A stretch of DNA of 64,000 bases from Rhizophagus irregularis. Its lineage: Eukaryota > Glomeromycota > Glomeromycetes > Glomerales > Glomeraceae. Below the pieces are notes generated by a model that ran no database searches, was not told the DNA's origin, and was given only the letters and a program-made list of their open reading frames with translations. A program made the position numbers and the translations under genes. The stretch is from assembly GCF_026210795.1 (NCBI RefSeq), contig NC_089448.1:2790001-2854000 (forward strand), read 5' to 3'. Below are positions 1-64,000 of the stretch, piece after piece (positions within the stretch are counted from its first letter, which is position 1; each line of letters opens with the position of its first letter).

Positions 1-35
1 GTGCAATTTTAAACTAAAACATGAAATTTATAATA

Positions 36-238
36 CAGTCAGACTTCTATAATTGCACTCTCCATAATTGCACCCATTATGTATACCCTCTCTAAATGCA
101 CCTTCCTGGTTCGGTCCCAAGCTTATATAATCTCTAATTATTTTACCTCTATAAATAAACGCACACCCTCTCTAAATGCACTATTTTGAAAATTATGCAT
201 ATGATCCCAAGAGGTGTGCAATTATGGAGGTCTGACTG
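36..238. mobile_element. MITE copy 1, pogo/Tigger-like termini, TA target site
   Basis: A 203-bp non-coding element lies between TA dinucleotides (34-35 and 239-240). The ends are inverted repeats of about 23 bp beginning CAGTCAGAC and running into ATAATTGCAC. Subterminal copies of CTCTCTAAATGCAC occur inside. The same start (CAGTC) and the same TAAATGCAC motif occur in the larger transposon at 6926-8961, so this is probably a non-autonomous relative mobilised by that family. It has no coding capacity. Confidence 0.8.
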
Positions 239-550
239 TAATCGGTATAATCAATCTTTACATTCGAAAAATTAAGTTTTCATAATTAAATGCTTCAGAT
301 TAAATTTAATAATTTATTTAAATAACTTTATGATGAAAGAAATCAAAGTACAAATAAAAATAATCTTTTCGCCGATGAAAAGGCCATTCGATAGAAAATT
401 TTATTTGATTGAAACCACCGAATACTAATTGAGACAGAGTGCATGTAAGATAAATGGTAAATGCATTTACGGAGAGAGTTGACTTCTATATTCAACTTTT
501 ATGTATATTCTAATAGTGCAATTTTAAACTAAAACATGAAATTTATAATA

Positions 551-747
551 CAGTCAGACCTCTATAATTGCACTCTTCATGATTGCACCCACTATGTATA
601 CCCTCTCTAAATGCACCCTCCTGGTTCGGTCCAAAGCTTATATAATCTCTAATTATTTTTACCTCTATAAATGCACCTCTCTAAATGCACTATTTTGAAA
701 ATTATGCATATGATCCCAAGAGGTGTGCAATTATGGAGGTCTGACTG
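551..747. mobile_element. MITE copy 2, same family as copy 1
   Basis: A 197-bp element has the same terminal inverted repeats as the copy at 36-238 and is flanked by TA (549-550, 748-749). It differs from copy 1 by scattered substitutions and a few missing bases in the middle. Its surrounding flank is also duplicated, so it was copied with its neighbourhood. Confidence 0.8.
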
Positions 748-810
748 TAGTCGGCTTTACATTCGAAGAATTAAGTTTTCATAATTAAATGCTTCAAATT
801 AAATTTCTTT

Positions 811-1562
811 ATTCAGTATCACAATAAATGAAACAAGTTCATTAATTATGCGTTTTATAATATAAAGTAATTATTTCTTTTAATTAACTTTATATACAAG
901 GATTTTTATTTTATTTTTTTTATAAAAAAAAACCCCCGGAATTAAGAATAACCCTTTATATGTGAAACAGAATAAAATCAACATTTTCAAGAACAGAATT
1001 TTTTCAATTACATGAAATTGATAATTTTGGCTTTCTGCTGTTGGTGTACCTATCGGAATATTTGTAATATATATTTTGCCAAGGAATAATGAAATATATA
1101 TATATATGGGATCGGTAATTGACAAAAATTAAATGTTTCAAAATTAAAATCAACAAATATGTATCTAAATTAACCGATGTTTCAATTCATCATACATTGT
1201 TTAAGTGAATGACGCAATTTTCTCTGAAGCAATTTTCTCAATTGAGAACGAAAACATAAAATAAAATAAAATAATAATAAAAATTTTTTCGCGATAAACT
1301 TTTCTTTTTTTAAATAAGATCGAGCGGAAAAAAAATTTTTTTATGTAAAATGAATTATGAAAGATAAGTTATACAAAGTGAGTTACAAAGTAAAAGTGAA
1401 TTACCTAATTAAAAAATAAATTATATTTTATATTTTGGAAAATTCATATTAAATTACAATTACATATATATTAATTAACTATGTGATAATTTAAATTGAA
1501 GAAGCGCGATTTTTTTTTTTTGTCCTATATATATACACGTTCCTCAATAAATAAAACTACAT
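811..1562. other. Intergenic AT-rich stretch, no gene seen
   Basis: This is the downstream side of the minus-strand gene ending at 1563. Only AT-rich sequence, a short TA microsatellite near 1093-1108 and poly(A) runs are visible. The open frames here have no recognisable protein character. Confidence 0.5.
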
Positions 1563-2249
1563 TTAATATAAATAAGTAAAGGCAAAAGCGACTGCGGCGG
1601 CAGCTACACCAGAGAAGCTTGGAAATAAATTAGAAGCATCACTGCTAATGGGGGTTGGTAAATTATTTTGAGCGGTACTAGGGGTAGGACCAGCAACGGG
1701 GCTAGGAATGGTAGACTTTGGTGTTCCAGCAGGAGGAGCGCTAGGAGCAGCGATAGGATTAGGAGCAGGTACTGCGGCTTTTGGATCACCTGTTACAGGT
1801 GGTGTATTAGGATCAGTTATTTTTGGTGGGGCTGCTGGATCTGTGGGGGGAGCTGGGGAAGCAGCTATTGGAGCTTGTCCATAAACATCTTCGATTCTAA
1901 ATGATCCGGAGAAAGAGGTATATGTTCCCGCGGTGTATTTAATGAAATAATTATTACTGATAGGACCAATGGTCTCGGGTACGTGATATTCAACTCGTTT
2001 AGCAGTTGCTGGAACTTTAGCAATATTTGCAACAAAGACTTGAACTGTAGAATTACCCATCATTAAATCGATAGTTGTAATTCCTAAATCTGCTAATTTA
2101 GGAGCTTTGCCATCGTCAGCCCAGATAATATCTTCATCATCACCGCCTTCCCAAGTTACAGAAGCGAATGGGGTGTTAGTAGTTATACCAGCTGAAACTG
2201 GTGAAAGCATGTATAAGGCAACACCTAAGAGAATTGTTGAGAATTTCAT
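1563..2249 (-). CDS. GPI-anchored Kre9/Knh1-like cell-surface protein
   Basis: This is a 228-residue single-exon protein. Residues 1-20 form a typical secretion signal (MKFSTILLGVALYMLSPVSA). Residues about 25-120 resemble the N-terminal Ig-like domain of the Kre9/Knh1 family (Ser/Thr-rich GPI-anchored membrane proteins); the characteristic YFIKYTAGTYTSFSGSFRI-type strand sits near residues 102-120. Residues about 125-205 form a Pro/Ala/Thr-rich stalk that is probably O-glycosylated. The last 18 or so residues are hydrophobic after a small-residue stretch, as expected for GPI attachment. By family knowledge it should sit on the outer plasma membrane or in the wall and act in beta-1,6-glucan or wall assembly; the exact role is not known. 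The start at 2249 is favoured because it gives the signal peptide. Confidence 0.85.
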   Translation of the reverse strand: MKFSTILLGVALYMLSPVSAGITTNTPFASVTWEGGDDEDIIWADDGKAPKLADLGITTIDLMMGNSTVQVFVANIAKVPATAKRVEYHVPETIGPISNNYFIKYTAGTYTSFSGSFRIEDVYGQAPIAASPAPPTDPAAPPKITDPNTPPVTGDPKAAVPAPNPIAAPSAPPAGTPKSTIPSPVAGPTPSTAQNNLPTPISSDASNLFPSFSGVAAAAVAFAFTYLY

Positions 2250-4590
2250 TTTGTTTATGAAAGGAAAAATGGTAAAAAATAAGATTAAAGATGTGTATAA
2301 AAATGAAAGTAATTTGTTCGCTTCCAGGCGAAAAGATAAAATGGAAAAAATGGATTATTTTTACAAGAGGGAATCAAGACATGTTTATATACTAAATTTC
2401 ACTTATTTTTTTTTATATAATAAATTAAGTAATGATGTACAGAGTAAACGGCCGTTTAACAACTATATGGATAACAAGTTTTTCTTCATTTCCGTTGGTG
2501 GTAAAATTCACGTATGACTACAGCGTAGATCCCTAATCACCCAAATACGGTTAGATACTTCTGCTATTAAATATATTTCATCAATTTAAATCATTTAAAA
2601 TTATATAAGGCCGTGTAACCATACTCGAAACAAATGTTTTCGGCCTTTATTATATTTGAAATAAAAAAATTCTAAACCAATTTACAAGATTACCGAATGA
2701 ATTCATTCTAGTTACACATCTGTAAATATTACTCTTTCATAATATTACCGATTAGCACGTGAAATATTGATGCTTGTCGACCCCCAGTTACGCACATCAA
2801 ATTCAGGTGGATTCTTTTTTAAAATAAAATAAAATAATCATATATTTACTCCAGAAAAAGAAAAAAAATAATGAAATTTTTTTTTTTTTGAATATCTTTT
2901 TTTTCTGCGGTAAAACATGGGAGTAATTATTACAAAATAATTTTTTTAACCAATTAAATTATTTTTTGTTCAGATACCCGAAATTAAAATTTGTAGCGTT
3001 CGACAAATAGAGATTAAAAATGCAGGTTAATTAAAAAAGAAATCTAGAAATTGGCCATTATTTTCTCGTAGTTTGTTCATATAACAGTTATTTGTCATAC
3101 AATTGATAGGTGATCGATTACATGTATTTACATATATATATGTGTATATTTTAATACATAATCATCAAATTATTAATTGATTGGTAGGATATTATCTCGT
3201 ATTGCCGAATTGTATTCCGAAATATAACGGTTATGATCTAATGTTTGTTTCAATTACAAATTGGTTAAATTACAACATAGCGCAGTCACAACGAATTTTT
3301 TTTAAAAAAATTATCGAAAAGTTATTATTTATTATTATTTATAATCCTCATGTTATTGCTTAATGATACTTATTTATTACACATTCTTTACAAAAAAAGT
3401 AAAATAAGTACTAATGAAAAGAATTTGTATATGTAACGTAATAATGGACGTAATTTGTTCTCCAAAAGAATCGGTCGATCACTTCAATGATGTTTCCATT
3501 CTTGGCATTATGAAGGAAAAATGGATTTGACGTCTTTTGTAATTTAAACTAAAATAAGGCTTCTAATAAAAAATCGTACAACTTTAAAAATGCAAAATCT
3601 GAAACGAGATTTTAAAATATACAATATACATATTGTATTTATTTTCCTTATATTTAAAACTCATGAAATACCGATCTTTATCTATTTTAGTAAGATAGTT
3701 GAAATACACTTTTTTTACTTTTTCTTGTGATTAAACCACCCAAAGTAGTTAAACCGACTATTTTTAGAATTACAATACAGAATTTCGGTATAAAATCATA
3801 ACCTTTTTTTTATACGCTCATATAAGCTTCATAAAACATAGAGATATGATGTTACAATGTACATCAAACGGAAAATGCGACCCGTGATCGAAGCTGTTTA
3901 AATTCAATAAAGAATAAAAAAAGAAACTCCCCAATATTATCAAATTGGGTTATAATAATATTATTAGAATTCGATAGAATTTTATGCAAAAAAAAGAAAC
4001 CACAACGAATCAATAAGAAATTGAATGTGATTAGAATAAAGTTTTTATTTGTTTAAGATGATCACGGATATCTGTAGAGCGACATAATTTTAACATAGTA
4101 CAAATTATGTAAAGACCAAAAAAAAGAAATTAAAAATAAAAATAAATCCACAACATAAATGTAACAAATATTAATGGCTCATAAAAAATTTGCGTAATTT
4201 CAGAAAAATTGAACTCATCCCAATAGAAAGAAAGAAATTTTATTAATTTTATTAGTAAATTAACTATAAGCGGATTAGCAGAAAAATGAGATTTATTAAT
4301 AAAATTATAATTAACAAAAACTGGTTGTATGCATACGACATTTTATTAAGCAATATTTTAGGGGTGGGTAAAGAAAGGTTTTAGTATATATAGTGTAACA
4401 TAAGATTTACATGGGGTGGAATGGATATTACGTAATAAATGTCACTAAATATTATCTTATTCCGAATTAAAAATTAATTCATAATTAGTTTTTTTTAGTA
4501 TTAATCATCTAATGAAACTCTTAATATGCTGTTATTTAATATTAGAGATTGGAGGTAGGATTTAAGGTTAGGGACATGTGTCCATGACAT
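2250..4590. other. Intergenic AT-rich region, no gene seen
   Basis: This includes the promoter side of the GPI-anchored protein gene (2250 onward on the minus strand). The rest is AT-rich with homopolymer runs, for example near 2871-2889. No coding region with family character, RNA gene or complete mobile element was recognised. Confidence 0.5.
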
Positions 4591-4599
4591 ACTGTATAT

Positions 4600-6860
4600 T
4601 AGCTAATATTTAGGGGGTTAAGCGTTAAAAAAGATCTGGGGTGGGGTAAAGCTCCTTACAAAACTAATAATGGCTAATATATGTCACTGCCCTTAGGATT
4701 AAGGGCTAGAGAACTTATAACCTCCCATGCAGGACTGAAATTCTATTTGTCTCGTCCATTATGTCATACATTTATGCTTACATATTGAGAGTTATTAATT
4801 TCGCTTAAATGATATTCTTGTTGAAGATCATAATAATAATCGTTATTACTAATAGAAGAAGAATAAAGATTATGTGAATGAATTGTTATTAAAATCAGCT
4901 ATTAAGGGAAATTTCCGTTCCGCTCAACATAATTGAGGGATATGCGGATGTACGGATTGCTCTATGATGAACTTAAATTTAAATTGAATGAAAAAATCAA
5001 AAGAAAGAAATTAATGATACGGATCGCTCTATGATGAACCTAATTTAAATTAAAAATATAAAAATAAAAGGAAATTAACGATGAGAGTCATTAGACAAAT
5101 ACGATTAAGAATGAGGTAACAAGAGATGAAATTCACATTTCTCATTTTTTTTTTAAAAAAAAATAAAAACAGTTGTCATATAATCATAAGATTTTCTATT
5201 TCCTTTTTTTTTAAAATCACAAGATCGAGTCGTTTTAGGAACAAATCTGTACACGATACATAAAAAAAAAAATTAATGCTTCAATACAGGGTGAGTACAT
5301 CGTCAATCTGATTTACTGACAACGCTTCGCTGACAGGGTTCATTTCACCGAAAGGGTTCATTCACCAACAGCTGTTTCACCGACATGGTTCATTTACTGA
5401 CAGTTATGTCACCGGGGTTATTTCATCGAAAGACACTCGGTACATTCGGTAAAACTCGGTAACCTAAGAATAAGGCAAAAAGTACATTGGTATAGCTCTT
5501 TTTTTATTCGGGTTTCTGGATTATATCGAATATTATCGAGTTTCTCTCGGCAAGGGTAAAAAACTAAGAAACGGAAGATAAAACTAAAATTTGCGATTTC
5601 GGGATGATGTCACGTGAGGGATAGAGAAATTCTGTGATATGTCATTTTTTATGTTAACTTTGCATTTGACATGTTCATAGTAGCTGCCGTAATAGTTAGT
5701 AAAGGCCATGACAAATATTTTAGGGGGGAAGAGTTAAGCAAAATCTTTCGTGACACAAAATTTAGTTAAAATTAGTATAGGCTAAAAAAGATCTTACCTG
5801 GGGGTAGTAAGGGCAACTAACCCTTAAGAATTTATAACCTCCCATGCAGAACTTAAACATTCTATTTGTCTTGTCCATTATGTCATACATTTACATACAT
5901 TACAATATATTTTTAACAAGTGACTAATTAAATTCGATGATAATCATATGCTTACATATAGAGAGTTAATAATTAGGGAATGTTATTTCGCTTAAGTGAT
6001 ATTCTTGTTGAAGGTCATAATAATTGTTATTACTAATAACGATTACGAGAATAAATTGTTATTAAAATCAGCTATTAAGGGAAATTTTCCGTTCCGACTC
6101 GGATTACGGTCGCTCTATGATGAACTTAATTTAAATTGAATGAGAGAATCAAAAAAAGAAATTAACGATGGGAGTCATTAGACAAATACGATCAAGGATG
6201 AGGTAACAAGAGATGAAATTCACATTTCTCTTTTTTTTTTAAAAGAAAATAAAAACATTTGTCATATAATCATAAGATTTTCTACTCCCTTTTTTTAAAA
6301 AATTACAATATCGAGTCTTTTTAGGAACAAATCTGTACATGATACACAATACGGGGTGAGTATATCGTTAATCTAATAATTAATTGTTTACCGACAACGC
6401 TTCACTGACAGGGTTCATTTCATCAGCAGTTATTTTACTGAAAGGGTTCATTTCACTAACAGTTGTTTCACCGACAGGGTTCATTTACCGACAGTTATTT
6501 CACCACTGATCATTTGCCGAAAGATGCTCAGTACATTCGGTAAAACTCGGTAAGCTAAGAATAAGGCAAAAAGTATATTGGTATAACTTTTTTTTTTTTA
6601 TTCTGGTTTCTGGATTATATCGAATATTATCGAGTTTCTCTCGGCAAGGAGTAAAAAACTAAGAAACAGAAGATAAAACTAAAATTTGCAATTTCGGATG
6701 ACGTCACGTGGGACAGAGAAATTCACGCTGGACAATGACTACAGTAGGTGTTCTGTAAATATAAAATTTATGTTGACTTTGCATTTGACATGTTCATAGT
6801 AGCTGCCGTAGTAGTTGCAACAGGTAGTAAAGGTTGTGACGTATTTGCTGTAAAGTAACT
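4600..6860. repeat. Tandem duplication of a 1.1-kb non-coding unit
   Basis: Two direct copies lie at about 4600-5725 and 5725-6860. Shared blocks include TTATAACCTCCCATGCAG (about 4714 and 5831), a run of TTCATTTCACCGA-like repeats (5323-5420 and 6400-6510), and GCATTTGACATGTTCATAGT near each 3' end. Divergence is moderate, with many indels. Inside each copy the roughly 20-bp motif CACCGACAGGGTTCATTT recurs imperfectly. The unit has no recognisable coding sequence and could be a decayed repeat element or a simple segmental duplication. Confidence 0.75.
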
Positions 6861-6925
6861 TTATACCGTAATAGTCGTAATAGATGGTATTAAATGGTCA
6901 AAATGGTTGTAATGTTTGATGAATA

Positions 6926-8961
6926 CAGTCAACTCTCTATAAATGCACCACTGAGTGACCACTCATAAATGCACACCCTCTCTAAATGCACACATTACTT
7001 AGTGCTAAATGCACACCCTTTATATATATACACCATGCAACGATTTTAAAAAAGTCCCACCTATATCAGTACTTAAATGCACTCACGTGACTAGATAATT
7101 TTCGCGTGACGTACGTGACGCACTGCGGTTTTTATAGACACGTTACTTGTGGGAATTTCATCTTTTTACGGAAAATAAGTCAACATGCTTCCATTGCTTC
7201 CTAAAACTCCCCAAAATAAAAGTCACTCTAACAGACTCTCAAAACCATAAACTTTGTCTTTATGCTAGTAATAATAAAAAGACTCGAGTTCAGTATGCAG
7301 ACTGGGTTGAAGAAAAGTAGGGAGTTAGAGTTGACGAAAATACTATAACACGAATCTTACAAACTAAAAAGAAAAAGCGGCTTATCACTGAAGTCATTCA
7401 CCCAGAGCAAAAGCGACACAAACCCGTTACCTTTCCGGAACTTGAGCTTGTTTTCAAGGAGTTTGTATTAAATTATCAGCACCGAACAATCCTTAGTGAT
7501 GCGATACTAGTTGAAAAGGCCAAGTTACTGGCAATTGGGTTGGGAGTTCCCGAAAATATGTTACAATTTTCTTCTGGTTGATTTCAGGGATTTCAAAAAC
7601 GTAATGAAGTCCGTCAAGAAAAGCTTCAAGGAGAAGCATCAGCTAATGAAGCTGCTATTATGGAAACCTTACCATTATTACGTAATAAGTGTGCTAATTA
7701 CCCTCTTGAACGAATCTATAATATGGATGAAACTGGGCTTTTTTACCGGTATATTTAATTTTTTTATTATCTAAGGTGGTATCTTGAACAGAAATCCAAA
7801 TATGATTTAATTATTTATTTAATTTTTTTATTGTTTTGCAGATTAACACTAGCTACAAAACGTCTTTCGGGACGAAAAAAAAAGCAAGGAACGCCTTTCT
7901 ATAGCTTTGCGTTCAAATGTCGATGGGACACATAAATTACCTCCTTTAATAATCGGTAAATATGCAAATCCAAGGTGCTTTAAAAATGTCAACATTTACA
8001 ACTTACCCATGACATACCGAAAGCTTGGATGCTCCTAACAATTTTTCAAGAATGGTTTCGTGAATTTGATCGTCAAGTTTGCATTAAAACATGGAGGTCA
8101 ACGCGTCTTGCCCTTCCACATGTTGAAATTCAGTTTTTACCTCCGAACACAACATCAAAGATTCAGTGGATGCTGGAATCATCATGTCATTTAGTAACTT
8201 ACTTTATTTTACTGAATAATTTATTATTTTTATTTAGTTGGTTGTTAGAACAAGTTGAGGCCGGACAAAACATACAGGATCTAAAGATGGATGTTTTGCA
8301 AGCCATTCGGTATATCATTCCAAGCTGGAGTTACAGTTGAAACAATCCGAAATTGCTGAAACCATACCGGGATTCTTCCTGATAACGAATATGATGAAAC
8401 TGATAATGAAAATAATCAGATGATTGATGAACTTTTTAGAACGATTCAAGCCCTTAATCTTCCTAATGCAATGCGAGTAAATAAGTTCCTTAATATTCCT
8501 GAAGAAGATATTACATATGAAATTTTTGAAGATGACCAAATCATTATAGAACTTATAGATATTTTATTCTGAAGATTTGGAATAGATGATAGTGACCTAT
8601 AAGCACTAATATAGCATTTTAAAAAGAGCTTAGAAACTGTGAATATGTTCTTAATTCAACAAGAAAATACCGATGAATATATCAAATTATTAGGTAAATT
8701 TGAAAATTTTATTAGAAAAAAAAAAGGTACATATGATGCAGTTAATTAGTAACTGTATTGTTAATTATAATAAATGCGAAATAATAAAATTGAATAATAA
8801 ATAATGTTTTTGATCTATTAATATATAATATAATGTTAATTTTTAGTGTTTCTGTAATGTAAAATCTTTTAAAAAAAAAATTTTTTTTTTTTAAATGCAC
8901 CCCCTTTATAAATGTATGCTTATGACCGGTCCCAGAGAGTGCATTTATAAAGAGTTGACTG
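6926..8961 (+). mobile_element. Decayed pogo/Tigger-like DNA transposon
   Basis: The 2036-bp element lies between TA dinucleotides (6924-6925, 8962-8963). Its ends are inverted repeats of about 23 bp starting CAGTCAACTCT and ending in TATAAATGCAC. The left end carries about five further AAATGCAC motifs (to about 7080), likely transposase-binding sites. Inside is a degenerate transposase in the plus orientation: a CENP-B/Tc5-type helix-turn-helix region (about 7330-7560) and the start of a DDE domain with IYNMDETGLFYR (about 7715-7750). A later segment encodes LPPNTTSKIQ (about 8133-8163) and VDGTHKLPPLIIGKYANPRC in a different frame (about 7919-7977). Several stops and frame changes separate these pieces, so it is inactive. 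Related MITEs lie at 36-238 and 551-747. Confidence 0.85.
7180..8560 (+). pseudogene. Pogo-type transposase remnant (CENP-B HTH plus DDE_1)
   Basis: The coding remnant sits inside the transposon at 6926-8961. Recognisable pieces, in order, are a helix-turn-helix segment containing KKKRLITEVIHPEQKRHKP (about 7366-7420), a linker containing KAKLLAIGLGVPENM, the first catalytic Asp context NMDETGLFY (about 7720-7745), a probable short intron (about 7750-7840), the VDGTHKLPPLIIGKY strand, and HVEIQFLPPNTTSKIQ, which normally precedes the second DDE Asp. The frame changes at least three times and there are internal stops. The family normally cuts and pastes at TA sites. Confidence 0.8.
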
Positions 8962-9148
8962 TAATTAGGCATTTTCGTAATTTTGAACCGTAATCAGAAA
9001 CTAGGGTTGCAACCCAGGTTGTAAATATGAAATGTTATAATTATCGTTATTTCATCTGGACTGAAAAATTAAATATAAAAATTTTAGATTATGGCACACG
9101 TAAGAATTGAATTTCTGATGAAATTTGAAAAATTAAAAAATCAGAGTA

Positions 9149-9292
9149 TTACTAAAGTTCATCAGTGGTGATGGTCACCATACCAGCATTATGATGTACT
9201 TTTGGCCAAAATTAAAAATATAATAAAATACTGGCCGGCATTACATCATAAATTCACCATTGGTGACTCTCATCACTGGTGATATTTAGTAA
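9149..9292. mobile_element. Short hairpin MITE, TTACTAAA termini, TA target site
   Basis: A 144-bp element is flanked by TA (9147-9148, 9293-9294). The terminal TTACTAAA is inverted at the right end (TTTAGTAA). The two halves pair imperfectly along most of their length, including GTCACC/GGTGAC and TATGATGTA/TACATCATA, so the whole element could fold as one hairpin. It has no coding capacity. It resembles Tc1/mariner-type MITEs by its TA duplication, but the parent family is not visible here. Confidence 0.7.
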
Positions 9293-9700
9293 TACCCAAA
9301 AATCAAAATCGAAAACAACTAACATTAAAAGATGTAAGTTTTTTTTTGTACTTGTAAATTTCTAAAATTGAAAAATTGGTGAAATAAATCCGTAAGCGAA
9401 ATAACCATATTGTAACTTCCTTCACGGGTAATCCGTCATTCTCAATGATAGAGTATCCGATGATATGAATCCTGAACGAGCTTTATCCCGTTGCGCAATA
9501 TCTCGAAATCTGAATCTCAAAAAAATAAATAACAATGGTTGATACCTTATAAAATTTTTCAGAAAAATGATCACAATAAAAACAAGAAAAATGATCGTTT
9601 ATCGGAGTTTTTGCCAGAATTCTTTTTATAGGGATAGTTATTACTTAATAAACCAAAGGCAATTGAAATTATAATATTGAGCGAATATATTATTAATAAA

Positions 9701-10322
9701 TCAAATAATAGTAGGAATTTGAAATATTAACGAGTTGCGAAATAGTTCGAGTATCGTCTTGAAGTTCTTGAAGTATATGTCTAAGAACTCCGATTGTACT
9801 GTTATAACAGAATTATTCCAGGTAGTAGCGGTCATTATCCGAGGACATGGGTTATCATGGGTTGTCCAAGTCTGTACATCCAAAGGACATGCCCAATCCA
9901 GAGTGTTACAATCATAAAGCATTCGATATGTACAGGAATTAGGATAATAGAAACTGATCAAATTCCTAAAGTTCCAAATCTTTCACTTACGACTAACCAA
10001 GTGAATTTATGTGCAATCTATAAAGGCATAATAAAATCAGATTCTAAATGGCAGTAAGCGAAAGGAGACGGAGACACTGCACATTTGATAAATCAATTAC
10101 ATTAAAGAAATTATTATTATTAATCTTTTTATGTATCGTAGTACAAGACTACCCTGAACCTCGCGATATAATAAATTTTGCAAAACACGTGATGATATTC
10201 AATCGCGAATCTACCAGCAATTGTAAGATTACGACGAAATTAAGATGTAGAACGGGCAGTTTCACTTGTATCAAAGAGCAGACTGTACGATTGTTTTCTT
10301 ATGAACAATATATATATAGATA
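9701..10322. other. Ambiguous coding-like patch, strand and exons unresolved
   Basis: Overlapping open frames on both strands look more protein-like than the surroundings. On the minus strand (9701-9961) the frame has several Cys and Trp residues (…DWACPLDVQTWTTHDNPCP…). On the plus strand a frame ending near 10052 meets a good donor (GTAAGC), and a pyrimidine/AG acceptor lies near 10141. The Cys-containing frame downstream ends at 10322, but the phases across that junction do not fit. It may be an orphan small gene or a pseudogene. No family is recognised. Confidence 0.25.
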
Positions 10323-13300
10323 GTATTATTATATATTTTTAATTTAAATTTGGCACGTGTGTGACTGCGTGTTATATAATAGGTGGCATAATGGCATAAG
10401 TTCTTTAGAAAATTACGGGGACATTCATTTCTACCAAGTATAAACATAGCATTCCTTTAAATTTAATACATTGAAATGAAAATAATTTCAAATATCTATA
10501 AATACTTCATGAAGCGAAACCGAAAAATCATGTGATTTTCTATAATTCTGGGCAAATTTATAGCGCTGACCAGAGTTAAGATTTAACAACCAAAGGTTCG
10601 AAAAAAATCACGTTATAATTTATAACCGAAAAAAAAAATTCATTTTATAATATTTATATTTATGTTCGATATTTTTAATTTTATATTATTTCACTCCGCT
10701 TGCTTAATATTACTGAATAAAGATTGACCACTTTTATATTGAAATATAAAATCCTTAAATGATTTATTACTTATGTTTTGAGATGGAAACAAAATAAAAT
10801 GTTATTAAATCGGTCCAAATTATCATAATTATGTCATATACATATTTTTAATGATTTACGCCCTCGAAAATTTAAGATTGATGGAAATTTTTATTATGAA
10901 TTTTTATATTTTTTTTTCGTGAAGTACGCGTATGTAAATTATGATTCGTAATTCTTTGATTTTTTGCGTGATGTGAGACAATATTGGAATATGGGATGGA
11001 AGGTGTCATCTTAAGATAAAGACAAGACTGCAGTTATAATAAAACTTTAGTTATAAAAATTTCGCAAAAAAAAATACGAAAATGGAGAAACTATACAGTA
11101 CTATTATTGTAAAATCTCATCAAAGTCGAATCTCCCTGCTTGTTATAAAAGCGGTAAGAGCTAAGCCTACTTGTCAAAAAGTATTAAAAGGAGGTGTTGA
11201 AAAAAGAAAATAAGAAAAAATTCATAATAAATTACCATCAATGTAAGTGACGACGAATATACTTGAACTTTTTTATTTACTTTAAAATCACGTTACTTGA
11301 ACATCGCATCATATAATTTTGGCCAGAATTATGAGTTGCTGCGCCGCACTTGTGATAACTAACAATTTTATCACCACTAGTAAGAGACAACTTTTTTCAA
11401 GTCGAGCAGTCTGGAAAATTGCTAAATATGGTTATGCATGTAAATTTCTCAAGATCACCAATGATGGACTGGATAAATTAACTTAAAATAGAATAAAGAT
11501 CATAATAATAATAACAACAGATTGATTTCCATATCAAGAAGAAAATAACCATTAAAACAAGTTACAACCTTATATAGATAAGGTTAACACGTAATTACAG
11601 ATAAAGAAACTCACTCTTGAAAGTAATGCATATTGTAATACAATTGGATGAATTCGAATAAATTTGTACAATGCATAAACAAACCTTTATATATATATAT
11701 ATCTATATCTGCACTGTTTGCATGTCAATAATGTAAACGAGATTATAAACATGATATTCATGATTAAAAATAATAAATTATCATTGTAATTGCCTAAAAC
11801 AAGGGATGATTTTAATTTCACACATTAATGTTTACTTTTTTAAATGATTCTTCACTGAGTTAAAACCTGCAAGGGATGAAGATTAAGGAGGGAGATTTTA
11901 TCGGAAAATTTCTCTGCATCAGATAAAACATAATATTATACGGAAGATTTGATAAGTTTAAATATTGTTGTTTATAAAATAATAAACAACGATGCAAACT
12001 TTCAGATCGATTATTTACTCTTATAAGATTCGTTTTAAACTTTTTTTTTTCTTTTGTAAAGGATCTTCAATATAATTCAACCAAAAGAATTTAGATTATT
12101 ATATGTCATAATTATTATTTATTTCCCACGACTAATCGACTTTTGTTTTTTTAATAAAGATCGCGAAATTTATAAATTTGTGACGATTGCAGATCTTTTT
12201 TTATCATTTGTTATCTGTTGTACAATACTGCGTAAATACTATATTTGGGGACAAAAGTAAAAATGTTTATAGAAATTTACTTGTAGAACCAAATAAAAAA
12301 ATTTGACTTGCAAAATAAATTACTATTTTTATTCCTTCCGTCTTTTTTCCCATTACTCTGAGTTGAATAAATGATAATATCAAATTATCACATTTTTGTG
12401 ATATAAAAATCCGGATGAAATTCTTGAAATTCTTGAAATTATGTGTGCCTTTATCACATCATGCTCTTCAATAACCTTGTTTCACCAAATTCTTTTAAAG
12501 TAAAATGCCAAGATAAATAGAATTTTCTAATCAAGAAACTTTTTTTTTTTTTTTTGACAATGCACCTATAATATAATATTACTAAAATTCGAACTTAAAA
12601 GAAAAAAAAAAAATTTATGGTTTTTTTTAGATAGAAAGTTATTCAAGTAAATAACTTTTGAATTCAGGAGTTAAAGGAGTTATATTATTACCATACTGTA
12701 TTGTCTTTTTATCTTTAAATAATATATTATTCATTATTTTAGCACCAATAAAATTCATTTAAAAATAAAACTCTTTCAAGTTATTACCTTTAAAACAACA
12801 ATGACACATTTAATAGGCTAACCTTAATTAAGAACGTAATCATCATATCACGACAGAAATCCGCCACATTCACATTTTATTTACGCCAATTCTCCGGAAA
12901 CCCTTGAAATTTCCCTACTAAAACCATAATGATCAACATCAACCTAGTATCAACTAAATAAGGTAATAGATTAGGATAAAATAGGAAATCAATACGAAAA
13001 GAAAGATAAGGTTTTGTATAAGTGGTTGAGACATTTGGCGTAACAAGTAAATATCAAGAGCCTTTTATGGGATTTTATCAATCAAATTTTGTTATTGTTA
13101 TTTTTTTGAATAAATATACCGACCATGCCTGCTGCGAAGTATAATGCATTTTTCGTTCATGCATTCTCCTTTTTCTTTACGTGAATATTGGAGAATCTTT
13201 TACACCTATAGAATATTAATCTATTCTATTATTAGTAATTATTTTGTTCTGAGCCTTCTTTTTTTTTATTATTTTACCTTTTTTTTTATATCAATACCGT

Positions 13301-14079
13301 TGTACATCAATTGTGTATTTAAACACGTGATTTAATTCAATAATTCTTTTGAATTTTTTTGATTCTAAATTGAAACAACTGAAGAAAATGGCGGTACAAC
13401 ATTGTTATTACGATCTATAAATATCTTAGGCGAGATTACGCAAAAATTACGTGTTAGCTTATTTTTTGGGCAAAAATCACAAAAACAAAAACCACGGCTA
13501 AAACGGTTTTTAAATTCCGTGCTGTCCTTATAGGAGATTTTGCTTCACAATAGTTTACATTTAACGGAAATAACGGATAATTTATAATAGGAATGTTTTA
13601 AATTACTATAGTCACGTAAGGAAAATTGAATAATGAAATCGAGGTAAATTAAATATATAAATATATTTATATTTATGTAATACATTATATATATTTAATT
13701 ATTATTTAAGAAAGGATTTTAATTACTCAATAACGATATTAGTCATCATCATAATTTTTTTTTTTTTTTTCTTTCAAAAAAAGAAAATAACTCGGATATT
13801 TTCCAACCTTTTCTTTGGAAAATTAGAAAATTAATTGCATTATGTAACACCATATGTTAATGTCAATCAAATCTAAAAAACTTAACAATAACTTTCTCTA
13901 TTACTGCGTTCTGTGCTGATCTTTACCCTTTAAAATTTTATATTTTTTATTTTTAAAACAAAATATAAATATGGCTTTTCGTTTAGATGAATTCCTCCCT
14001 TGAGAATCGGCTTTTCAAAGCAATTTTTTTTTAAAAAAAAATTTTCTAAAGTATTTTTTTTTTCGTCTATTAAAAAAAA
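10323..14079. other. Long AT-rich intergenic region before the HMG array
   Basis: About 3.7 kb without a recognisable gene. It holds poly(A)/poly(T) tracts, a TA run near 11690-11706, and the upstream region of the first HMG gene. The T-tract/A-tract pair at about 14025-14045 is the first of a pattern repeated through the array. Confidence 0.5.
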
Positions 14080-14841
14080 ATGCCACGAAAAGCTAATGAA
14101 CGTCAAGGCTTCCACGTGTTCAGTATAAACGATGACGTAGCTAGACCGCCGCCACAACAGCCCGAACCAAATTTCGCCACCATCATTGACTATGAAAATG
14201 ATTTTAAGATTTTGAATTCTGCGCATCATCAATTAACCCTTGATATCTCAACGCTTCTTAATAATTCCAAGACATCCCGCCGAGCAGCTAAGCTCAGACG
14301 AGAAGGGAAGCTGGAAGCTCCCCGCCCCCAAAATGCGTGGATCTTGTATCGAAAAGATACCAACGCTAGGTTTCGACAAACAGGGGAACATGAAGGAAAA
14401 AAATCCTCATTGATATCACAGATTATCGCAGAAATGTGGGAGAATGAGAGAGATGAAGTTAAAAAAATGTTTTTTGTACTTGCAAAATGGGCTGGTTACG
14501 TTCATAAGGAAGTGAATGACGAATATAGGTATTCCCCGAGAAGATCTGGGGAAAGGAGCCCCGAAACTTTACCTGGAGACCCTTTAGTTAATTATGAATT
14601 CGATCCAAACTTAAGTAATTTAAGTTCACCTTATCCCGAACATCCAATCACCGAATTTCCTGAATATCCAATCCCCATTCCTTTCGAATTTCCCCAAACA
14701 TTTTATTTTCCCGATTCCGGAACTGAAGAAATTCATGTTCCATACGTATTAGTACCATCATCAACCGAGATGATTTACTTTCCCGACTATGACGTATATT
14801 TACCCTCCCTATATCTTTGTGATATAGATTATATGATATAA
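14080..14841 (+). CDS. MATA-HMG box protein 1 of array
   Basis: 253 residues, one exon. The HMG box of the fungal mating-type type (MATA_HMG) spans about residues 81-156, opening with PRPQNAWILYRKD and holding the AEMWENE helix-2 motif and an EYRYSPRR end. The basic pre-box block common to the array is at about 51-80 (LTLDISTLLNNSKTSRRAAK). The N-terminus has the GFHVFSI variant of the array's short YxVFxV motif (residues 10-16). The C-terminal 95 residues are rich in Pro, Tyr, Phe and acidic residues, as in an activation-type tail (inference). By family knowledge it binds DNA in the minor groove as a nuclear transcription factor. It is the most upstream member, and its box is among the most divergent (FFVLAKWAGYVHKEV in helix 3). 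Confidence 0.88.
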   Translation: MPRKANERQGFHVFSINDDVARPPPQQPEPNFATIIDYENDFKILNSAHHQLTLDISTLLNNSKTSRRAAKLRREGKLEAPRPQNAWILYRKDTNARFRQTGEHEGKKSSLISQIIAEMWENERDEVKKMFFVLAKWAGYVHKEVNDEYRYSPRRSGERSPETLPGDPLVNYEFDPNLSNLSSPYPEHPITEFPEYPIPIPFEFPQTFYFPDSGTEEIHVPYVLVPSSTEMIYFPDYDVYLPSLYLCDIDYMI

Positions 14842-14871
14842 ACAATTCATTATAAATCTAACCTTTAGTCA

Positions 14872-14915
14872 TACTTGGTTCCCAGAATTCCCTCTCACAG
14901 ACACAATCTTTTTTT
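14872..14915 (+). promoter_or_regulatory. 3' element shared with HMG genes 8 and 9
   Basis: The stretch TTGGTTCCCAGAATTCCCTC followed by TCACAGACACAA lies about 35 bp after the stop codon. A similar pyrimidine-rich block (TTGGTTATCCAGATACCCCC then TCTCTCACATACAA) follows the eighth gene, and a weaker one follows the ninth. It could be a 3' UTR processing signal or simply shared ancestry. Confidence 0.4.
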
Positions 14916-14939
14916 GTTTTGAGTTTCGAAATATGTAAT

Positions 14940-15375
14940 TTCTTTTTTTTTTTAAAAAAAAAAAATGTGCGATTGAAAAAAAATTTCGTCTTTTTATTTT
15001 GTTGTTTTTAAAAAAAATCATTCCGTCTTTTTAGTTTTTAAAAAAATTATTTCGACTTTTTATTTTTTAAAAAAATTATTTCGACTTTGATTTGTTTTTA
15101 GATACGTTTTCCCTCCTTACGATTTTATTTAAAATTTGCCCTCTTTAAGATTATTTGCCCCTTTACGAATCTATTTTAAGATTATTATTTTAAATTATTA
15201 AGTTATTATAAGTTATTAAGGTTTTTTAAGCTATTAAGCTAAAAAACATATATAAGTTATTATTAAGGTTTTTAAGTTATTATTTATTAAGCTAAAAAAC
15301 ATATATAAGTTATTATTAAGATTTTTTAAGTTATTAAGCTAAAATCAAGATATTAAGATTTTCTAAGATTTTATT
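14940..15375. repeat. Two AT-rich minisatellites downstream of HMG 1
   Basis: At 14970-15090 three to four copies of a 34-38 bp unit pair TTTTTAAAAAAATTATTTCG with a CTTTTT run. At about 15195-15355 a unit of about 53 bp built around AGCTAAAAAACATATATAAG repeats about three times, imperfectly. Both lie in non-coding DNA. Confidence 0.65.
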
Positions 15376-17596
15376 TAAGATTTCAATTAAGATTATGTTT
15401 TATTATGATATGATTTTTTTTTATTTTTTATGACGCGTTTTTTTATGATACATCTTTTATTACGTAATAAATAAATAAAAAATATATGAATTATATATCT
15501 GATATACTATGAATAAATAAATAAATATATATAAATATACGTTATTTTTATTTCAATATTTCTAAAAAAAAAATTGATTTGCTGATTGTTTTATAGATGA
15601 TCGATTTTGCCATGGCTCATATGAATTTTTTTCTCTTTTCATAAAAAGTAAAAAAAAAACACATTTATCCCGTATTTATACATAATATATTAAATGTTTC
15701 TTAATTTTGACAGGAATTAACCATATTAAAAAAACATCTAACACCTGATCACTGATGTAATACATGATAAAAATAGATTACTATTTTTGGTATCTCCTCA
15801 AAAATTAATCTGGGAATATTTTTTTAATATAAACTTATTATACAGTATATTAAAATTATCATACAAACATTATATTGCGTTTTTAATAATAATTAATGTT
15901 TAACAAATACTAAAATTTTAATTTCATGTTCGTGAAATAATTTTATATTTGATAATTTTTTTTTTACATATTTTTAAATTTTTACAAATTATATACAAAT
16001 ATCGGTATAAATAATTTTGATATGATTACTTTTCAAAGATTCTAGATTAAAGATGCCAAAAATAGTAACCTATTTTTATCACGGGTGTGCTCTACATCTA
16101 TCATTCCGTTACTAAATAAGCCACACAAAGGCAAGTCCCGGGTTGTTGGTTAAATAAATGAACTCGCCGATCATTACTTCATTTACTTCATTTACTTCAT
16201 TTAAAGGAGTACGCGTGTGGCGCGTCTGATTCCAGGCATTACACGCATTAACATTTATACATTTTACACGTATTACACGTATTACACGTATTACACATAA
16301 TTTGCGACCCGGCAAAGTTCAGTTATCGGAAAAAAATCGTGTGTCTAAATCAGAGCTGCAAGGTTAACATTGTTAATGACGATTAACTGTTTATTTTTTT
16401 GACAATGATACTTTTTCCAGTTTCCACTCCTTCAAAAAATTTTTTTAACGCGCGCTAAAAATGATGATAATTGACATTATTCTCAATGAATTTTTCTATA
16501 ACTTACGTCATAAATTCTGTAACCAAAAAATTATCCTATGATGAATTTAGTAATCCAAATGATTTTCCTTAAGCTGACATTTTTTTTTTTTTAATAATGG
16601 ATGCAAAAACACGATATTGTTATAAACAGGATATTTACAGATATTTTTTCTATTACACAAATAAAATCTATTTTAGTTTTTTGGGGGGGGTTTTTTTTTT
16701 TAAAACAAAAGAAAAATTAACTTTTCCGCCGCGCATTTTGTGATTTTCTACTAAATACTTCTTTTTTCTTCCAAATAATAAATTACGCATTCATTTATTC
16801 AATTTCGTAATCATGTTTCAAAAACAAAAAAGGATCGTCTGACCACCCCCCTTTTTTTTTCTTTGCAACATTTCTTTTATTATGTGTTACTAAATGATCT
16901 CGGAAATTGGACTTCCGATAGATAAAATTGGAAATTGATCATTTCCATTTTTGGATTATAAAAGCAAAAAGATGCATTCTTCTTTTTTTCTTTTTTTCCC
17001 ATCAATATTAAGGAAAGTAATATTGGCAAAATAGATAAGATTTCGCATAATAAATGATAATAAATGCTGATTATAAATGATTACAACATAATAATAAATG
17101 CTAATTTTACATGATTACATGTGTAAACTTAATTTATTACAATAATTTCACTTTTGTTACTCACGCCGTACATTATCTTGCATATGAAAAAAAAAAAAAA
17201 AAATTTTTTTAAAAAAAAATTTAAATATAAAATTTGACTTCCCCCCAAAAAATTATATATAAAAAAAAAAATAATCTTTTTTGAAAAAAAAATTTTTTAT
17301 AACACTAGAAGGTTATATAATAACAAGAAAAGAAAAAAAGAAAGAAAGAAAATAATAACACGTTTTTTTTATTGACATTTTGAAAAGTAAACGTTTTTTA
17401 TGCCGTTTTGAAAAAGTACAAAAAGAACACATTTTTTGTTAACATTTTGAGAAGAGTCAAACAAAGAAAAAAAAAAACCAATAATAATATATATATATAG
17501 TTTTTATATATTTTCTTTTAATAATACACTTCTTTGAAAGAAACAGACATTCTACCTCCTTATTTATCTATCCTTCAATAATATTTATTATTTAAA
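15376..17596. other. Intergenic region between HMG 1 and HMG 2
   Basis: AT-rich non-coding DNA. It includes two short 9-bp tandem repeats at 16173-16300, a GAAA-type repeat near 17330-17352, and the upstream region of HMG 2 with long A/T tracts at about 17188-17300. No gene is recognised. Confidence 0.5.
16173..16300. repeat. Two neighbouring 9-bp microsatellites
   Basis: TTACTTCAT-type units (about three copies, 16173-16202) and ATTACACGT-type units (about four copies, 16261-16296) lie about 60 bp apart. Because the period is 9, both keep a minus-strand frame open (Asn-Glu-Val and Val-Ile-Arg repeats), which explains the open frame at 16112-16315 without needing a gene. Confidence 0.7.
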
Positions 17597-18886
17597 ATGT
17601 CTAACGAACAAGGAACTTACTCAGTTTTTGGCGTTAATAACTCAACACTAATTCCCTTTCCCGATTTTTATGATACTATGTACTTTGGTGGGGACTCCAA
17701 GACTTATAGAGAACTCGTTTACACTTCAAGAATCAAGGATACTCTTAATCTTACTATTGAGGTTCTTACGAATGACTCAAAAACGTCCAGACTTGCATTA
17801 AGAAATGATAGAAAGAAGTCTAAAGGGGAACAAATTGAAATCCCAAGACCTCAAAACGCTTGGATCATTTATCGTAGAGACAAATATGTAACTCCCGAAT
17901 TTGAAGGAATAAAACCATGTATCGCCTCAAAAGCAATAGGCGAAAGATGGAAAACCGAAAGTAGCGAAGTTGTGGAATATTTTGTTGCACTTTCTATGTT
18001 GGCATTAGAAAATCATCATAACAAATATGGGAATTATAAATACAAACCTAAATCAAAAGCCTCCAAAAAATTCAAGAACCGTCAAAGACAACAACATAAA
18101 AGGAATACATCTCCTGAAACTGAGGAAACAACATTGAATCAAGACTTGCCTCAATTAGTTGTAAATCCTCCATCATCAATTAAAGAATATCCAACTCCGG
18201 TATCATCCATTCAACTTTCTCCCGTTACTGATTTCTCGGAACAAGCGAATGAAATTTCGTATCTCATGACCCCGGCATCATCAAATCATCAATCGCCTGT
18301 AACTTCTCAATATGGTTCCTCGGATATCTTAACCCCGGAATCATTAAATCAACAAACACCTATAACTTCTGAAGATATTTTGTCGTCAATGATGTATCCG
18401 CAATTCTCCGAGATAACACCCATTTCAACATACAACAATAATTCACGTGTGTTTTCCGAAGATTTTTTGAAATTTTTATATAGTGCTGATATCCTAGCTC
18501 TTCAACCTTCAACATATGTGACTTATAATACTGGTATCCCAGATATGACCTTTAATACTGATATCCCAGCAATCCCGGCACCCGATATGACTCTTAATGA
18601 TATGACTTTTGTTCCAGCAACCCCAGCACCCGATACTGATATCCCAGCAACCCTGGAAACCCTTACCAAATTTATTTTCACAAACATGAACGATCAAAAT
18701 AAAGATTTTGATCTTTATCCAGAAAGTGAACGACAAATACCTAATATTACTCCACCAGTAGCAGAACCGATGACAACAAGCATGCAAAACCAGATTTTTC
18801 AAGATATTTTTCAATACGACAGCAACGCTTTATTCTCGATCCATGCAACACCTGTGGAACATTACTACGACGGCTCATCCTTTTAA
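17597..18886 (+). CDS. MATA-HMG box protein 2 of array, long tail
   Basis: 429 residues, one exon, the longest member. The N-terminus carries TYSVFGV (residues 7-13). The pre-box block (LTIEVLTNDSKTSRLALRN) spans about 52-70 and the HMG box about 83-152, opening PRPQNAWIIYRRDK and closing YGNYKYKPK. A Lys/Arg-rich stretch at 150-170 could be a nuclear localisation signal. The roughly 260-residue tail is Pro/Ser/Thr-rich and holds two repeat types: TPASSNHQSPVTS/TPESLNQQTPITS (about 230-265) and PAxPAPDMT/PATPAPDTDIP (about 325-355). The likely role is a DNA-binding transcription factor with an activation-type tail (inference). A near-perfect hairpin lies immediately downstream (18907-18994). 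Confidence 0.9.
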   Translation: MSNEQGTYSVFGVNNSTLIPFPDFYDTMYFGGDSKTYRELVYTSRIKDTLNLTIEVLTNDSKTSRLALRNDRKKSKGEQIEIPRPQNAWIIYRRDKYVTPEFEGIKPCIASKAIGERWKTESSEVVEYFVALSMLALENHHNKYGNYKYKPKSKASKKFKNRQRQQHKRNTSPETEETTLNQDLPQLVVNPPSSIKEYPTPVSSIQLSPVTDFSEQANEISYLMTPASSNHQSPVTSQYGSSDILTPESLNQQTPITSEDILSSMMYPQFSEITPISTYNNNSRVFSEDFLKFLYSADILALQPSTYVTYNTGIPDMTFNTDIPAIPAPDMTLNDMTFVPATPAPDTDIPATLETLTKFIFTNMNDQNKDFDLYPESERQIPNITPPVAEPMTTSMQNQIFQDIFQYDSNALFSIHATPVEHYYDGSSF

Positions 18887-18906
18887 TAAGCAAAAATAAT
18901 TATTAC

Positions 18907-18994
18907 CACAAAAACACAACAAACTCATTCTCATAGTTTCTGTAGCGCCTAAGGCGCTACAGGAACTATAAGACGAGTTTGTTGTATTTCTGTG
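18907..18994. repeat. Long near-perfect inverted repeat after HMG 2
   Basis: Two arms of about 43 bp meet at a single unpaired base (18951). The core arms are ACAACAAACTC … TGTAGCGCCT (18916-18950) and AGGCGCTACAGG … GAGTTTGTTGT (18952-18985), with a one-base indel and a few mismatches. Weaker pairing extends to 18907 and 18994. It starts 20 bp after the stop codon, so it is probably in the 3' UTR. It has an unusually GC-rich tip for this region. It may be a foldback MITE, a transcript-end hairpin or a small-RNA precursor. Confidence 0.8.
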
Positions 18995-20821
18995 ATACTT
19001 GAATTATTTTTCCTTGTTATTTGGACAATCGATTTCTTTATTACAATCGTCTTCCTTACTACTACGATCGCTTCCCTTATTGCGATCCCTTATTACATAT
19101 TTTAACATATATATTATATACGTAAATATGCACAAAGAACAAAAGATATTCGCGCTTGTGGAGATACTTGTGCAAAAACTTTAATATTATCCGAAGGACA
19201 TTAGTTCGAAGGATTATTTATATTTATATGTATAATATATATGCTAAAATCAACAAAATCCAAAAAAAAAAAAAAATTATTATTTATATACCCTTTTATA
19301 TAGAAGATATTTTTAACGAATTAAATCGAACATTTTTTCTTATTTTATATACCTCAAACATTTTTCTTATCAACGATATTCTTATTTTTTTTTTATTTTT
19401 TTGTATAACAATTATATTTTATTATATATTTTATATTTTATTTTTATTTAAATAAAAATTTTTTTTAAAAAAAATGATGAAAATGTGATATTGGTCTGAT
19501 TTACTGAAAATACAAGGTATAAAATAAGATCTGATGTATTTCTAAAATATTCTTTTAAAATGCCAGTTATAGCGTTGTTGGGGGGGCATTGGGCTTTGAT
19601 TTAATAACAGTATGGATTTTTTCATAACTATGTCTAAAAAAAAGCGTTATCAAAAATCCAAATTACGAGTCAAAGAACCAATTCAACAAATTCATATAAT
19701 AACGGCATAAGAGAGAGAGAGAATAAAAATTAAAAAAAAAAAATTCGCTGAATTTATTTATCTCATCTTTGCTTTGCCACCACTAATTATATGATAAATG
19801 AAATCTGCGGATTGCGTATTGCGTAGCAAAACTTAGTTTAAATAGTTAAGTACGTAATTTGTGTAATACGCCCTAGCCTACTTTCCTAAAAATACAGACA
19901 ATAACCACAAAAACCCTCAGTTAAACATGATAATCATTCCCTAATCATTCTTCGATCTACATATTTGCTTGTTACATTTTTTTAGTGCTACATACTATCA
20001 ATGAAACAAAAGAAAAAAGGAACTGTTTCATTTTTACAATCAATTTCACGTATTTTAAAAAAATTGTATAAAAATCATCGGAATTTGAAATTTTCTTCTT
20101 AGGTACTGTGCGGAGAAAGTAACAAACTGCGTATTAAAAAAAATAATACCTCGCGCAGTAAAAAAAAAATAGTGAGAAACTTTTACGCAGTAAAAACATC
20201 CAAGCAGAAAAAACTTTTTTCCTTTACATTAACCTACGTAATCGTGTAACATTTGTGGGTATTTGTGGTATTTATAGTTACAATAGTTATAACATATTGA
20301 TTTTCCAAAATGTGTTGACAATAACAACTTTTTGGATTTTCAAACTAAACCATTACTAATAGTTGATTTGAATTAATTACCATAATTAATAAATGTCTTT
20401 GTTATTAACCGGAGTGTGACTGCGAATTTTTATTTAATATAAGGAAAACAATTGGTACACAACATAAAAAAAATTTTTTGCTATTGTTTGAAATATTTGA
20501 TAAAATTAGAAATATTATTATTACACACATTACACAATCTAATATTGTATCTCTTTATCTTTAACTTAAAAAAAAAAAAAAAAAATTTTTTTTTAATGTT
20601 TGATAAGCATTAAAAAGAAAATAAAACCCTTTTACTTTTTTATCAAACAGTCTTTTTATATAAATAACTCGTTTGTTCTTTAAATGCCGATAAAAAAAAA
20701 AAAAATAAAAAACAAAACCCTTTTTATAAATAATTTATAAACATTATTATTTTTATTTATACAAATTGTTTTATTTTTTATTTTTTATTTTTTTCTTTCT
20801 TCCTCTTTTTTTTCTTTTACA
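18995..20821. other. Intergenic region between HMG 2 and HMG 3
   Basis: AT-rich DNA with poly(A)/poly(T) blocks (19262-19276, 20570-20594), a short GA repeat near 19711-19722 and a likely TATA box near 20657. No gene is recognised. Confidence 0.5.
20657..20664 (+). promoter_or_regulatory. Candidate TATA box of HMG 3
   Basis: TATATAAA lies 165 bp before the start codon of the third HMG gene. In such AT-rich DNA a match is weak evidence, but other array members have a similar box at a similar distance. Confidence 0.35.
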
Positions 20822-21622
20822 ATGATTACTTCACTATTGACACCTGACTCTTATGTTAAACATAAACATAATAATAATTACTTGGTTTTTGACGTAAATT
20901 CTAAAACTAAAAACGATGAAGAACTTTTAAAATATACCGACTATAAATTTAATATTGAACCTGAGATTCTCCTGTCCAATTCCACAACCACTCGATTGGC
21001 AGTAAGAAATAAGAAAAAAGGTATAAACAAAATTCCACGTCCTCAAAATGCATGGATTATTTATCGTAGAGACAAGAGTGTGGAATTGAGACGTGATGTT
21101 GCAAGAAGGAAACAAAAATCTAAAGATCTCTCAAAAGATATTGCGCAAATGTGGGAAAACGAACCAAAAGAAGTCAAGGAATTATTTGAAGCTTTGTCAA
21201 GAATGTCAGAAAAAATGCACGTCGAAAGGTATGGAAATTATAAATATAAGCCAAAAAGAATGAAATCAACATTGGAATCATCAGAAAAATTAAATAAACC
21301 ATATAAGCAAAGGAGATTCAAATTACACTCTACGTACGAAAAACCATTATACGTCGAAACGTGTGGAAATTATAAAACATATAAGCCAAGGATAACTAAA
21401 TCATTGGAATCATCAAATTCAAATTCACAAAAATCACCAGATTTATCAAATTCATTATCTGAATTCGCCGTAATCGCATTGACATACGAACACACATCAT
21501 CAGAACTCAAATCATTAAAGTCCGAACCTTCACCGGAAGAATATGGCTCTCGGCGGAACGCAATGATAATTAATCCGTATAAAAATTTTCCTTATAATAT
21601 TATGAACATTATGAACACATAG
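20822..21622 (+). CDS. MATA-HMG box protein 3 of array
   Basis: 266 residues, one exon. The N-terminal YLVFDV motif is at 20-25. The pre-box block (FNIEPEILLSNSTTTRLAVR) spans about 43-62 and the HMG box about 72-145 (PRPQNAWIIYRRDKS … MWENEPKEVKELFEALSRM … YGNYKYKPKR). The C-terminal region contains a partial second copy of the end of the box: HVERYGNYKYKPKRMKS (about 133-149) recurs as YVETCGNYKTYKPRITKS (about 177-194) about 135 bp further on, each followed by LESS. Downstream the tail is Ser-rich and acidic. This is a DNA-binding transcription-factor candidate; the duplicated segment probably does not fold as a second box because helices 1 and 2 are missing. Confidence 0.88.
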   Translation: MITSLLTPDSYVKHKHNNNYLVFDVNSKTKNDEELLKYTDYKFNIEPEILLSNSTTTRLAVRNKKKGINKIPRPQNAWIIYRRDKSVELRRDVARRKQKSKDLSKDIAQMWENEPKEVKELFEALSRMSEKMHVERYGNYKYKPKRMKSTLESSEKLNKPYKQRRFKLHSTYEKPLYVETCGNYKTYKPRITKSLESSNSNSQKSPDLSNSLSEFAVIALTYEHTSSELKSLKSEPSPEEYGSRRNAMIINPYKNFPYNIMNIMNT

Positions 21623-22486
21623 AATTCATATTAAAGACATTATTAATTTTGAGTCCATTCATGCAAAAAAAAAAAAATTAATGTTATTAAAAAAAGGTGA
21701 GAATGTATATAATTTCATTAATTAAATCATCACGAATTTTTTTTTATATTATATTCAGTGTGATCATGTACAAACGGCATTTTTCAGTATTAGAAAACAG
21801 ATTTTTTTTTCGGTTTTTTTTTATTGTATAATCTAAATTACATTTTGCAATGTTTTTTTAAAAAAAATTTATTTAATACAAATAAATAATATATTCCTTA
21901 TTTTTTAATATTAATAATTAATTACTATAATTATCTGCCGTTAATACGTAAAAGTACAACATTCGTTGCATACATATTCTTATGAATAAAATACATAGAT
22001 AGCTGAGAAATTTGTTCCGGCAATCAATTATGTTTTACATATTTTAAGTACGAATTAATGCTAAGTACGAATTAATGCTTTAATTGATATAATTTACGTA
22101 TAAAAATTTTGTATCAAAAAATCTTGTCAAGTAGGGATCAAATCATTAAACTTATTTGAATCGAAAAATAATGCGAAAGTGTAAAAAAAAATTTTTTTTT
22201 TTCTGGTTGCTACAGCGAAAAGCACTTTTCACGCAGTCATGCGCAGCATAATAAGGAGCTATTAAATTCAGATGCACATGACACACTGGATGATCGGCAT
22301 CTTCCTATGACGTTCTATAATGTCGATCTGGAAAGGGTTCTTTGATCAATTCTGTTGTACAACCGCAATCTATATTCCGAATATATTCAACTTTTTTGTT
22401 ATATAAGACATCATGTTTATCCACATTTTTCAAAAAATTCAAAGAAAAATTATTATATATAAAAATAATTAAGAAATTCACTCAAA
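21623..22486. other. Intergenic region between HMG 3 and HMG 4
   Basis: AT-rich spacer of 0.86 kb. A short 17-bp direct repeat (AAGTACGAATTAATGCT, about 22048 and 22064) is visible. Otherwise no feature is recognised. Confidence 0.45.
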
Positions 22487-22894
22487 ATGTTGGCCACTAC
22501 TGAAAATATTAATTATGATGAAATTGTTAAAAAATCAAATTACAAGTTTAATTTACCTATCGAAGAGCTAATCAATAACTCCAAAGCCACTCAACGAGAA
22601 AAACGAAACAAGAAACAAGTCATTCCACGTCCTCCAAACGCGTATATGATTTACAGAAGGAATAAAGCGGAAAGTCCTGATATAAAATCTTCAGGTCAAT
22701 CATCTTCTAGTAAATCGATATTAATTGCAGATATGTGGAAGAACGAAACAGACAAAAATAAACAATTATTCTTTATTCTATCAATGCTAGCAGAAAAAAA
22801 TTGTCCAAAAGATCTTAAATATGTACAGAAAAAACCCTCTAATACTTCAAAATCTTCCAAAACTTCTTCAAATTTTATATTGTCAAAATTGTAA
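22487..22894 (+). CDS. MATA-HMG box protein 4 of array, short form
   Basis: 135 residues, one exon. There is almost nothing outside the pre-box block (FNLPIEELINNSKATQREKR, about 21-40) and the HMG box (about 48-115, PRPPNAYMIYRRNK … MWKNE). The box end is degenerate: the usual YGxxYKYKP is replaced by CPKDLKYVQKKP. The last 20 residues (SNTSKSSKTSSNFILSKL) and about 3 kb of downstream DNA are homologous to the end of HMG 5 and its flank, marking one copy of a tandem duplication. The upstream side is not homologous to that of HMG 5. It lacks the long tail, so if functional it may act as a DNA-binding competitor (inference). Confidence 0.85.
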   Translation: MLATTENINYDEIVKKSNYKFNLPIEELINNSKATQREKRNKKQVIPRPPNAYMIYRRNKAESPDIKSSGQSSSSKSILIADMWKNETDKNKQLFFILSMLAEKNCPKDLKYVQKKPSNTSKSSKTSSNFILSKL

Positions 22895-23674
22895 AAATTT
22901 TGATTTTTTCATTTTTTCTTTCTGTAGTTAAAATTTTTATATAATTCTTTTTTTTTTTTGTTTATTATTTTATTTCATTCGATATATTATTATTATTATT
23001 TTTAAATTTAAATTTTTGTCTTCTTGTTTTTTAAAAAAGTTTAATTTTTAAAGTGCAATAGTGTGCAAAAAAAAAAAAATAAATAAAAATTCTTTACATT
23101 ATTTGTAATTATTAAATACTGATAATTTCTAAGTGTCAATTATTAACATTTTTGAAATACGTCGTCTTTTCTCATCGAAGATTATTAAACTTATTAAAAC
23201 AATTTTGATAAATGTTAGCGCAAATTTATGTCATAAACGCAGTACATTTAATATATAAATTAAAGTCCGCGGTCATAAAAGTTCACCGATTTTTTCAGCG
23301 AAAAGTAACCAAATTTTTTGACGTCACAATCGTCACATATTCATATGGCATTCATATAGTATAAAATATATTCATATAACATATCATAGACTATAAGATT
23401 AATGATCGAATTTCCAGAAAGGGGAACCTAAATTGAACCTGAAGTTCACGAAAAAAAAATTGTAATTTACCAAATAGTACCAATATCTTTTGATCAAAAA
23501 AATTATTGTGTCCGGATTTAGAAAGTGAATAATCATGAGCCATTTATTTAATATATGTACGTAAATGAAGAACAAAAGTTATCTTTGCCAATCCGGGTCT
23601 AATTAGTAAAACTTTCATATTATTATTTATTATCAGATTCAGGTCCCGAGTTCTTTTGTTTAATTATGAACAAA

Positions 23675-23842
23675 AAGGTAAACAAAAACAACAAAAGCAA
23701 CAAAAGCAACAAAAGCAACAAAAGCAACAAAAACAACAAAAACAATAAAAGCAACAAAAGCAACAAAAACAACAAAAACAATAAAAGCAACAAAAACAAC
23801 AAAAACGACAAAAGCAACAAAAGCAACAAAAGCAACAAAGAC
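23675..23842 (+). repeat. AACAAAAGC/AACAAAAAC minisatellite
   Basis: About 17-18 nearly perfect 9-bp units (AACAAAAGC with AACAAAAAC and AATAAAAGC variants). The homologous place in copy B (about 27428-27470) holds only about four imperfect units followed by the same ACAAAGACTGTCGATC flank, so this array expanded after the segmental duplication. It produces artificial Leu- or Asn-Lys-Ser-rich open frames on both strands. Confidence 0.9.
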
Positions 23843-25914
23843 TGTCGATCCCGCAGTTTCGCACTCTATATTCCGGTTTTAATTTAATCCGAAACGACTG
23901 ATAAAGTTTTTCATGAGAAAAACTTTACAGATTAAATTAAATCAAATCTTATGGAACCGGGAATCTTTAAATTCCTTAAGTGTTTAGTAGGTTTTTTTAT
24001 TTTCTTTACAAAGAAAACGTTATTGTAAGTCATGGGGACTTGTTTTAAATATGTAAATCATGTTAATCCGTAGTTTTCAAGTAGTACACCAACCATGAGT
24101 GAATTAAATTATAATCGCGAATCTCACATCGCACAAAGTTACTGCGCTTTATTTTTTTTCCACCACACCTAGTGATGGTCACACCAATGTCTATAAGTTG
24201 ACGCACCTCAATCTTCACGTGTCTCACTTGATTCACGTCACAGTCGTCACATGCCCAAAATCTATCGTAAAAAATTTTTATCGCCTACTTTGTTAATAAT
24301 CGAATATAAGGTGAGTAAATTTAAAATAATTTTTTTTAAGACAACTAATCCCTTGTAACAGAGTGTACTGTGGTTTACTGCGCTTAATAACTAGGGTGAA
24401 TCCTAATACGTATTAAAAAAAAATTGAAAAGTACGAAAAACTTGGGAAGGGATTTATCCAATTACCATCACGAGTTTATTCAATTGAATTGTAAGAATTG
24501 TAAGATCAATTTGATTGAAACGATAATCTTAAACAACTTTTGCTTTATTATAATCTCTTCCTTTTTTTTTATTTAGATAAAAATATTGGGGTTATGTAAG
24601 AAAGTGGCTAATACATATCACGTCAAATCATGTGACGAAGAGGTTTGTATCTATTGATGCATGGGCTTATCGAGAAATAATTGATTGGGCTAATCGAAAA
24701 CTTCAAAGCCTCTAAAATCTCAAATCTCTCGAAATTCGACATGGAATTTTATGATTTATCAAGCATTTGGAAGAAATTATAAATATTCCAATCAAAAAAA
24801 ATAAGTGTGAAGATCAATTGCTCCCCTTCTCTTTATTAAATTCTTGCGACTTTTCTAATATCTTTTAATAATTTTATTTATTCATATAGGATAATAATAA
24901 TTTAATATTTTTAATAATCATATATATTTTCTTTTTCGTTTTTAACCAATATTTTCTTTTTTTTAAAAAAATTTTAATATTTGTCATTGTTTCTATTTCA
25001 TTTCTTTACTAATTATAACTTTTTTACATTGTTATTCACCCTTTTTTTTTCTTTAAATCACTTAATTACTATAAATAAAACTCATTAATCATATAAATGT
25101 TATTATAAATTATGTATAATACGGCACAATCAATACACGCAATTAAAGTCCGCATCGACATATACCGGTTTTTTTTGAGCAAGTATTGTTTCATATGTAA
25201 GTGCGTTATTGTAGAATATATATTGTACCTTTAACAAAGAGAAAACGACCATAATTTTGCCACAGGGCTTGCCACGGGACTGTAAATTCCGTACCAATAA
25301 TTTAATCGTATAATATGTATAGTAAAAAGGATTAACATTGATAAATTGCCAAGTTACCTAACATTACATATAACGGGTAATTCTGTGCAACCTATCATTT
25401 TTATTACCCACGGATATTTGAAACGCATAAAATAATTTTCTTCTTTTCAGTAAATGTTTTGATAAATGATAAGAATCATTTTTATAAAAAAAACTGGAAT
25501 TTTACCTGTAATTTTAACAGTAATTAAAACAATTGGTGTTAAAGAAAACATTATTCTAATGTGTGTAGCTACGAAAAAATCAAAAAATTCAAATGTCATG
25601 TCATAAACACATGATCCCAGATACCCTGATAAGCAGATCATATTCATAATTAGGTCAAATAACAATTACGTTCTTAACCGTGTTACAAGTCGTATCACAA
25701 CATTTTAATGAATCATGGGGCTTTGTTTATAGTAAATAATCTGATGTGATTAAAAGAAATAATTCGTTCATTTTTTTTTTTTTAAAAAAAAATCGAATTA
25801 CAAGATACAAGAAAAATTTATCTTTTGTATTTTTGTAACACAAATTAGTCAGTAATCGTGCCATCGCGGATATTTATCCCGTTTTACAAAATCAAAATAA
25901 AATTCTCCTAACCA

Positions 25915-25932
25915 AAATTTCTTATAAAAAAG
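25915..25932 (+). promoter_or_regulatory. Candidate core promoter of HMG 5
   Basis: AAATTTCTTATAAAAAAG contains a TATA-like box 117 bp before the start codon. The same AAATTTCTTATAAA stretch occurs before HMG 6 (29280) and HMG 7 (31104). Confidence 0.45.
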
Positions 25933-26039
25933 TGACATCTTATCAATTTAGTTTTATTCATCTCCCTTTTTTTTAAAAAAAAAAATAATAATCAAATAAA
26001 CAAATAAATTTAATTTACTTTATTATTTTGTTTATAAAG

Positions 26040-26477
26040 ATGAGTGAAAAAAAACCCGATTATTATAACTCAGTAAATAATCCGATCACTTTCAGTTCGG
26101 ATGAAGTACTTGTTAGGAATTACAACAATTTTAATTTAACATATGATGAACTTATAAATAATTCTCAAAATACCCGCCTCGCAAGAAGAAATGAAAGAAA
26201 TGGAACTAATATTATTCCACGACGCCAAAATGCATGGGTATTATATCTCAGAGATAAAAGCACGGGTCGTGATGTAAGGTTCCAATTTAAACAAATTGCA
26301 AAGATGTGGAATGAAGAACCAAAGGAGGTAATAAAAGTATACGAAGCAGCAGCAAGATTGGCCGCGGAAAGACACATAGAAAAGTATGGCTCGGATTACA
26401 AATATAAACCGGAAAAATCTTTTAAAACTTCGAAATCTTTAAAAAATTCTTCAAATCTTATATTTTCAAAATTTTAA
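26040..26477 (+). CDS. MATA-HMG box protein 5 of array, apparent hybrid gene
   Basis: 145 residues from the ATG at 26040, one exon; upstream in-frame codons lack an ATG. The pre-box block (FNLTYDELINNSQNTRLARR) is at 31-50 and the HMG box about 60-123 (PRRQNAWVLYLRDK … MWNEEPKEV … YGSDYKYKP). Residues 12-121 are very close to HMG 6, and the upstream promoter matches too. From about residue 124 the ending (KTSKSLKNSSNLIFSKF) and the 3' flank match HMG 4 instead. This is what unequal crossing-over near the end of the box would leave. Like HMG 4 it has no long tail. The promoter has a TATA-like box at 25923. Confidence 0.88.
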   Translation: MSEKKPDYYNSVNNPITFSSDEVLVRNYNNFNLTYDELINNSQNTRLARRNERNGTNIIPRRQNAWVLYLRDKSTGRDVRFQFKQIAKMWNEEPKEVIKVYEAAARLAAERHIEKYGSDYKYKPEKSFKTSKSLKNSSNLIFSKF

Positions 26478-26909
26478 AATTTTGATTTTTTTTTTCTTCT
26501 GTAATTAGAATTTTATATGATTTTTTTTTATTTTGTTTACTATTTTATTCATTCGACATATTATTATTATTTTTAAATTTAAATTTTTAAAAAAATTTAA
26601 TTTTTAAAAAGTACAATAATGTGCAAAAAAAAATAAAAATTCTTTACATTATTTGTAATTATTAAATACTAATAATTTCTAAGTGTCAATGATTAACATT
26701 TTTGAAATACGTCGTCTTTTCTCATCGAAGATTATTTCGGGATTATTAAACTTATTAAAACAATTTTGATAAATGTTGGCGCAAATTTATGTTATAAACG
26801 CAGTACACTTAATATATAAATTAAAGTCCGACTATCATAAAAGTTCACCGATTTTTTCAGCGAAAGGTAACCGAATTTTTTGATGTACTGTAAGTACTAA
26901 TAAATTTCA

Positions 26910-27095
26910 TATAGAATAGAATATATTCATACAACATAAATATATTCATATAACATAAATAACATAAATATGTTCATATAACATAAATAACATAAATATG
27001 TTCATATAACATAAATAACATAAATATATTCATATAACATAAAATATATGCATATAGCATAGAATATATATAACATAAAATATATTCATATGTCT
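26910..27095. repeat. TTCATATAACATAAATA minisatellite
   Basis: About eight imperfect units of 17-28 bp built on TTCATATAACATAAA. The homologous stretch of copy A (about 23340-23395) has only about three units, so the expansion is specific to this copy. Confidence 0.8.
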
Positions 27096-29279
27096 TGGTA
27101 GATTTTTTGATAAGAAACATTTCTAAAAAAGGGAAACCTAAATTGGGTGTAGACTCTGAAAGGATTGAACCAAAAGAAACCTGAAGTTCACGAGAAAAAA
27201 ATTTGTAATCTACCAATAATTTCATAAAATCTTTTTTGAACACAAAAAATTATTGTATCCAGATTTAGAAAGTGAATAATCACCATAAGCCGTTTTTTTA
27301 ATAAATGTACGAAAAAGAACAACAAAGTTTTCTTTATAATTAGTTTTATTATTTTATTTTTATTATAAAAATAAAGTTGTATTAACATTATAAAATATTT
27401 TGAATCCAGATTCAGGTCATTTTGTACAAAAAGGTCGAACAAAAACAACAAAAGCAAACAAAAGCAGACAAAGACTGTCGATCACCGCAGTTTCGCACCC
27501 TATATTCCGGTATATTTCGAAACGATTGATAAGTTTTCCATGAGAAAAACTTTAACGGATTAAATTATTGAATTACAAATTTAAATTAAATCTTATGGAA
27601 CCGGGAATCTTAAAATTCCTTAAGTGTTTAGTAAGTTTTTTTTATTTTTTTTTTGATAAGAAAGAAAAAATTAATTAAATGTTGTTACAAAAAAAATGTT
27701 ATTATAAGAAAGTAGATGGTCATGAGGCCTTATTTTTAATTATGTATAAAAAAGTAAAACAGAAATATCATGCTAATCCGTAGTTTTCGCCATCTATATT
27801 CCGAAATAGTTAATTAAGTTTCGTATCATTAGAAATTTGAAGATTAATTAATTGAATTATAAAAATTGTAAGATTAATTAATTTGATTGAAACGATAATC
27901 TTAAACAACTTTTTAGTGCTTTATTATAATCTTTTTTTTTTATTTTGATAAAAATATTGTAATCTCAAGAAACGTGTTATGTAAGAAAGAGGCTAATACA
28001 TATCACGTCAAATCATGTGACGAAGAAGTTTGTATCTATTGATGCATGGGCTTATCAAATTTTTTTTTGAGAAATAATCGATGGGCTTATCATCAAAAAA
28101 CTTCAAGCCTCTAAAATCTCAAAATTTCTCGAAATTCGACACGGGAATTCCTAAAATTGTTTATGATTTATCAAGTATTGAAAGAAATTATAAATATTCC
28201 AACCAAAAAAATGTGTGTAGATCAATTCTCCCCTCTTCTTTATTAAATTCTTGCGACTTTTCTAATATCTATTAATAATTTTATTTATTCATATGGGATA
28301 ATAATTTTATTTTTTTTAATAATCATATATATTTTCTTTCTTTTTAACATTTGTCATTGTTTCTATTTTCATTTTTTTTACTATTTATAACTTTTTTCAT
28401 TGTTATTCACCCTTTTTTTCTTTTAAATTACTTAATTACTACAAATATTACTCATTAATCATATAAATGTTATTACAAATTATGCATAACACGGCACAGT
28501 CGGCACACACGCAATTAAAGTCCGCACATCATCAAAATATACCGGTTTTTTTTAAGCAAGGATTGTCGATTTAATTTAATTTTACATACGATATTTGTTT
28601 CATATATGAATGCGTTATTGTAAAAAGATTAATTGGTTTTGTAATTTTAACAAAATGAAAACCGAAGCTTTTTAATCAAAGCTTTGCCACAGGGCTTGCC
28701 ACAGGGCTGTAAATTCCGTACCAACCATTTGATTATATGATATGTATAGCAAATTATCAACATGGTAATTCTGTGTGCAACCTCTCACTTTATACCCACA
28801 TAAAAATTATTTTTCTTTTTAGTAGATGTATTGATAAAAAAAAAACTGGAATTTTACTTGTAATTTTACCCGTAATTAAAACAATTAGCGTTAAAGAAGA
28901 TGTTCTTTTAAATTGTGGGCTACGGAAAATGAAAATTTTAATGTCATAACACATGATCCAGATGAGCAGATCATATAATTAGGTCAAATAACAATTACTT
29001 CGTTCGTGTGACAAATTTCCCATCATAATAGCTGATCTTTTTATATTTACGTGTATTATACATAACATCATGGGGCTTTTTTCGAAATAATTTGTCCCAT
29101 TGTAAAAAAAAAAAAGAAAATCTTAAAACAAGAATATTGCTATATAAAAAAAAAATTTCGTGAATTACAAAGGTGAATTTTTCTTTTTATTTTCGTAACA
29201 CAAATTAATCAGTTAATCGTGCATTTAACATTTCATCACGGATATTTATTCCGTTATGCCAAATAAAATTCTCCAACCA

Positions 29280-29297
29280 AAATTTCTTATAAAAGGG
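29280..29297 (+). promoter_or_regulatory. Candidate core promoter of HMG 6
   Basis: AAATTTCTTATAAAAGGG with a TATA box (TATAAAAG at 29288) 103 bp before the start codon. It is conserved with the promoter of HMG 5 at nearly the same distance. Confidence 0.5.
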
Positions 29298-29390
29298 CCA
29301 TTTATTTATTTTTTTTTTCAAAAAAAAAGGAAATAAATAAAAAATAACGACAATTAAATTAAACAATTACTGCATTAATATCTTTATAAT

Positions 29391-30098
29391 ATGAGTAACA
29401 AATACTATCAATCAATAAATAATCCAATAACGTTCAGTACGGATGAAGTACTCGTTAGGAATTATAGAAAATTCAATTTAACATATGAAGAACTTATAAA
29501 TAACTCTCAAAATACACGTCTCGCAAAAAGAAATAAAAAAAATGGTACCAATATTATACCACGACGCCAAAATGCGTGGATTCTTTATCTTAGAGATAAA
29601 AGCCGTAAAATGAAAGGATTCAGTTCTAAAGAAATAGCTAAAATGTGGAACGATGAGCCGAAAGAAGTGGTAGAAGTATATGAAGCGGCAGCAAGATTGG
29701 CCGCAGAAAGACACATGGAGAAATATGGCCTTGATTATAAATATTTGCCAAGAAGGACCCGTAATAAAAAACCAAAGATTTCTAAGACTTCCAGAATACC
29801 GATAACCCCACCAACTACACCACCATCAAAAAATTCCATACAATTTCCGATTGTGACACCTCCAGAATTTCAGATTCTAGAATTCGTACCTGCGCCATCA
29901 GAACCAGATAATATAAATGATGTTCAATTTCCAGATAATTTATTACAACTATGCGATATTATGCAACTTATGCAAAATTGCGAAGAATGCAGAAGCCTCT
30001 TGCAAGGTTTACCGAATATTAATTTTGAAAATCCGAGCGACCCTTTAGAAAGTCAACATAATGAAATATCTCAAAAATGGGCCAAAAATATATTATGA
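29391..30098 (+). CDS. MATA-HMG box protein 6 of array
   Basis: 235 residues, one exon. The pre-box block (FNLTYEELINNSQNTRLAKR) is at 28-47 and the HMG box about 57-121 (PRRQNAWILYLRDK … MWNDEPKEVVEVYEAAARL … YGLDYKYLPRR). A basic stretch at 120-132 could be a nuclear signal. The tail of about 100 residues begins with a Thr/Pro run (about 138-146) and ends with a hydrophobic/acidic part containing LLQLCDIMQLMQNCEECRSL (about 183-202), possibly amphipathic. It is the closest paralogue of HMG 5 over the first 120 residues but keeps a tail that HMG 5 lacks. YLRDK replaces the usual YRRDK in both. Confidence 0.9.
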   Translation: MSNKYYQSINNPITFSTDEVLVRNYRKFNLTYEELINNSQNTRLAKRNKKNGTNIIPRRQNAWILYLRDKSRKMKGFSSKEIAKMWNDEPKEVVEVYEAAARLAAERHMEKYGLDYKYLPRRTRNKKPKISKTSRIPITPPTTPPSKNSIQFPIVTPPEFQILEFVPAPSEPDNINDVQFPDNLLQLCDIMQLMQNCEECRSLLQGLPNINFENPSDPLESQHNEISQKWAKNIL

Positions 30099-31287
30099 AT
30101 TTTCTACTTTATTTTGTTATTCAAAATAAAATAGAGATTTTTTAGTATATTATTAGAACGTTTCTGCGATATTTTTATATATTGGCTTTAGATAGGGGGA
30201 ATAATGTATATTTTTTTTTTGTATATAAGTTTTTTTCTTTTTCATCTTTGTAAAAACTAAAAATTTTTGTTAAAAAACTTTTTTTTAACAAAATATTTAT
30301 AATATTTTAACAATACTTATTATGATATATGATGATGATAAGTTTTAAAAAGCAACGAACTAAGATGTATATACAGTTTAATATGATTTTTTTTTAATTA
30401 CTTAAAAAATGGTCATGTAAATTTTGTTTTATTTTAAAAAAAAAATAATTTTTTTTTCTTTCCTTTATATATATTATGTAAAATTTATGATATTTTAAAT
30501 AAAAAAAAAATTTTTTTTTTTATATATATATATATATACGAAATTTATCGAAAATTATGGAAAAAAAAACTTTTGTCAAAAAAATATGATAAAGATCAAT
30601 TTTTTTTTTTTTGTCATTCATTCTTTTTTTTTTTTTTTCTTTACCGCTCTTCTGTCTTTTGTAATGTAATAAAGATAAGAAAAAAATACGTAACGTGATT
30701 TTTCTTGGCTATTAAAAGATAAGAAAAATTTTTATTTTGATTTTCAATCAATTATTTTTATTAATTAAAACAATTTCAGGGAAAAAAAAAAAGGTGTGGG
30801 AAAGTAAGTTTTTTTTTTTTGATGATATACTGCATAAAGTGAACATTGGCATTTTAACTTATATTTTATATTTTAATAATAAAAAAAAACTTAATTTTAT
30901 TTTAATGTAACATAATAAAAAAAAAATTTTTTTTTTATTTTTTTTTTATTTTAAACAATTTTTGTTAAAAAAAAAAACTAGTTTATTTCTTATTATATTT
31001 TCACGGAATTGTTATATTGTTATTGTTAATCGGTATCAAAATATAAAAAACAAAAGCACCCACCTATGGTTAAGTTCTGTAGTACAATATTCCTTCCCTA
31101 TTGAAATTTCTTATAAATTAAACTGATAAATGCTAACAAAAAAATTTTTTCTTCATTAATTTTTATTAATCATCCGTCGTCAAAAAAAAAATTATTATTA
31201 TTATTATTTTTTTTAAAAAAAAAATAACCATTTTTTTTCTTGAGAATAAAAAATTATTTTTTTTTATTTTTTTCTAAAAAAAAAAAA
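30099..31287. other. Intergenic region between HMG 6 and HMG 7
   Basis: AT-rich with many homopolymer runs and a TA repeat near 30520-30538. It is not homologous to the spacers of the 22.8-29.8 kb duplication. A shared core promoter motif lies at 31104-31117. Confidence 0.45.
31104..31117 (+). promoter_or_regulatory. Core promoter motif shared with HMG 5 and 6
   Basis: AAATTTCTTATAAA occurs 184 bp before the start codon of HMG 7, as in the promoters of HMG 5 and 6. The context outside the motif is otherwise unrelated. Confidence 0.35.
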
Positions 31288-32469
31288 ATGAATAACATTT
31301 ACGATCCTTCGTCACCTGACCCAAGCAAAGTGACGTTCTTTGACTTTGGCAAAACTGCCAGCGAAATCTTGGAAAATACTCGGTATGAATTCACTTTACA
31401 CCCTGAAATCTTAGTACGAAACTCTGAAACTACTCGAAGAGCAAAGAGGAACCGAAAAAAAGGAATAAAAAAAGCGCCAAGACGCCAGAATCCCTGGATC
31501 ATATACCGAAGGGATAAGAGCGCCAACAAAGCGTTTTTTAGACTAAAATCTTCAGTTATTTCAAAAAGAGTTTCCATTATGTGGAAACATGAACCAAAGG
31601 AAGTTAAGGACTTATTCGAAGTCCTCGCGAAAATTGCCGAAGGGATTCATGAAACGGAACATAAAGATTACAAATATGTTCCCGGGCCCTCGAAAAAATC
31701 AAAACCAGAAAGAAAAAATAATTCAAATGATATGTATGAGGGCAAAATCCTCTGCTTTCCAACCCCCACCACTGATAATACTATGTCGACATATTCGGAC
31801 CCTCCAACTCCAACAAACGACACCACTATGATTAAGCTTTCATCATCACCGCCTCCAACTCCCACCACTGATATGACTATGTTACCATCACCGACATATT
31901 CGAACCCTCCAACTTCCACCATTCATATGTCTACGTTACCATCACCGACATATTCGAACCCTCCAACTCTAACAAATGACATCATTATGATTAAGTCATC
32001 ATCATCACCGCCTACATTTACAATTCCGGGACCCCCAACTCCCACATCAATGCCTCCAACTCCAACGACACTCACAGCTGATACTGATATGTCGTCACCT
32101 AGCCCTCTAACTCCGACGTCCCCTACTCCAACGTCTCCTATTGATATGCCACCATCAGAAGCCATAACAACAAACCCTGCGTACCTAATTTGCTATAATA
32201 ATACTATGTTGGTACCATCCGTACCTTGGGACCAAAATCTGTGCTTACAAAGTCCTGATATACCGGACTTCCCAAGCATGGAGCAAGCATTTTTTTCGAC
32301 CCCTCAAGATGAGGATTCTGACGACATTCACAACACCACCACCAACACCACCACCAGCACAACCACCACGGAAACCATCAAGTATGTCGAAGAATATTCG
32401 TTATTTCCGGGTTTGGAGGAAATTGAGATGCAATATCCTCTTCAATATCCTCTTAACAACCATTATTAA
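31288..32469 (+). CDS. MATA-HMG box protein 7 of array, repeat-rich tail
   Basis: 393 residues from the ATG at 31288; the longer open frame upstream starts without ATG and translates a poly(A) leader. The pre-box block (FTLHPEILVRNSETTRRAKR) is at 35-54 and the HMG box about 64-133 (PRRQNPWIIYRRDK … MWKHEPKEVKDLFEVLAKI … KDYKYVP). The near-invariant NAW/NAF Ala is Pro here, which is unusual at the start of helix 1. Residues about 155-290 are a coding minisatellite built on PTPTTDxTM, LPSPTYSNPPT and IMIKSSSSPP units. A Thr/Asn run follows (about 355-370) and the end is acidic. It is a DNA-binding factor by family; the Pro/Ser/Thr tail looks disordered. Confidence 0.9.
   Translation: MNNIYDPSSPDPSKVTFFDFGKTASEILENTRYEFTLHPEILVRNSETTRRAKRNRKKGIKKAPRRQNPWIIYRRDKSANKAFFRLKSSVISKRVSIMWKHEPKEVKDLFEVLAKIAEGIHETEHKDYKYVPGPSKKSKPERKNNSNDMYEGKILCFPTPTTDNTMSTYSDPPTPTNDTTMIKLSSSPPPTPTTDMTMLPSPTYSNPPTSTIHMSTLPSPTYSNPPTLTNDIIMIKSSSSPPTFTIPGPPTPTSMPPTPTTLTADTDMSSPSPLTPTSPTPTSPIDMPPSEAITTNPAYLICYNNTMLVPSVPWDQNLCLQSPDIPDFPSMEQAFFSTPQDEDSDDIHNTTTNTTTSTTTTETIKYVEEYSLFPGLEEIEMQYPLQYPLNNHY
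31760..32155 (+). repeat. Coding minisatellite in HMG 7 tail
   Basis: The segment encodes repeated Pro/Ser/Thr units. ACATATTCGAACCCTCCAAC occurs at about 31897 and 31948 with related TATTCGGACCCTCCAACTCC at about 31792, and ATGATTAAG…TCATCATCACCGCC occurs at about 31828 and 31986. The frame is kept throughout. Confidence 0.8.
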
Positions 32470-33623
32470 TTGTATGGATTAAAAAAAAAAAAATATGGAC
32501 TTTATCCCTATAGTAAGTCGTTATAAAAGTATATCACATTAATATACCAGAAATATGTTTAAATTTTTCTACTTTTTTTTTTTTTTCGAGTTGAAAATTT
32601 TGAGCATGATTTTTAGTAAATTTCTGTGACATATGATATTATTATGACTTGTTATAGGGATAAAATCCATATAAAATCTATACAAAGAACACGTTTTTTT
32701 TAAGTTTTGTTTATAACAATTTAATATGAATTATATATAAGTTAAATTTTTAAGAAGTTTAAGTTATCGACATCTTTTGATTATCTCCTTTATAAAATTT
32801 CCTTTTTTACACTATATGCATATGTATAAACTTTATTAAATATTTATTTTTTTTTATTATTATTTCCTTTTTTCTTTTTTTTTACTCCTCATTGTTATAA
32901 ATTGTATTGTATATTTTTAATATAAATATTGATAATAAAAATAAAGTTTTTTTTTTCTTAACAGTTAATATAAAATAAAATTTTTTTTTTATGTAACTTG
33001 ACTAAAACGCGTTAAACAGATATTTGTGTAAATTAATGTCCAATCGTTACAATTTAATCATTATTAAATGGGTTAAATGGGAAAACAACAACTTATCACA
33101 TAAATAATAATAATAATATAATGGTTAATCACCAATTATAAAAGATAAGGAGATGTTTTCTTTTTGTGTCACTTGAATATCGTTGCACGAAAAAGAAATG
33201 ATTTTTTTTTTTAAAAAAAAAAAAGAAAAGCCGTAGATATTAGAGAGAAAATATATATACATACATATTAAAAAAAAAATAAAAAAAAATGAAAATAAGA
33301 ATGAAATAAACATATTGGTATTCATTTAATTATTTTTTCACACTTTTTACCTAAATAAAATAAAAGAAAAAGAAAGGAAGAAAAAAAAATTCAGATTAAA
33401 ATTTAAGGGATTTCCTAAAAAGGGCATAAGATCGACACAAAAGAAATTATTTTACGTAATTACTGCGTTTATGCCAAAAAAAACAACAAAAAGATAAAAA
33501 AAAAAAGTATAAAAGGGTGCAAATAATTCTTTTATAAATTCTTTTAGGACTTTAGGGTTACTCACTTTGTCCGTATAATTTTTTAAAGTAAAAAAAAAAA
33601 GAAAAATTTTTTTTTATTGAAAA
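32470..33623. other. Intergenic region between HMG 7 and HMG 8
   Basis: AT-rich spacer. A T-tract/A-tract pair lies at about 33200-33223 and a TATA box at 33508. No gene is recognised. Confidence 0.45.
33508..33515 (+). promoter_or_regulatory. Candidate TATA box of HMG 8
   Basis: TATAAAAG followed by GGTGC, 116 bp before the start codon. It is a clean TATA match that stands out from the surrounding A/T runs, at the same distance as in HMG 5 and 6. Confidence 0.5.
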
Positions 33624-34568
33624 ATGTCGCAATCAACTTTTTATGTTGTTAAAAGAGGGTATATGCCCGATACTAAAGTCCCACCATCTCCTCCACAAAG
33701 ACCTTCTAATAAGCCAATATTTCTAAACGACGAAGAAATAGTTTTTCTTTCAACCTATGACTTTGCTATAAAGGTTGAAGTCCTTTTGGCAAACTCGAGG
33801 GGTAACAGAAGACCTAGAAGAAATTCTGGTCCACCTAGACCACAAAACGCCTTCATATTATATCGAAGAGATAAAGCTAAAAAGCACAAAAATGAACATA
33901 AAGGGTTAAGGTCATGCGATATTTCAAAAAAAATCGCAAAAATGTGGAGTGAGGAAACCCCGGAAGTAAAGGTTTTATTTGAGGCTTTGTCAAGATTGTC
34001 AGAAAAAGCCCATAATAAAAAATACGGAAATTACAAGTACAGGCCAATGTCGAAAAAAGACAGAAATGATAGGGAACGTTACAGTCCTATTCCCGATAGT
34101 CCCTCTTCGCTTTCTTCGTCATCAAGCTACGGACCTATTTTTGAGGATAATGCGGATAATAATGATATGATTTTGGACGAGTTTTTTACGTTTGATGATT
34201 CAGATGAATCTTATAATACGGCTTCTAATTTTTCCGGATTGAGTGATATATGGGCAAAAAAACCTAGCGATATTTCTGGTACCTTGGACGGAACGGCTAT
34301 TAACGAACCTAACGATGTCACTACCGAAACTCTACGTTCTGAAAACACTACGTCTTATGGGGTTGCAGGTAATGCAATCAATTCTAACGATATGCCAAAC
34401 TTTGGTAACTTATATACTCCTCCAGCTGGACCCATCCAGTTTGATGATAATTTTCTTATGTTCGCTTATCAAATGTATACTTTTTTTAATTCCATGAGCG
34501 CAAATCCAATGAGACCTGGTGCTGAAAATACAGCATTTTTAGGCTCAACTTTTAATGAGCCAAATTAA
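33624..34568 (+). CDS. MATA-HMG box protein 8 of array
   Basis: 314 residues, one exon. The N-terminus has TFYVVKRG (5-12), a variant of the YxVFxV motif, followed by a Pro-rich linker (19-27) and an acidic stretch. The pre-box block (FAIKVEVLLANSRGNRRPRR) is at 47-66 and the HMG box about 71-143 (PRPQNAFILYRRDKA … MWSEETPEVKVLFEALSRL … YGNYKYRP). The block is shorter here: the usual RNxKKG stretch is reduced to RRNSG. The tail is Ser/Asp-rich, then Asn/Met/Phe-rich, without repeats. NAFILYRRDK is the closest in the array to the classical mating-type box, making this a candidate for the least derived member (inference). Confidence 0.9.
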   Translation: MSQSTFYVVKRGYMPDTKVPPSPPQRPSNKPIFLNDEEIVFLSTYDFAIKVEVLLANSRGNRRPRRNSGPPRPQNAFILYRRDKAKKHKNEHKGLRSCDISKKIAKMWSEETPEVKVLFEALSRLSEKAHNKKYGNYKYRPMSKKDRNDRERYSPIPDSPSSLSSSSSYGPIFEDNADNNDMILDEFFTFDDSDESYNTASNFSGLSDIWAKKPSDISGTLDGTAINEPNDVTTETLRSENTTSYGVAGNAINSNDMPNFGNLYTPPAGPIQFDDNFLMFAYQMYTFFNSMSANPMRPGAENTAFLGSTFNEPN

Positions 34569-35694
34569 ACTTCTACTGGGAAATAAATAATTAATCCCAA
34601 AAATTTTTTAACCATTTGGTTATCCAGATACCCCCTCTCTCACATACAAGTTTTTACTTGTTCAATTTTTTTAAAATTAAATTACAAGATTGAGTTTAGT
34701 TTAGTTTTCTTTTTGATGAAAAAGATTTCTTTCTAGTTTTTTTTTTTAGTTTTATTTTTTGTGTAGTTTATTAGTAAGTAAACTTAAGTTTCTGTTAATA
34801 AACTTATATATTTCATTTTTTTTTCACTTTTAGTATTAAAAAATACGACATATTTGATAATATATCTTACTAGTCGTATTCTCCCTTTTTTTTCATATAT
34901 ATTTTACTTTATTTTTTTTAATGTTCCAAAATATCTTATACTGCGGTGTGATATTATCTAATTTTGGAACAATCACATTATCACGTTTTAAATTACGTTT
35001 TTTCAACAATGTAACAATGTTGAAATTTTTTCTGATTGCTTAAAATAGCATACAAAAAAAAAACGATGAAATAAATTTAAAATGTTGATAATGATTTCAT
35101 TAAATTTATTATTATTATTATTATGAAAAATGCCCAAAATGGGGATAATAACAACTTATTAATAACGAAGAAAAAAAAAAGTTTTTTTTTTATACTATAA
35201 TTAAAGTATATTTTTTTTTATAATAACTTACAATAACGCATACATAAAAAAATACAACAATCAAAAAAGGAAATGATATGAATGAAAGATTAGTTGTTAT
35301 TGAAATAAAATCTCCATTAGTTAATTACGTATATTTTACCATAAAAAAATACAAAAGCCAATTTTTTTTGATGACCGACCGAAACAAAAGCAATGTAACT
35401 ATAACTACGGCTGCGCTACAGTTATAAATACAGTATATATTAATTATATATATGTATATGACTATTATTTTTTGAGAACAAAAGCAATATTAATTTATTT
35501 ATATATATTAATTGATATATAAAAAAAAATATAAAAAGGAACCTTTCAAATCATTGTCGAAAAAAAATTTTCTTGTTCCCTTTTTTTTATATAAATTCAC
35601 AAAAATTTACCCTTGCCAAAAAAAACAATAAGAAAAAAAAAAAAAAGAAATAACAAATTAAAAAAAAAATAAAATTATTATTTTTATTTTTACC
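34569..35694. other. Intergenic region between HMG 8 and HMG 9
   Basis: AT-rich. The 3' element shared with HMG 1 is at 34614-34650 (TTGGTTATCCAGATACCCCC then TCTCTCACATACAA). A TATT repeat is near 35105-35124, and a TATA-like box lies upstream of HMG 9 at 35530. No gene is recognised. Confidence 0.45.
35530..35539 (+). promoter_or_regulatory. Candidate TATA box of HMG 9
   Basis: TATAAAAAGG lies 165 bp before the start codon, followed by AACC rather than more A/T. Confidence 0.45.
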
Positions 35695-36618
35695 ATGTCT
35701 TGCAACATTTCTTTTGCCATTGACCTTATTAACAACCCCCTTGTACCTCAATCACCACCACCACCACCACCTGAATCAAACAGTTATAATAATTTTATTA
35801 TTGGAAGAAATATGAGCGATTATGACTTTATTAAGTCTTGGGGTTATCCTTTTAGCATCGATGTCGATGTTTTATTAGCTAATTCCGAAGATACAAGGGA
35901 TGCCAAAAGAAATAAAAAAAAGGGAACCGGAAAGGTGCCTCGCCCACCAAACTGCTTCTTTATATATAGGAGAAACAAGCAAGCAGAACTAAAGGCTTTT
36001 TATCAACTTACTCAAGGAAGGACCAATGAAAAATCTGCAAAAATTTCAAAATTTATTGCCGAAGAGTGGAGAAATGAACCTGAGAATGTAAAAGATTTAT
36101 TTAAAACTATGGCGAGAGAAGCGGAAAGGCTACATGCAATTAAAAACCCAAACTACACATATAGACCAAGACAAAAGAAAGGCAACAATCGAGAACATTA
36201 CGAAAATATTAGCGAGACTGGTTCTGATTGGAGTGATGATAAGTTTGACTTATCTAAATATATCCTCTCCCCAAGCATCACAAATACTTCCACCTCTTCT
36301 CAATCGGATACCGCTAGTTCAACTAATTCCCCATTGGTCGACATGGGTGAATTTCCTAACGACAATAACGATATTATTCAAACTGATTCCCCATTGGTTC
36401 TTAATTATAGTGACGATAACGATGTTAGTGACTTCCCATTGGTCGGGGTTTTATTTTATAACGCTGAAGACTTCACCCTTGATCAACCAATCAACCCAGA
36501 CGACATGTTCGTCGAACATATACCTCCCTTGATCGACAACGATCAAAATCAATATAACGAAAGTATTGATGATGATAATTTTGAAAAATTGTTTAACCAG
36601 TTCATCATTTGCGATTGA
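35695..36618 (+). CDS. MATA-HMG box protein 9 of array
   Basis: 307 residues, one exon. A seven-proline run sits at about 20-26. The pre-box block (FSIDVDVLLANSEDTRDAKR) is at 53-72, then RNKKKGTGKVPRP. The HMG box spans about 82-158 (PRPPNCFFIYRRNK … EEWRNEPENVKDLFKTMAREAE … NYTYRPRQ). Cys replaces the usual Ala in NAF/NAW, and helix 2 carries EEW rather than KMW. The tail is acidic, with three copies of a SPLV or FPLVG strand-like motif (about 213, 231 and 246). It is a DNA-binding factor by family, with an acidic activation-type tail (inference). The 3' flank has a TCTCTCTCTCTCAG block similar to those after HMG 1 and 8. Confidence 0.9.
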   Translation: MSCNISFAIDLINNPLVPQSPPPPPPESNSYNNFIIGRNMSDYDFIKSWGYPFSIDVDVLLANSEDTRDAKRNKKKGTGKVPRPPNCFFIYRRNKQAELKAFYQLTQGRTNEKSAKISKFIAEEWRNEPENVKDLFKTMAREAERLHAIKNPNYTYRPRQKKGNNREHYENISETGSDWSDDKFDLSKYILSPSITNTSTSSQSDTASSTNSPLVDMGEFPNDNNDIIQTDSPLVLNYSDDNDVSDFPLVGVLFYNAEDFTLDQPINPDDMFVEHIPPLIDNDQNQYNESIDDDNFEKLFNQFIICD

Positions 36619-38012
36619 TCTGGATATCAGACATCTCTCTCTCTCAGTTCTCAATCGAGAACACACATTTTTTTTTAGCAAATATTCTTGAATGTTTTTT
36701 TTTTTAAAGAAATTGAAAAAAATTATTTTTTAATTTAGATGGAGACATTTATTATTTAGTTGACATTTGTTTTTTAGGAAACATTTATTATTTAGGGGAC
36801 ATTTATTTTTATTTCAAGTAGGAATTCAAATTATTGAGTAAAGTATTTTTTACTATTTTTCTCAAATGATTATTGTGTTTTAAGAAACACGCTTTTTTTT
36901 TTTAGTCATAATATTAGCTAAAAAGGAAACACGCCTTTTTTTAGTAATAATATTAGTTATAAAAAAATTTTATTTTAAACTTTTCCGGATTTACTATATA
37001 CGCTATTAGCCGTATAAATTATACCAAACATATGCCTTTTTTATTACCTAAGCTACATATATGCTTTTTCTATGAAAAATTTTTTTTTTAAGTTTAATAC
37101 TATGCCTTTCTTTTATGTTTTTTTTTAAAGATTTTTAAGATTTTTTTTTTAATTTATTTTATTATATAAGATTTAAAAGTTTATTATATAAGATTTAAAT
37201 AAGTTTTTATAAACAATCTATGTATTTATTTTTTTTAAGATTTATAAGAAAAAAAATAAACGAAATTTTTTTATTAAAAATAAAATTCTTCTCTAAATGT
37301 GGTATTACTTGTAGTACAAGAATAAATCGGGTGAGTCCTTTTCTCCTTTTCTTATTAATTAACGATCCATTAAATATTTTGCAATTGTTTTCGATAAAAT
37401 TGTTTTAGAAAGAAAAAAAAAAAAATATTTATTATTTACTCAAACTACTCAAACAAGACGTCATTAATAATTCATATTGTTTAAAAAAAAAAAATATTCG
37501 CACAATCAAAAGAATTTTTAACTTAAAATTAATTTTATTTCAGGAAATTTATTTTAAATATTTAAAACCATTTATAGAGTCAGTGCCACGTAATAATAAT
37601 AATAAAAAAAAAAGAATCCGGAAAAACTGAAATATACAAGTTATTTAACCTTAATTGAACAAATGAAAAATGATTATACAGATTATACAGAGAACTTATT
37701 TAATGGTTTACTTTTGATAGAAATTTTGAAAGAAAAAAAAAAATTCTCTCTCCGTTTTTTTCTATTTTTTTTTTTAAAATTTTTTTTTTCAATAAATTTG
37801 TTCCCCGTCTTTTATGGTTTTTTTTTTTGTTATATATACATTTATATATATATACAGTATATATAGTATTATATATAGTATATATAACATTTTAAGAAAA
37901 GAAAAAATATATATGTAATTTTTTTTTTCAAAACACTTTCCTTTATTACACTTTTTTATTTTTTTCGTTTTTGTTTCTGTTTTATTTCATCGAAAAAAAA
38001 AAACAATTTAAA
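36619..38012. other. Intergenic region between HMG 9 and HMG 10
   Basis: AT-rich with repeated TTTATTATTTAG motifs (about 36745-36800) and TA microsatellites near 37840-37890. The open frames at 37220-37866 are low-complexity Phe/Lys/Ile runs and are not taken as genes. Confidence 0.45.
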
Positions 38013-38900
38013 ATGTCACAAAACCAAAAACGAAAGCAAAAGCTTAACAAACCTGCAAGACGGGGCTATTGTGTATTTACGGTTGAAAAAAACGGAGAAA
38101 AATCCTTACCCCCACCACCATCACCGCCGGACCCGAGAAGTGCCATACGGTTTGATATTAAGAGCGATGAAGACATCGTTTATCAATCTAATTATAAATT
38201 TAATATCAAAATTGAAGTCCTCATTAACAATTCAACAAAATCACGATGTTCTAAAAACAATGAAAAAAATGGTACTAAAAATGCTCCACGCCGTCAAAAC
38301 GCTTGGATACTTTATCGCAGAGATAAAAGTATGAATAAAGAATTTGAAGGGTTGACAACTGCAATTGTTTCATTAAAAATTCGCGAAATGTGGGAAAAAG
38401 AACCGTGGGAAGTCAAAGAATTATTTTCCGCTCTCTCTCGTTTGGCGGAAAAACGTCACATTGAACAATACGGTAAAAATTATAGATATCAACCCGTCCA
38501 CATGAAAAAACCTAAACCAAATCAACCAAATAAAAGGAATAAAAGGAAAGTAAAAAAAATAAATAAGAAATTAAATAATTGTGAGTTTTTTACGACAACA
38601 TTAGATTATTTTGCACCTGAAAATGAAACAATGAAATCACCCCCTTCAAATGATAATAGAATTAATGATACCAATAGCACTTCCAATAATACTTCCGATA
38701 GCACTTCAGAAAACTTCTTACCACCAATAGAATATGATCGAAACAACAACATTTGGCAAGATCCTATGTTAAAATTTAAGTTAAACGATGAGTATTCTTT
38801 CGTCAATAATTTTATTGAAATCGATGAAACAAATGAAATTAATGAAAAAAACGAATTTAATGAAAATACCGATATAGAAACATATGGAATATTTTCTTAA
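38013..38900 (+). CDS. MATA-HMG box protein 10 of array
   Basis: 295 residues from the ATG at 38013; the longer open frame begins without ATG. The N-terminus is basic (KRKQKLNK), then GYCVFTV (18-24) and a Pro-rich linker (33-41). The pre-box block (FNIKIEVLINNSTKSRCSKN) is at 63-82 and the HMG box about 92-162 (PRRQNAWILYRRDKS … MWEKEPWEVKELFSALSRL … YGKNYRYQP). A strong Lys/Arg cluster follows (165-193), a likely nuclear signal. The tail is Asn/Ser/Thr-rich and ends in repeated NEINEKNEFNEN (about 277-288). It belongs to the PRRQN subgroup with HMG 5-7. Confidence 0.9.
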   Translation: MSQNQKRKQKLNKPARRGYCVFTVEKNGEKSLPPPPSPPDPRSAIRFDIKSDEDIVYQSNYKFNIKIEVLINNSTKSRCSKNNEKNGTKNAPRRQNAWILYRRDKSMNKEFEGLTTAIVSLKIREMWEKEPWEVKELFSALSRLAEKRHIEQYGKNYRYQPVHMKKPKPNQPNKRNKRKVKKINKKLNNCEFFTTTLDYFAPENETMKSPPSNDNRINDTNSTSNNTSDSTSENFLPPIEYDRNNNIWQDPMLKFKLNDEYSFVNNFIEIDETNEINEKNEFNENTDIETYGIFS

Positions 38901-40462
38901 ACTTTCAACGCATGATGATTCGCGAATGTTATCCTGGTAGATACTAAATAAGATATGAAAATAATAACTTTTTTAATATTTTAAATATTAAATTTTAAAG
39001 AATTCCTTCTTTTTTCCCTAATTTTTTTTTTCGTTTTTACTTCCCTTAAAAATTAAATTGAGTTTCTTTAATTAAGTATTCTTTTTTTCCCTTTACGATA
39101 AAATTGTTTTTTTTTATTATCTAAGATTTTTATTAATAATTTTTTTTCAACACTCGGGAATTACTTTTATAAAAATGTTAAGATGTTTAGAATTTTTTTA
39201 CATATAAAAATTGCCAAAATATAGGTTTGTTGTTTCACAAGAAAAAACCAATTTTTCCGGTGTTGTGTTCTGTTACACAACCAAAACACATTCCTTTTTG
39301 AAATAACGACACCCCCAATTTTCTTTGACGGACGAGAATTTAAATATTTTTAGGTTCTCTTTTTTTTTTTTTTTTTCCTTCGATATTTCGAATATTTTTT
39401 TAGAATCTTAAAAAAAATCGTGATTTTTTAAGCCCATGAACGGGTTCTCCTTAATCTTTCATTAAAAGATTTACTTACCAATAATAATAAAATGATGAAA
39501 TGATATTTTTTTTTTTTATTGATAAAAAATGCTATTGTTTCAAAATATATCCAAATACCAAAGTCAAATAAATGCGTGTGGTTGGTCTTTGATGAAGATC
39601 ATGGGACCCAATTTACCCCCATCTTTTTTCAATCAACCTAAATAAATTCAATAAATAGATTTTTCCTAATCTTTTATATCGGTTTTTTTTTATTCGACGG
39701 AGAAAGATTCCGGTAACACGAGTAAACAAATGTTCTTTTGTCTTTTTTTTTTATTCGTATCCAAATCAGAAATTCAATAAACGTGATAAAAAAAAGTTTT
39801 TTGAAAGATAAAAATTCTAAAAAAAGCTTTTTTTGCTTTTTTTGATTTAATGAGAAATTATATAAATATGTACTTGTATAGTAGAATATAACATAAATAT
39901 AGTAGTATATAATATAAATATAATAATATATACATACAATATAATAATAATACAATGTAACAGATAAGATAATAATATATAATTAATAAATATTTTTTTT
40001 TTTTTTGAGCGTACAGAAAGAAAAATGGTTGGTTCTAATTTTTTTTTTTTCTACAAAACGAATTTGGAATTATTCAGAACTCGAACAAAGACCATAAGTT
40101 TCCATTTATTATTAAAACTTTTATTAGAGCAAGCTGCGGGTAATTTATATTTTTGCCTTATCGAGATGATTATTATGATTTTTTACCATTTTGATCTTTG
40201 AAAAAAAAAAACCTACCGGAAAAAACTTTAAATAAAAGTTCCTTTTAATAATTTTCTTAATGATTTGTACCAATTAAAATAATTAAACTAATTAATATGA
40301 GAATATATGTAAAATTTTCTTATATAAAGACACCAAATTGGTGGAAAAAAAATTCTTTGAATCAAAAACCATCTCGTCCATTTTTTCGTTTTCTTTTCTT
40401 TAACGGCTAACACCACATAACTTCTACCCAACTTACCCAACTTACCTTCCTCTCTACATATC
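38901..40462. other. Intergenic region between HMG 10 and HMG 11
   Basis: AT-rich spacer with a 16-T run near 39360 and TA/ATA repeats at 39880-39990. A TATA-like box for HMG 11 is at 40321. No gene is recognised. Confidence 0.45.
40321..40329 (+). promoter_or_regulatory. Candidate TATA box of HMG 11
   Basis: TATATAAAG lies 142 bp before the start codon, followed by ACACC. The leader downstream is relatively C-rich for this region. Confidence 0.4.
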
Positions 40463-41134
40463 ATGTCCAAAAATCGAGCCGTTAAAAGAAAAGCATACGA
40501 ATCACAAGGAAATTATCGCGTTTTCAGCCTATACGAAAACGCGAGTATTGATATGAATCCTTGTAAATCTCCCGCTAATAAAACCATTCATTTTGTGGGC
40601 GATGCTTGCGACAATTGTGACGGGATGGTTAATAATTTAACTCTGGATGCGGAGTTGTTATCAGAAAACTCCGATAAAACGAGAAAGGCTATCAGCAATA
40701 GAAAAAAGGGAATTGTTAAAGTTCCACGCCCTCCGAATGCTTTCATAATTTACAGAAGAGAGAAGAAAGCAAAGCATAACGACGTATTTTCTAAAAGAAC
40801 GGAAGCTGAGATATCAAAAGTAGTCGGTAAAATGTGGCAAAACGAACCGGAAGATACCAAAGATATGTATTATAGATTAGCGGAGCACGCTAAAAAAAAG
40901 CACTTAGAGAAGTATTCCGGGTATAGATATAAACCTGAAAGAGGTAAAAAAAAGGATAGTAGAAAAGAAGATGAGTCCATTGAGACCATCATTGAATCCA
41001 ATCATGAAGAACCGCCACCTAATTCAGACCTAACTCCTAATCCCGACTTAACTAATGATAACGCCGAGCCAATTCCAGAGTCAATAACACACCATGACAT
41101 TCATTTGGCCAGTTATTCGTATTATCTTTATTAA
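40463..41134 (+). CDS. MATA-HMG box protein 11 of array (last member)
   Basis: 223 residues, one exon. The N-terminus has NYRVFSL (17-23) after a basic start. A region with CDNC (49-52) precedes the pre-box block (LTLDAELLSENSDKTRKAIS, 59-78), and the HMG box spans about 88-160 (PRPPNAFIIYRREK … VVGKMWQNEPEDTKDMYYRLA … YSGYRYKPER). A Lys-rich stretch follows the box. The tail is short and acidic with a SDLTPNPDLT repeat (about 193-202). PRPPNAF is the classical mating-type HMG signature. It is the nearest array member to the housekeeping block: the ICMT gene starts 1.1 kb further on. Confidence 0.9.
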   Translation: MSKNRAVKRKAYESQGNYRVFSLYENASIDMNPCKSPANKTIHFVGDACDNCDGMVNNLTLDAELLSENSDKTRKAISNRKKGIVKVPRPPNAFIIYRREKKAKHNDVFSKRTEAEISKVVGKMWQNEPEDTKDMYYRLAEHAKKKHLEKYSGYRYKPERGKKKDSRKEDESIETIIESNHEEPPPNSDLTPNPDLTNDNAEPIPESITHHDIHLASYSYYLY

Positions 41135-42261
41135 GTTTAAGTAAAAATTTTAAGTTTAAAATAAGTTTTCGAATTTTTTTTCAAGACGATTTATTCTTGA
41201 AATCACGAATATAATTTTTTTTAAATTTTTTTTAAGTATTCGTAACTTTATATAGAAAAATTTTTATGTCAAATTTTTTTTATAACCCTTTTTTTTTTTA
41301 TAAGTTTCTATGATATATTAAGATTTTCTTTTAAATCGTTTTAATATATTCCCTAGCGTTACATTCGTGTTTTAGGTATCCTTCATAATCGTATGTATAT
41401 ATATATATCTATATTCATAATCGTTTATTCGCTTTTTTTTTCAATCGCTTAATATCATGTTTAATTAATTTTATGCTATTAAAATATAAAAATTAAAGTA
41501 TCATAAAATTAATTATCGAATTTTCAATCGTTTATATCATATTTCCGAGATTTTATCGCTTGTTTTTAAAAAATAATTGGTTAAAAATAAATCTGAACGG
41601 CAAAAAGTGGCAAAAAGTGGCAAAGGTAACACCATTTTTATTAATCACCATTGTATAAATTATAAATTTACGTATTTAGTAAAATACATTTATTCAATAT
41701 GGTAAAGAAAAAGAAAAAAAAGAAAAATAATAAATGATTAATTATATGCAAAAATAGTTTAAACTTTTCCAAATGACAATACTATAAAGAAATTCTAAAT
41801 TTTCTAGATTAGAAAAATATGGTTTTCAACTAATCAAATTTTAAAATTTTAATTAACAGTTAATCGAAAAAAACAAATTTGGTTTATAATTCACAAACTT
41901 TTTTATCATAATGAGGTCATAATAATATTAATAATATTAAACATAAAACCATTCATTTAACAATAATATATCAAAGCATTTTTTTTTTGCATTCATTTGA
42001 AAATTTAAACCTAAATTAACCCACATAAGGTTTAAATTTGGACTTGATTTACATTCTAAATGACGTAATTCTTACCTAATTGATACTAATTGATACAATT
42101 TATTTATAGCTATGATTTTGTATATAAAATGAACCATTATTTATTATTATCATTTAAAAAATCTTTTTTAACCTTCAATTTATTGATTGCGTTATTTAAG
42201 TTTTGGTTTTTTCTGACTTTAAAAAAAAAAAATATCCGATCGAGATTTAAATTAATTAATT
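41135..42261. other. Spacer between the HMG array and the housekeeping block
   Basis: AT-rich, with three tandem AAAGTGGCA units near 41604-41627. This marks the change from intronless array genes to intron-containing single-copy genes. No gene is recognised. Confidence 0.45.
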
Positions 42262-43076
42262 ATGTTATTAAATTTTATTAATCATTCATTATCATATCAT
42301 ACACCATTATTCATAGCATATTTCTTACTCTTTTTAATAAACGTATTATTTGATACATGTTTATCAAATTCCGATTCAACATATTATTCTCTTTTATTTG
42401 ATTATGATAATGATTCAAATTATGATTATTTTTCATCATCATCAACAACATCTAATAATATATCTTTTATAAGAAAATCTTCAAAATCCTTTTTTTTCTT
42501 TTATTTTATAAATTCATTTTGTTTTGGTTTACCTTTTATTTTTATTTTATTATTAGAATATAATAATAATGATGATGATATTATTGGTAAAATTTATCCT
42601 TATCAATTTGAATCTTTCATTTCTTGGTTTGGTATATTTTTGATTTTTTTGGGTATTTGGTTAAGATGGTATGCTATGAGAATCAATAAATTTTTTACTA
42701 GAATTCTTAGAATTGGTGAAGAATTCATAGTTACTGAAGGTATATATTATAATGAGATATTTTGAAATGTTTATTGAAATGTTTTCCTAATTTTTTTAAT
42801 TATAACATTTTCCTAATTTTATAATTCTTCTTCTTTTTTTATTAAGGTCCATATAGATATATTAGACATCCAGGTTATTTGGGTCAATTGTTAATATGGA
42901 TTGGTTTTGGTTTATCATCAGGGAATTATTTAGTTGCTTTAATTATTTTTATTGCAATTATTTTAACTTATTTGTATAGAATTAGAAAAGAAGAAGTTGT
43001 TTTATTAAGAACTTTTGGTGTTGATTATTTGGAATATTCTACTAGAGTTAGTAAATTAATTCCTTACATTTATTAA
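42262..43076 (+). CDS. STE14: Isoprenylcysteine carboxyl methyltransferase (ICMT/Ste14)
   Basis: Two exons (42262-42739, 42847-43076) joined by a 107-bp GT-AG intron give about 235 residues, the usual family size. Several hydrophobic segments span the length. The C-terminal half holds the family signature after the splice (EGPYRYIRHPGYLG) and the cofactor-binding end with RIRKEEVVLLRTFG. It is an ER membrane enzyme that methylates the farnesyl- or geranylgeranyl-cysteine left at the C-terminus of CAAX proteins, using S-adenosylmethionine. Substrates in fungi include Ras/Rho proteins and a-factor-type pheromones. It contains a Ser/Asn/Asp-rich insertion at about 43-75 between the first membrane segments. 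It lies directly beside the HMG array. Confidence 0.92.
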
Positions 43077-43309
43077 AAAAAAACAATCCCACTGGATGAA
43101 AAAAATATGGACCCCTTAAAAATAACATTCTTTTGTAGATATAAATATATATATATATATTTTATATATAAGTGAAATATAAACAATCTTTATTAAGTTT
43201 TATTAATTTAATGTATATTATTATAATAAGATCATTTCTTATACAATTTATACAATTTTAAATTAAAATTAAATATTTAAGGAAACTTTTTCCCATATAA
43301 AATAAATTA

Positions 43310-43660
43310 TTTCTATTCTATTTTCCTATCACATCCAAACTTTAACTACCTCCGACCTAAGATCGATCTTTGCTTTTTTATCAATTTAAAACATTACCAC
43401 TCATCGGTATATCAACATCCAAACGTTAACTACTTCCGATCTTAGATCGATATTCTATTCTCTAACTATCTTATCAAAACGTTACCACTCATCGATACAT
43501 CTAACGTTAACTTCTTCCGACTTCAGATCGATGTTCTATTCTCTATCTTTGCTTTCCTATCAAATCACTTATCAATATATCTTTGCTTTCCTATCACACC
43601 CAAACCATTAATTTCTTCCGACCTCAAACGTTGACTTCAATGTCTACTTCCGACCCGGAT
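43310..43660. repeat. Degenerate minisatellite downstream of ICMT
   Basis: Four to five imperfect units of about 70-115 bp combine TTAACTACTTCCGA, CTTAGATCGAT, TCTATCTTTGCTTTCCTATC and ACCACTCATCGATA motifs. It lies between the convergent 3' ends of ICMT and the minus-strand gene ending at 43809. It is non-coding. Confidence 0.7.
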
Positions 43661-43808
43661 AATTGTAACCATTTTACTTCACCTAAGTGATTATCAAAGG
43701 CGGCATCTGTTCGGATAAATTATCCGTAAAAGGAAGAATGATAAACTGCGATGTTTAAAAAGATTAAACATCAATGAATTAAAAAATTTTCTCTTTTTAA
43801 CACAATAA

Positions 43809-46082
43809 TCAAAACATTGTATCAAAAAATGTGTCTTCTGAATCTTGATTCTTCTCATTTAAAAAGTATTGTGATTTTGAATCATATATCTCTCGTCCTT
43901 GAAATAAATCATTAGTTTTATCTCTAAAAGGACTTTTCGGTCGTAAATGTGATGACATTACGTTCAAATTATTTCGCTTATTAGGTGATTCCAAATCAGA
44001 ATCTATATCGTGCATATCTTCTTCTTCAAATGAATCATAATCTAATAAATCAATGTCATTATCTATATTATCTTTTTGTGAAAACTTTGTAGTGTATTCA
44101 TTACATGTGTTCATAGTTGTTGTATCTTTGATTCCAAAGAGAAACTGTATATCTTCCTCATCCCAAAAGTTTTCATAATTCTCGGAATCTGAAGATTGTT
44201 CCAATTCTTCTTCAACCAAATTTTGATTATCTTCAAACTCATCAAACATTGATTCGACATCATCAACATCCAGCACCTTTTCAATAATGTTCATGTCATC
44301 ATTATCAAATAATGATTCATTATCTTCAGATTCCAGATTAACAGATAAATCATAATCCGTATCATTGGTTTGATAAGAAACATCAAAATCTGCTTCAGGC
44401 ACATCATGAGTAACCTTTGTCTTCTGTTTCAAATCAGAAGATTTTCTTGATTTAGCCGCTTCTCGTTCTTCGATGCGGCTGTCTAATACCTCTTCGTCAC
44501 TTGACGAATGCTAAAAAAAGATCAAAGTAAATTTCATAATAATAATAATAATAAACATCTAAATAAAATTTTGATTTCTCACCTCAACAAATGATGTAGT
44601 AGGCACATTTATGTCTTTGGCAATAGTGTATAACCCATTTTCCAGGATGTTCCTTATCCGTTTCGAAGTCAGATTCTGGTCTTTAATATCTTGTTGTAAT
44701 GGGAACGATAAATTAACCCGATCACGCGTTTCCTGAAAAAAAAAACTCAATTTAATTAATTTAATTATTACTTATATATTATTAGTAATTCAATCGTTAA
44801 TGTATAATAAAAAAATGGTATACTTGGATGTGTTTATTGGTTTGCGATCGAAACTCATCATTAGGACTATTTCTGATAATACGCGCGATAGAATTCGAAA
44901 TTGTTGGAATATACTTTGTTATAGATTGTAATTTCTATAGCAAATCCAAACAGAAAGCAGATTACATAACATAAATAAGGGTACACAACGGTTGTACGCT
45001 TTGATTATAATGCTTACTTCCTGATAATTTGGTGAAAATATGAGCGGATATCGTTGCGATAATAGGTTTTTCATTAAGCTTCGAAATGCCAAATCAATTG
45101 CGGCGATTTCTAAGGAGAGTTCCTGCTTTTCTGTTGTTAACTTCCGTCGTAACAATGCTGCGTGTGTGACGCGAAATATTGTCAAGGAAAATAAATAGAT
45201 TGAAAACGTATTAAATAATTATTAACAAAAATGGATATCATCATTAATGGTAACCCAATTTAATATAATAGTCAATTGAGTTAGCGTTCCGTGTGGTGGT
45301 ATCTGGTTTGCCTGATCGTGAGAAATGTATGGCATAGAGCATTGGCTTCCAGCTGCATATAACCAGTATTCTAAATGATCGAGTGCACGATTAATATAAA
45401 TCTTTTTTAAGTGGTTTGTAAAATATGAGAAAACTAACTTTTACTAAATTGTCGAGATTTTACTATTGGTTCGGGTTCAATATTAGAGAATCCAAATTGC
45501 TTCCATATCTATCAATAATTAGCATTTGATTAAATCTAATCCATAATTAAAGATTCAAAATCCATGATTAAAGATTCATATAATAATAATATACCTCTGG
45601 TCTACATAGGCGCTTTAGTACTATACTTTCTTTTTTCGTATTAAGAGTATATAATTTGCCGTCTATCCTGTTAACAAAGTGTTTTAAGAGTCAAAGATAC
45701 TTTTCAAACGCGTAAATAAACGTAAATTTTGGCTTAAAATAATATAATTATAAAAGGATATATTGACATTGGCTTTTCCCTCTGACAAAATAATGTCCAT
45801 TTTTTGAATGTCCTCTTCACTGAGCTGGTTCATGGTCGGAATTAGTTGTAGGTTATATTCGATACTTTGAACACACGTTATTTTTAACATGCTAAACGTC
45901 GGTTGTTGAACGGCTTCGGTTACTGTTTTCAGGCAATTTGGAGTTATACACAAAGTCGAAGTACGTTCAATTGTGTGATTAGGAAAGGTTTGCGTCGCAA
46001 CACTTCTAACACTTTTTTTGGAGGACATTATTATGGACATTATTAAGGTAAAGTTTCGTGTAGATAATCGGAAATGACCCAA
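43809..46082 (-). CDS. Uncharacterised multi-exon protein with acidic C-terminal tail
   Basis: About eight exons on the minus strand. From the 3' end: 43809-44510, 44583-44732, 44824-44934, 45018-45157, 45227-45370, 45439-45508, 45595-about 45665, and a first exon ending at about 45700-45790 and starting at 46028 (MSSKKSVRSV) or 46082. Phases agree across all junctions except the first intron, whose boundaries I could not settle. The product is about 540-580 residues. The middle contains conserved-looking stretches (KYWLYAAGSQC … IPPHGTLTQLTIILNW; RRKLTTEKQELSLEIAAIDLAFRSL, mostly helical). The last 235 residues begin HSSSDEEV and are strongly acidic, likely disordered. I do not recognise the family. 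It is divergent with the TMEM230-like gene. Confidence 0.65.
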
Positions 46083-46360
46083 TAATGTAAATATATTTAT
46101 GATTGGTTGTCATGAAATTTGATCACATGATATGATGAAAATCCACTAACCTCTTTTACAAACTTTTATATACTTATATGAAAGTCGGAAGACTTGCGTT
46201 TTGCAAATATATCGTTTTTGATTAATCGTTCTTTGTTTCATAAATTCTTCACACTGTTGATATTTTTTTTTTACTTCCCAGTTCTTTTTAATTTATTACC
46301 ATATAAGCCGAACAATAATTTCTATAACAGTATAACAGTTTTATTTTACTGAATATAAAA

Positions 46361-46950
46361 ATGCGAGGTTTAAGAGGGTTTAGAACGAGAAGATATATAC
46401 AACTGGAAGACACTGGCTTTTCCGATGCGCAGTTTCGAAGACCAGTTTACCCGAGTACGTTATTATTGTTATTGTTTGATTTGAAATTTTTAATATCTGT
46501 CTTTATATTGATTGATTAAATTTTTTTTCATATTTATATAGTTCCATGGAAATCAATTATTTTAGCTACAATTTTATTTGTACTGGGTTCTTTAGGGATT
46601 ATTTTGGGATCACTTATTATAACTGGTGTTATCGCAAACGAGGTATGAATTTTTTAAATTTAAAATTTAAAAGCATTATCATAGAATATTTTTTATTTAT
46701 AAATCAAATGTTTAAATAATTTAGGAATGGTTAGATAGAGGAAAACCTTTCTTTTTCCTTGGGTCGTTATTATTTATACCTGGTAATTAAAAAATAAGAA
46801 ATAATTTGGTTATTTTGTGATTTGATTTTTTTTCTTAACTAAAATATTTCATTTTCTCATTATTGAATAGGTGCTTATCATGTTGGACTTGCTTATTATG
46901 CATATAAAGGATATGATGGCTATGATTTCAATCAAATCCCTGACTGGTAA
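46361..46950 (+). CDS. TMEM230-like membrane protein
   Basis: Four exons (46361-46454, 46542-46642, 46725-46782, 46871-46950) give 110 residues. Two transmembrane segments (about 33-55 and 68-90) are followed by the family ending YHVGLAYYAYKGYDGYDF…IPDW, which matches the TMEM230/TMEM134 family closely (YYAxKGYxGYxxxxIPD). The animal protein resides in secretory, endosomal and recycling vesicles and affects vesicle trafficking; the fungal role is inferred. It is divergent with the minus-strand gene starting near 46028-46082, sharing a promoter region of about 300 bp. Confidence 0.9.
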
Positions 46951-47145
46951 AAATCAAAATAATATATAAACCACTTATTAAGTATATTAAGTATATGTGT
47001 ATTTTAGAATGTTACATAACAAATTATTATATTATATTATGTACATGAATTCATTAGTTTAAATCATTATATTAAGTCATTAAATTAAATTCATTTTTTC
47101 ATATAATTTTGGAGGGTTAATTATGTTAATTATATTAATATCTAA

Positions 47146-47868
47146 TTAATTATTTAATGAATCTTCTTGCTTAATTATAAATAATTCATCTCTCCGAAAT
47201 TCTTGTGCGAAAATTTGACCACTAGTTCCAAGCACTATCGTTACGAATACTATTAACCCTAATCTAATCATTTTGTGGCTTTGTCTATATTCCAATGAAC
47301 CCCTCATATTCTTTTCTCTCTCTTTATGAACTTCAGATTTTGCTCTCCTGAGTTCTTCCCCATAATGTCTTTGAAAATGTTCCTGAAAATTGAACTCTGT
47401 TCGTTGCTTATTATGAAAATTAAATCCTGATTTACTACGTCCAGTTGTACCAGAATACACACCAGAATTATTTCCACGATGTCTCACATGAGGTCGATTA
47501 TAATAAGAATTTGAAGGTTTATTGTTTAGTTGGTGCCGTATTGATTGATCATATTCTCTTCGACTTTGTTCTTTGCTTAATATTGAATATGCTTCATTTA
47601 TGCGAATAAATTTTGAAGCAGCCGTTTTATCTCCTATATTTGCATCTGGGTGATATTTTTTTGATAATTTATAAAATTGTGACTTTATTAATTTGGGATC
47701 AGCCTCGGGAGGAACTCCTAAAACATCATAATGGTGCCGTGAAATTATAAGTGATTGCGAAAAAAAACGACGTTGAGTATATGAATTAAGCGAGAAACTA
47801 AAAGGACTTGAAGAACAATTACAACAACCAAATACTTTTTTCATATTGAGAACAGTTATAAATTTCAA
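47146..47868 (-). CDS. Mitochondrial J-domain co-chaperone
   Basis: 240 residues, one exon. The N-terminus (1-42) is rich in Ser, Arg and aromatic residues with RRFFSQS, a plausible mitochondrial presequence. The J domain spans about 46-110, with HYDVLGV at the start, the HPD catalytic loop at residues 73-75, and the NEAYSILSKEQSRREYD end. A basic linker follows, then one hydrophobic segment (about 200-222), so it is probably a single-pass membrane J-protein of the DNAJC type. J proteins stimulate Hsp70 ATPase through HPD. There is no Gly/Phe-rich or zinc-finger domain, excluding DnaJ types I and II. It is divergent with CutA1, 110 bp apart. Confidence 0.88.
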   Translation of the reverse strand: MKFITVLNMKKVFGCCNCSSSPFSFSLNSYTQRRFFSQSLIISRHHYDVLGVPPEADPKLIKSQFYKLSKKYHPDANIGDKTAASKFIRINEAYSILSKEQSRREYDQSIRHQLNNKPSNSYYNRPHVRHRGNNSGVYSGTTGRSKSGFNFHNKQRTEFNFQEHFQRHYGEELRRAKSEVHKEREKNMRGSLEYRQSHKMIRLGLIVFVTIVLGTSGQIFAQEFRRDELFIIKQEDSLNN

Positions 47869-47978
47869 AATGCGGGGAAAAGGTAAAATAACAGATAACT
47901 GAGGTTACGTAATTATTACGAGCTGTCATTGGTTGATTAAAAACCACAAAATAATCAAAAAAAATTTGGTCATCAATC

Positions 47979-48756
47979 ATGATTCCTTCACTTTTACGAT
48001 CACGTCGTTTTCATCAACCATTCCGCTTTCCGCATTCTAAACCTTTGACTTTACGCTTATTCACCTTTACTCTTCTTCTTACACATTTATCACCTCGTCT
48101 TTTTTCAACAACTTTAGCGTGTGCAGCTCCTTCGTTAAAGACAGTTATGGAGAGTGCTGCGGCGTCACGTATCGTATATGTTACATGTCCGAATGCTGAG
48201 GTTGCTAATAAATTATCACGAGGTATAAGGTTTCCCAATAAGCATGGTTTCAATTCTTTTTACACTTGATAATTAATTAATCTTCACCAAAGGTTTATTA
48301 CAAGAGAAACTTGTTGCTTGCGTTAATATTATACCACAAGTTACTTCCCTTTATTGTAAGTTTAATTAGTTTACAAATTTCATTTTTTCGTGTTCTCTTA
48401 AGTCTTGCTTCAAATGATTTAGGGTGGGAAGGCAAAATTGAAGAGTCTACAGAACAATTGTTAATGATAAAAACTTTGGAAAAGGTAAGTAAGCAAGTTT
48501 TAAGAATTCGCTTCAATAATTTTGTAATTAATTGTCTTCTTCTTTAGCATGTTAGTGAACTCACAGATTATGTAAATAAAAATCATGGTTACGAAGTTCC
48601 GGAGGTGCTTTCTGTTAAAGTATGAAATCAGCTTTTTTATTCATTTTTTCCACATTGTCATGTAAAGAAATTAACCCTGAGCCTTTGTTTGTGAAATAGA
48701 TTGATGCGGGTAACGAGTCATATTTAAAATGGATCAAAGATAGTGTTAAACGATGA
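47979..48756 (+). CDS. CutA1 divalent-cation tolerance family protein
   Basis: Five exons (47979-48222, 48293-48355, 48423-48484, 48548-48619, 48700-48756) sum to 498 nt in frame, 165 residues. The first 50 residues are Arg/Leu/Phe-rich and hydrophobic, a targeting sequence or signal anchor. The conserved CutA core follows: IVYVTCPNAEVANKLSR, LLQEKLVACVNIIPQ, SLYWWEGKIEESTEQLLMIKT, YEVPEVLSV and YLKWIKDSV. CutA1 forms stable trimers; the bacterial protein was linked to copper tolerance and the animal one to acetylcholinesterase anchoring. The biochemical function in fungi is unknown. It shares a very short bidirectional promoter with the J-protein gene. Confidence 0.92.
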
Positions 48757-48955
48757 ATTAGATTTATCTTGTAAAATTCTCTTATTTTTGTATAAATTTT
48801 TTTATATGTAAAACTATTATAACTAAATGTTATACGGGTGTAAGGATGATCTTCACGTGAACGCAATTAAAGTTAATTTTTGGTATAAATCATTTAAAAA
48901 TTTTTTCTCCTTTAAAAACGTGTCCTTGATACTTTACCGTACATATTGAACGAAC

Positions 48956-51900
48956 ATGAAAAACAATACAAAGATTTACCGTTGCATTCCTCCTTCACCA
49001 AATTGGTTCTCGTTTAATATTGCTTCATTATCTCCAGAAACAAAATTGTTTGCATACGCTGCTTCTACTACTATATTTCTTCTAAATTCTGAAACATTAC
49101 AATATGTCGGACATTTATCAGGACATTCTAGTAAAATAAACGCGCTGGACACAGCTGGCACTTTATGTGCTAGTGGCAGCTCTGACAAAACTGTAAGGTG
49201 TTGGGATATGGAGAACCAACAGCAAGTCGCGTCCCTGACTTCTTTCAAGGTATTTTTGAATTATCTTGAGAGCATTAAAATCATTTCATATTTTCGATTG
49301 CGATTATTTCTCATTTACATTATATTAGAGCGATATAAATGCTGTTGCATGGACTACAGATAGGCAATTAATTGTATCAGGTACTATTTCGGATAATTAT
49401 TAATGAATTCATATTTATCGCGCTTAATTGTGTAATCTCATTTTATTAGGCGACAAACCTGGGGATTTAACTATTTGGAATCCTAATAATAATAAGATGA
49501 ACAAATGTTATTTTATTCAATCGCCTGTCGATTGTATTGTCGCATCACCAACCCATCATAGACTAATGGCAGTCGCGTAAGTTAACATGATGTATATTAA
49601 AATTTAATCCTGTTTGATTTGAAATATTTATCATGAAAATTTCACGTTTCACTAAATCTATTTCAGTTTTCGTAATGGTGCAATCCTTGTTATTAACATT
49701 GACTCAAATTTGAATGGTCATATTATGCGTCGATTAAATGGTCACGATCTTGAGATTCAAAGTTTATGTTGGGAACCAGGTAACTACTGTTAGACTAACC
49801 GTTAGACTACTTTTAGCTCTTTCAGAATTTAATGATTTAGATTAAAATTGATTAATAACCTTTTAATAACCATATAAACTAGGAAATGATATAACTTCTG
49901 GATATACACGGTTGGTTTCTGGATCTAGAGATAAAACGGTACGCATTTGGAATGTTGAAGAAGAAAAGCTTGCAAGAACAATCAATATGCCAGGCCCTTC
50001 GCCTCATTTGACGGATCAACAAAAGGGAAGGTTATTCATGTCCACTGTATGGATTCCCGGAAAGAATTGGCTGATTTCAGCTTCATATATGTAAATATAA
50101 ATTGTATCCTTGGGAATAAATTTTTTTGCCACGCTAACTGTTTTTCAAAGATAATTAATTGTTTTTTTTTTCTTTTTACTTACAGGGGAGATATTTATAT
50201 GTGGGACCTTGATATTTCACCGGCAAAATTCCAAAAATTTAATCTCCATAGTCGTCCTATTTTTACAATGCAATTCTTTTCTTGTGGCAAGAAAATGATT
50301 ACAACTTCAATGGACCGTCAGGTTTTTTGTTATATTCATATTAATTTAATCTTTTAAGTTACTTATTAACATAAAATTATTTATTAGATAATCATATGGA
50401 ACATTACCGAAAGAAAACCTATAGTTGCTGCGATTACTAATTCTCAATCTATTAGCGACTTAACCATTTCACCTGTGGATCCATATAAACTGGCAATTGG
50501 AGGTGGGGATAGTTCAGTTAAGATATGGAAGTTCGCAAGTCTTCAAAATTCATATGATATTTCATTATATTATAAGGGCCTTAAAACCAAAATATCTAGT
50601 GCAAGTATTTTAATTAATAATTATTTGTTATTTTTTACTATTTTTTTTTTTTGTTTTTGTTAATAACTTATCATATCTATTTGCTACTTCTACGTAAAGT
50701 TAAAATATCATCCAACTAAGGAAGGATTATTTGCTTATGGGACTGATATTGGTACAATTGGTTTGTTTGATGAATTCCAGAGTGATAAGAACTTTAAAAC
50801 CTTTACTTCTTATCATAAGAGCAAAGTGTATTCTATTCAATGGTGTATGCCAGAATGGTTAAATTGGTCAAAAGAAGAGTCACCGGGAGCGTTCGTTCTT
50901 AGTTGTGGAGGCGATGGACAAATATTACTAAGTGACACCGCTAAAATCAAGGCACCATCTATTTCCGTCAACGATATGATTAAAGAAGTTAATGCAGATT
51001 GGATACAAATCTTGAAGGTAAAATTTGAGAAACACTCATAAACTTGCATTTTTACAACTAAAAAGCATGTTTTTTTTAGAATAAATCTGGATATTTACCA
51101 AAACGAAGTGAAATTGCCGTACATCCTACCGGCAAATATTTTGCCGTTGGTAATGTTGACGGGCGGGTAGAAGTTTATGAATTACCTTCGTTAAAAGTTA
51201 TATATCATAATGTTGGACATCGTGCCACAATTAATAAGCTTTCATGGTGCCCTCCAGGTTTGTTGTTATGTATCTTATATTTGTGATAATTTGTCTCTAT
51301 AATAAATATATTTTGTAATCTTTTTAGATGCTGAAGGAAATTCTTTTCTAATTGCATGTGGATCAGATGATACATTAGTTACAATTCATGATTTAAGCGA
51401 TCCGGAAAAATTAGCTTCTACGGGTAATTATTTTTTTAACTGTTTGTTAATCGGGATTAATTTAAATTATGTTGATTGATTCACACACGCACACATATAT
51501 ATGTTGCGTTTATTATAGTTTACATTCCAACATCGTCGAGTAAACTAATTCTTCAAATGCACAAAAGAGGGGTAACCGGTATCTCATGGTGTCCAACTAA
51601 TACTACTAAGCTTCTTTCTTCGTCATTTGATGGAACAGCTATTGTAATTAAATTATATTAATTGTTTTATGAATTTGATGGACACTTATGCTAATTTATT
51701 ATTTTATTTTCAAGGTTTGGAATTTATTGGATGGTTCTCCAATTTCTCTATTCTGTGGACATCAACCCCAAAGTCGATTATTTTGTACAGAATGGAGTTT
51801 GCATGATGAAGATTTAGTTTTTACTGCAGGAGATGATGCAATGTGTATTGCTTGGAGGCCCAGCGAGAATATCTATAAACAAAATAAAGGTATCGTTAAA

Positions 51901-53934
51901 ATTTCCGTGCTAGTTTTGTTTCCTTTAATGGATCCAAATAATAATATTAAATAATAATGATAAAAAAGACGCACTAAATGAAAACAAACCAAAATCGGTC
52001 TTGTTGAATGAAAAATCGTCATCTTCGACGCAAAGTATAGTGTCAGCAGAAGCTATGGATGTTCAGTCAACGGTAAAAAAAGATACTGTTGTGCCCACAG
52101 AAGTTGGACGCAAACCGGACAATCGGTCATCCAAAAAAACTAAAAAATTAAAAAATCTATTTCCTGTTAGTTCTATTCCCGCTCGGCGTAAGAATCTTCA
52201 ATATAAGATTTTTGAGCTTGCACATAAATTATATGGAGGAGAATGGGAAAAAGCTATGAATTTATGGGATGGCAAGGAACCTGATAAAGAAAATATCGTT
52301 GATTCACAGAAGTCGACGTTCGATCAGCTCTTCTTTGGAGATAAATACATGGCAAGGAAAGTTATGTCAAAAGAAGGTATAATATATTCATATTTATTTA
52401 TTTCAATTTAATAAACTTCGGTAACGTAATTAATTATTAAATATTTAACGTATTTTGGCAGTTGCAACACATAATGAAACAGGCGCTACTTTCAATTTAG
52501 GTGGCTTAGATGCAAATCCTGCAATTTTATTAGATTTATGGTCTAGTAATTTCGCCTCATTGGTTAAACGTACCGAAGACACTGAGGAATTTTCTGAGCA
52601 AGATTGGATGATTCTTGCTCTTAGTCCTATTGGTAAGAGCTCTTTTTATAGGACTAAGTATGTTAAATAGAACAAGCAGAATGTTTATTTTTATGTTAAT
52701 TCGCAGCTGGACGAGATGTATGGCTGTCTATGATGCGTCGGCAGGCTCAAAAGCTCGCAGCAAAAAACGATCATCATGGATCTGTTATGTGTTGGATTGC
52801 GTGTGGAGAAATACGTGAAGCAATTAAGATTTACCATAGAGCTGAAATGTTCCGGTAAATCAATAATAAAAAATTTTTTTTAAAACGAACCGTTATAAAA
52901 AAACATATGCTAACGTCCCTACTTTTAGTGAAGCTATAGCTCTAGCAAAGCAACGACTTCCCGATGATGATCCTATTTTTTCTGATTTATATAACTCATG
53001 GGCGATTCAACTAGAAAAGGAAGAGGCATACGAACAGGCTGCCTTGTGGTAGCTATATTATGAATTTTCATTTGATTGTGCATGACTTTTGTTATATTAA
53101 ACATGAGTATTTTTTTTTTCTTTATTAAGCTTTAACTAATATTGTCTATTTTGGTTCAGCCACCTCGTGGCAAAAAAAGAAAATTCAGTGCATTACGTTT
53201 TGAACACTTTAGCACGTCGAGGAGACCCTTCCTCACTTCGCGCTGCAGCAAGCTTAGCATTAATGCTTAAAGATGATTCTGCTGAAGAACGAATACGTCG
53301 TTATCATGAAAGGGAAGAAGAAAAAAAGGCATCAAATATGGAAGGAAATTTTGCTGGAATTCAATCATTAAATTTGCAATCCTCAAGCGCCTCAGACATG
53401 AAACATAAATCTTTGGGAAAAAGTGATATTAATGGCATATCAAGTTTAGACGAGTCAACATTTGGTTCAAATTCTACAAATATGATACCTAAGGCTGATG
53501 CAGAAATTAAGAAAAAGTATATTGATGAAAAGGATCATGAACCATCCTTTGGATCTGTAAGTGACGAAAAAAGCATGAAGCATGGGTCCTCAGAAACCAA
53601 AACTGATATAGAAATTAAGAAAAAAGATATTAATGAGAGAAATCATGAATCATCAATGGAATCTGTAAGTGACAAGAAGGTCAAGAATTTAAATAATAAT
53701 TTAACAGATGTACCATTTGATGGAAATGACTCTTTAGAGTCATCTCATGACGTAACTGCACCTCAATACATAGAAACAACACAACTTAATAATAATATTA
53801 CAGACAATCATGAATTTATACTGGATAAAGAAGTTGATTATGTAGAAACGCGTATTACAAATAATAAAAAAGTGATTATCGATCCTGGACAAATTGAAAT
53901 CAGTTTGAGTTCAGATGAAGAGATTGAAATATAG
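48956..53934 (+). CDS. Gemin5-like WD40 repeat protein
   Basis: About 17 exons encode roughly 1,220 residues. The N-terminal two thirds (about residues 1-700) are a long series of WD40 repeats (CASGSSDKTVRCWD, LVSGSRDKTVRIWN, LAIGGGDSSVKIWK, LLSSSFDGTAIVWN), long enough for two beta-propellers as in Gemin5. A basic linker (KKTKKLKNLF) follows, then an alpha-helical TPR-like part (DVWLSMMRRQAQKLAAKN … MCWIACGEIREAIKIYHRAE) matching the Gemin5 dimerisation region. The last exon (53160-53934) ends in a low-complexity acidic tail with an internal duplication. Human Gemin5 recognises snRNAs for SMN-complex loading of Sm cores and also affects translation; the role here is inferred. Splice sites were read by eye, so exact exon limits may shift. 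Confidence 0.85.
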
Positions 53935-54472
53935 GCGATTTACTAATATAAAATAATAATAATGTTAAAGAAATTTTATAATTAAATTAATAATTAAAAT
54001 CGAATGATTTATTAATGAATAAAGTAAAAATGTATCAAAAACTGCGTCACAACATCGGCGTAATCTATCGGTGTAACCTTGTACAGTTGTAGTAGTTTCC
54101 GACTGGGGACAGCCGTAAAATAGTTTTAAAAAAAGATCACTGATTTTGATCTTTGAAAAGAAAGTATAAATTTGTGTATCAAGATTATATCTGGCGTGTA
54201 TTATTTGTATAACGGTTAGTTGTCTCCTCCAATCAAATTTTTTTATCTTTTGCCCGATCTTTCCATCTTTTGAAGGACCATTTCACAAACAATTTAATTT
54301 CAGTTTTGTTTTTTCCTCCTTCACTTCTAACTGACCTTTCACTTTTCGTTTACATTTTTTTCTAGTCATCTACTTGTCACTTTTTTTTTGTTCTTAAACT
54401 TTTATCACGACGCAAACTTAATTTTTTCTTAACGGTTTATTATTCCTTTTTAATAATACAAAATGGCTGAAC
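53935..54472. other. Spacer and promoter of the V-ATPase subunit gene
   Basis: About 540 bp between genes on the same strand. The part nearest the start codon (54290-54440) is pyrimidine-rich (TTTTCCTCCTTCACTTC and similar), which may be a fungal CT-rich promoter or leader. No further gene is seen. Confidence 0.45.
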
Positions 54473-55522
54473 CAACACCAAACTTATGGTTAGTAGATTT
54501 GTTTTGATGTAAATTCGTCTCGGCTTGTTTTTTGTTAATTTAACCAATTTGCAAATATAGCCCTGTCTATGCCCCAATCTTTGGTGCTTTGGGATGTACT
54601 TCCGCTATTGTATTTACCTGTAAGTAATTTTATTTTTTCTGGTTTAGTATATTTATATAGTTAATAAATTTTAAAAAAATATTTACTATTATTAAAACTT
54701 TGAGATTAGAATTTTATGGGGGAAATATTTTTTGTATTATTCGTAAAGAGTTCATGTCAGCTTTAGACTATGTTTCACATGAGAAATTATTGTTCACATA
54801 TTTTTATACGTTAGAGATGCTTTGAAGTTATACATTAATTTAAACATTCTTATTTTTTGAAAAAAAAAAAAGGCTTCGGAGCAGCATATGGCACAGCCAA
54901 AGCCGGAACAGGATTATCAGCTATGGGAGTCTTGCGTCCTGATTTAGTTATGAAAGCTATTGTACCAATTGTTATGGCTGGTATTATTGGTATTTACGGA
55001 TTGGTCGTATCTGTCTTAATTTCTGATGGTCGTAAGTATCTTTTTCTTTTATAATATAATGAATTTAATGTCTACATTTGTTAATATTCCAATATATTTT
55101 ATACAGTTAAACAGGAAATGGCATTATTTACGTAAGTAATTCAATGTTTGAAAAATTTTTATCAAATGATTTTCTTTTTGTTTTAACGATCAATGCATTG
55201 ATTTCTAGTGGATTTATTCAGCTTGGTGCTGGGTTAAGTGTCGGTCTTGCTGGTCTTGCAGCTGGATTCGCTATTGGTGTAGTTGGTGATGCTGGTGTAC
55301 GAGCTACTGCACAACAACCAAGATTATTTGTTGGTATGGTAAGTATACTCGAGTTAAAAAAAAAAACTTTTTTTTCTTAATGGAAATGATAAGTGAATTC
55401 TAATTAATTTTTTTACTTTCTAGATTCTTATTCTCATTTTCGCCGAAGTATTGGGTCTTTATGGTTTAATTGTGGGTCTTATCTTAAATACCAAAGCAAG
55501 TGGTGGCGACGTTAAATGTTAA
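54473..55522 (+). CDS. VMA3: V-type H+-ATPase proteolipid subunit c
   Basis: About six exons encode about 163 residues: a tiny first exon (54473-54488), 54561-about 54620, an exon starting near 54872, a very short exon around 55107-55131, then 55209-55339 and 55424-55522. Four transmembrane helices form two c-type hairpins. Conserved blocks are [49 protein letters not shown] and [20 protein letters not shown]. The proton-carrying Glu lies in the last helix ([14 protein letters not shown], about residue 139). It forms the rotor ring of the vacuolar proton pump. The VMA3/c rather than c' or c'' identity is inferred from length and sequence. Confidence 0.93.
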
Positions 55523-55989
55523 ATAAAATAAAATTTAAACATTATGATACTTTTATACTAGATTCTTTTTTATACTTTGTATTCTCTTACCTCTAGTTAT
55601 ATCTTGTATTTTTTACTTATTAGTAAATTGATAATTTGATTTATAATAATTATAGTACCGAAAAATGAATTATGTAAAAAAAAATAAATATATTTACAGA
55701 TAAACATAATTTATTTTAACTAAAGTCTCGATTTTTCAATCTGAAAAATTATAAAGTTTATTTATTATAATAAAGTCGTATAGTTAGTTTCGATTACTAA
55801 CTAGTCTTTAAACGAATATGATATTTTCGATTTTTATGTTTGATAACGTCTGTATTTTTTAACGCTTTTCTTAATAAAAAAAAAAATCTAATGTAACTAA
55901 TTTCGGAAGGATATTAATAGTAAAAATTGTCTTTCATGGTAAAGCAAATTCCGGTTGTAATGAAAGAAAAATTACAATATTATTTATTG

Positions 55990-56383
55990 TCAACGAGCTT
56001 CAAATTGGACCACTTTATCAAATACAAGTCAAATTAATAATAATATATAAAATAACAAATCAAAGATTGAAGTAAAGAAGAGAGACTTACTCTTTTTTGT
56101 TCTCTGTTTATACATAATTCTATGGCCACATTCTTTACAACGTAAAGGTTCTTTCGGTCTTATTTCATTTTCCGCTCCACAATCTTTTAATATAAATAAC
56201 ATAATATACGATTAAAACTCAATTTAAGAAAAGTATGAGTAGTTGAATGTCAGAAAGTTAAATACCTGCACAATTATATAACATTTTTGCTGCAGCATCG
56301 CTTGCTCTTGGTGTCGCTTGATTAACAGGACCTGGAGGTGGAGGTGGACCTCCTTGTGGACCTTGATATGCTTCTCTATTCAT
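55990..56383 (-). CDS. RPB12: RNA polymerases I/II/III subunit RPABC4 (Rpb12)
   Basis: Three exons (56266-56383, 56091-56183, 55990-56012) give 234 nt in frame, 77 residues. The Gly/Pro-rich N-terminus (about 6-23) is longer than in yeast or human. The C-terminal zinc ribbon has two Cys pairs: YNCADCGAENEIRP and LRCKECGHRIMYKQRTKK. It ends MVQFEAR, the family's conserved last residues. It is a small shared subunit of all three nuclear RNA polymerases, bound near Rpb3. The last exon encodes only seven residues plus the stop. It is divergent with RAD51, 335 bp between start codons. Confidence 0.93.
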
Positions 56384-56718
56384 TTGTTTACTTTTAACCT
56401 CCTAAAAATAAATGAATGTTGACTAATGCGGTTTCACACTCTTGAATTGCCACCAGTATGTATACACAATGAGAGACGAACTAAGTTATACCAGACCCTA
56501 AAATTAGAGGGGGTTACAATGTCGTTAATTTCTTAATGCCTTAATGACGTAATGCCGGCACAAAATCACGTGAAATAACAACGACCATATATGTTATATT
56601 GACATGGGAATATCAGATCAAACACGTGTTTTACAAGTTCACTTCTTTGTTCTCATCTAAGAAACCAAATCTTCTAGGTTTTTTTTTTTGCAATTTTTGC
56701 AAACTCTATTACTTAAAA
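56384..56718. promoter_or_regulatory. Bidirectional promoter region, RPB12/RAD51
   Basis: 335 bp between two divergent start codons. It includes ATGACGTAATG (about 56541-56551), a CRE-like core, and two CACGTG E-box-like sites (56566-56575 and about 56622-56629). It is less AT-rich than the surroundings. Assignment to either gene is inference. Confidence 0.45.
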
Positions 56719-58278
56719 ATGAATAACGAACTTAACGAAGAAACTTATGAGGAGGAAACCGAGGAAACTGAACATGAACCTACACATATTCCAATTCAAA
56801 GACTTGAGGTTTAGTCTCAAACTAAATGCTATCCCAATTTTTAACGTGTAACTTCTTGGTTTGACCTTATAATATGAACTTCTTTTAATATTTTGTAGGA
56901 ATTTGGAATTAACGCGTCGGATATTAAAAAACTTACGGATAACGGTTTCCATACAATTCAATCTGTAGCTTATTCTCCACGAAAAGTCTTACTAAATGTT
57001 AAGGGACTTTCTGAGGCCAAAGTAGATAAAATCCAAGGAGAAGGTTGAGCTGTAATAATTATAGTTGATTTTCTTATATTATTATTTTAATTTAATATTT
57101 AATTGTTTCTTAATAGCTTTCAAGATGGCACCAATGGGTTTTCTTTCTGCAACAGAAATTCAAGCAAAAAGACGCGATACTCTTTATATAACAACAGGAT
57201 CAAAAGAGTTGGATAAACTTCTTGGAGGTATTGCATAATTTAATTATTTCGATATTTAAGTAGATAAATTATAATGAGAATTTGATCGTTTAAAATATCG
57301 CAATTTCAATAATAATATTTAGGTGGCATTGAGACCGGATCAATTACGGAAATATTTGGAGAATTTAGGACTGGGAAATCTCAAATATGTCACACAATGT
57401 CTGTGGCATGTCAAGTAAGAATGGCTTCAATAAATTGTTCTTTTAATTTATTGAAACTTAATATTTTTTTTTTTTGTCGGACAAAAGCTTCCTATTGAAC
57501 TTGGTGGTGCTGAAGGGAGGTGTGTCTATATAGACACTGAAGGTACCTTCCGTCCCGAGAGATTAGTTTCCATAGCAGAAAGGTTTGGTTTGGTCAGTGA
57601 AGATGCTTTGGATAATGTTGCTATTGCAAGAGCTTATAACACTGATCATCAGATGACTCTTTTGCTACATGCCGCTGCCATGATGGCGGAATCGAGGTAT
57701 AATAATGGAATTTATAAAGCATTACATTAACACATTTAATTCTGAGTTACGCTTTATTTGAAATTAGATTTGCCTTGATGATTGTCGACAGTGCTACGGC
57801 ATTATACAGAACAGATTTCTCTGGTCGTGGAGAACTTGCTGCGCGTCAGATGCATTTAGCTAAATTTTTACGAAATCTTCAGCGTTTAGCTGATGAGGTA
57901 TTTATTTTAAAAAGCCCGCTATATATAATTATGCACTCTTTAGTGATTTTTTTTTTTACTTTAGTTCGGAATTGCTGTTGTCATAACAAATCAAGTAGTG
58001 GCGAGTGTTGACGGTGCTGCTAGTATGTTTGGTGGTGATACAAAGAAACCCATCGGAGGAAATATCATTGCTCATACTTCCACGACAAGGTAATGTTCGT
58101 TGAATCTTTATAATTTGAATTTTATGTTGCTAATAAATCGATTTTTTTTGTTAGACTTTATCTACGTAAAGGTAAGGGTGAATGCCGAATTTGTAAAATT
58201 TACGACTCTCCTTGTCTGCCCGAAGGCGATGCGACCTTTGCTATTTCAGACGGAGGTATTGTTGACGCAAATGATTAA
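56719..58278 (+). CDS. RAD51: Rad51 recombinase
   Basis: Eight exons encode 341 residues. An acidic N-terminus is followed by the helix-hairpin-helix domain ([12 protein letters not shown] … [10 protein letters not shown], about 31-75). The RecA core has Walker A GEFRTGKS (about 128-135), the polymerisation/ATP-cap region [13 protein letters not shown], Walker B LMIVDS (about 219-224), and the loop 2 block [11 protein letters not shown]…MFGGD … KPIGGN. The C-terminus reads [21 protein letters not shown], typical of Rad51 rather than Dmc1 or RadA. It forms nucleoprotein filaments for strand exchange in double-strand-break repair and meiosis. Key catalytic motifs are intact. Confidence 0.95.
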
Positions 58279-59390
58279 GCAATTGAGAGCGAATTGATAG
58301 TTGGTGGAATATTGGGTGAGTGTTGGTAGATCACCCACTTTTTAAAACTAATGGTAATATTTCTGACTTATATATAGTCTTGGAAATGTTATATTTTTAT
58401 TTAGTTAATTTTATTTGAAACTGGTGTATTGACTATAGACATTTTTACAATATTGGAAAAGTGGATCTTTGAGGTGATAAAATGGTATAACCTTTTAATT
58501 ATTCCCAAAAGTTTTTAAAAAGTAATAATAAATTGAGATGTGAATCATTTTCACAAAAAAAAAAATTGAAGCGGCAAAATTGTGAACACACGATACTTTG
58601 GTCGAATTACAGAACACATTCAGACTATGTCAAATAAATAAGAGTGGGAGTCAGATGATAAATATGTCTATGTCTTACATTTAGTTTCAAGCTTGCGTAA
58701 TACGCGTACTCTAAAAGCTTGACATTTGAAAATTTAATCAAATACTGAATTGAAGCTTTGTTATAAGGAATAAAGCTACATATACTTTATTTACGTGAAA
58801 TACGCTTTTTACGCTATAGGAAAGATCATATATTTCATTTGTTTTAAGACTAGCCTATTTAGAATGTAAGAAATAATTTATATATTTATAGTATTTATGC
58901 TAATTAATTTTTAATCAAATGGTTTTAATATATATGTAATAGATTGAATTGTAATAGATTGAAAAATTAACATTAAGTAATAAAATAATAATAAAAAAAA
59001 ATAATAATAATAAAAAAAAAATGTATAATTTAAACCAATGCATCACAGAGATATTTTTGAATTTATATTGTAATCTCTTACTTGATTGTTACTGATGATG
59101 ATGGTGAACTCTGAATTTTGAATTTTCACAAGTTTTTATCAAGATGTAGTACATTTAAAGGAAATAAACCATTTTATTATGTATTTTTATATTAATTTTT
59201 AGGAACTTTAGTTAATATTTCTACTAAATATAATAGCTAATGAAATATGAAACCATTACAATTAACTTCAATATCATTATTATTATCTGTTATTTTATAA
59301 CACTTTTTGGATACGTCAAAATTTTTTAATATTTATGTATTTATGAAATTTATTAAAAAAGAAAAAAATATATTTTACAGTATATTTAGA
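58279..59390. other. Intergenic 3' region between RAD51 and the TMEM234-like gene
   Basis: About 1.1 kb between convergent genes, AT-rich, with an AATAATAAT/poly(A) patch near 58980-59022. A CTGATGATGATGG stretch near 59092 was checked for a C/D snoRNA and not supported. No gene is recognised. Confidence 0.5.
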
Positions 59391-60163
59391 TTAATTGCTA
59401 TTAACTTTACTATTAACACATAAACCAACACCAATTACAACAATTGCCATACCAATCCAAGATTCTTAAAAAAAAAAAAAAATATTAAAATTAAATCAAG
59501 TTTTATAATAATAATATAATAAATTATATTTACCTTTATATCCAACTTCTTCACCAACTAAGTTAGCTGCTAAAGTTGTAAATATGAATGTTAATGAATT
59601 TGTAATAGGAACTGCTAGTGATAAATCTAAATTAAAAAAAAAAAATTAATTTAATTTTAATATAAATAAACCAAAATTCATAATTAAATTTATTTACCTG
59701 CTTGACCAAGTGTGTAATAATAAACTATAGATCCACTTAAATTTAAAAGTAAAGGGACAATATACTATATATATTTATAATAATCATTAAATAGCTTATG
59801 AAAAAAAACATCCAATATAATTAATTTGTTTATATTACCTGCCATCTTGTAATAAGAAACCAAATTTCTGCTAATGTTTGATTAATCCAATTACTCCTTT
59901 TAATATTCTCTAACCCTTTAGATCCCTGTTTAATAAAAGGATTCGTAAATCCCCAACATATCGCCACTATAAATTTCAATTTTACATTAATCAAATATAA
60001 TGATATAATTATAATACAAAGTAACGCGTTTACCTAAGAGAAAACCGAAAATATTATCTTTAACATTTAACGATATATTATAGTATGTTAATAAAATAAA
60101 ATAAAATAAAATTTTTTATATTAAGTATATCATTTTACTTGTTATTGAATTTTCTTCCATCAT
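59391..60163 (-). CDS. TMEM234-like membrane protein (DMT/EamA superfamily)
   Basis: About six exons on the minus strand encode roughly 150 residues. The first exon is very short (MMEENSIT…), then DNIFGFLL, a segment containing AICWGFTNPFIKQGSKGLE, then IVPLLLNLSGSIVYYYTLGQA, DLSLAVPITNSLTFIFTTLAA and a final helix (ESWIGMAIVVIGVGLCVNS). These blocks are the conserved four-helix pattern of TMEM234, including NPFxKxGSxG and LSLAVPIxNSLTFxFT. It resembles half of an EamA transporter; the substrate is unknown. It is not a triose-phosphate transporter of the kind flanking Mucoromycota sex loci. It starts 197 bp from the divergent GlnRS gene. Confidence 0.87.
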
Positions 60164-60359
60164 GCGCCTTTATACATTAACAAGAAGTCAAGAACTACAG
60201 TAATTATGAGTCATACTAGGTCATCACATAATCATCATAGTGATTTGACAGTATAAATACAGTATTTTAACTCATGGCGATAATCTAAATAATCACTGAA
60301 ATCACCAAATCACGTTTTTAATTTTCCACGAATTTTACGAAACCCTAAACTGAATAATT

Positions 60360-63236
60360 ATGGCTGATAACGAATTGGTCAGCTTATTTCAATCAATTGG
60401 CTTGACAGAACAACGTGCTAAAGAAACAGCAAAAAATAAGAAATTAGCTCCCACTTTACAAGCTACGATTGCAGAGGCTGGTATCAGTGAAACAGGTTGT
60501 GATAAAGCCGTTGGTGCATTACTTTATACACTTGCCTCAACTATTACTAAAAATGCAAATAAGCATTTGGGTTATATTACACGCGCAATTATTGATAAAA
60601 AGTTAAAAACCGCTGATCAGGTTGCTGGTAAGATATTTTCAACGCGAACTCATTCTGAATAACTAACTCTAAGCTAGTTTATTTTATCATACAGCGGCTA
60701 TAAAATATACTGAAAATGCGGGAGACGAAATAATTGATACCGATTTTGATAATGCTTGTGGAGTTGGTAAGAAGAAAACATTTTATTATAAATTCTTATT
60801 TGAGGAATTTATTATCTAAAGTATTCTTTCTTTCTATTTAGGTGTCGTAGTAACACACGAACAGATTTCAAATGCAATATCCTCGTTTTTGGAATCTAAA
60901 AAGGAATCTCTTATAAAGGATAGGTACAAACTGCTTGGGCCATTATTAGCTCAGGCGAGACAGATTCCTGAATTGAAATGGGCCAATGGTGTTACTGTCA
61001 AAGAGGAATTGGAAAAACAGGTTGCCGCGTTGATTGGACCTAAAGATGAGAGAGATATGACCTCTAAGGGAAAGGTATAGTTCAAATTGATAAAAGTCTT
61101 GATTAAAAAAAAAATAAATAAAAATAACTTTTTTTATTTTTTTATATAGAAAAAGGATACTGATAAGAAAAAGTCAGACGTGAAAGTATCAGGGTCTAAT
61201 TCAAATAAATCTGAACAAAATAGTGTTCCAAATATGTTCTTAGAAGGGGAACTAGCCAAGCTACATAAGCCTGGTGGCAATCCACAAATAAAATCTGAAT
61301 TAATGAAACAACACTTAAAGGAAACTAGTGGTAAAGTGCTTACTCGATTTCCTCCTGAACCAAATGGTTTTTTACACATTGGCCATGCTAAAGCAATAAA
61401 TGTGAATTTTGGATATGCAAGAGCTCACAATGGATTATGTTATCTCAGGTTTACATTCAATTTTTAATATTATAATAATTTATATAACAATTAATAATAC
61501 AATTATTAACAATTTAATTATAGGTATGACGACACAAATCCAGAAGGTAATTGTATTTTGTTATTGATTTATATTTTAACTCTCTTCTAACAATTCCTTT
61601 TGAAAATGATAGCTGAAGAAGAAATATATTTTACTTCCATTAAGGAAACTATAGAATGGCTGGGGTTTACACCATGGAAGATCACTTATTCTTCAGATTA
61701 TTTTGATAATCTATATGAGTTAGCAGTTGAGTTAATAAAACGGGACAAAGCTTATGTGTGTAGTTGTACACCTGAAGAGATGCATGAGATGCGTGGAGGA
61801 GATGATGGTGGTGAACGTAGAGAATGTGTGCATCGTAATCGTCCAATTGAAGAATCATTGACTGAATTTGAGAAGATGAAAGAAGGACGCTATAAGGAAG
61901 GTCAAGTAACTCTTCGTATGAAAATGGATATGCAAAGTGGGAATCCTCAATTCTGGGATTTAGTCGCGTATCGCGTTTTAAATACCCCCCATCATAGAAC
62001 TGGTGATACATGGTGTGTTTATCCGACTTATGATTATACACATTGTTTATGCGATTCATTTGAAAACATCACTCATTCACTTTGTACCCTCGAGTTTCGC
62101 ATGTCGCGTGAATCATATTATTGGCTTTGTGATGCACTTGAAGTTTATAAGCCTATTCAGTTTGAATATAATAGGTTGGTTTGTTTTAATTTGCCAATAC
62201 TAAGAAAAAAATATTAATTTTTTTTTTTTCTATCAGATTAAATATTAATAATACAATAATGTCGAAACGAAAAATTGCCAAACTTGTTGATGAAGGATAT
62301 GTTAAAGGATGGGATGATCCAAGATTATATACTTTACCAGCATTACGTAGACGCGGAGTTCCTCCTGAGGCAATAAATGGATTCGTTCAAGATCTTGGTG
62401 TTACTACTTCAAATTCTACCATTCAAGTGTCACGTTTTGAAAAATATGTTCGTGATTATCTTGATGTTCACGTGCCAAGGTTGATGTTAGTTGTGGATCC
62501 AATCAAGATAATCATCGAAAACTTACCTGATGATTATATAGAGGAATTAACCATTCCTTTTAAACCAAAAGATCCTTCTATGGGCGAGGTAAATACATAT
62601 AATATAATTATAAAAATAATTTCGAATAGTTATTTATCCTTTCTTTTTACTTTATAGCATGTCGTTCCATTTAGTAAGATCGTCTATATCGATAAATCAG
62701 ACTTCCGAGAACAGGATTCTCCAGATTATTTCCGACTTGCTGTTGGTAAAACAGTAGGTTTATTATATGTGGAACATTGTATTACTTGTACTGACTTAAA
62801 AAAAGATTCAGAAGGAAATATTGAATATTTAATTTGCCGATATGAAAAAGGCCCGGATGTTAAGAAGCCTAAAACATATATTCAATGGGTATCAGAATCA
62901 ACAAAACATCGGTCACCTATTCGTTTAAATGAAGTTAGAATTTATAATAATTTCTTTATGTCAGAAAATCCTTTGGCGCATCCCGAAGGTTACTTAAAAG
63001 ATATTAATCCCGATAGTTTAAAATTAGCTACAAATTCTTTAATCGAAATTGGATTAAATCAAGTCATTTCAAAATCTTTTGAGAATTCAAAGAAAGAATT
63101 TGAAACTGTTAGATTTCAAGCTATTCGTGTTGGATATTTCTGTCTCGATAAAGATTCTCTTATTAATGATGAAACAGAGAATAAATATATTCTTAATAAG
63201 ATTGTTTCGCTAAAAGAAGATCCTAAAAAGAATTAA
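60360..63236 (+). CDS. GLN4: Cytosolic glutaminyl-tRNA synthetase
   Basis: Eight exons encode about 795 residues, close to the eukaryotic enzyme's usual length. Residues 1-190 are the GlnRS N-terminal non-specific tRNA-binding domain ([18 protein letters not shown] … [13 protein letters not shown]). A Lys/Ser-rich linker follows. The class I catalytic core has the HIGH motif in [20 protein letters not shown] (in the exon at about 61150-61448), then YDDTNPE across a tiny exon (about 61525-61545), CSCTPEEM, and the KMSKS counterpart MSKRK (62259-62273). The C-terminal anticodon-binding beta-barrels follow ([16 protein letters not shown] … GYFCLD). It attaches glutamine to tRNA-Gln. No motif is missing. 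Confidence 0.95.
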
Positions 63237-63497
63237 ATAAAGATAAACTATACTTTGAAAAACTACAATTTAATTGTCATAATGTAAAAACGGAGCAATG
63301 TGATCTTAAACTACTAATCAAGGGCGGGTAAATTCCCCCCGGTTAAAATTATATAAAACATTGTTTAGTTATTCTTAAAAATTTAAGCCCGGCAAATGAT
63401 AAACAAACTTGGCTCGCATTATGACGGTTTTATGTGCCAATAAGACTACGAATTTCTGGATCACCTTGTAAATGATTATCTCATATCTTTTTTATCT
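63237..63497. promoter_or_regulatory. Spacer and promoter of the uL4m gene
   Basis: 260 bp between genes on the same strand, less AT-rich in parts (GGGCGGGTAAATTCCCCCCGG, about 63322-63342, is an imperfect inverted repeat). No specific site can be assigned. Confidence 0.35.
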
Positions 63498-64000
63498 ATG
63501 TGGTGGGCGAAAGAGTGGAGAACATTATTATTCAGACATTGGCAACGCCAACGAACTTTGCATACCAAATTTGTTTCAGAGGTAATTCTTGTGCATGTAT
63601 AGTGACTTGTTTGTTTTTATATTAATTAATTCCATCTGAATTATAGAATATATCAAAAGAAAATTTAATATCAACACAACCGAATGTTATACTTAAAGGT
63701 GATTTAATATTTCAAGTATCTTCTTTCTCATTATTTAATTATATAACTAACCCAATTCCTTCCTTTCTTTCTTTTTTGTGTACAAAATTATTAAGCTGTC
63801 TCACCTTTGCCAACTCATATTCAAGCATGGCTTCATGACTTTGAGACAAATACACCATTAGGAATAATAAATTTGGATCGGAGAGTATTTGGAGCACCAA
63901 TTAGAAAAGATTTATTACAAAGAGTGATTGTATGGCAACGGGATTGTTTAAGACAGGGAACACATTCTTCTAAAAATAGAAGTGAGGTAAGAGGAACTAC
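63498..64000 (+). CDS. Mitochondrial ribosomal protein uL4m, 5' part
   Basis: At least three exons run off the window edge: 63498-63581, about 63648-63698, and about 63797-64000. The start (MWWAKEWRTLLFRHWQRQR) is basic and amphipathic, a good mitochondrial presequence. The third exon has the uL4 pattern: a short loop (GIINLDRRVFGAPIRKDLLQR), then VIVWQRDCLRQGT and SKNRSEVRGTT, leading into the conserved basic loop beyond the window. It should be an exit-tunnel protein of the mitochondrial large subunit. A GTAAGA near 63987 could be read as a donor, but EVRGTT fits the family, so the exon is taken to continue. Confidence 0.85.

Follow-up and report, generated by a model that had tools for sequence, protein, structure and literature searches.

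The plus strand of the 64-kb window (the whole stretch of DNA that was analysed) carries, between positions 14080 and 41134, eleven complete ATG-to-stop reading frames of 135–429 amino acids (H01–H11), every one of them containing a single SRY/SOX/MATA-type HMG box. All eleven match PF00505 in Pfam (E values from 9.6e-16 to 0.0013). Only six of them (H01, H03, H04, H08, H09 and H11) pass the 25.4-bit cut-off that Pfam sets for this family, so that an automatic pipeline could overlook some of these genes. A profile built from the eleven, run with filters off against every stop-to-stop piece of at least 20 amino acids in the six frames of the window, recovers H01–H11 at E ≤ 2.1e-35; the next best piece stands at E = 1.5, and the search found no decayed or relic HMG copy in the 64 kb. 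Given a local stop frequency of 0.083 per codon, open runs of these lengths would arise by chance with probabilities ranging, gene by gene, from 8.5e-6 to 7.6e-17, and the chance that all eleven share a strand is about 0.001. The first-pass annotation had described eleven complete one-strand HMG frames, as the reading frames, the Pfam matches and the profile search bear out, and its term 'intronless' appears to hold in that a single frame spans pre-box segment, box and tail in every gene. The motif it gave is looser than stated, the exact form of each element occurring in five or six of the genes: YRRDK in H02, H03, H07, H08 and H10, MWxxEP in H03, H05, H06, H07, H10 and H11, and YKYxP in H02, H03 and H05–H08. 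NCBIfam returned no family for any of the eleven proteins, Rfam and tRNA scans of the whole window returned nothing, and no relative of the array was confirmed among the IMG/VR and GTDB contigs scanned.

Coordinates here and below are on the plus strand unless stated. H01 (14080–14841; 253 amino acids, PF00505 E = 1.8e-9) has a tail of acidic composition, and H02 (17597–18886; 429 amino acids, E = 7.9e-4, below the cut-off) an acidic tail of 277 residues, 46% of them P, S, T, N or Q. Within H03 (20822–21622; 266 amino acids, Pfam box at residues 71–141) lies an internal duplication (21219–21415), the box end at 21219–21283 recurring at 21351–21415 (81% in a blastn self-comparison). H04 (22487–22894; 135 amino acids) is nearly box-only, with a basic tail of 20 residues and an altered box end; H05 (26040–26477; 145 amino acids) is an apparent chimera; and H06 (29391–30098; 235 amino acids) has, like H05, a shortened region between helices 1 and 2. 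H07 (31288–32469; 393 amino acids) carries tandem repeats in its tail (repeat at 31852–31969) and is followed by H08 (33624–34568; 314 amino acids, E = 3.8e-14), H09 (35695–36618; 307 amino acids, acidic tail), H10 (38013–38900; 295 amino acids, E = 0.0013, below the cut-off) and H11 (40463–41134; 223 amino acids, E = 9.6e-16).

Once frames that share more than 60 bases with an HMG gene are excluded, the spacers of the array hold 41 frames of at least 60 amino acids, 36 of which were compared with Pfam (the omitted ones being 23626–23865, 23663–23878 and 23682–23879, in a minisatellite, together with 37704–37892 and 39850–40050). The best match was to an ABC-transporter transmembrane model at E = 0.0089. 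The claim that no other gene lies inside the array is upheld to the extent that these 36 of 41 frames hold no credible one; a gene with very short exons could escape. In the flanks, all 72 frames of at least 65 amino acids were compared with Pfam (19 singly, 53 as a set), and TPT, EamA and helicase are absent from the families listed for them (for the set, 25 of 27 families). Frame 59833–60033 on the minus strand encodes a TMEM234-type transporter, which we take to be a distant relative of TPT/EamA; it lies 18.7 kb off, with several genes between. The left flank shows a transposase match below cut-off and local tandem repeats. A methyltransferase-like gene adjoining H11 was considered as evidence of a pheromone locus and discarded as such: its second exon scores above cut-off with the PEMT, ICMT and DUF1295 models alike, and its best solved relative, 4a2n, is archaeal.

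When the array profile was searched against the PDB, 27 of the 30 distinct sequences matched at E ≤ 0.001 were SRY/SOX proteins or fusions (best 2.2e-12), the remaining three being capicua, TOX and LEF1. Ten columns are invariant in all eleven proteins: the start methionine, the P-R-x-x-N at the box start, an L and an S in the pre-box segment, and four further positions in the box. The pre-box motif is common to the eleven and is helical in both predicted models, those of H03 (mean pLDDT 63.8, pTM 0.45) and H05 (71.7 and 0.60), the alignment underlying each consisting of the eleven sequences. The AlphaFold2 model of H03 has box helices at residues 77–96, 100–113 and 116–137 (ten-residue blocks of 71–140 at pLDDT 81–95), preceded by short pre-box helices at 32–37, 47–51 and 58–65 (blocks at 77–89). 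Foldseek paired this model with SRY/SOX boxes (probability 1.0, target TM as high as 0.92), at E-values that all exceed 0.001 (best 7.3e-3 for H03 and 0.31 for H05); the computed fold is SOX-like in these two members. Judged by their sequences and by the predicted fold of H03, H01–H11 appear to be single-box members of the sequence-specific (SRY/SOX/MATA) HMG class, nearer to SRY/SOX than to HMGB. They resemble SRY/SOX HMG domains in box sequence and predicted fold, and differ from them in the conserved pre-box segment, the mostly unrelated tails and the shortened helix 1–2 region of H05 and H06, which are missing residues between the two helices. Part of the box end is lost in H04, and because their boxes are altered, H04, H05 and H06 may bind DNA poorly.

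The core is shared at just 29–55% among the eleven, bar one pair at 80%. Over the eleven cores ω is 0.074, with synonymous sites saturated across the whole tree, and for H05/H06 it is 0.14 (dN 0.128, dS 0.92; NG86). These substitution estimates indicate that the core is under purifying selection, and the suggestion of diversifying evolution is not borne out for it. A low-complexity-filtered comparison of the eleven tails returned no pair at E ≤ 0.5; the short tails of H04 and H05 are homologous, the sole exception to a set of unrelated tails. Position predicts relatedness weakly. Without the H05/H06 pair the mean distance between neighbours is 0.593, against 0.591 for non-neighbours, and Mantel tests against separation in base pairs gave a rho of 0.29 for raw distances (p 0.03) and of 0.17 for the maximum-likelihood tree (p 0.11); clustering of members by position, which had been proposed as a mark of local tandem origin, is weak at most, and outside H05/H06 adjacent genes are no closer than others. 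Upstream of the genes, in regions of 400 bp, the best 7-mer occurs in six of eleven, and 20 of 30 shuffles reached six or seven, so no common upstream motif stands out; the established HMG-box target sequences AACAAAG, ACAAAG, WWCAAWG and AACAAT are not enriched upstream or in spacers (z at most 1.7).

The middle of the array contains two repeat units, S1 (22817–26405), made up of the end of H04, a spacer and H05 as far as its box end, and S2 (26400–29744), made up of the end of H05, a spacer and H06 as far as its box end. S1 matches 26400–29744 in blocks, with about 24008–24472 lacking a counterpart, and its spacer holds a minisatellite (23681–23839; 17.7 copies of the unit AACAAAAGC). In the spacers outside this main minisatellite the 8-mer AACAAAAG occurs 11 times against 2.3 expected; we set the enrichment aside as a signal, four of the 11 sites lying beside the minisatellite or in its S2 counterpart. 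H05 is H06-like in its 5' part and H04-like in its tail and downstream DNA, switching at the box end (breakpoint 26398–26411). At the 455 informative sites of the H04/H05/H06 comparison, 58 are H04-like and 191 H06-like to the left of the switch and 192 and 14, respectively, to its right; in the coding sequence alone (168 sites) the corresponding counts are 25 and 115, and 22 and 6. None of 2000 shuffles reached the observed split, whether for the whole region or for coding sequence only. On this site pattern H05 looks like a chimera that arose by unequal exchange between its neighbours H04 and H06. The exchange structure of H05 and the internal duplication of H03 bear out the first-pass view of a locally evolving tandem cluster. 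The footprint of duplication or exchange between neighbours is confined to H04–H05–H06: beyond S1/S2, self-comparison of the array gave gene-to-gene coding matches, within-gene repeats and spacer matches of at most 98 bases, and no further old exchange traces.

The genes and spacers of this region differ in divergence. In the two best-matching S1/S2 spacer stretches measured, 6–8% of aligned bases differ, in addition to indels, whereas H05 and H06, the closest gene pair (20% DNA difference over 120 codons), differ at 38% of third codon positions and by 25% on the promoter side; because of this disparity, spacers and genes have different histories. One-sided acceleration or conversion of H05 relative to H06 was considered and set aside, since none of six outgroup genes gave a significant result, although H05 has more unique amino acids than H06 with all six (lowest p 0.06).

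From these features, we consider that the array is probably a bank of sequence-specific MATA-HMG transcription factors, eleven functional genes with one box apiece, produced by tandem duplication and unequal exchange; a single sex switch is disfavoured. An intronless ancestral gene would have given rise to the eleven copies through old tandem duplications, and unequal exchange would then have reshuffled the array. In each protein the shared module of helical pre-box segment and HMG box would bind and bend DNA, and each would act through its own tail: the long forms, several of them acidic-tailed, could recruit other factors, and H04 and H05, which consist of little more than the box, could act as competitors at the same DNA sites. 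We infer nuclear localization, a DNA target and activator or competitor roles for these proteins, and, for the array, a role when genetically distinct individuals meet or at some other point of the life cycle.

The array bears on why arbuscular mycorrhizal (AM) fungi hold so many mating-type-like HMG genes. The route to new HMG genes that we propose, unequal exchange at the box end, would retain the DNA-binding module and swap the tail, and gene islands older than their spacers are a signature that can be searched for between isolates. The array resembles the Rhizophagus irregularis MATA-HMG family of Riley et al. 2014 (New Phytol), reportedly a great expansion of mating-type-class HMG genes, in the kind of gene and in being expanded. 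In the excerpted text of Mateus et al. 2020 (PMC7490403), the MATA-HMG expansion in R. irregularis and a five-gene tandem of HMG-box genes at one locus are already in print, which makes 'undescribed' too strong a word; because of that report, the array is seen as a bigger example of an already known type of locus. Five genes are described there and eleven lie here, and the two are possibly, though not necessarily, one locus; the flanking genes of the five are given in that excerpt as not similar to the Mucoromycotina MAT locus. Mucoromycotina sexM/sexP is, as in the array, a single-box HMG regulator (excerpts of PMC7490403 and PMC3834313), but it is a solitary gene flanked by TPT and RNA-helicase genes, whereas the array has eleven, and the families listed for its flanks include neither of these. 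Among papers on HMG tandems, judged mostly by titles and the starts of abstracts, PMC7490403 alone was relevant; PMC7732545 describes an HMG gene close to an NRPS gene, with no HMG tandem in the part consulted. No paper turned up in a search that linked tandem duplication to high mobility group genes, mating and AM fungi.

A mating-type or nonself-recognition region, in which the HMG genes would determine sex or compatibility and diverged allelic classes would stand in tandem, is in our judgement unlikely. In the excerpt of PMC7490403, GBC31594.1, an HMG gene of the R. irregularis five-gene tandem that is termed a SexM homolog, is upregulated in two-isolate co-inoculation of cassava COL2215, and the high divergence of the H05/H06 gene and promoter island (25–38%, against 6–8% for two spacer stretches of the unit) is expected if exchange joined two old allelic classes. 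However, eleven genes residing together on one chromosome misfit a one-idiomorph switch. The families listed for the flanking frames include neither TPT nor helicase, and the TMEM234-type frame lies far off. Published statements also count against this reading: TPT/helicase-type synteny was not found in AM fungi (PMC3834313), in-vitro co-culture proceeded without HMG activation (as cited in PMC7490403), and homeodomain genes are what the candidate R. irregularis MAT locus carries (PMC10386755).

We think it rather improbable that the array is an amplification of paralogues that has no regulatory importance today, its copies persisting by drift or slow decay in a repeat-prone stretch close to remnants of transposons. 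The three altered boxes would fit such decay, as would the sub-threshold transposase match and repeats of the left flank, but every one of the eleven frames is intact, the window holds no relic copy and the core is under strong selection. That the proteins are architectural, HMGB-like DNA-bending proteins is improbable: although the HMG fold is common to both classes and the box-only H04 and H05 resemble small chromatin proteins, the PDB matches are overwhelmingly SRY/SOX, HMGB1 appears at E ≤ 0.001 only as the second half of the SRY–HMGB1 fusion 2gzk (that stretch itself at E = 0.82), and the P-R-x-x-N-A start aligns with that of SRY. Equally improbable is a recombining recognition locus, in which an exchange created H05 by joining two allelic forms, long separated, of H06 and its promoter, and the H05/H06 island records balanced, mating-type-like allelic classes. 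If this were true, exchange at the box end would deal new tails to old DNA-binding modules, and HMG arrays would serve sex or self/nonself recognition in a combinatorial way, in fungi long considered asexual. Two nuclear types are reported in some AM fungal strains (excerpt of PMC6281316), but an assembly artefact of collapsed or duplicated haplotypes is very improbable because no two copies are near-identical, even the best spacer stretches being 6–8% apart with many indels and H05 and H06 20% apart in DNA.

The interval 14080-41134 is occupied by eleven HMG-box genes on the + strand (H01-H11, numbered along the array), which are separated by 0.86-3.1 kb of spacer DNA. The first-pass annotation had described complete one-strand frames carrying one HMG box each, and frame listing together with Pfam comparison bore this out for all eleven. 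Its claim that no other recognisable gene lies within the array also held, as the best Pfam E-value was 0.0089 among the 36 spacer frames scanned of 41 listed (≥60 aa). Searching both strands of the 64 kb with a profile of the shared core (pre-box motif plus HMG box) recovered H01-H11, with the next hit at E = 1.5, and revealed no relic HMG copies on either strand. None of the eleven frames (0/11) is interrupted; flanking genes, by contrast, are split, for example glutaminyl-tRNA synthetase, which from 60354 onwards has its domains spread over separate frames. The G+C content of the array is 36% in coding sequence versus 23% in spacers. A 132-aa frame at 36134-36532, overlapping H09 (35695-36618) in another frame, is probably a chance overlap.

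In each protein the core consists of the box and, ahead of it, a pre-box motif with the consensus FNLxxExLxNNSxxTRxAxRNxKxG; ten columns are invariant across the eleven, one being the start M and two the pre-box L and S. The nearest solved proteins by sequence are SRY and SOX (27 of 30 matched sequences). An AlphaFold2 model of H03 (20822-21622) gives short pre-box helices, then the three helices of the box, with a tail of low confidence, and SRY/SOX are again nearest by predicted fold (probability 1.0, but E-values >0.001). Residues between helices 1 and 2 are missing from H05 and H06, and the box end of H04 is partly lost; three box helices, the first one short, are still predicted for H05, whose model gave weak fold matches (best E 0.31, probability 0.99). 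The tails after the box span 20 to 277 residues, and a filtered all-against-all comparison of them detected no likeness at E ≤ 0.5. The short tails of H04 and H05 are nevertheless homologous (27 codons, 78% identical bases).

Core identity among the genes is 29-55%, and 80% for H05/H06. A codon model gave an omega of 0.074 for the core, a rough whole-tree value because most pairs are saturated at synonymous sites; for H05/H06, dN is 0.128 and dS 0.92 (NG86). Support for H05+H06 was 100 in both the protein and codon core trees, and for H09+H11 (H11, 40463-41134) it was 96 in the codon tree and 65 in the protein tree, with all other groupings below 70 in both. How far apart two genes lie in the array is only a weak guide to how similar they are.

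H04 (22487-22894), H05 (26040-26477) and H06 (29391-30098) bear the footprint of an apparent unequal exchange. The segment 22817-26405, from the H04 end to the H05 box, recurs in blocks as 26400-29744, from the H05 end to the H06 box, with parts between the blocks lacking a counterpart (for example, about 24008-24472); the 5' side of H05 thus resembles H06 and its 3' side H04. A site-by-site count places the switch at 26398-26411 (codons 120-124, the YKYKP box end), with 58 H04-like versus 191 H06-like sites to the left and 192 versus 14 to the right, a partition matched by 0 of 2000 shuffles. The order H04-S1-H05-S2-H06, where S1 and S2 are the repeat units with the two spacers, is what a single H06 x H04 crossover in an ancestral H04-S-H06 arrangement would be expected to produce. 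H03 carries a second rearrangement, also at the box end, in which 21219-21283 is duplicated at 21351-21415.

We compared paired stretches of our choosing, counting mismatches among aligned bases. S1 and S2 differ at 22/371 positions just after the stop codons and 48/599 in mid-spacer (24473-25120), each distinct from the 46/120 at H05/H06 third codon positions (p ≤ 2e-15), while the 0.9 kb before H05/H06 differs at 195/790 (p 0.003 against the same third positions). Elsewhere in the spacer, divergence is 5% in the block at 23808-24007, 13% in that at 23436-23586 and 20% in an 80-base piece preceding a break. The H04/H05 tails likewise diverge more than the DNA after their stops (18/81 versus 22/371, p 3e-5). 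This gene/spacer mosaic goes beyond what one exchange event explains. An exchange between two haplotypes whose genes had diverged beforehand is the less favoured explanation, and if true would represent a novel case; we favour, as simpler, homogenization of the spacers by later conversion. Relative-rate counts with six outgroups gave no significant one-sided acceleration of H05 versus H06.

The H04-H05 spacer also contains a minisatellite (23681-23839; 17.7 copies of AACAAAAGC). In sequence the unit is similar to known HMG-box targets such as AACAAAG; the 8-mer AACAAAAG is enriched in other spacer DNA too.

The array belongs to a known kind, and its host is presumed, as in the first-pass annotation, to be an arbuscular mycorrhizal (AM) fungus. 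PMC4771724 counts more than 100 HMG-box factors for Gigaspora rosea, and PMC3834313 describes diverse SexM-like copies without TPT/helicase synteny in AM fungi. PMC7490403 reports a five-gene HMG tandem in Rhizophagus irregularis, one member of which (GBC31594.1, called a SexM homolog) was raised when two isolates were inoculated together in cassava genotype COL2215; the same paper cites an absence of HMG activation in in-vitro co-culture. In the portions available of the open-licence literature searched, we found no description of an array of such size, a chimeric gene or a gene/spacer mosaic.

Pfam comparison of the flanks took in all 72 listed frames of ≥65 aa (for one set, with 25 of the 27 matched families listed). 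Among the matches listed were Kre9/KNH, PEMT/ICMT-like methyltransferase, DnaJ, WD40 repeats, ATP-synt_C, Rad51, TMEM234, glutaminyl-tRNA synthetase and ribosomal L4, and none to TPT, EamA or helicase families; DDE_1 transposase and CutA1 pieces fell below cut-off. TMEM234 is a distant relative of TPT/EamA transporters, and the piece found here (59833-60033, minus strand, E 3e-10) was not counted as a sex-locus flank because it lies 18.7 kb from H11. Just downstream of H11, on the same + strand, is the two-piece membrane methyltransferase (42256-43073; closest solved structure 4a2n, E 1.3e-9). Methylation of prenylated pheromones is carried out by Ste14-type enzymes, but the match here is not specific, and we did not take it as evidence for a pheromone locus. 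The right flank (48950-63998) holds split genes (WD40 protein, ATP-synt_C, Rad51, glutaminyl-tRNA synthetase, ribosomal L4), of which several are housekeeping genes, and the left flank two local tandem duplications (4710-6816 and 1-806). Fragments at 7321-8563 read, to us, like a pogo/Tigger-type transposase (DDE_1 E 9.7e-4 for 7984-8337; no Pfam match for 7321-7578). Over the array and its immediate borders (12001-44000), 15 of 16 two-kb steps have a negative GC skew, and the skew is negative in pooled coding (-0.116) as well as pooled spacer (-0.068) DNA; outside this interval it is positive in 14 of 16 steps.
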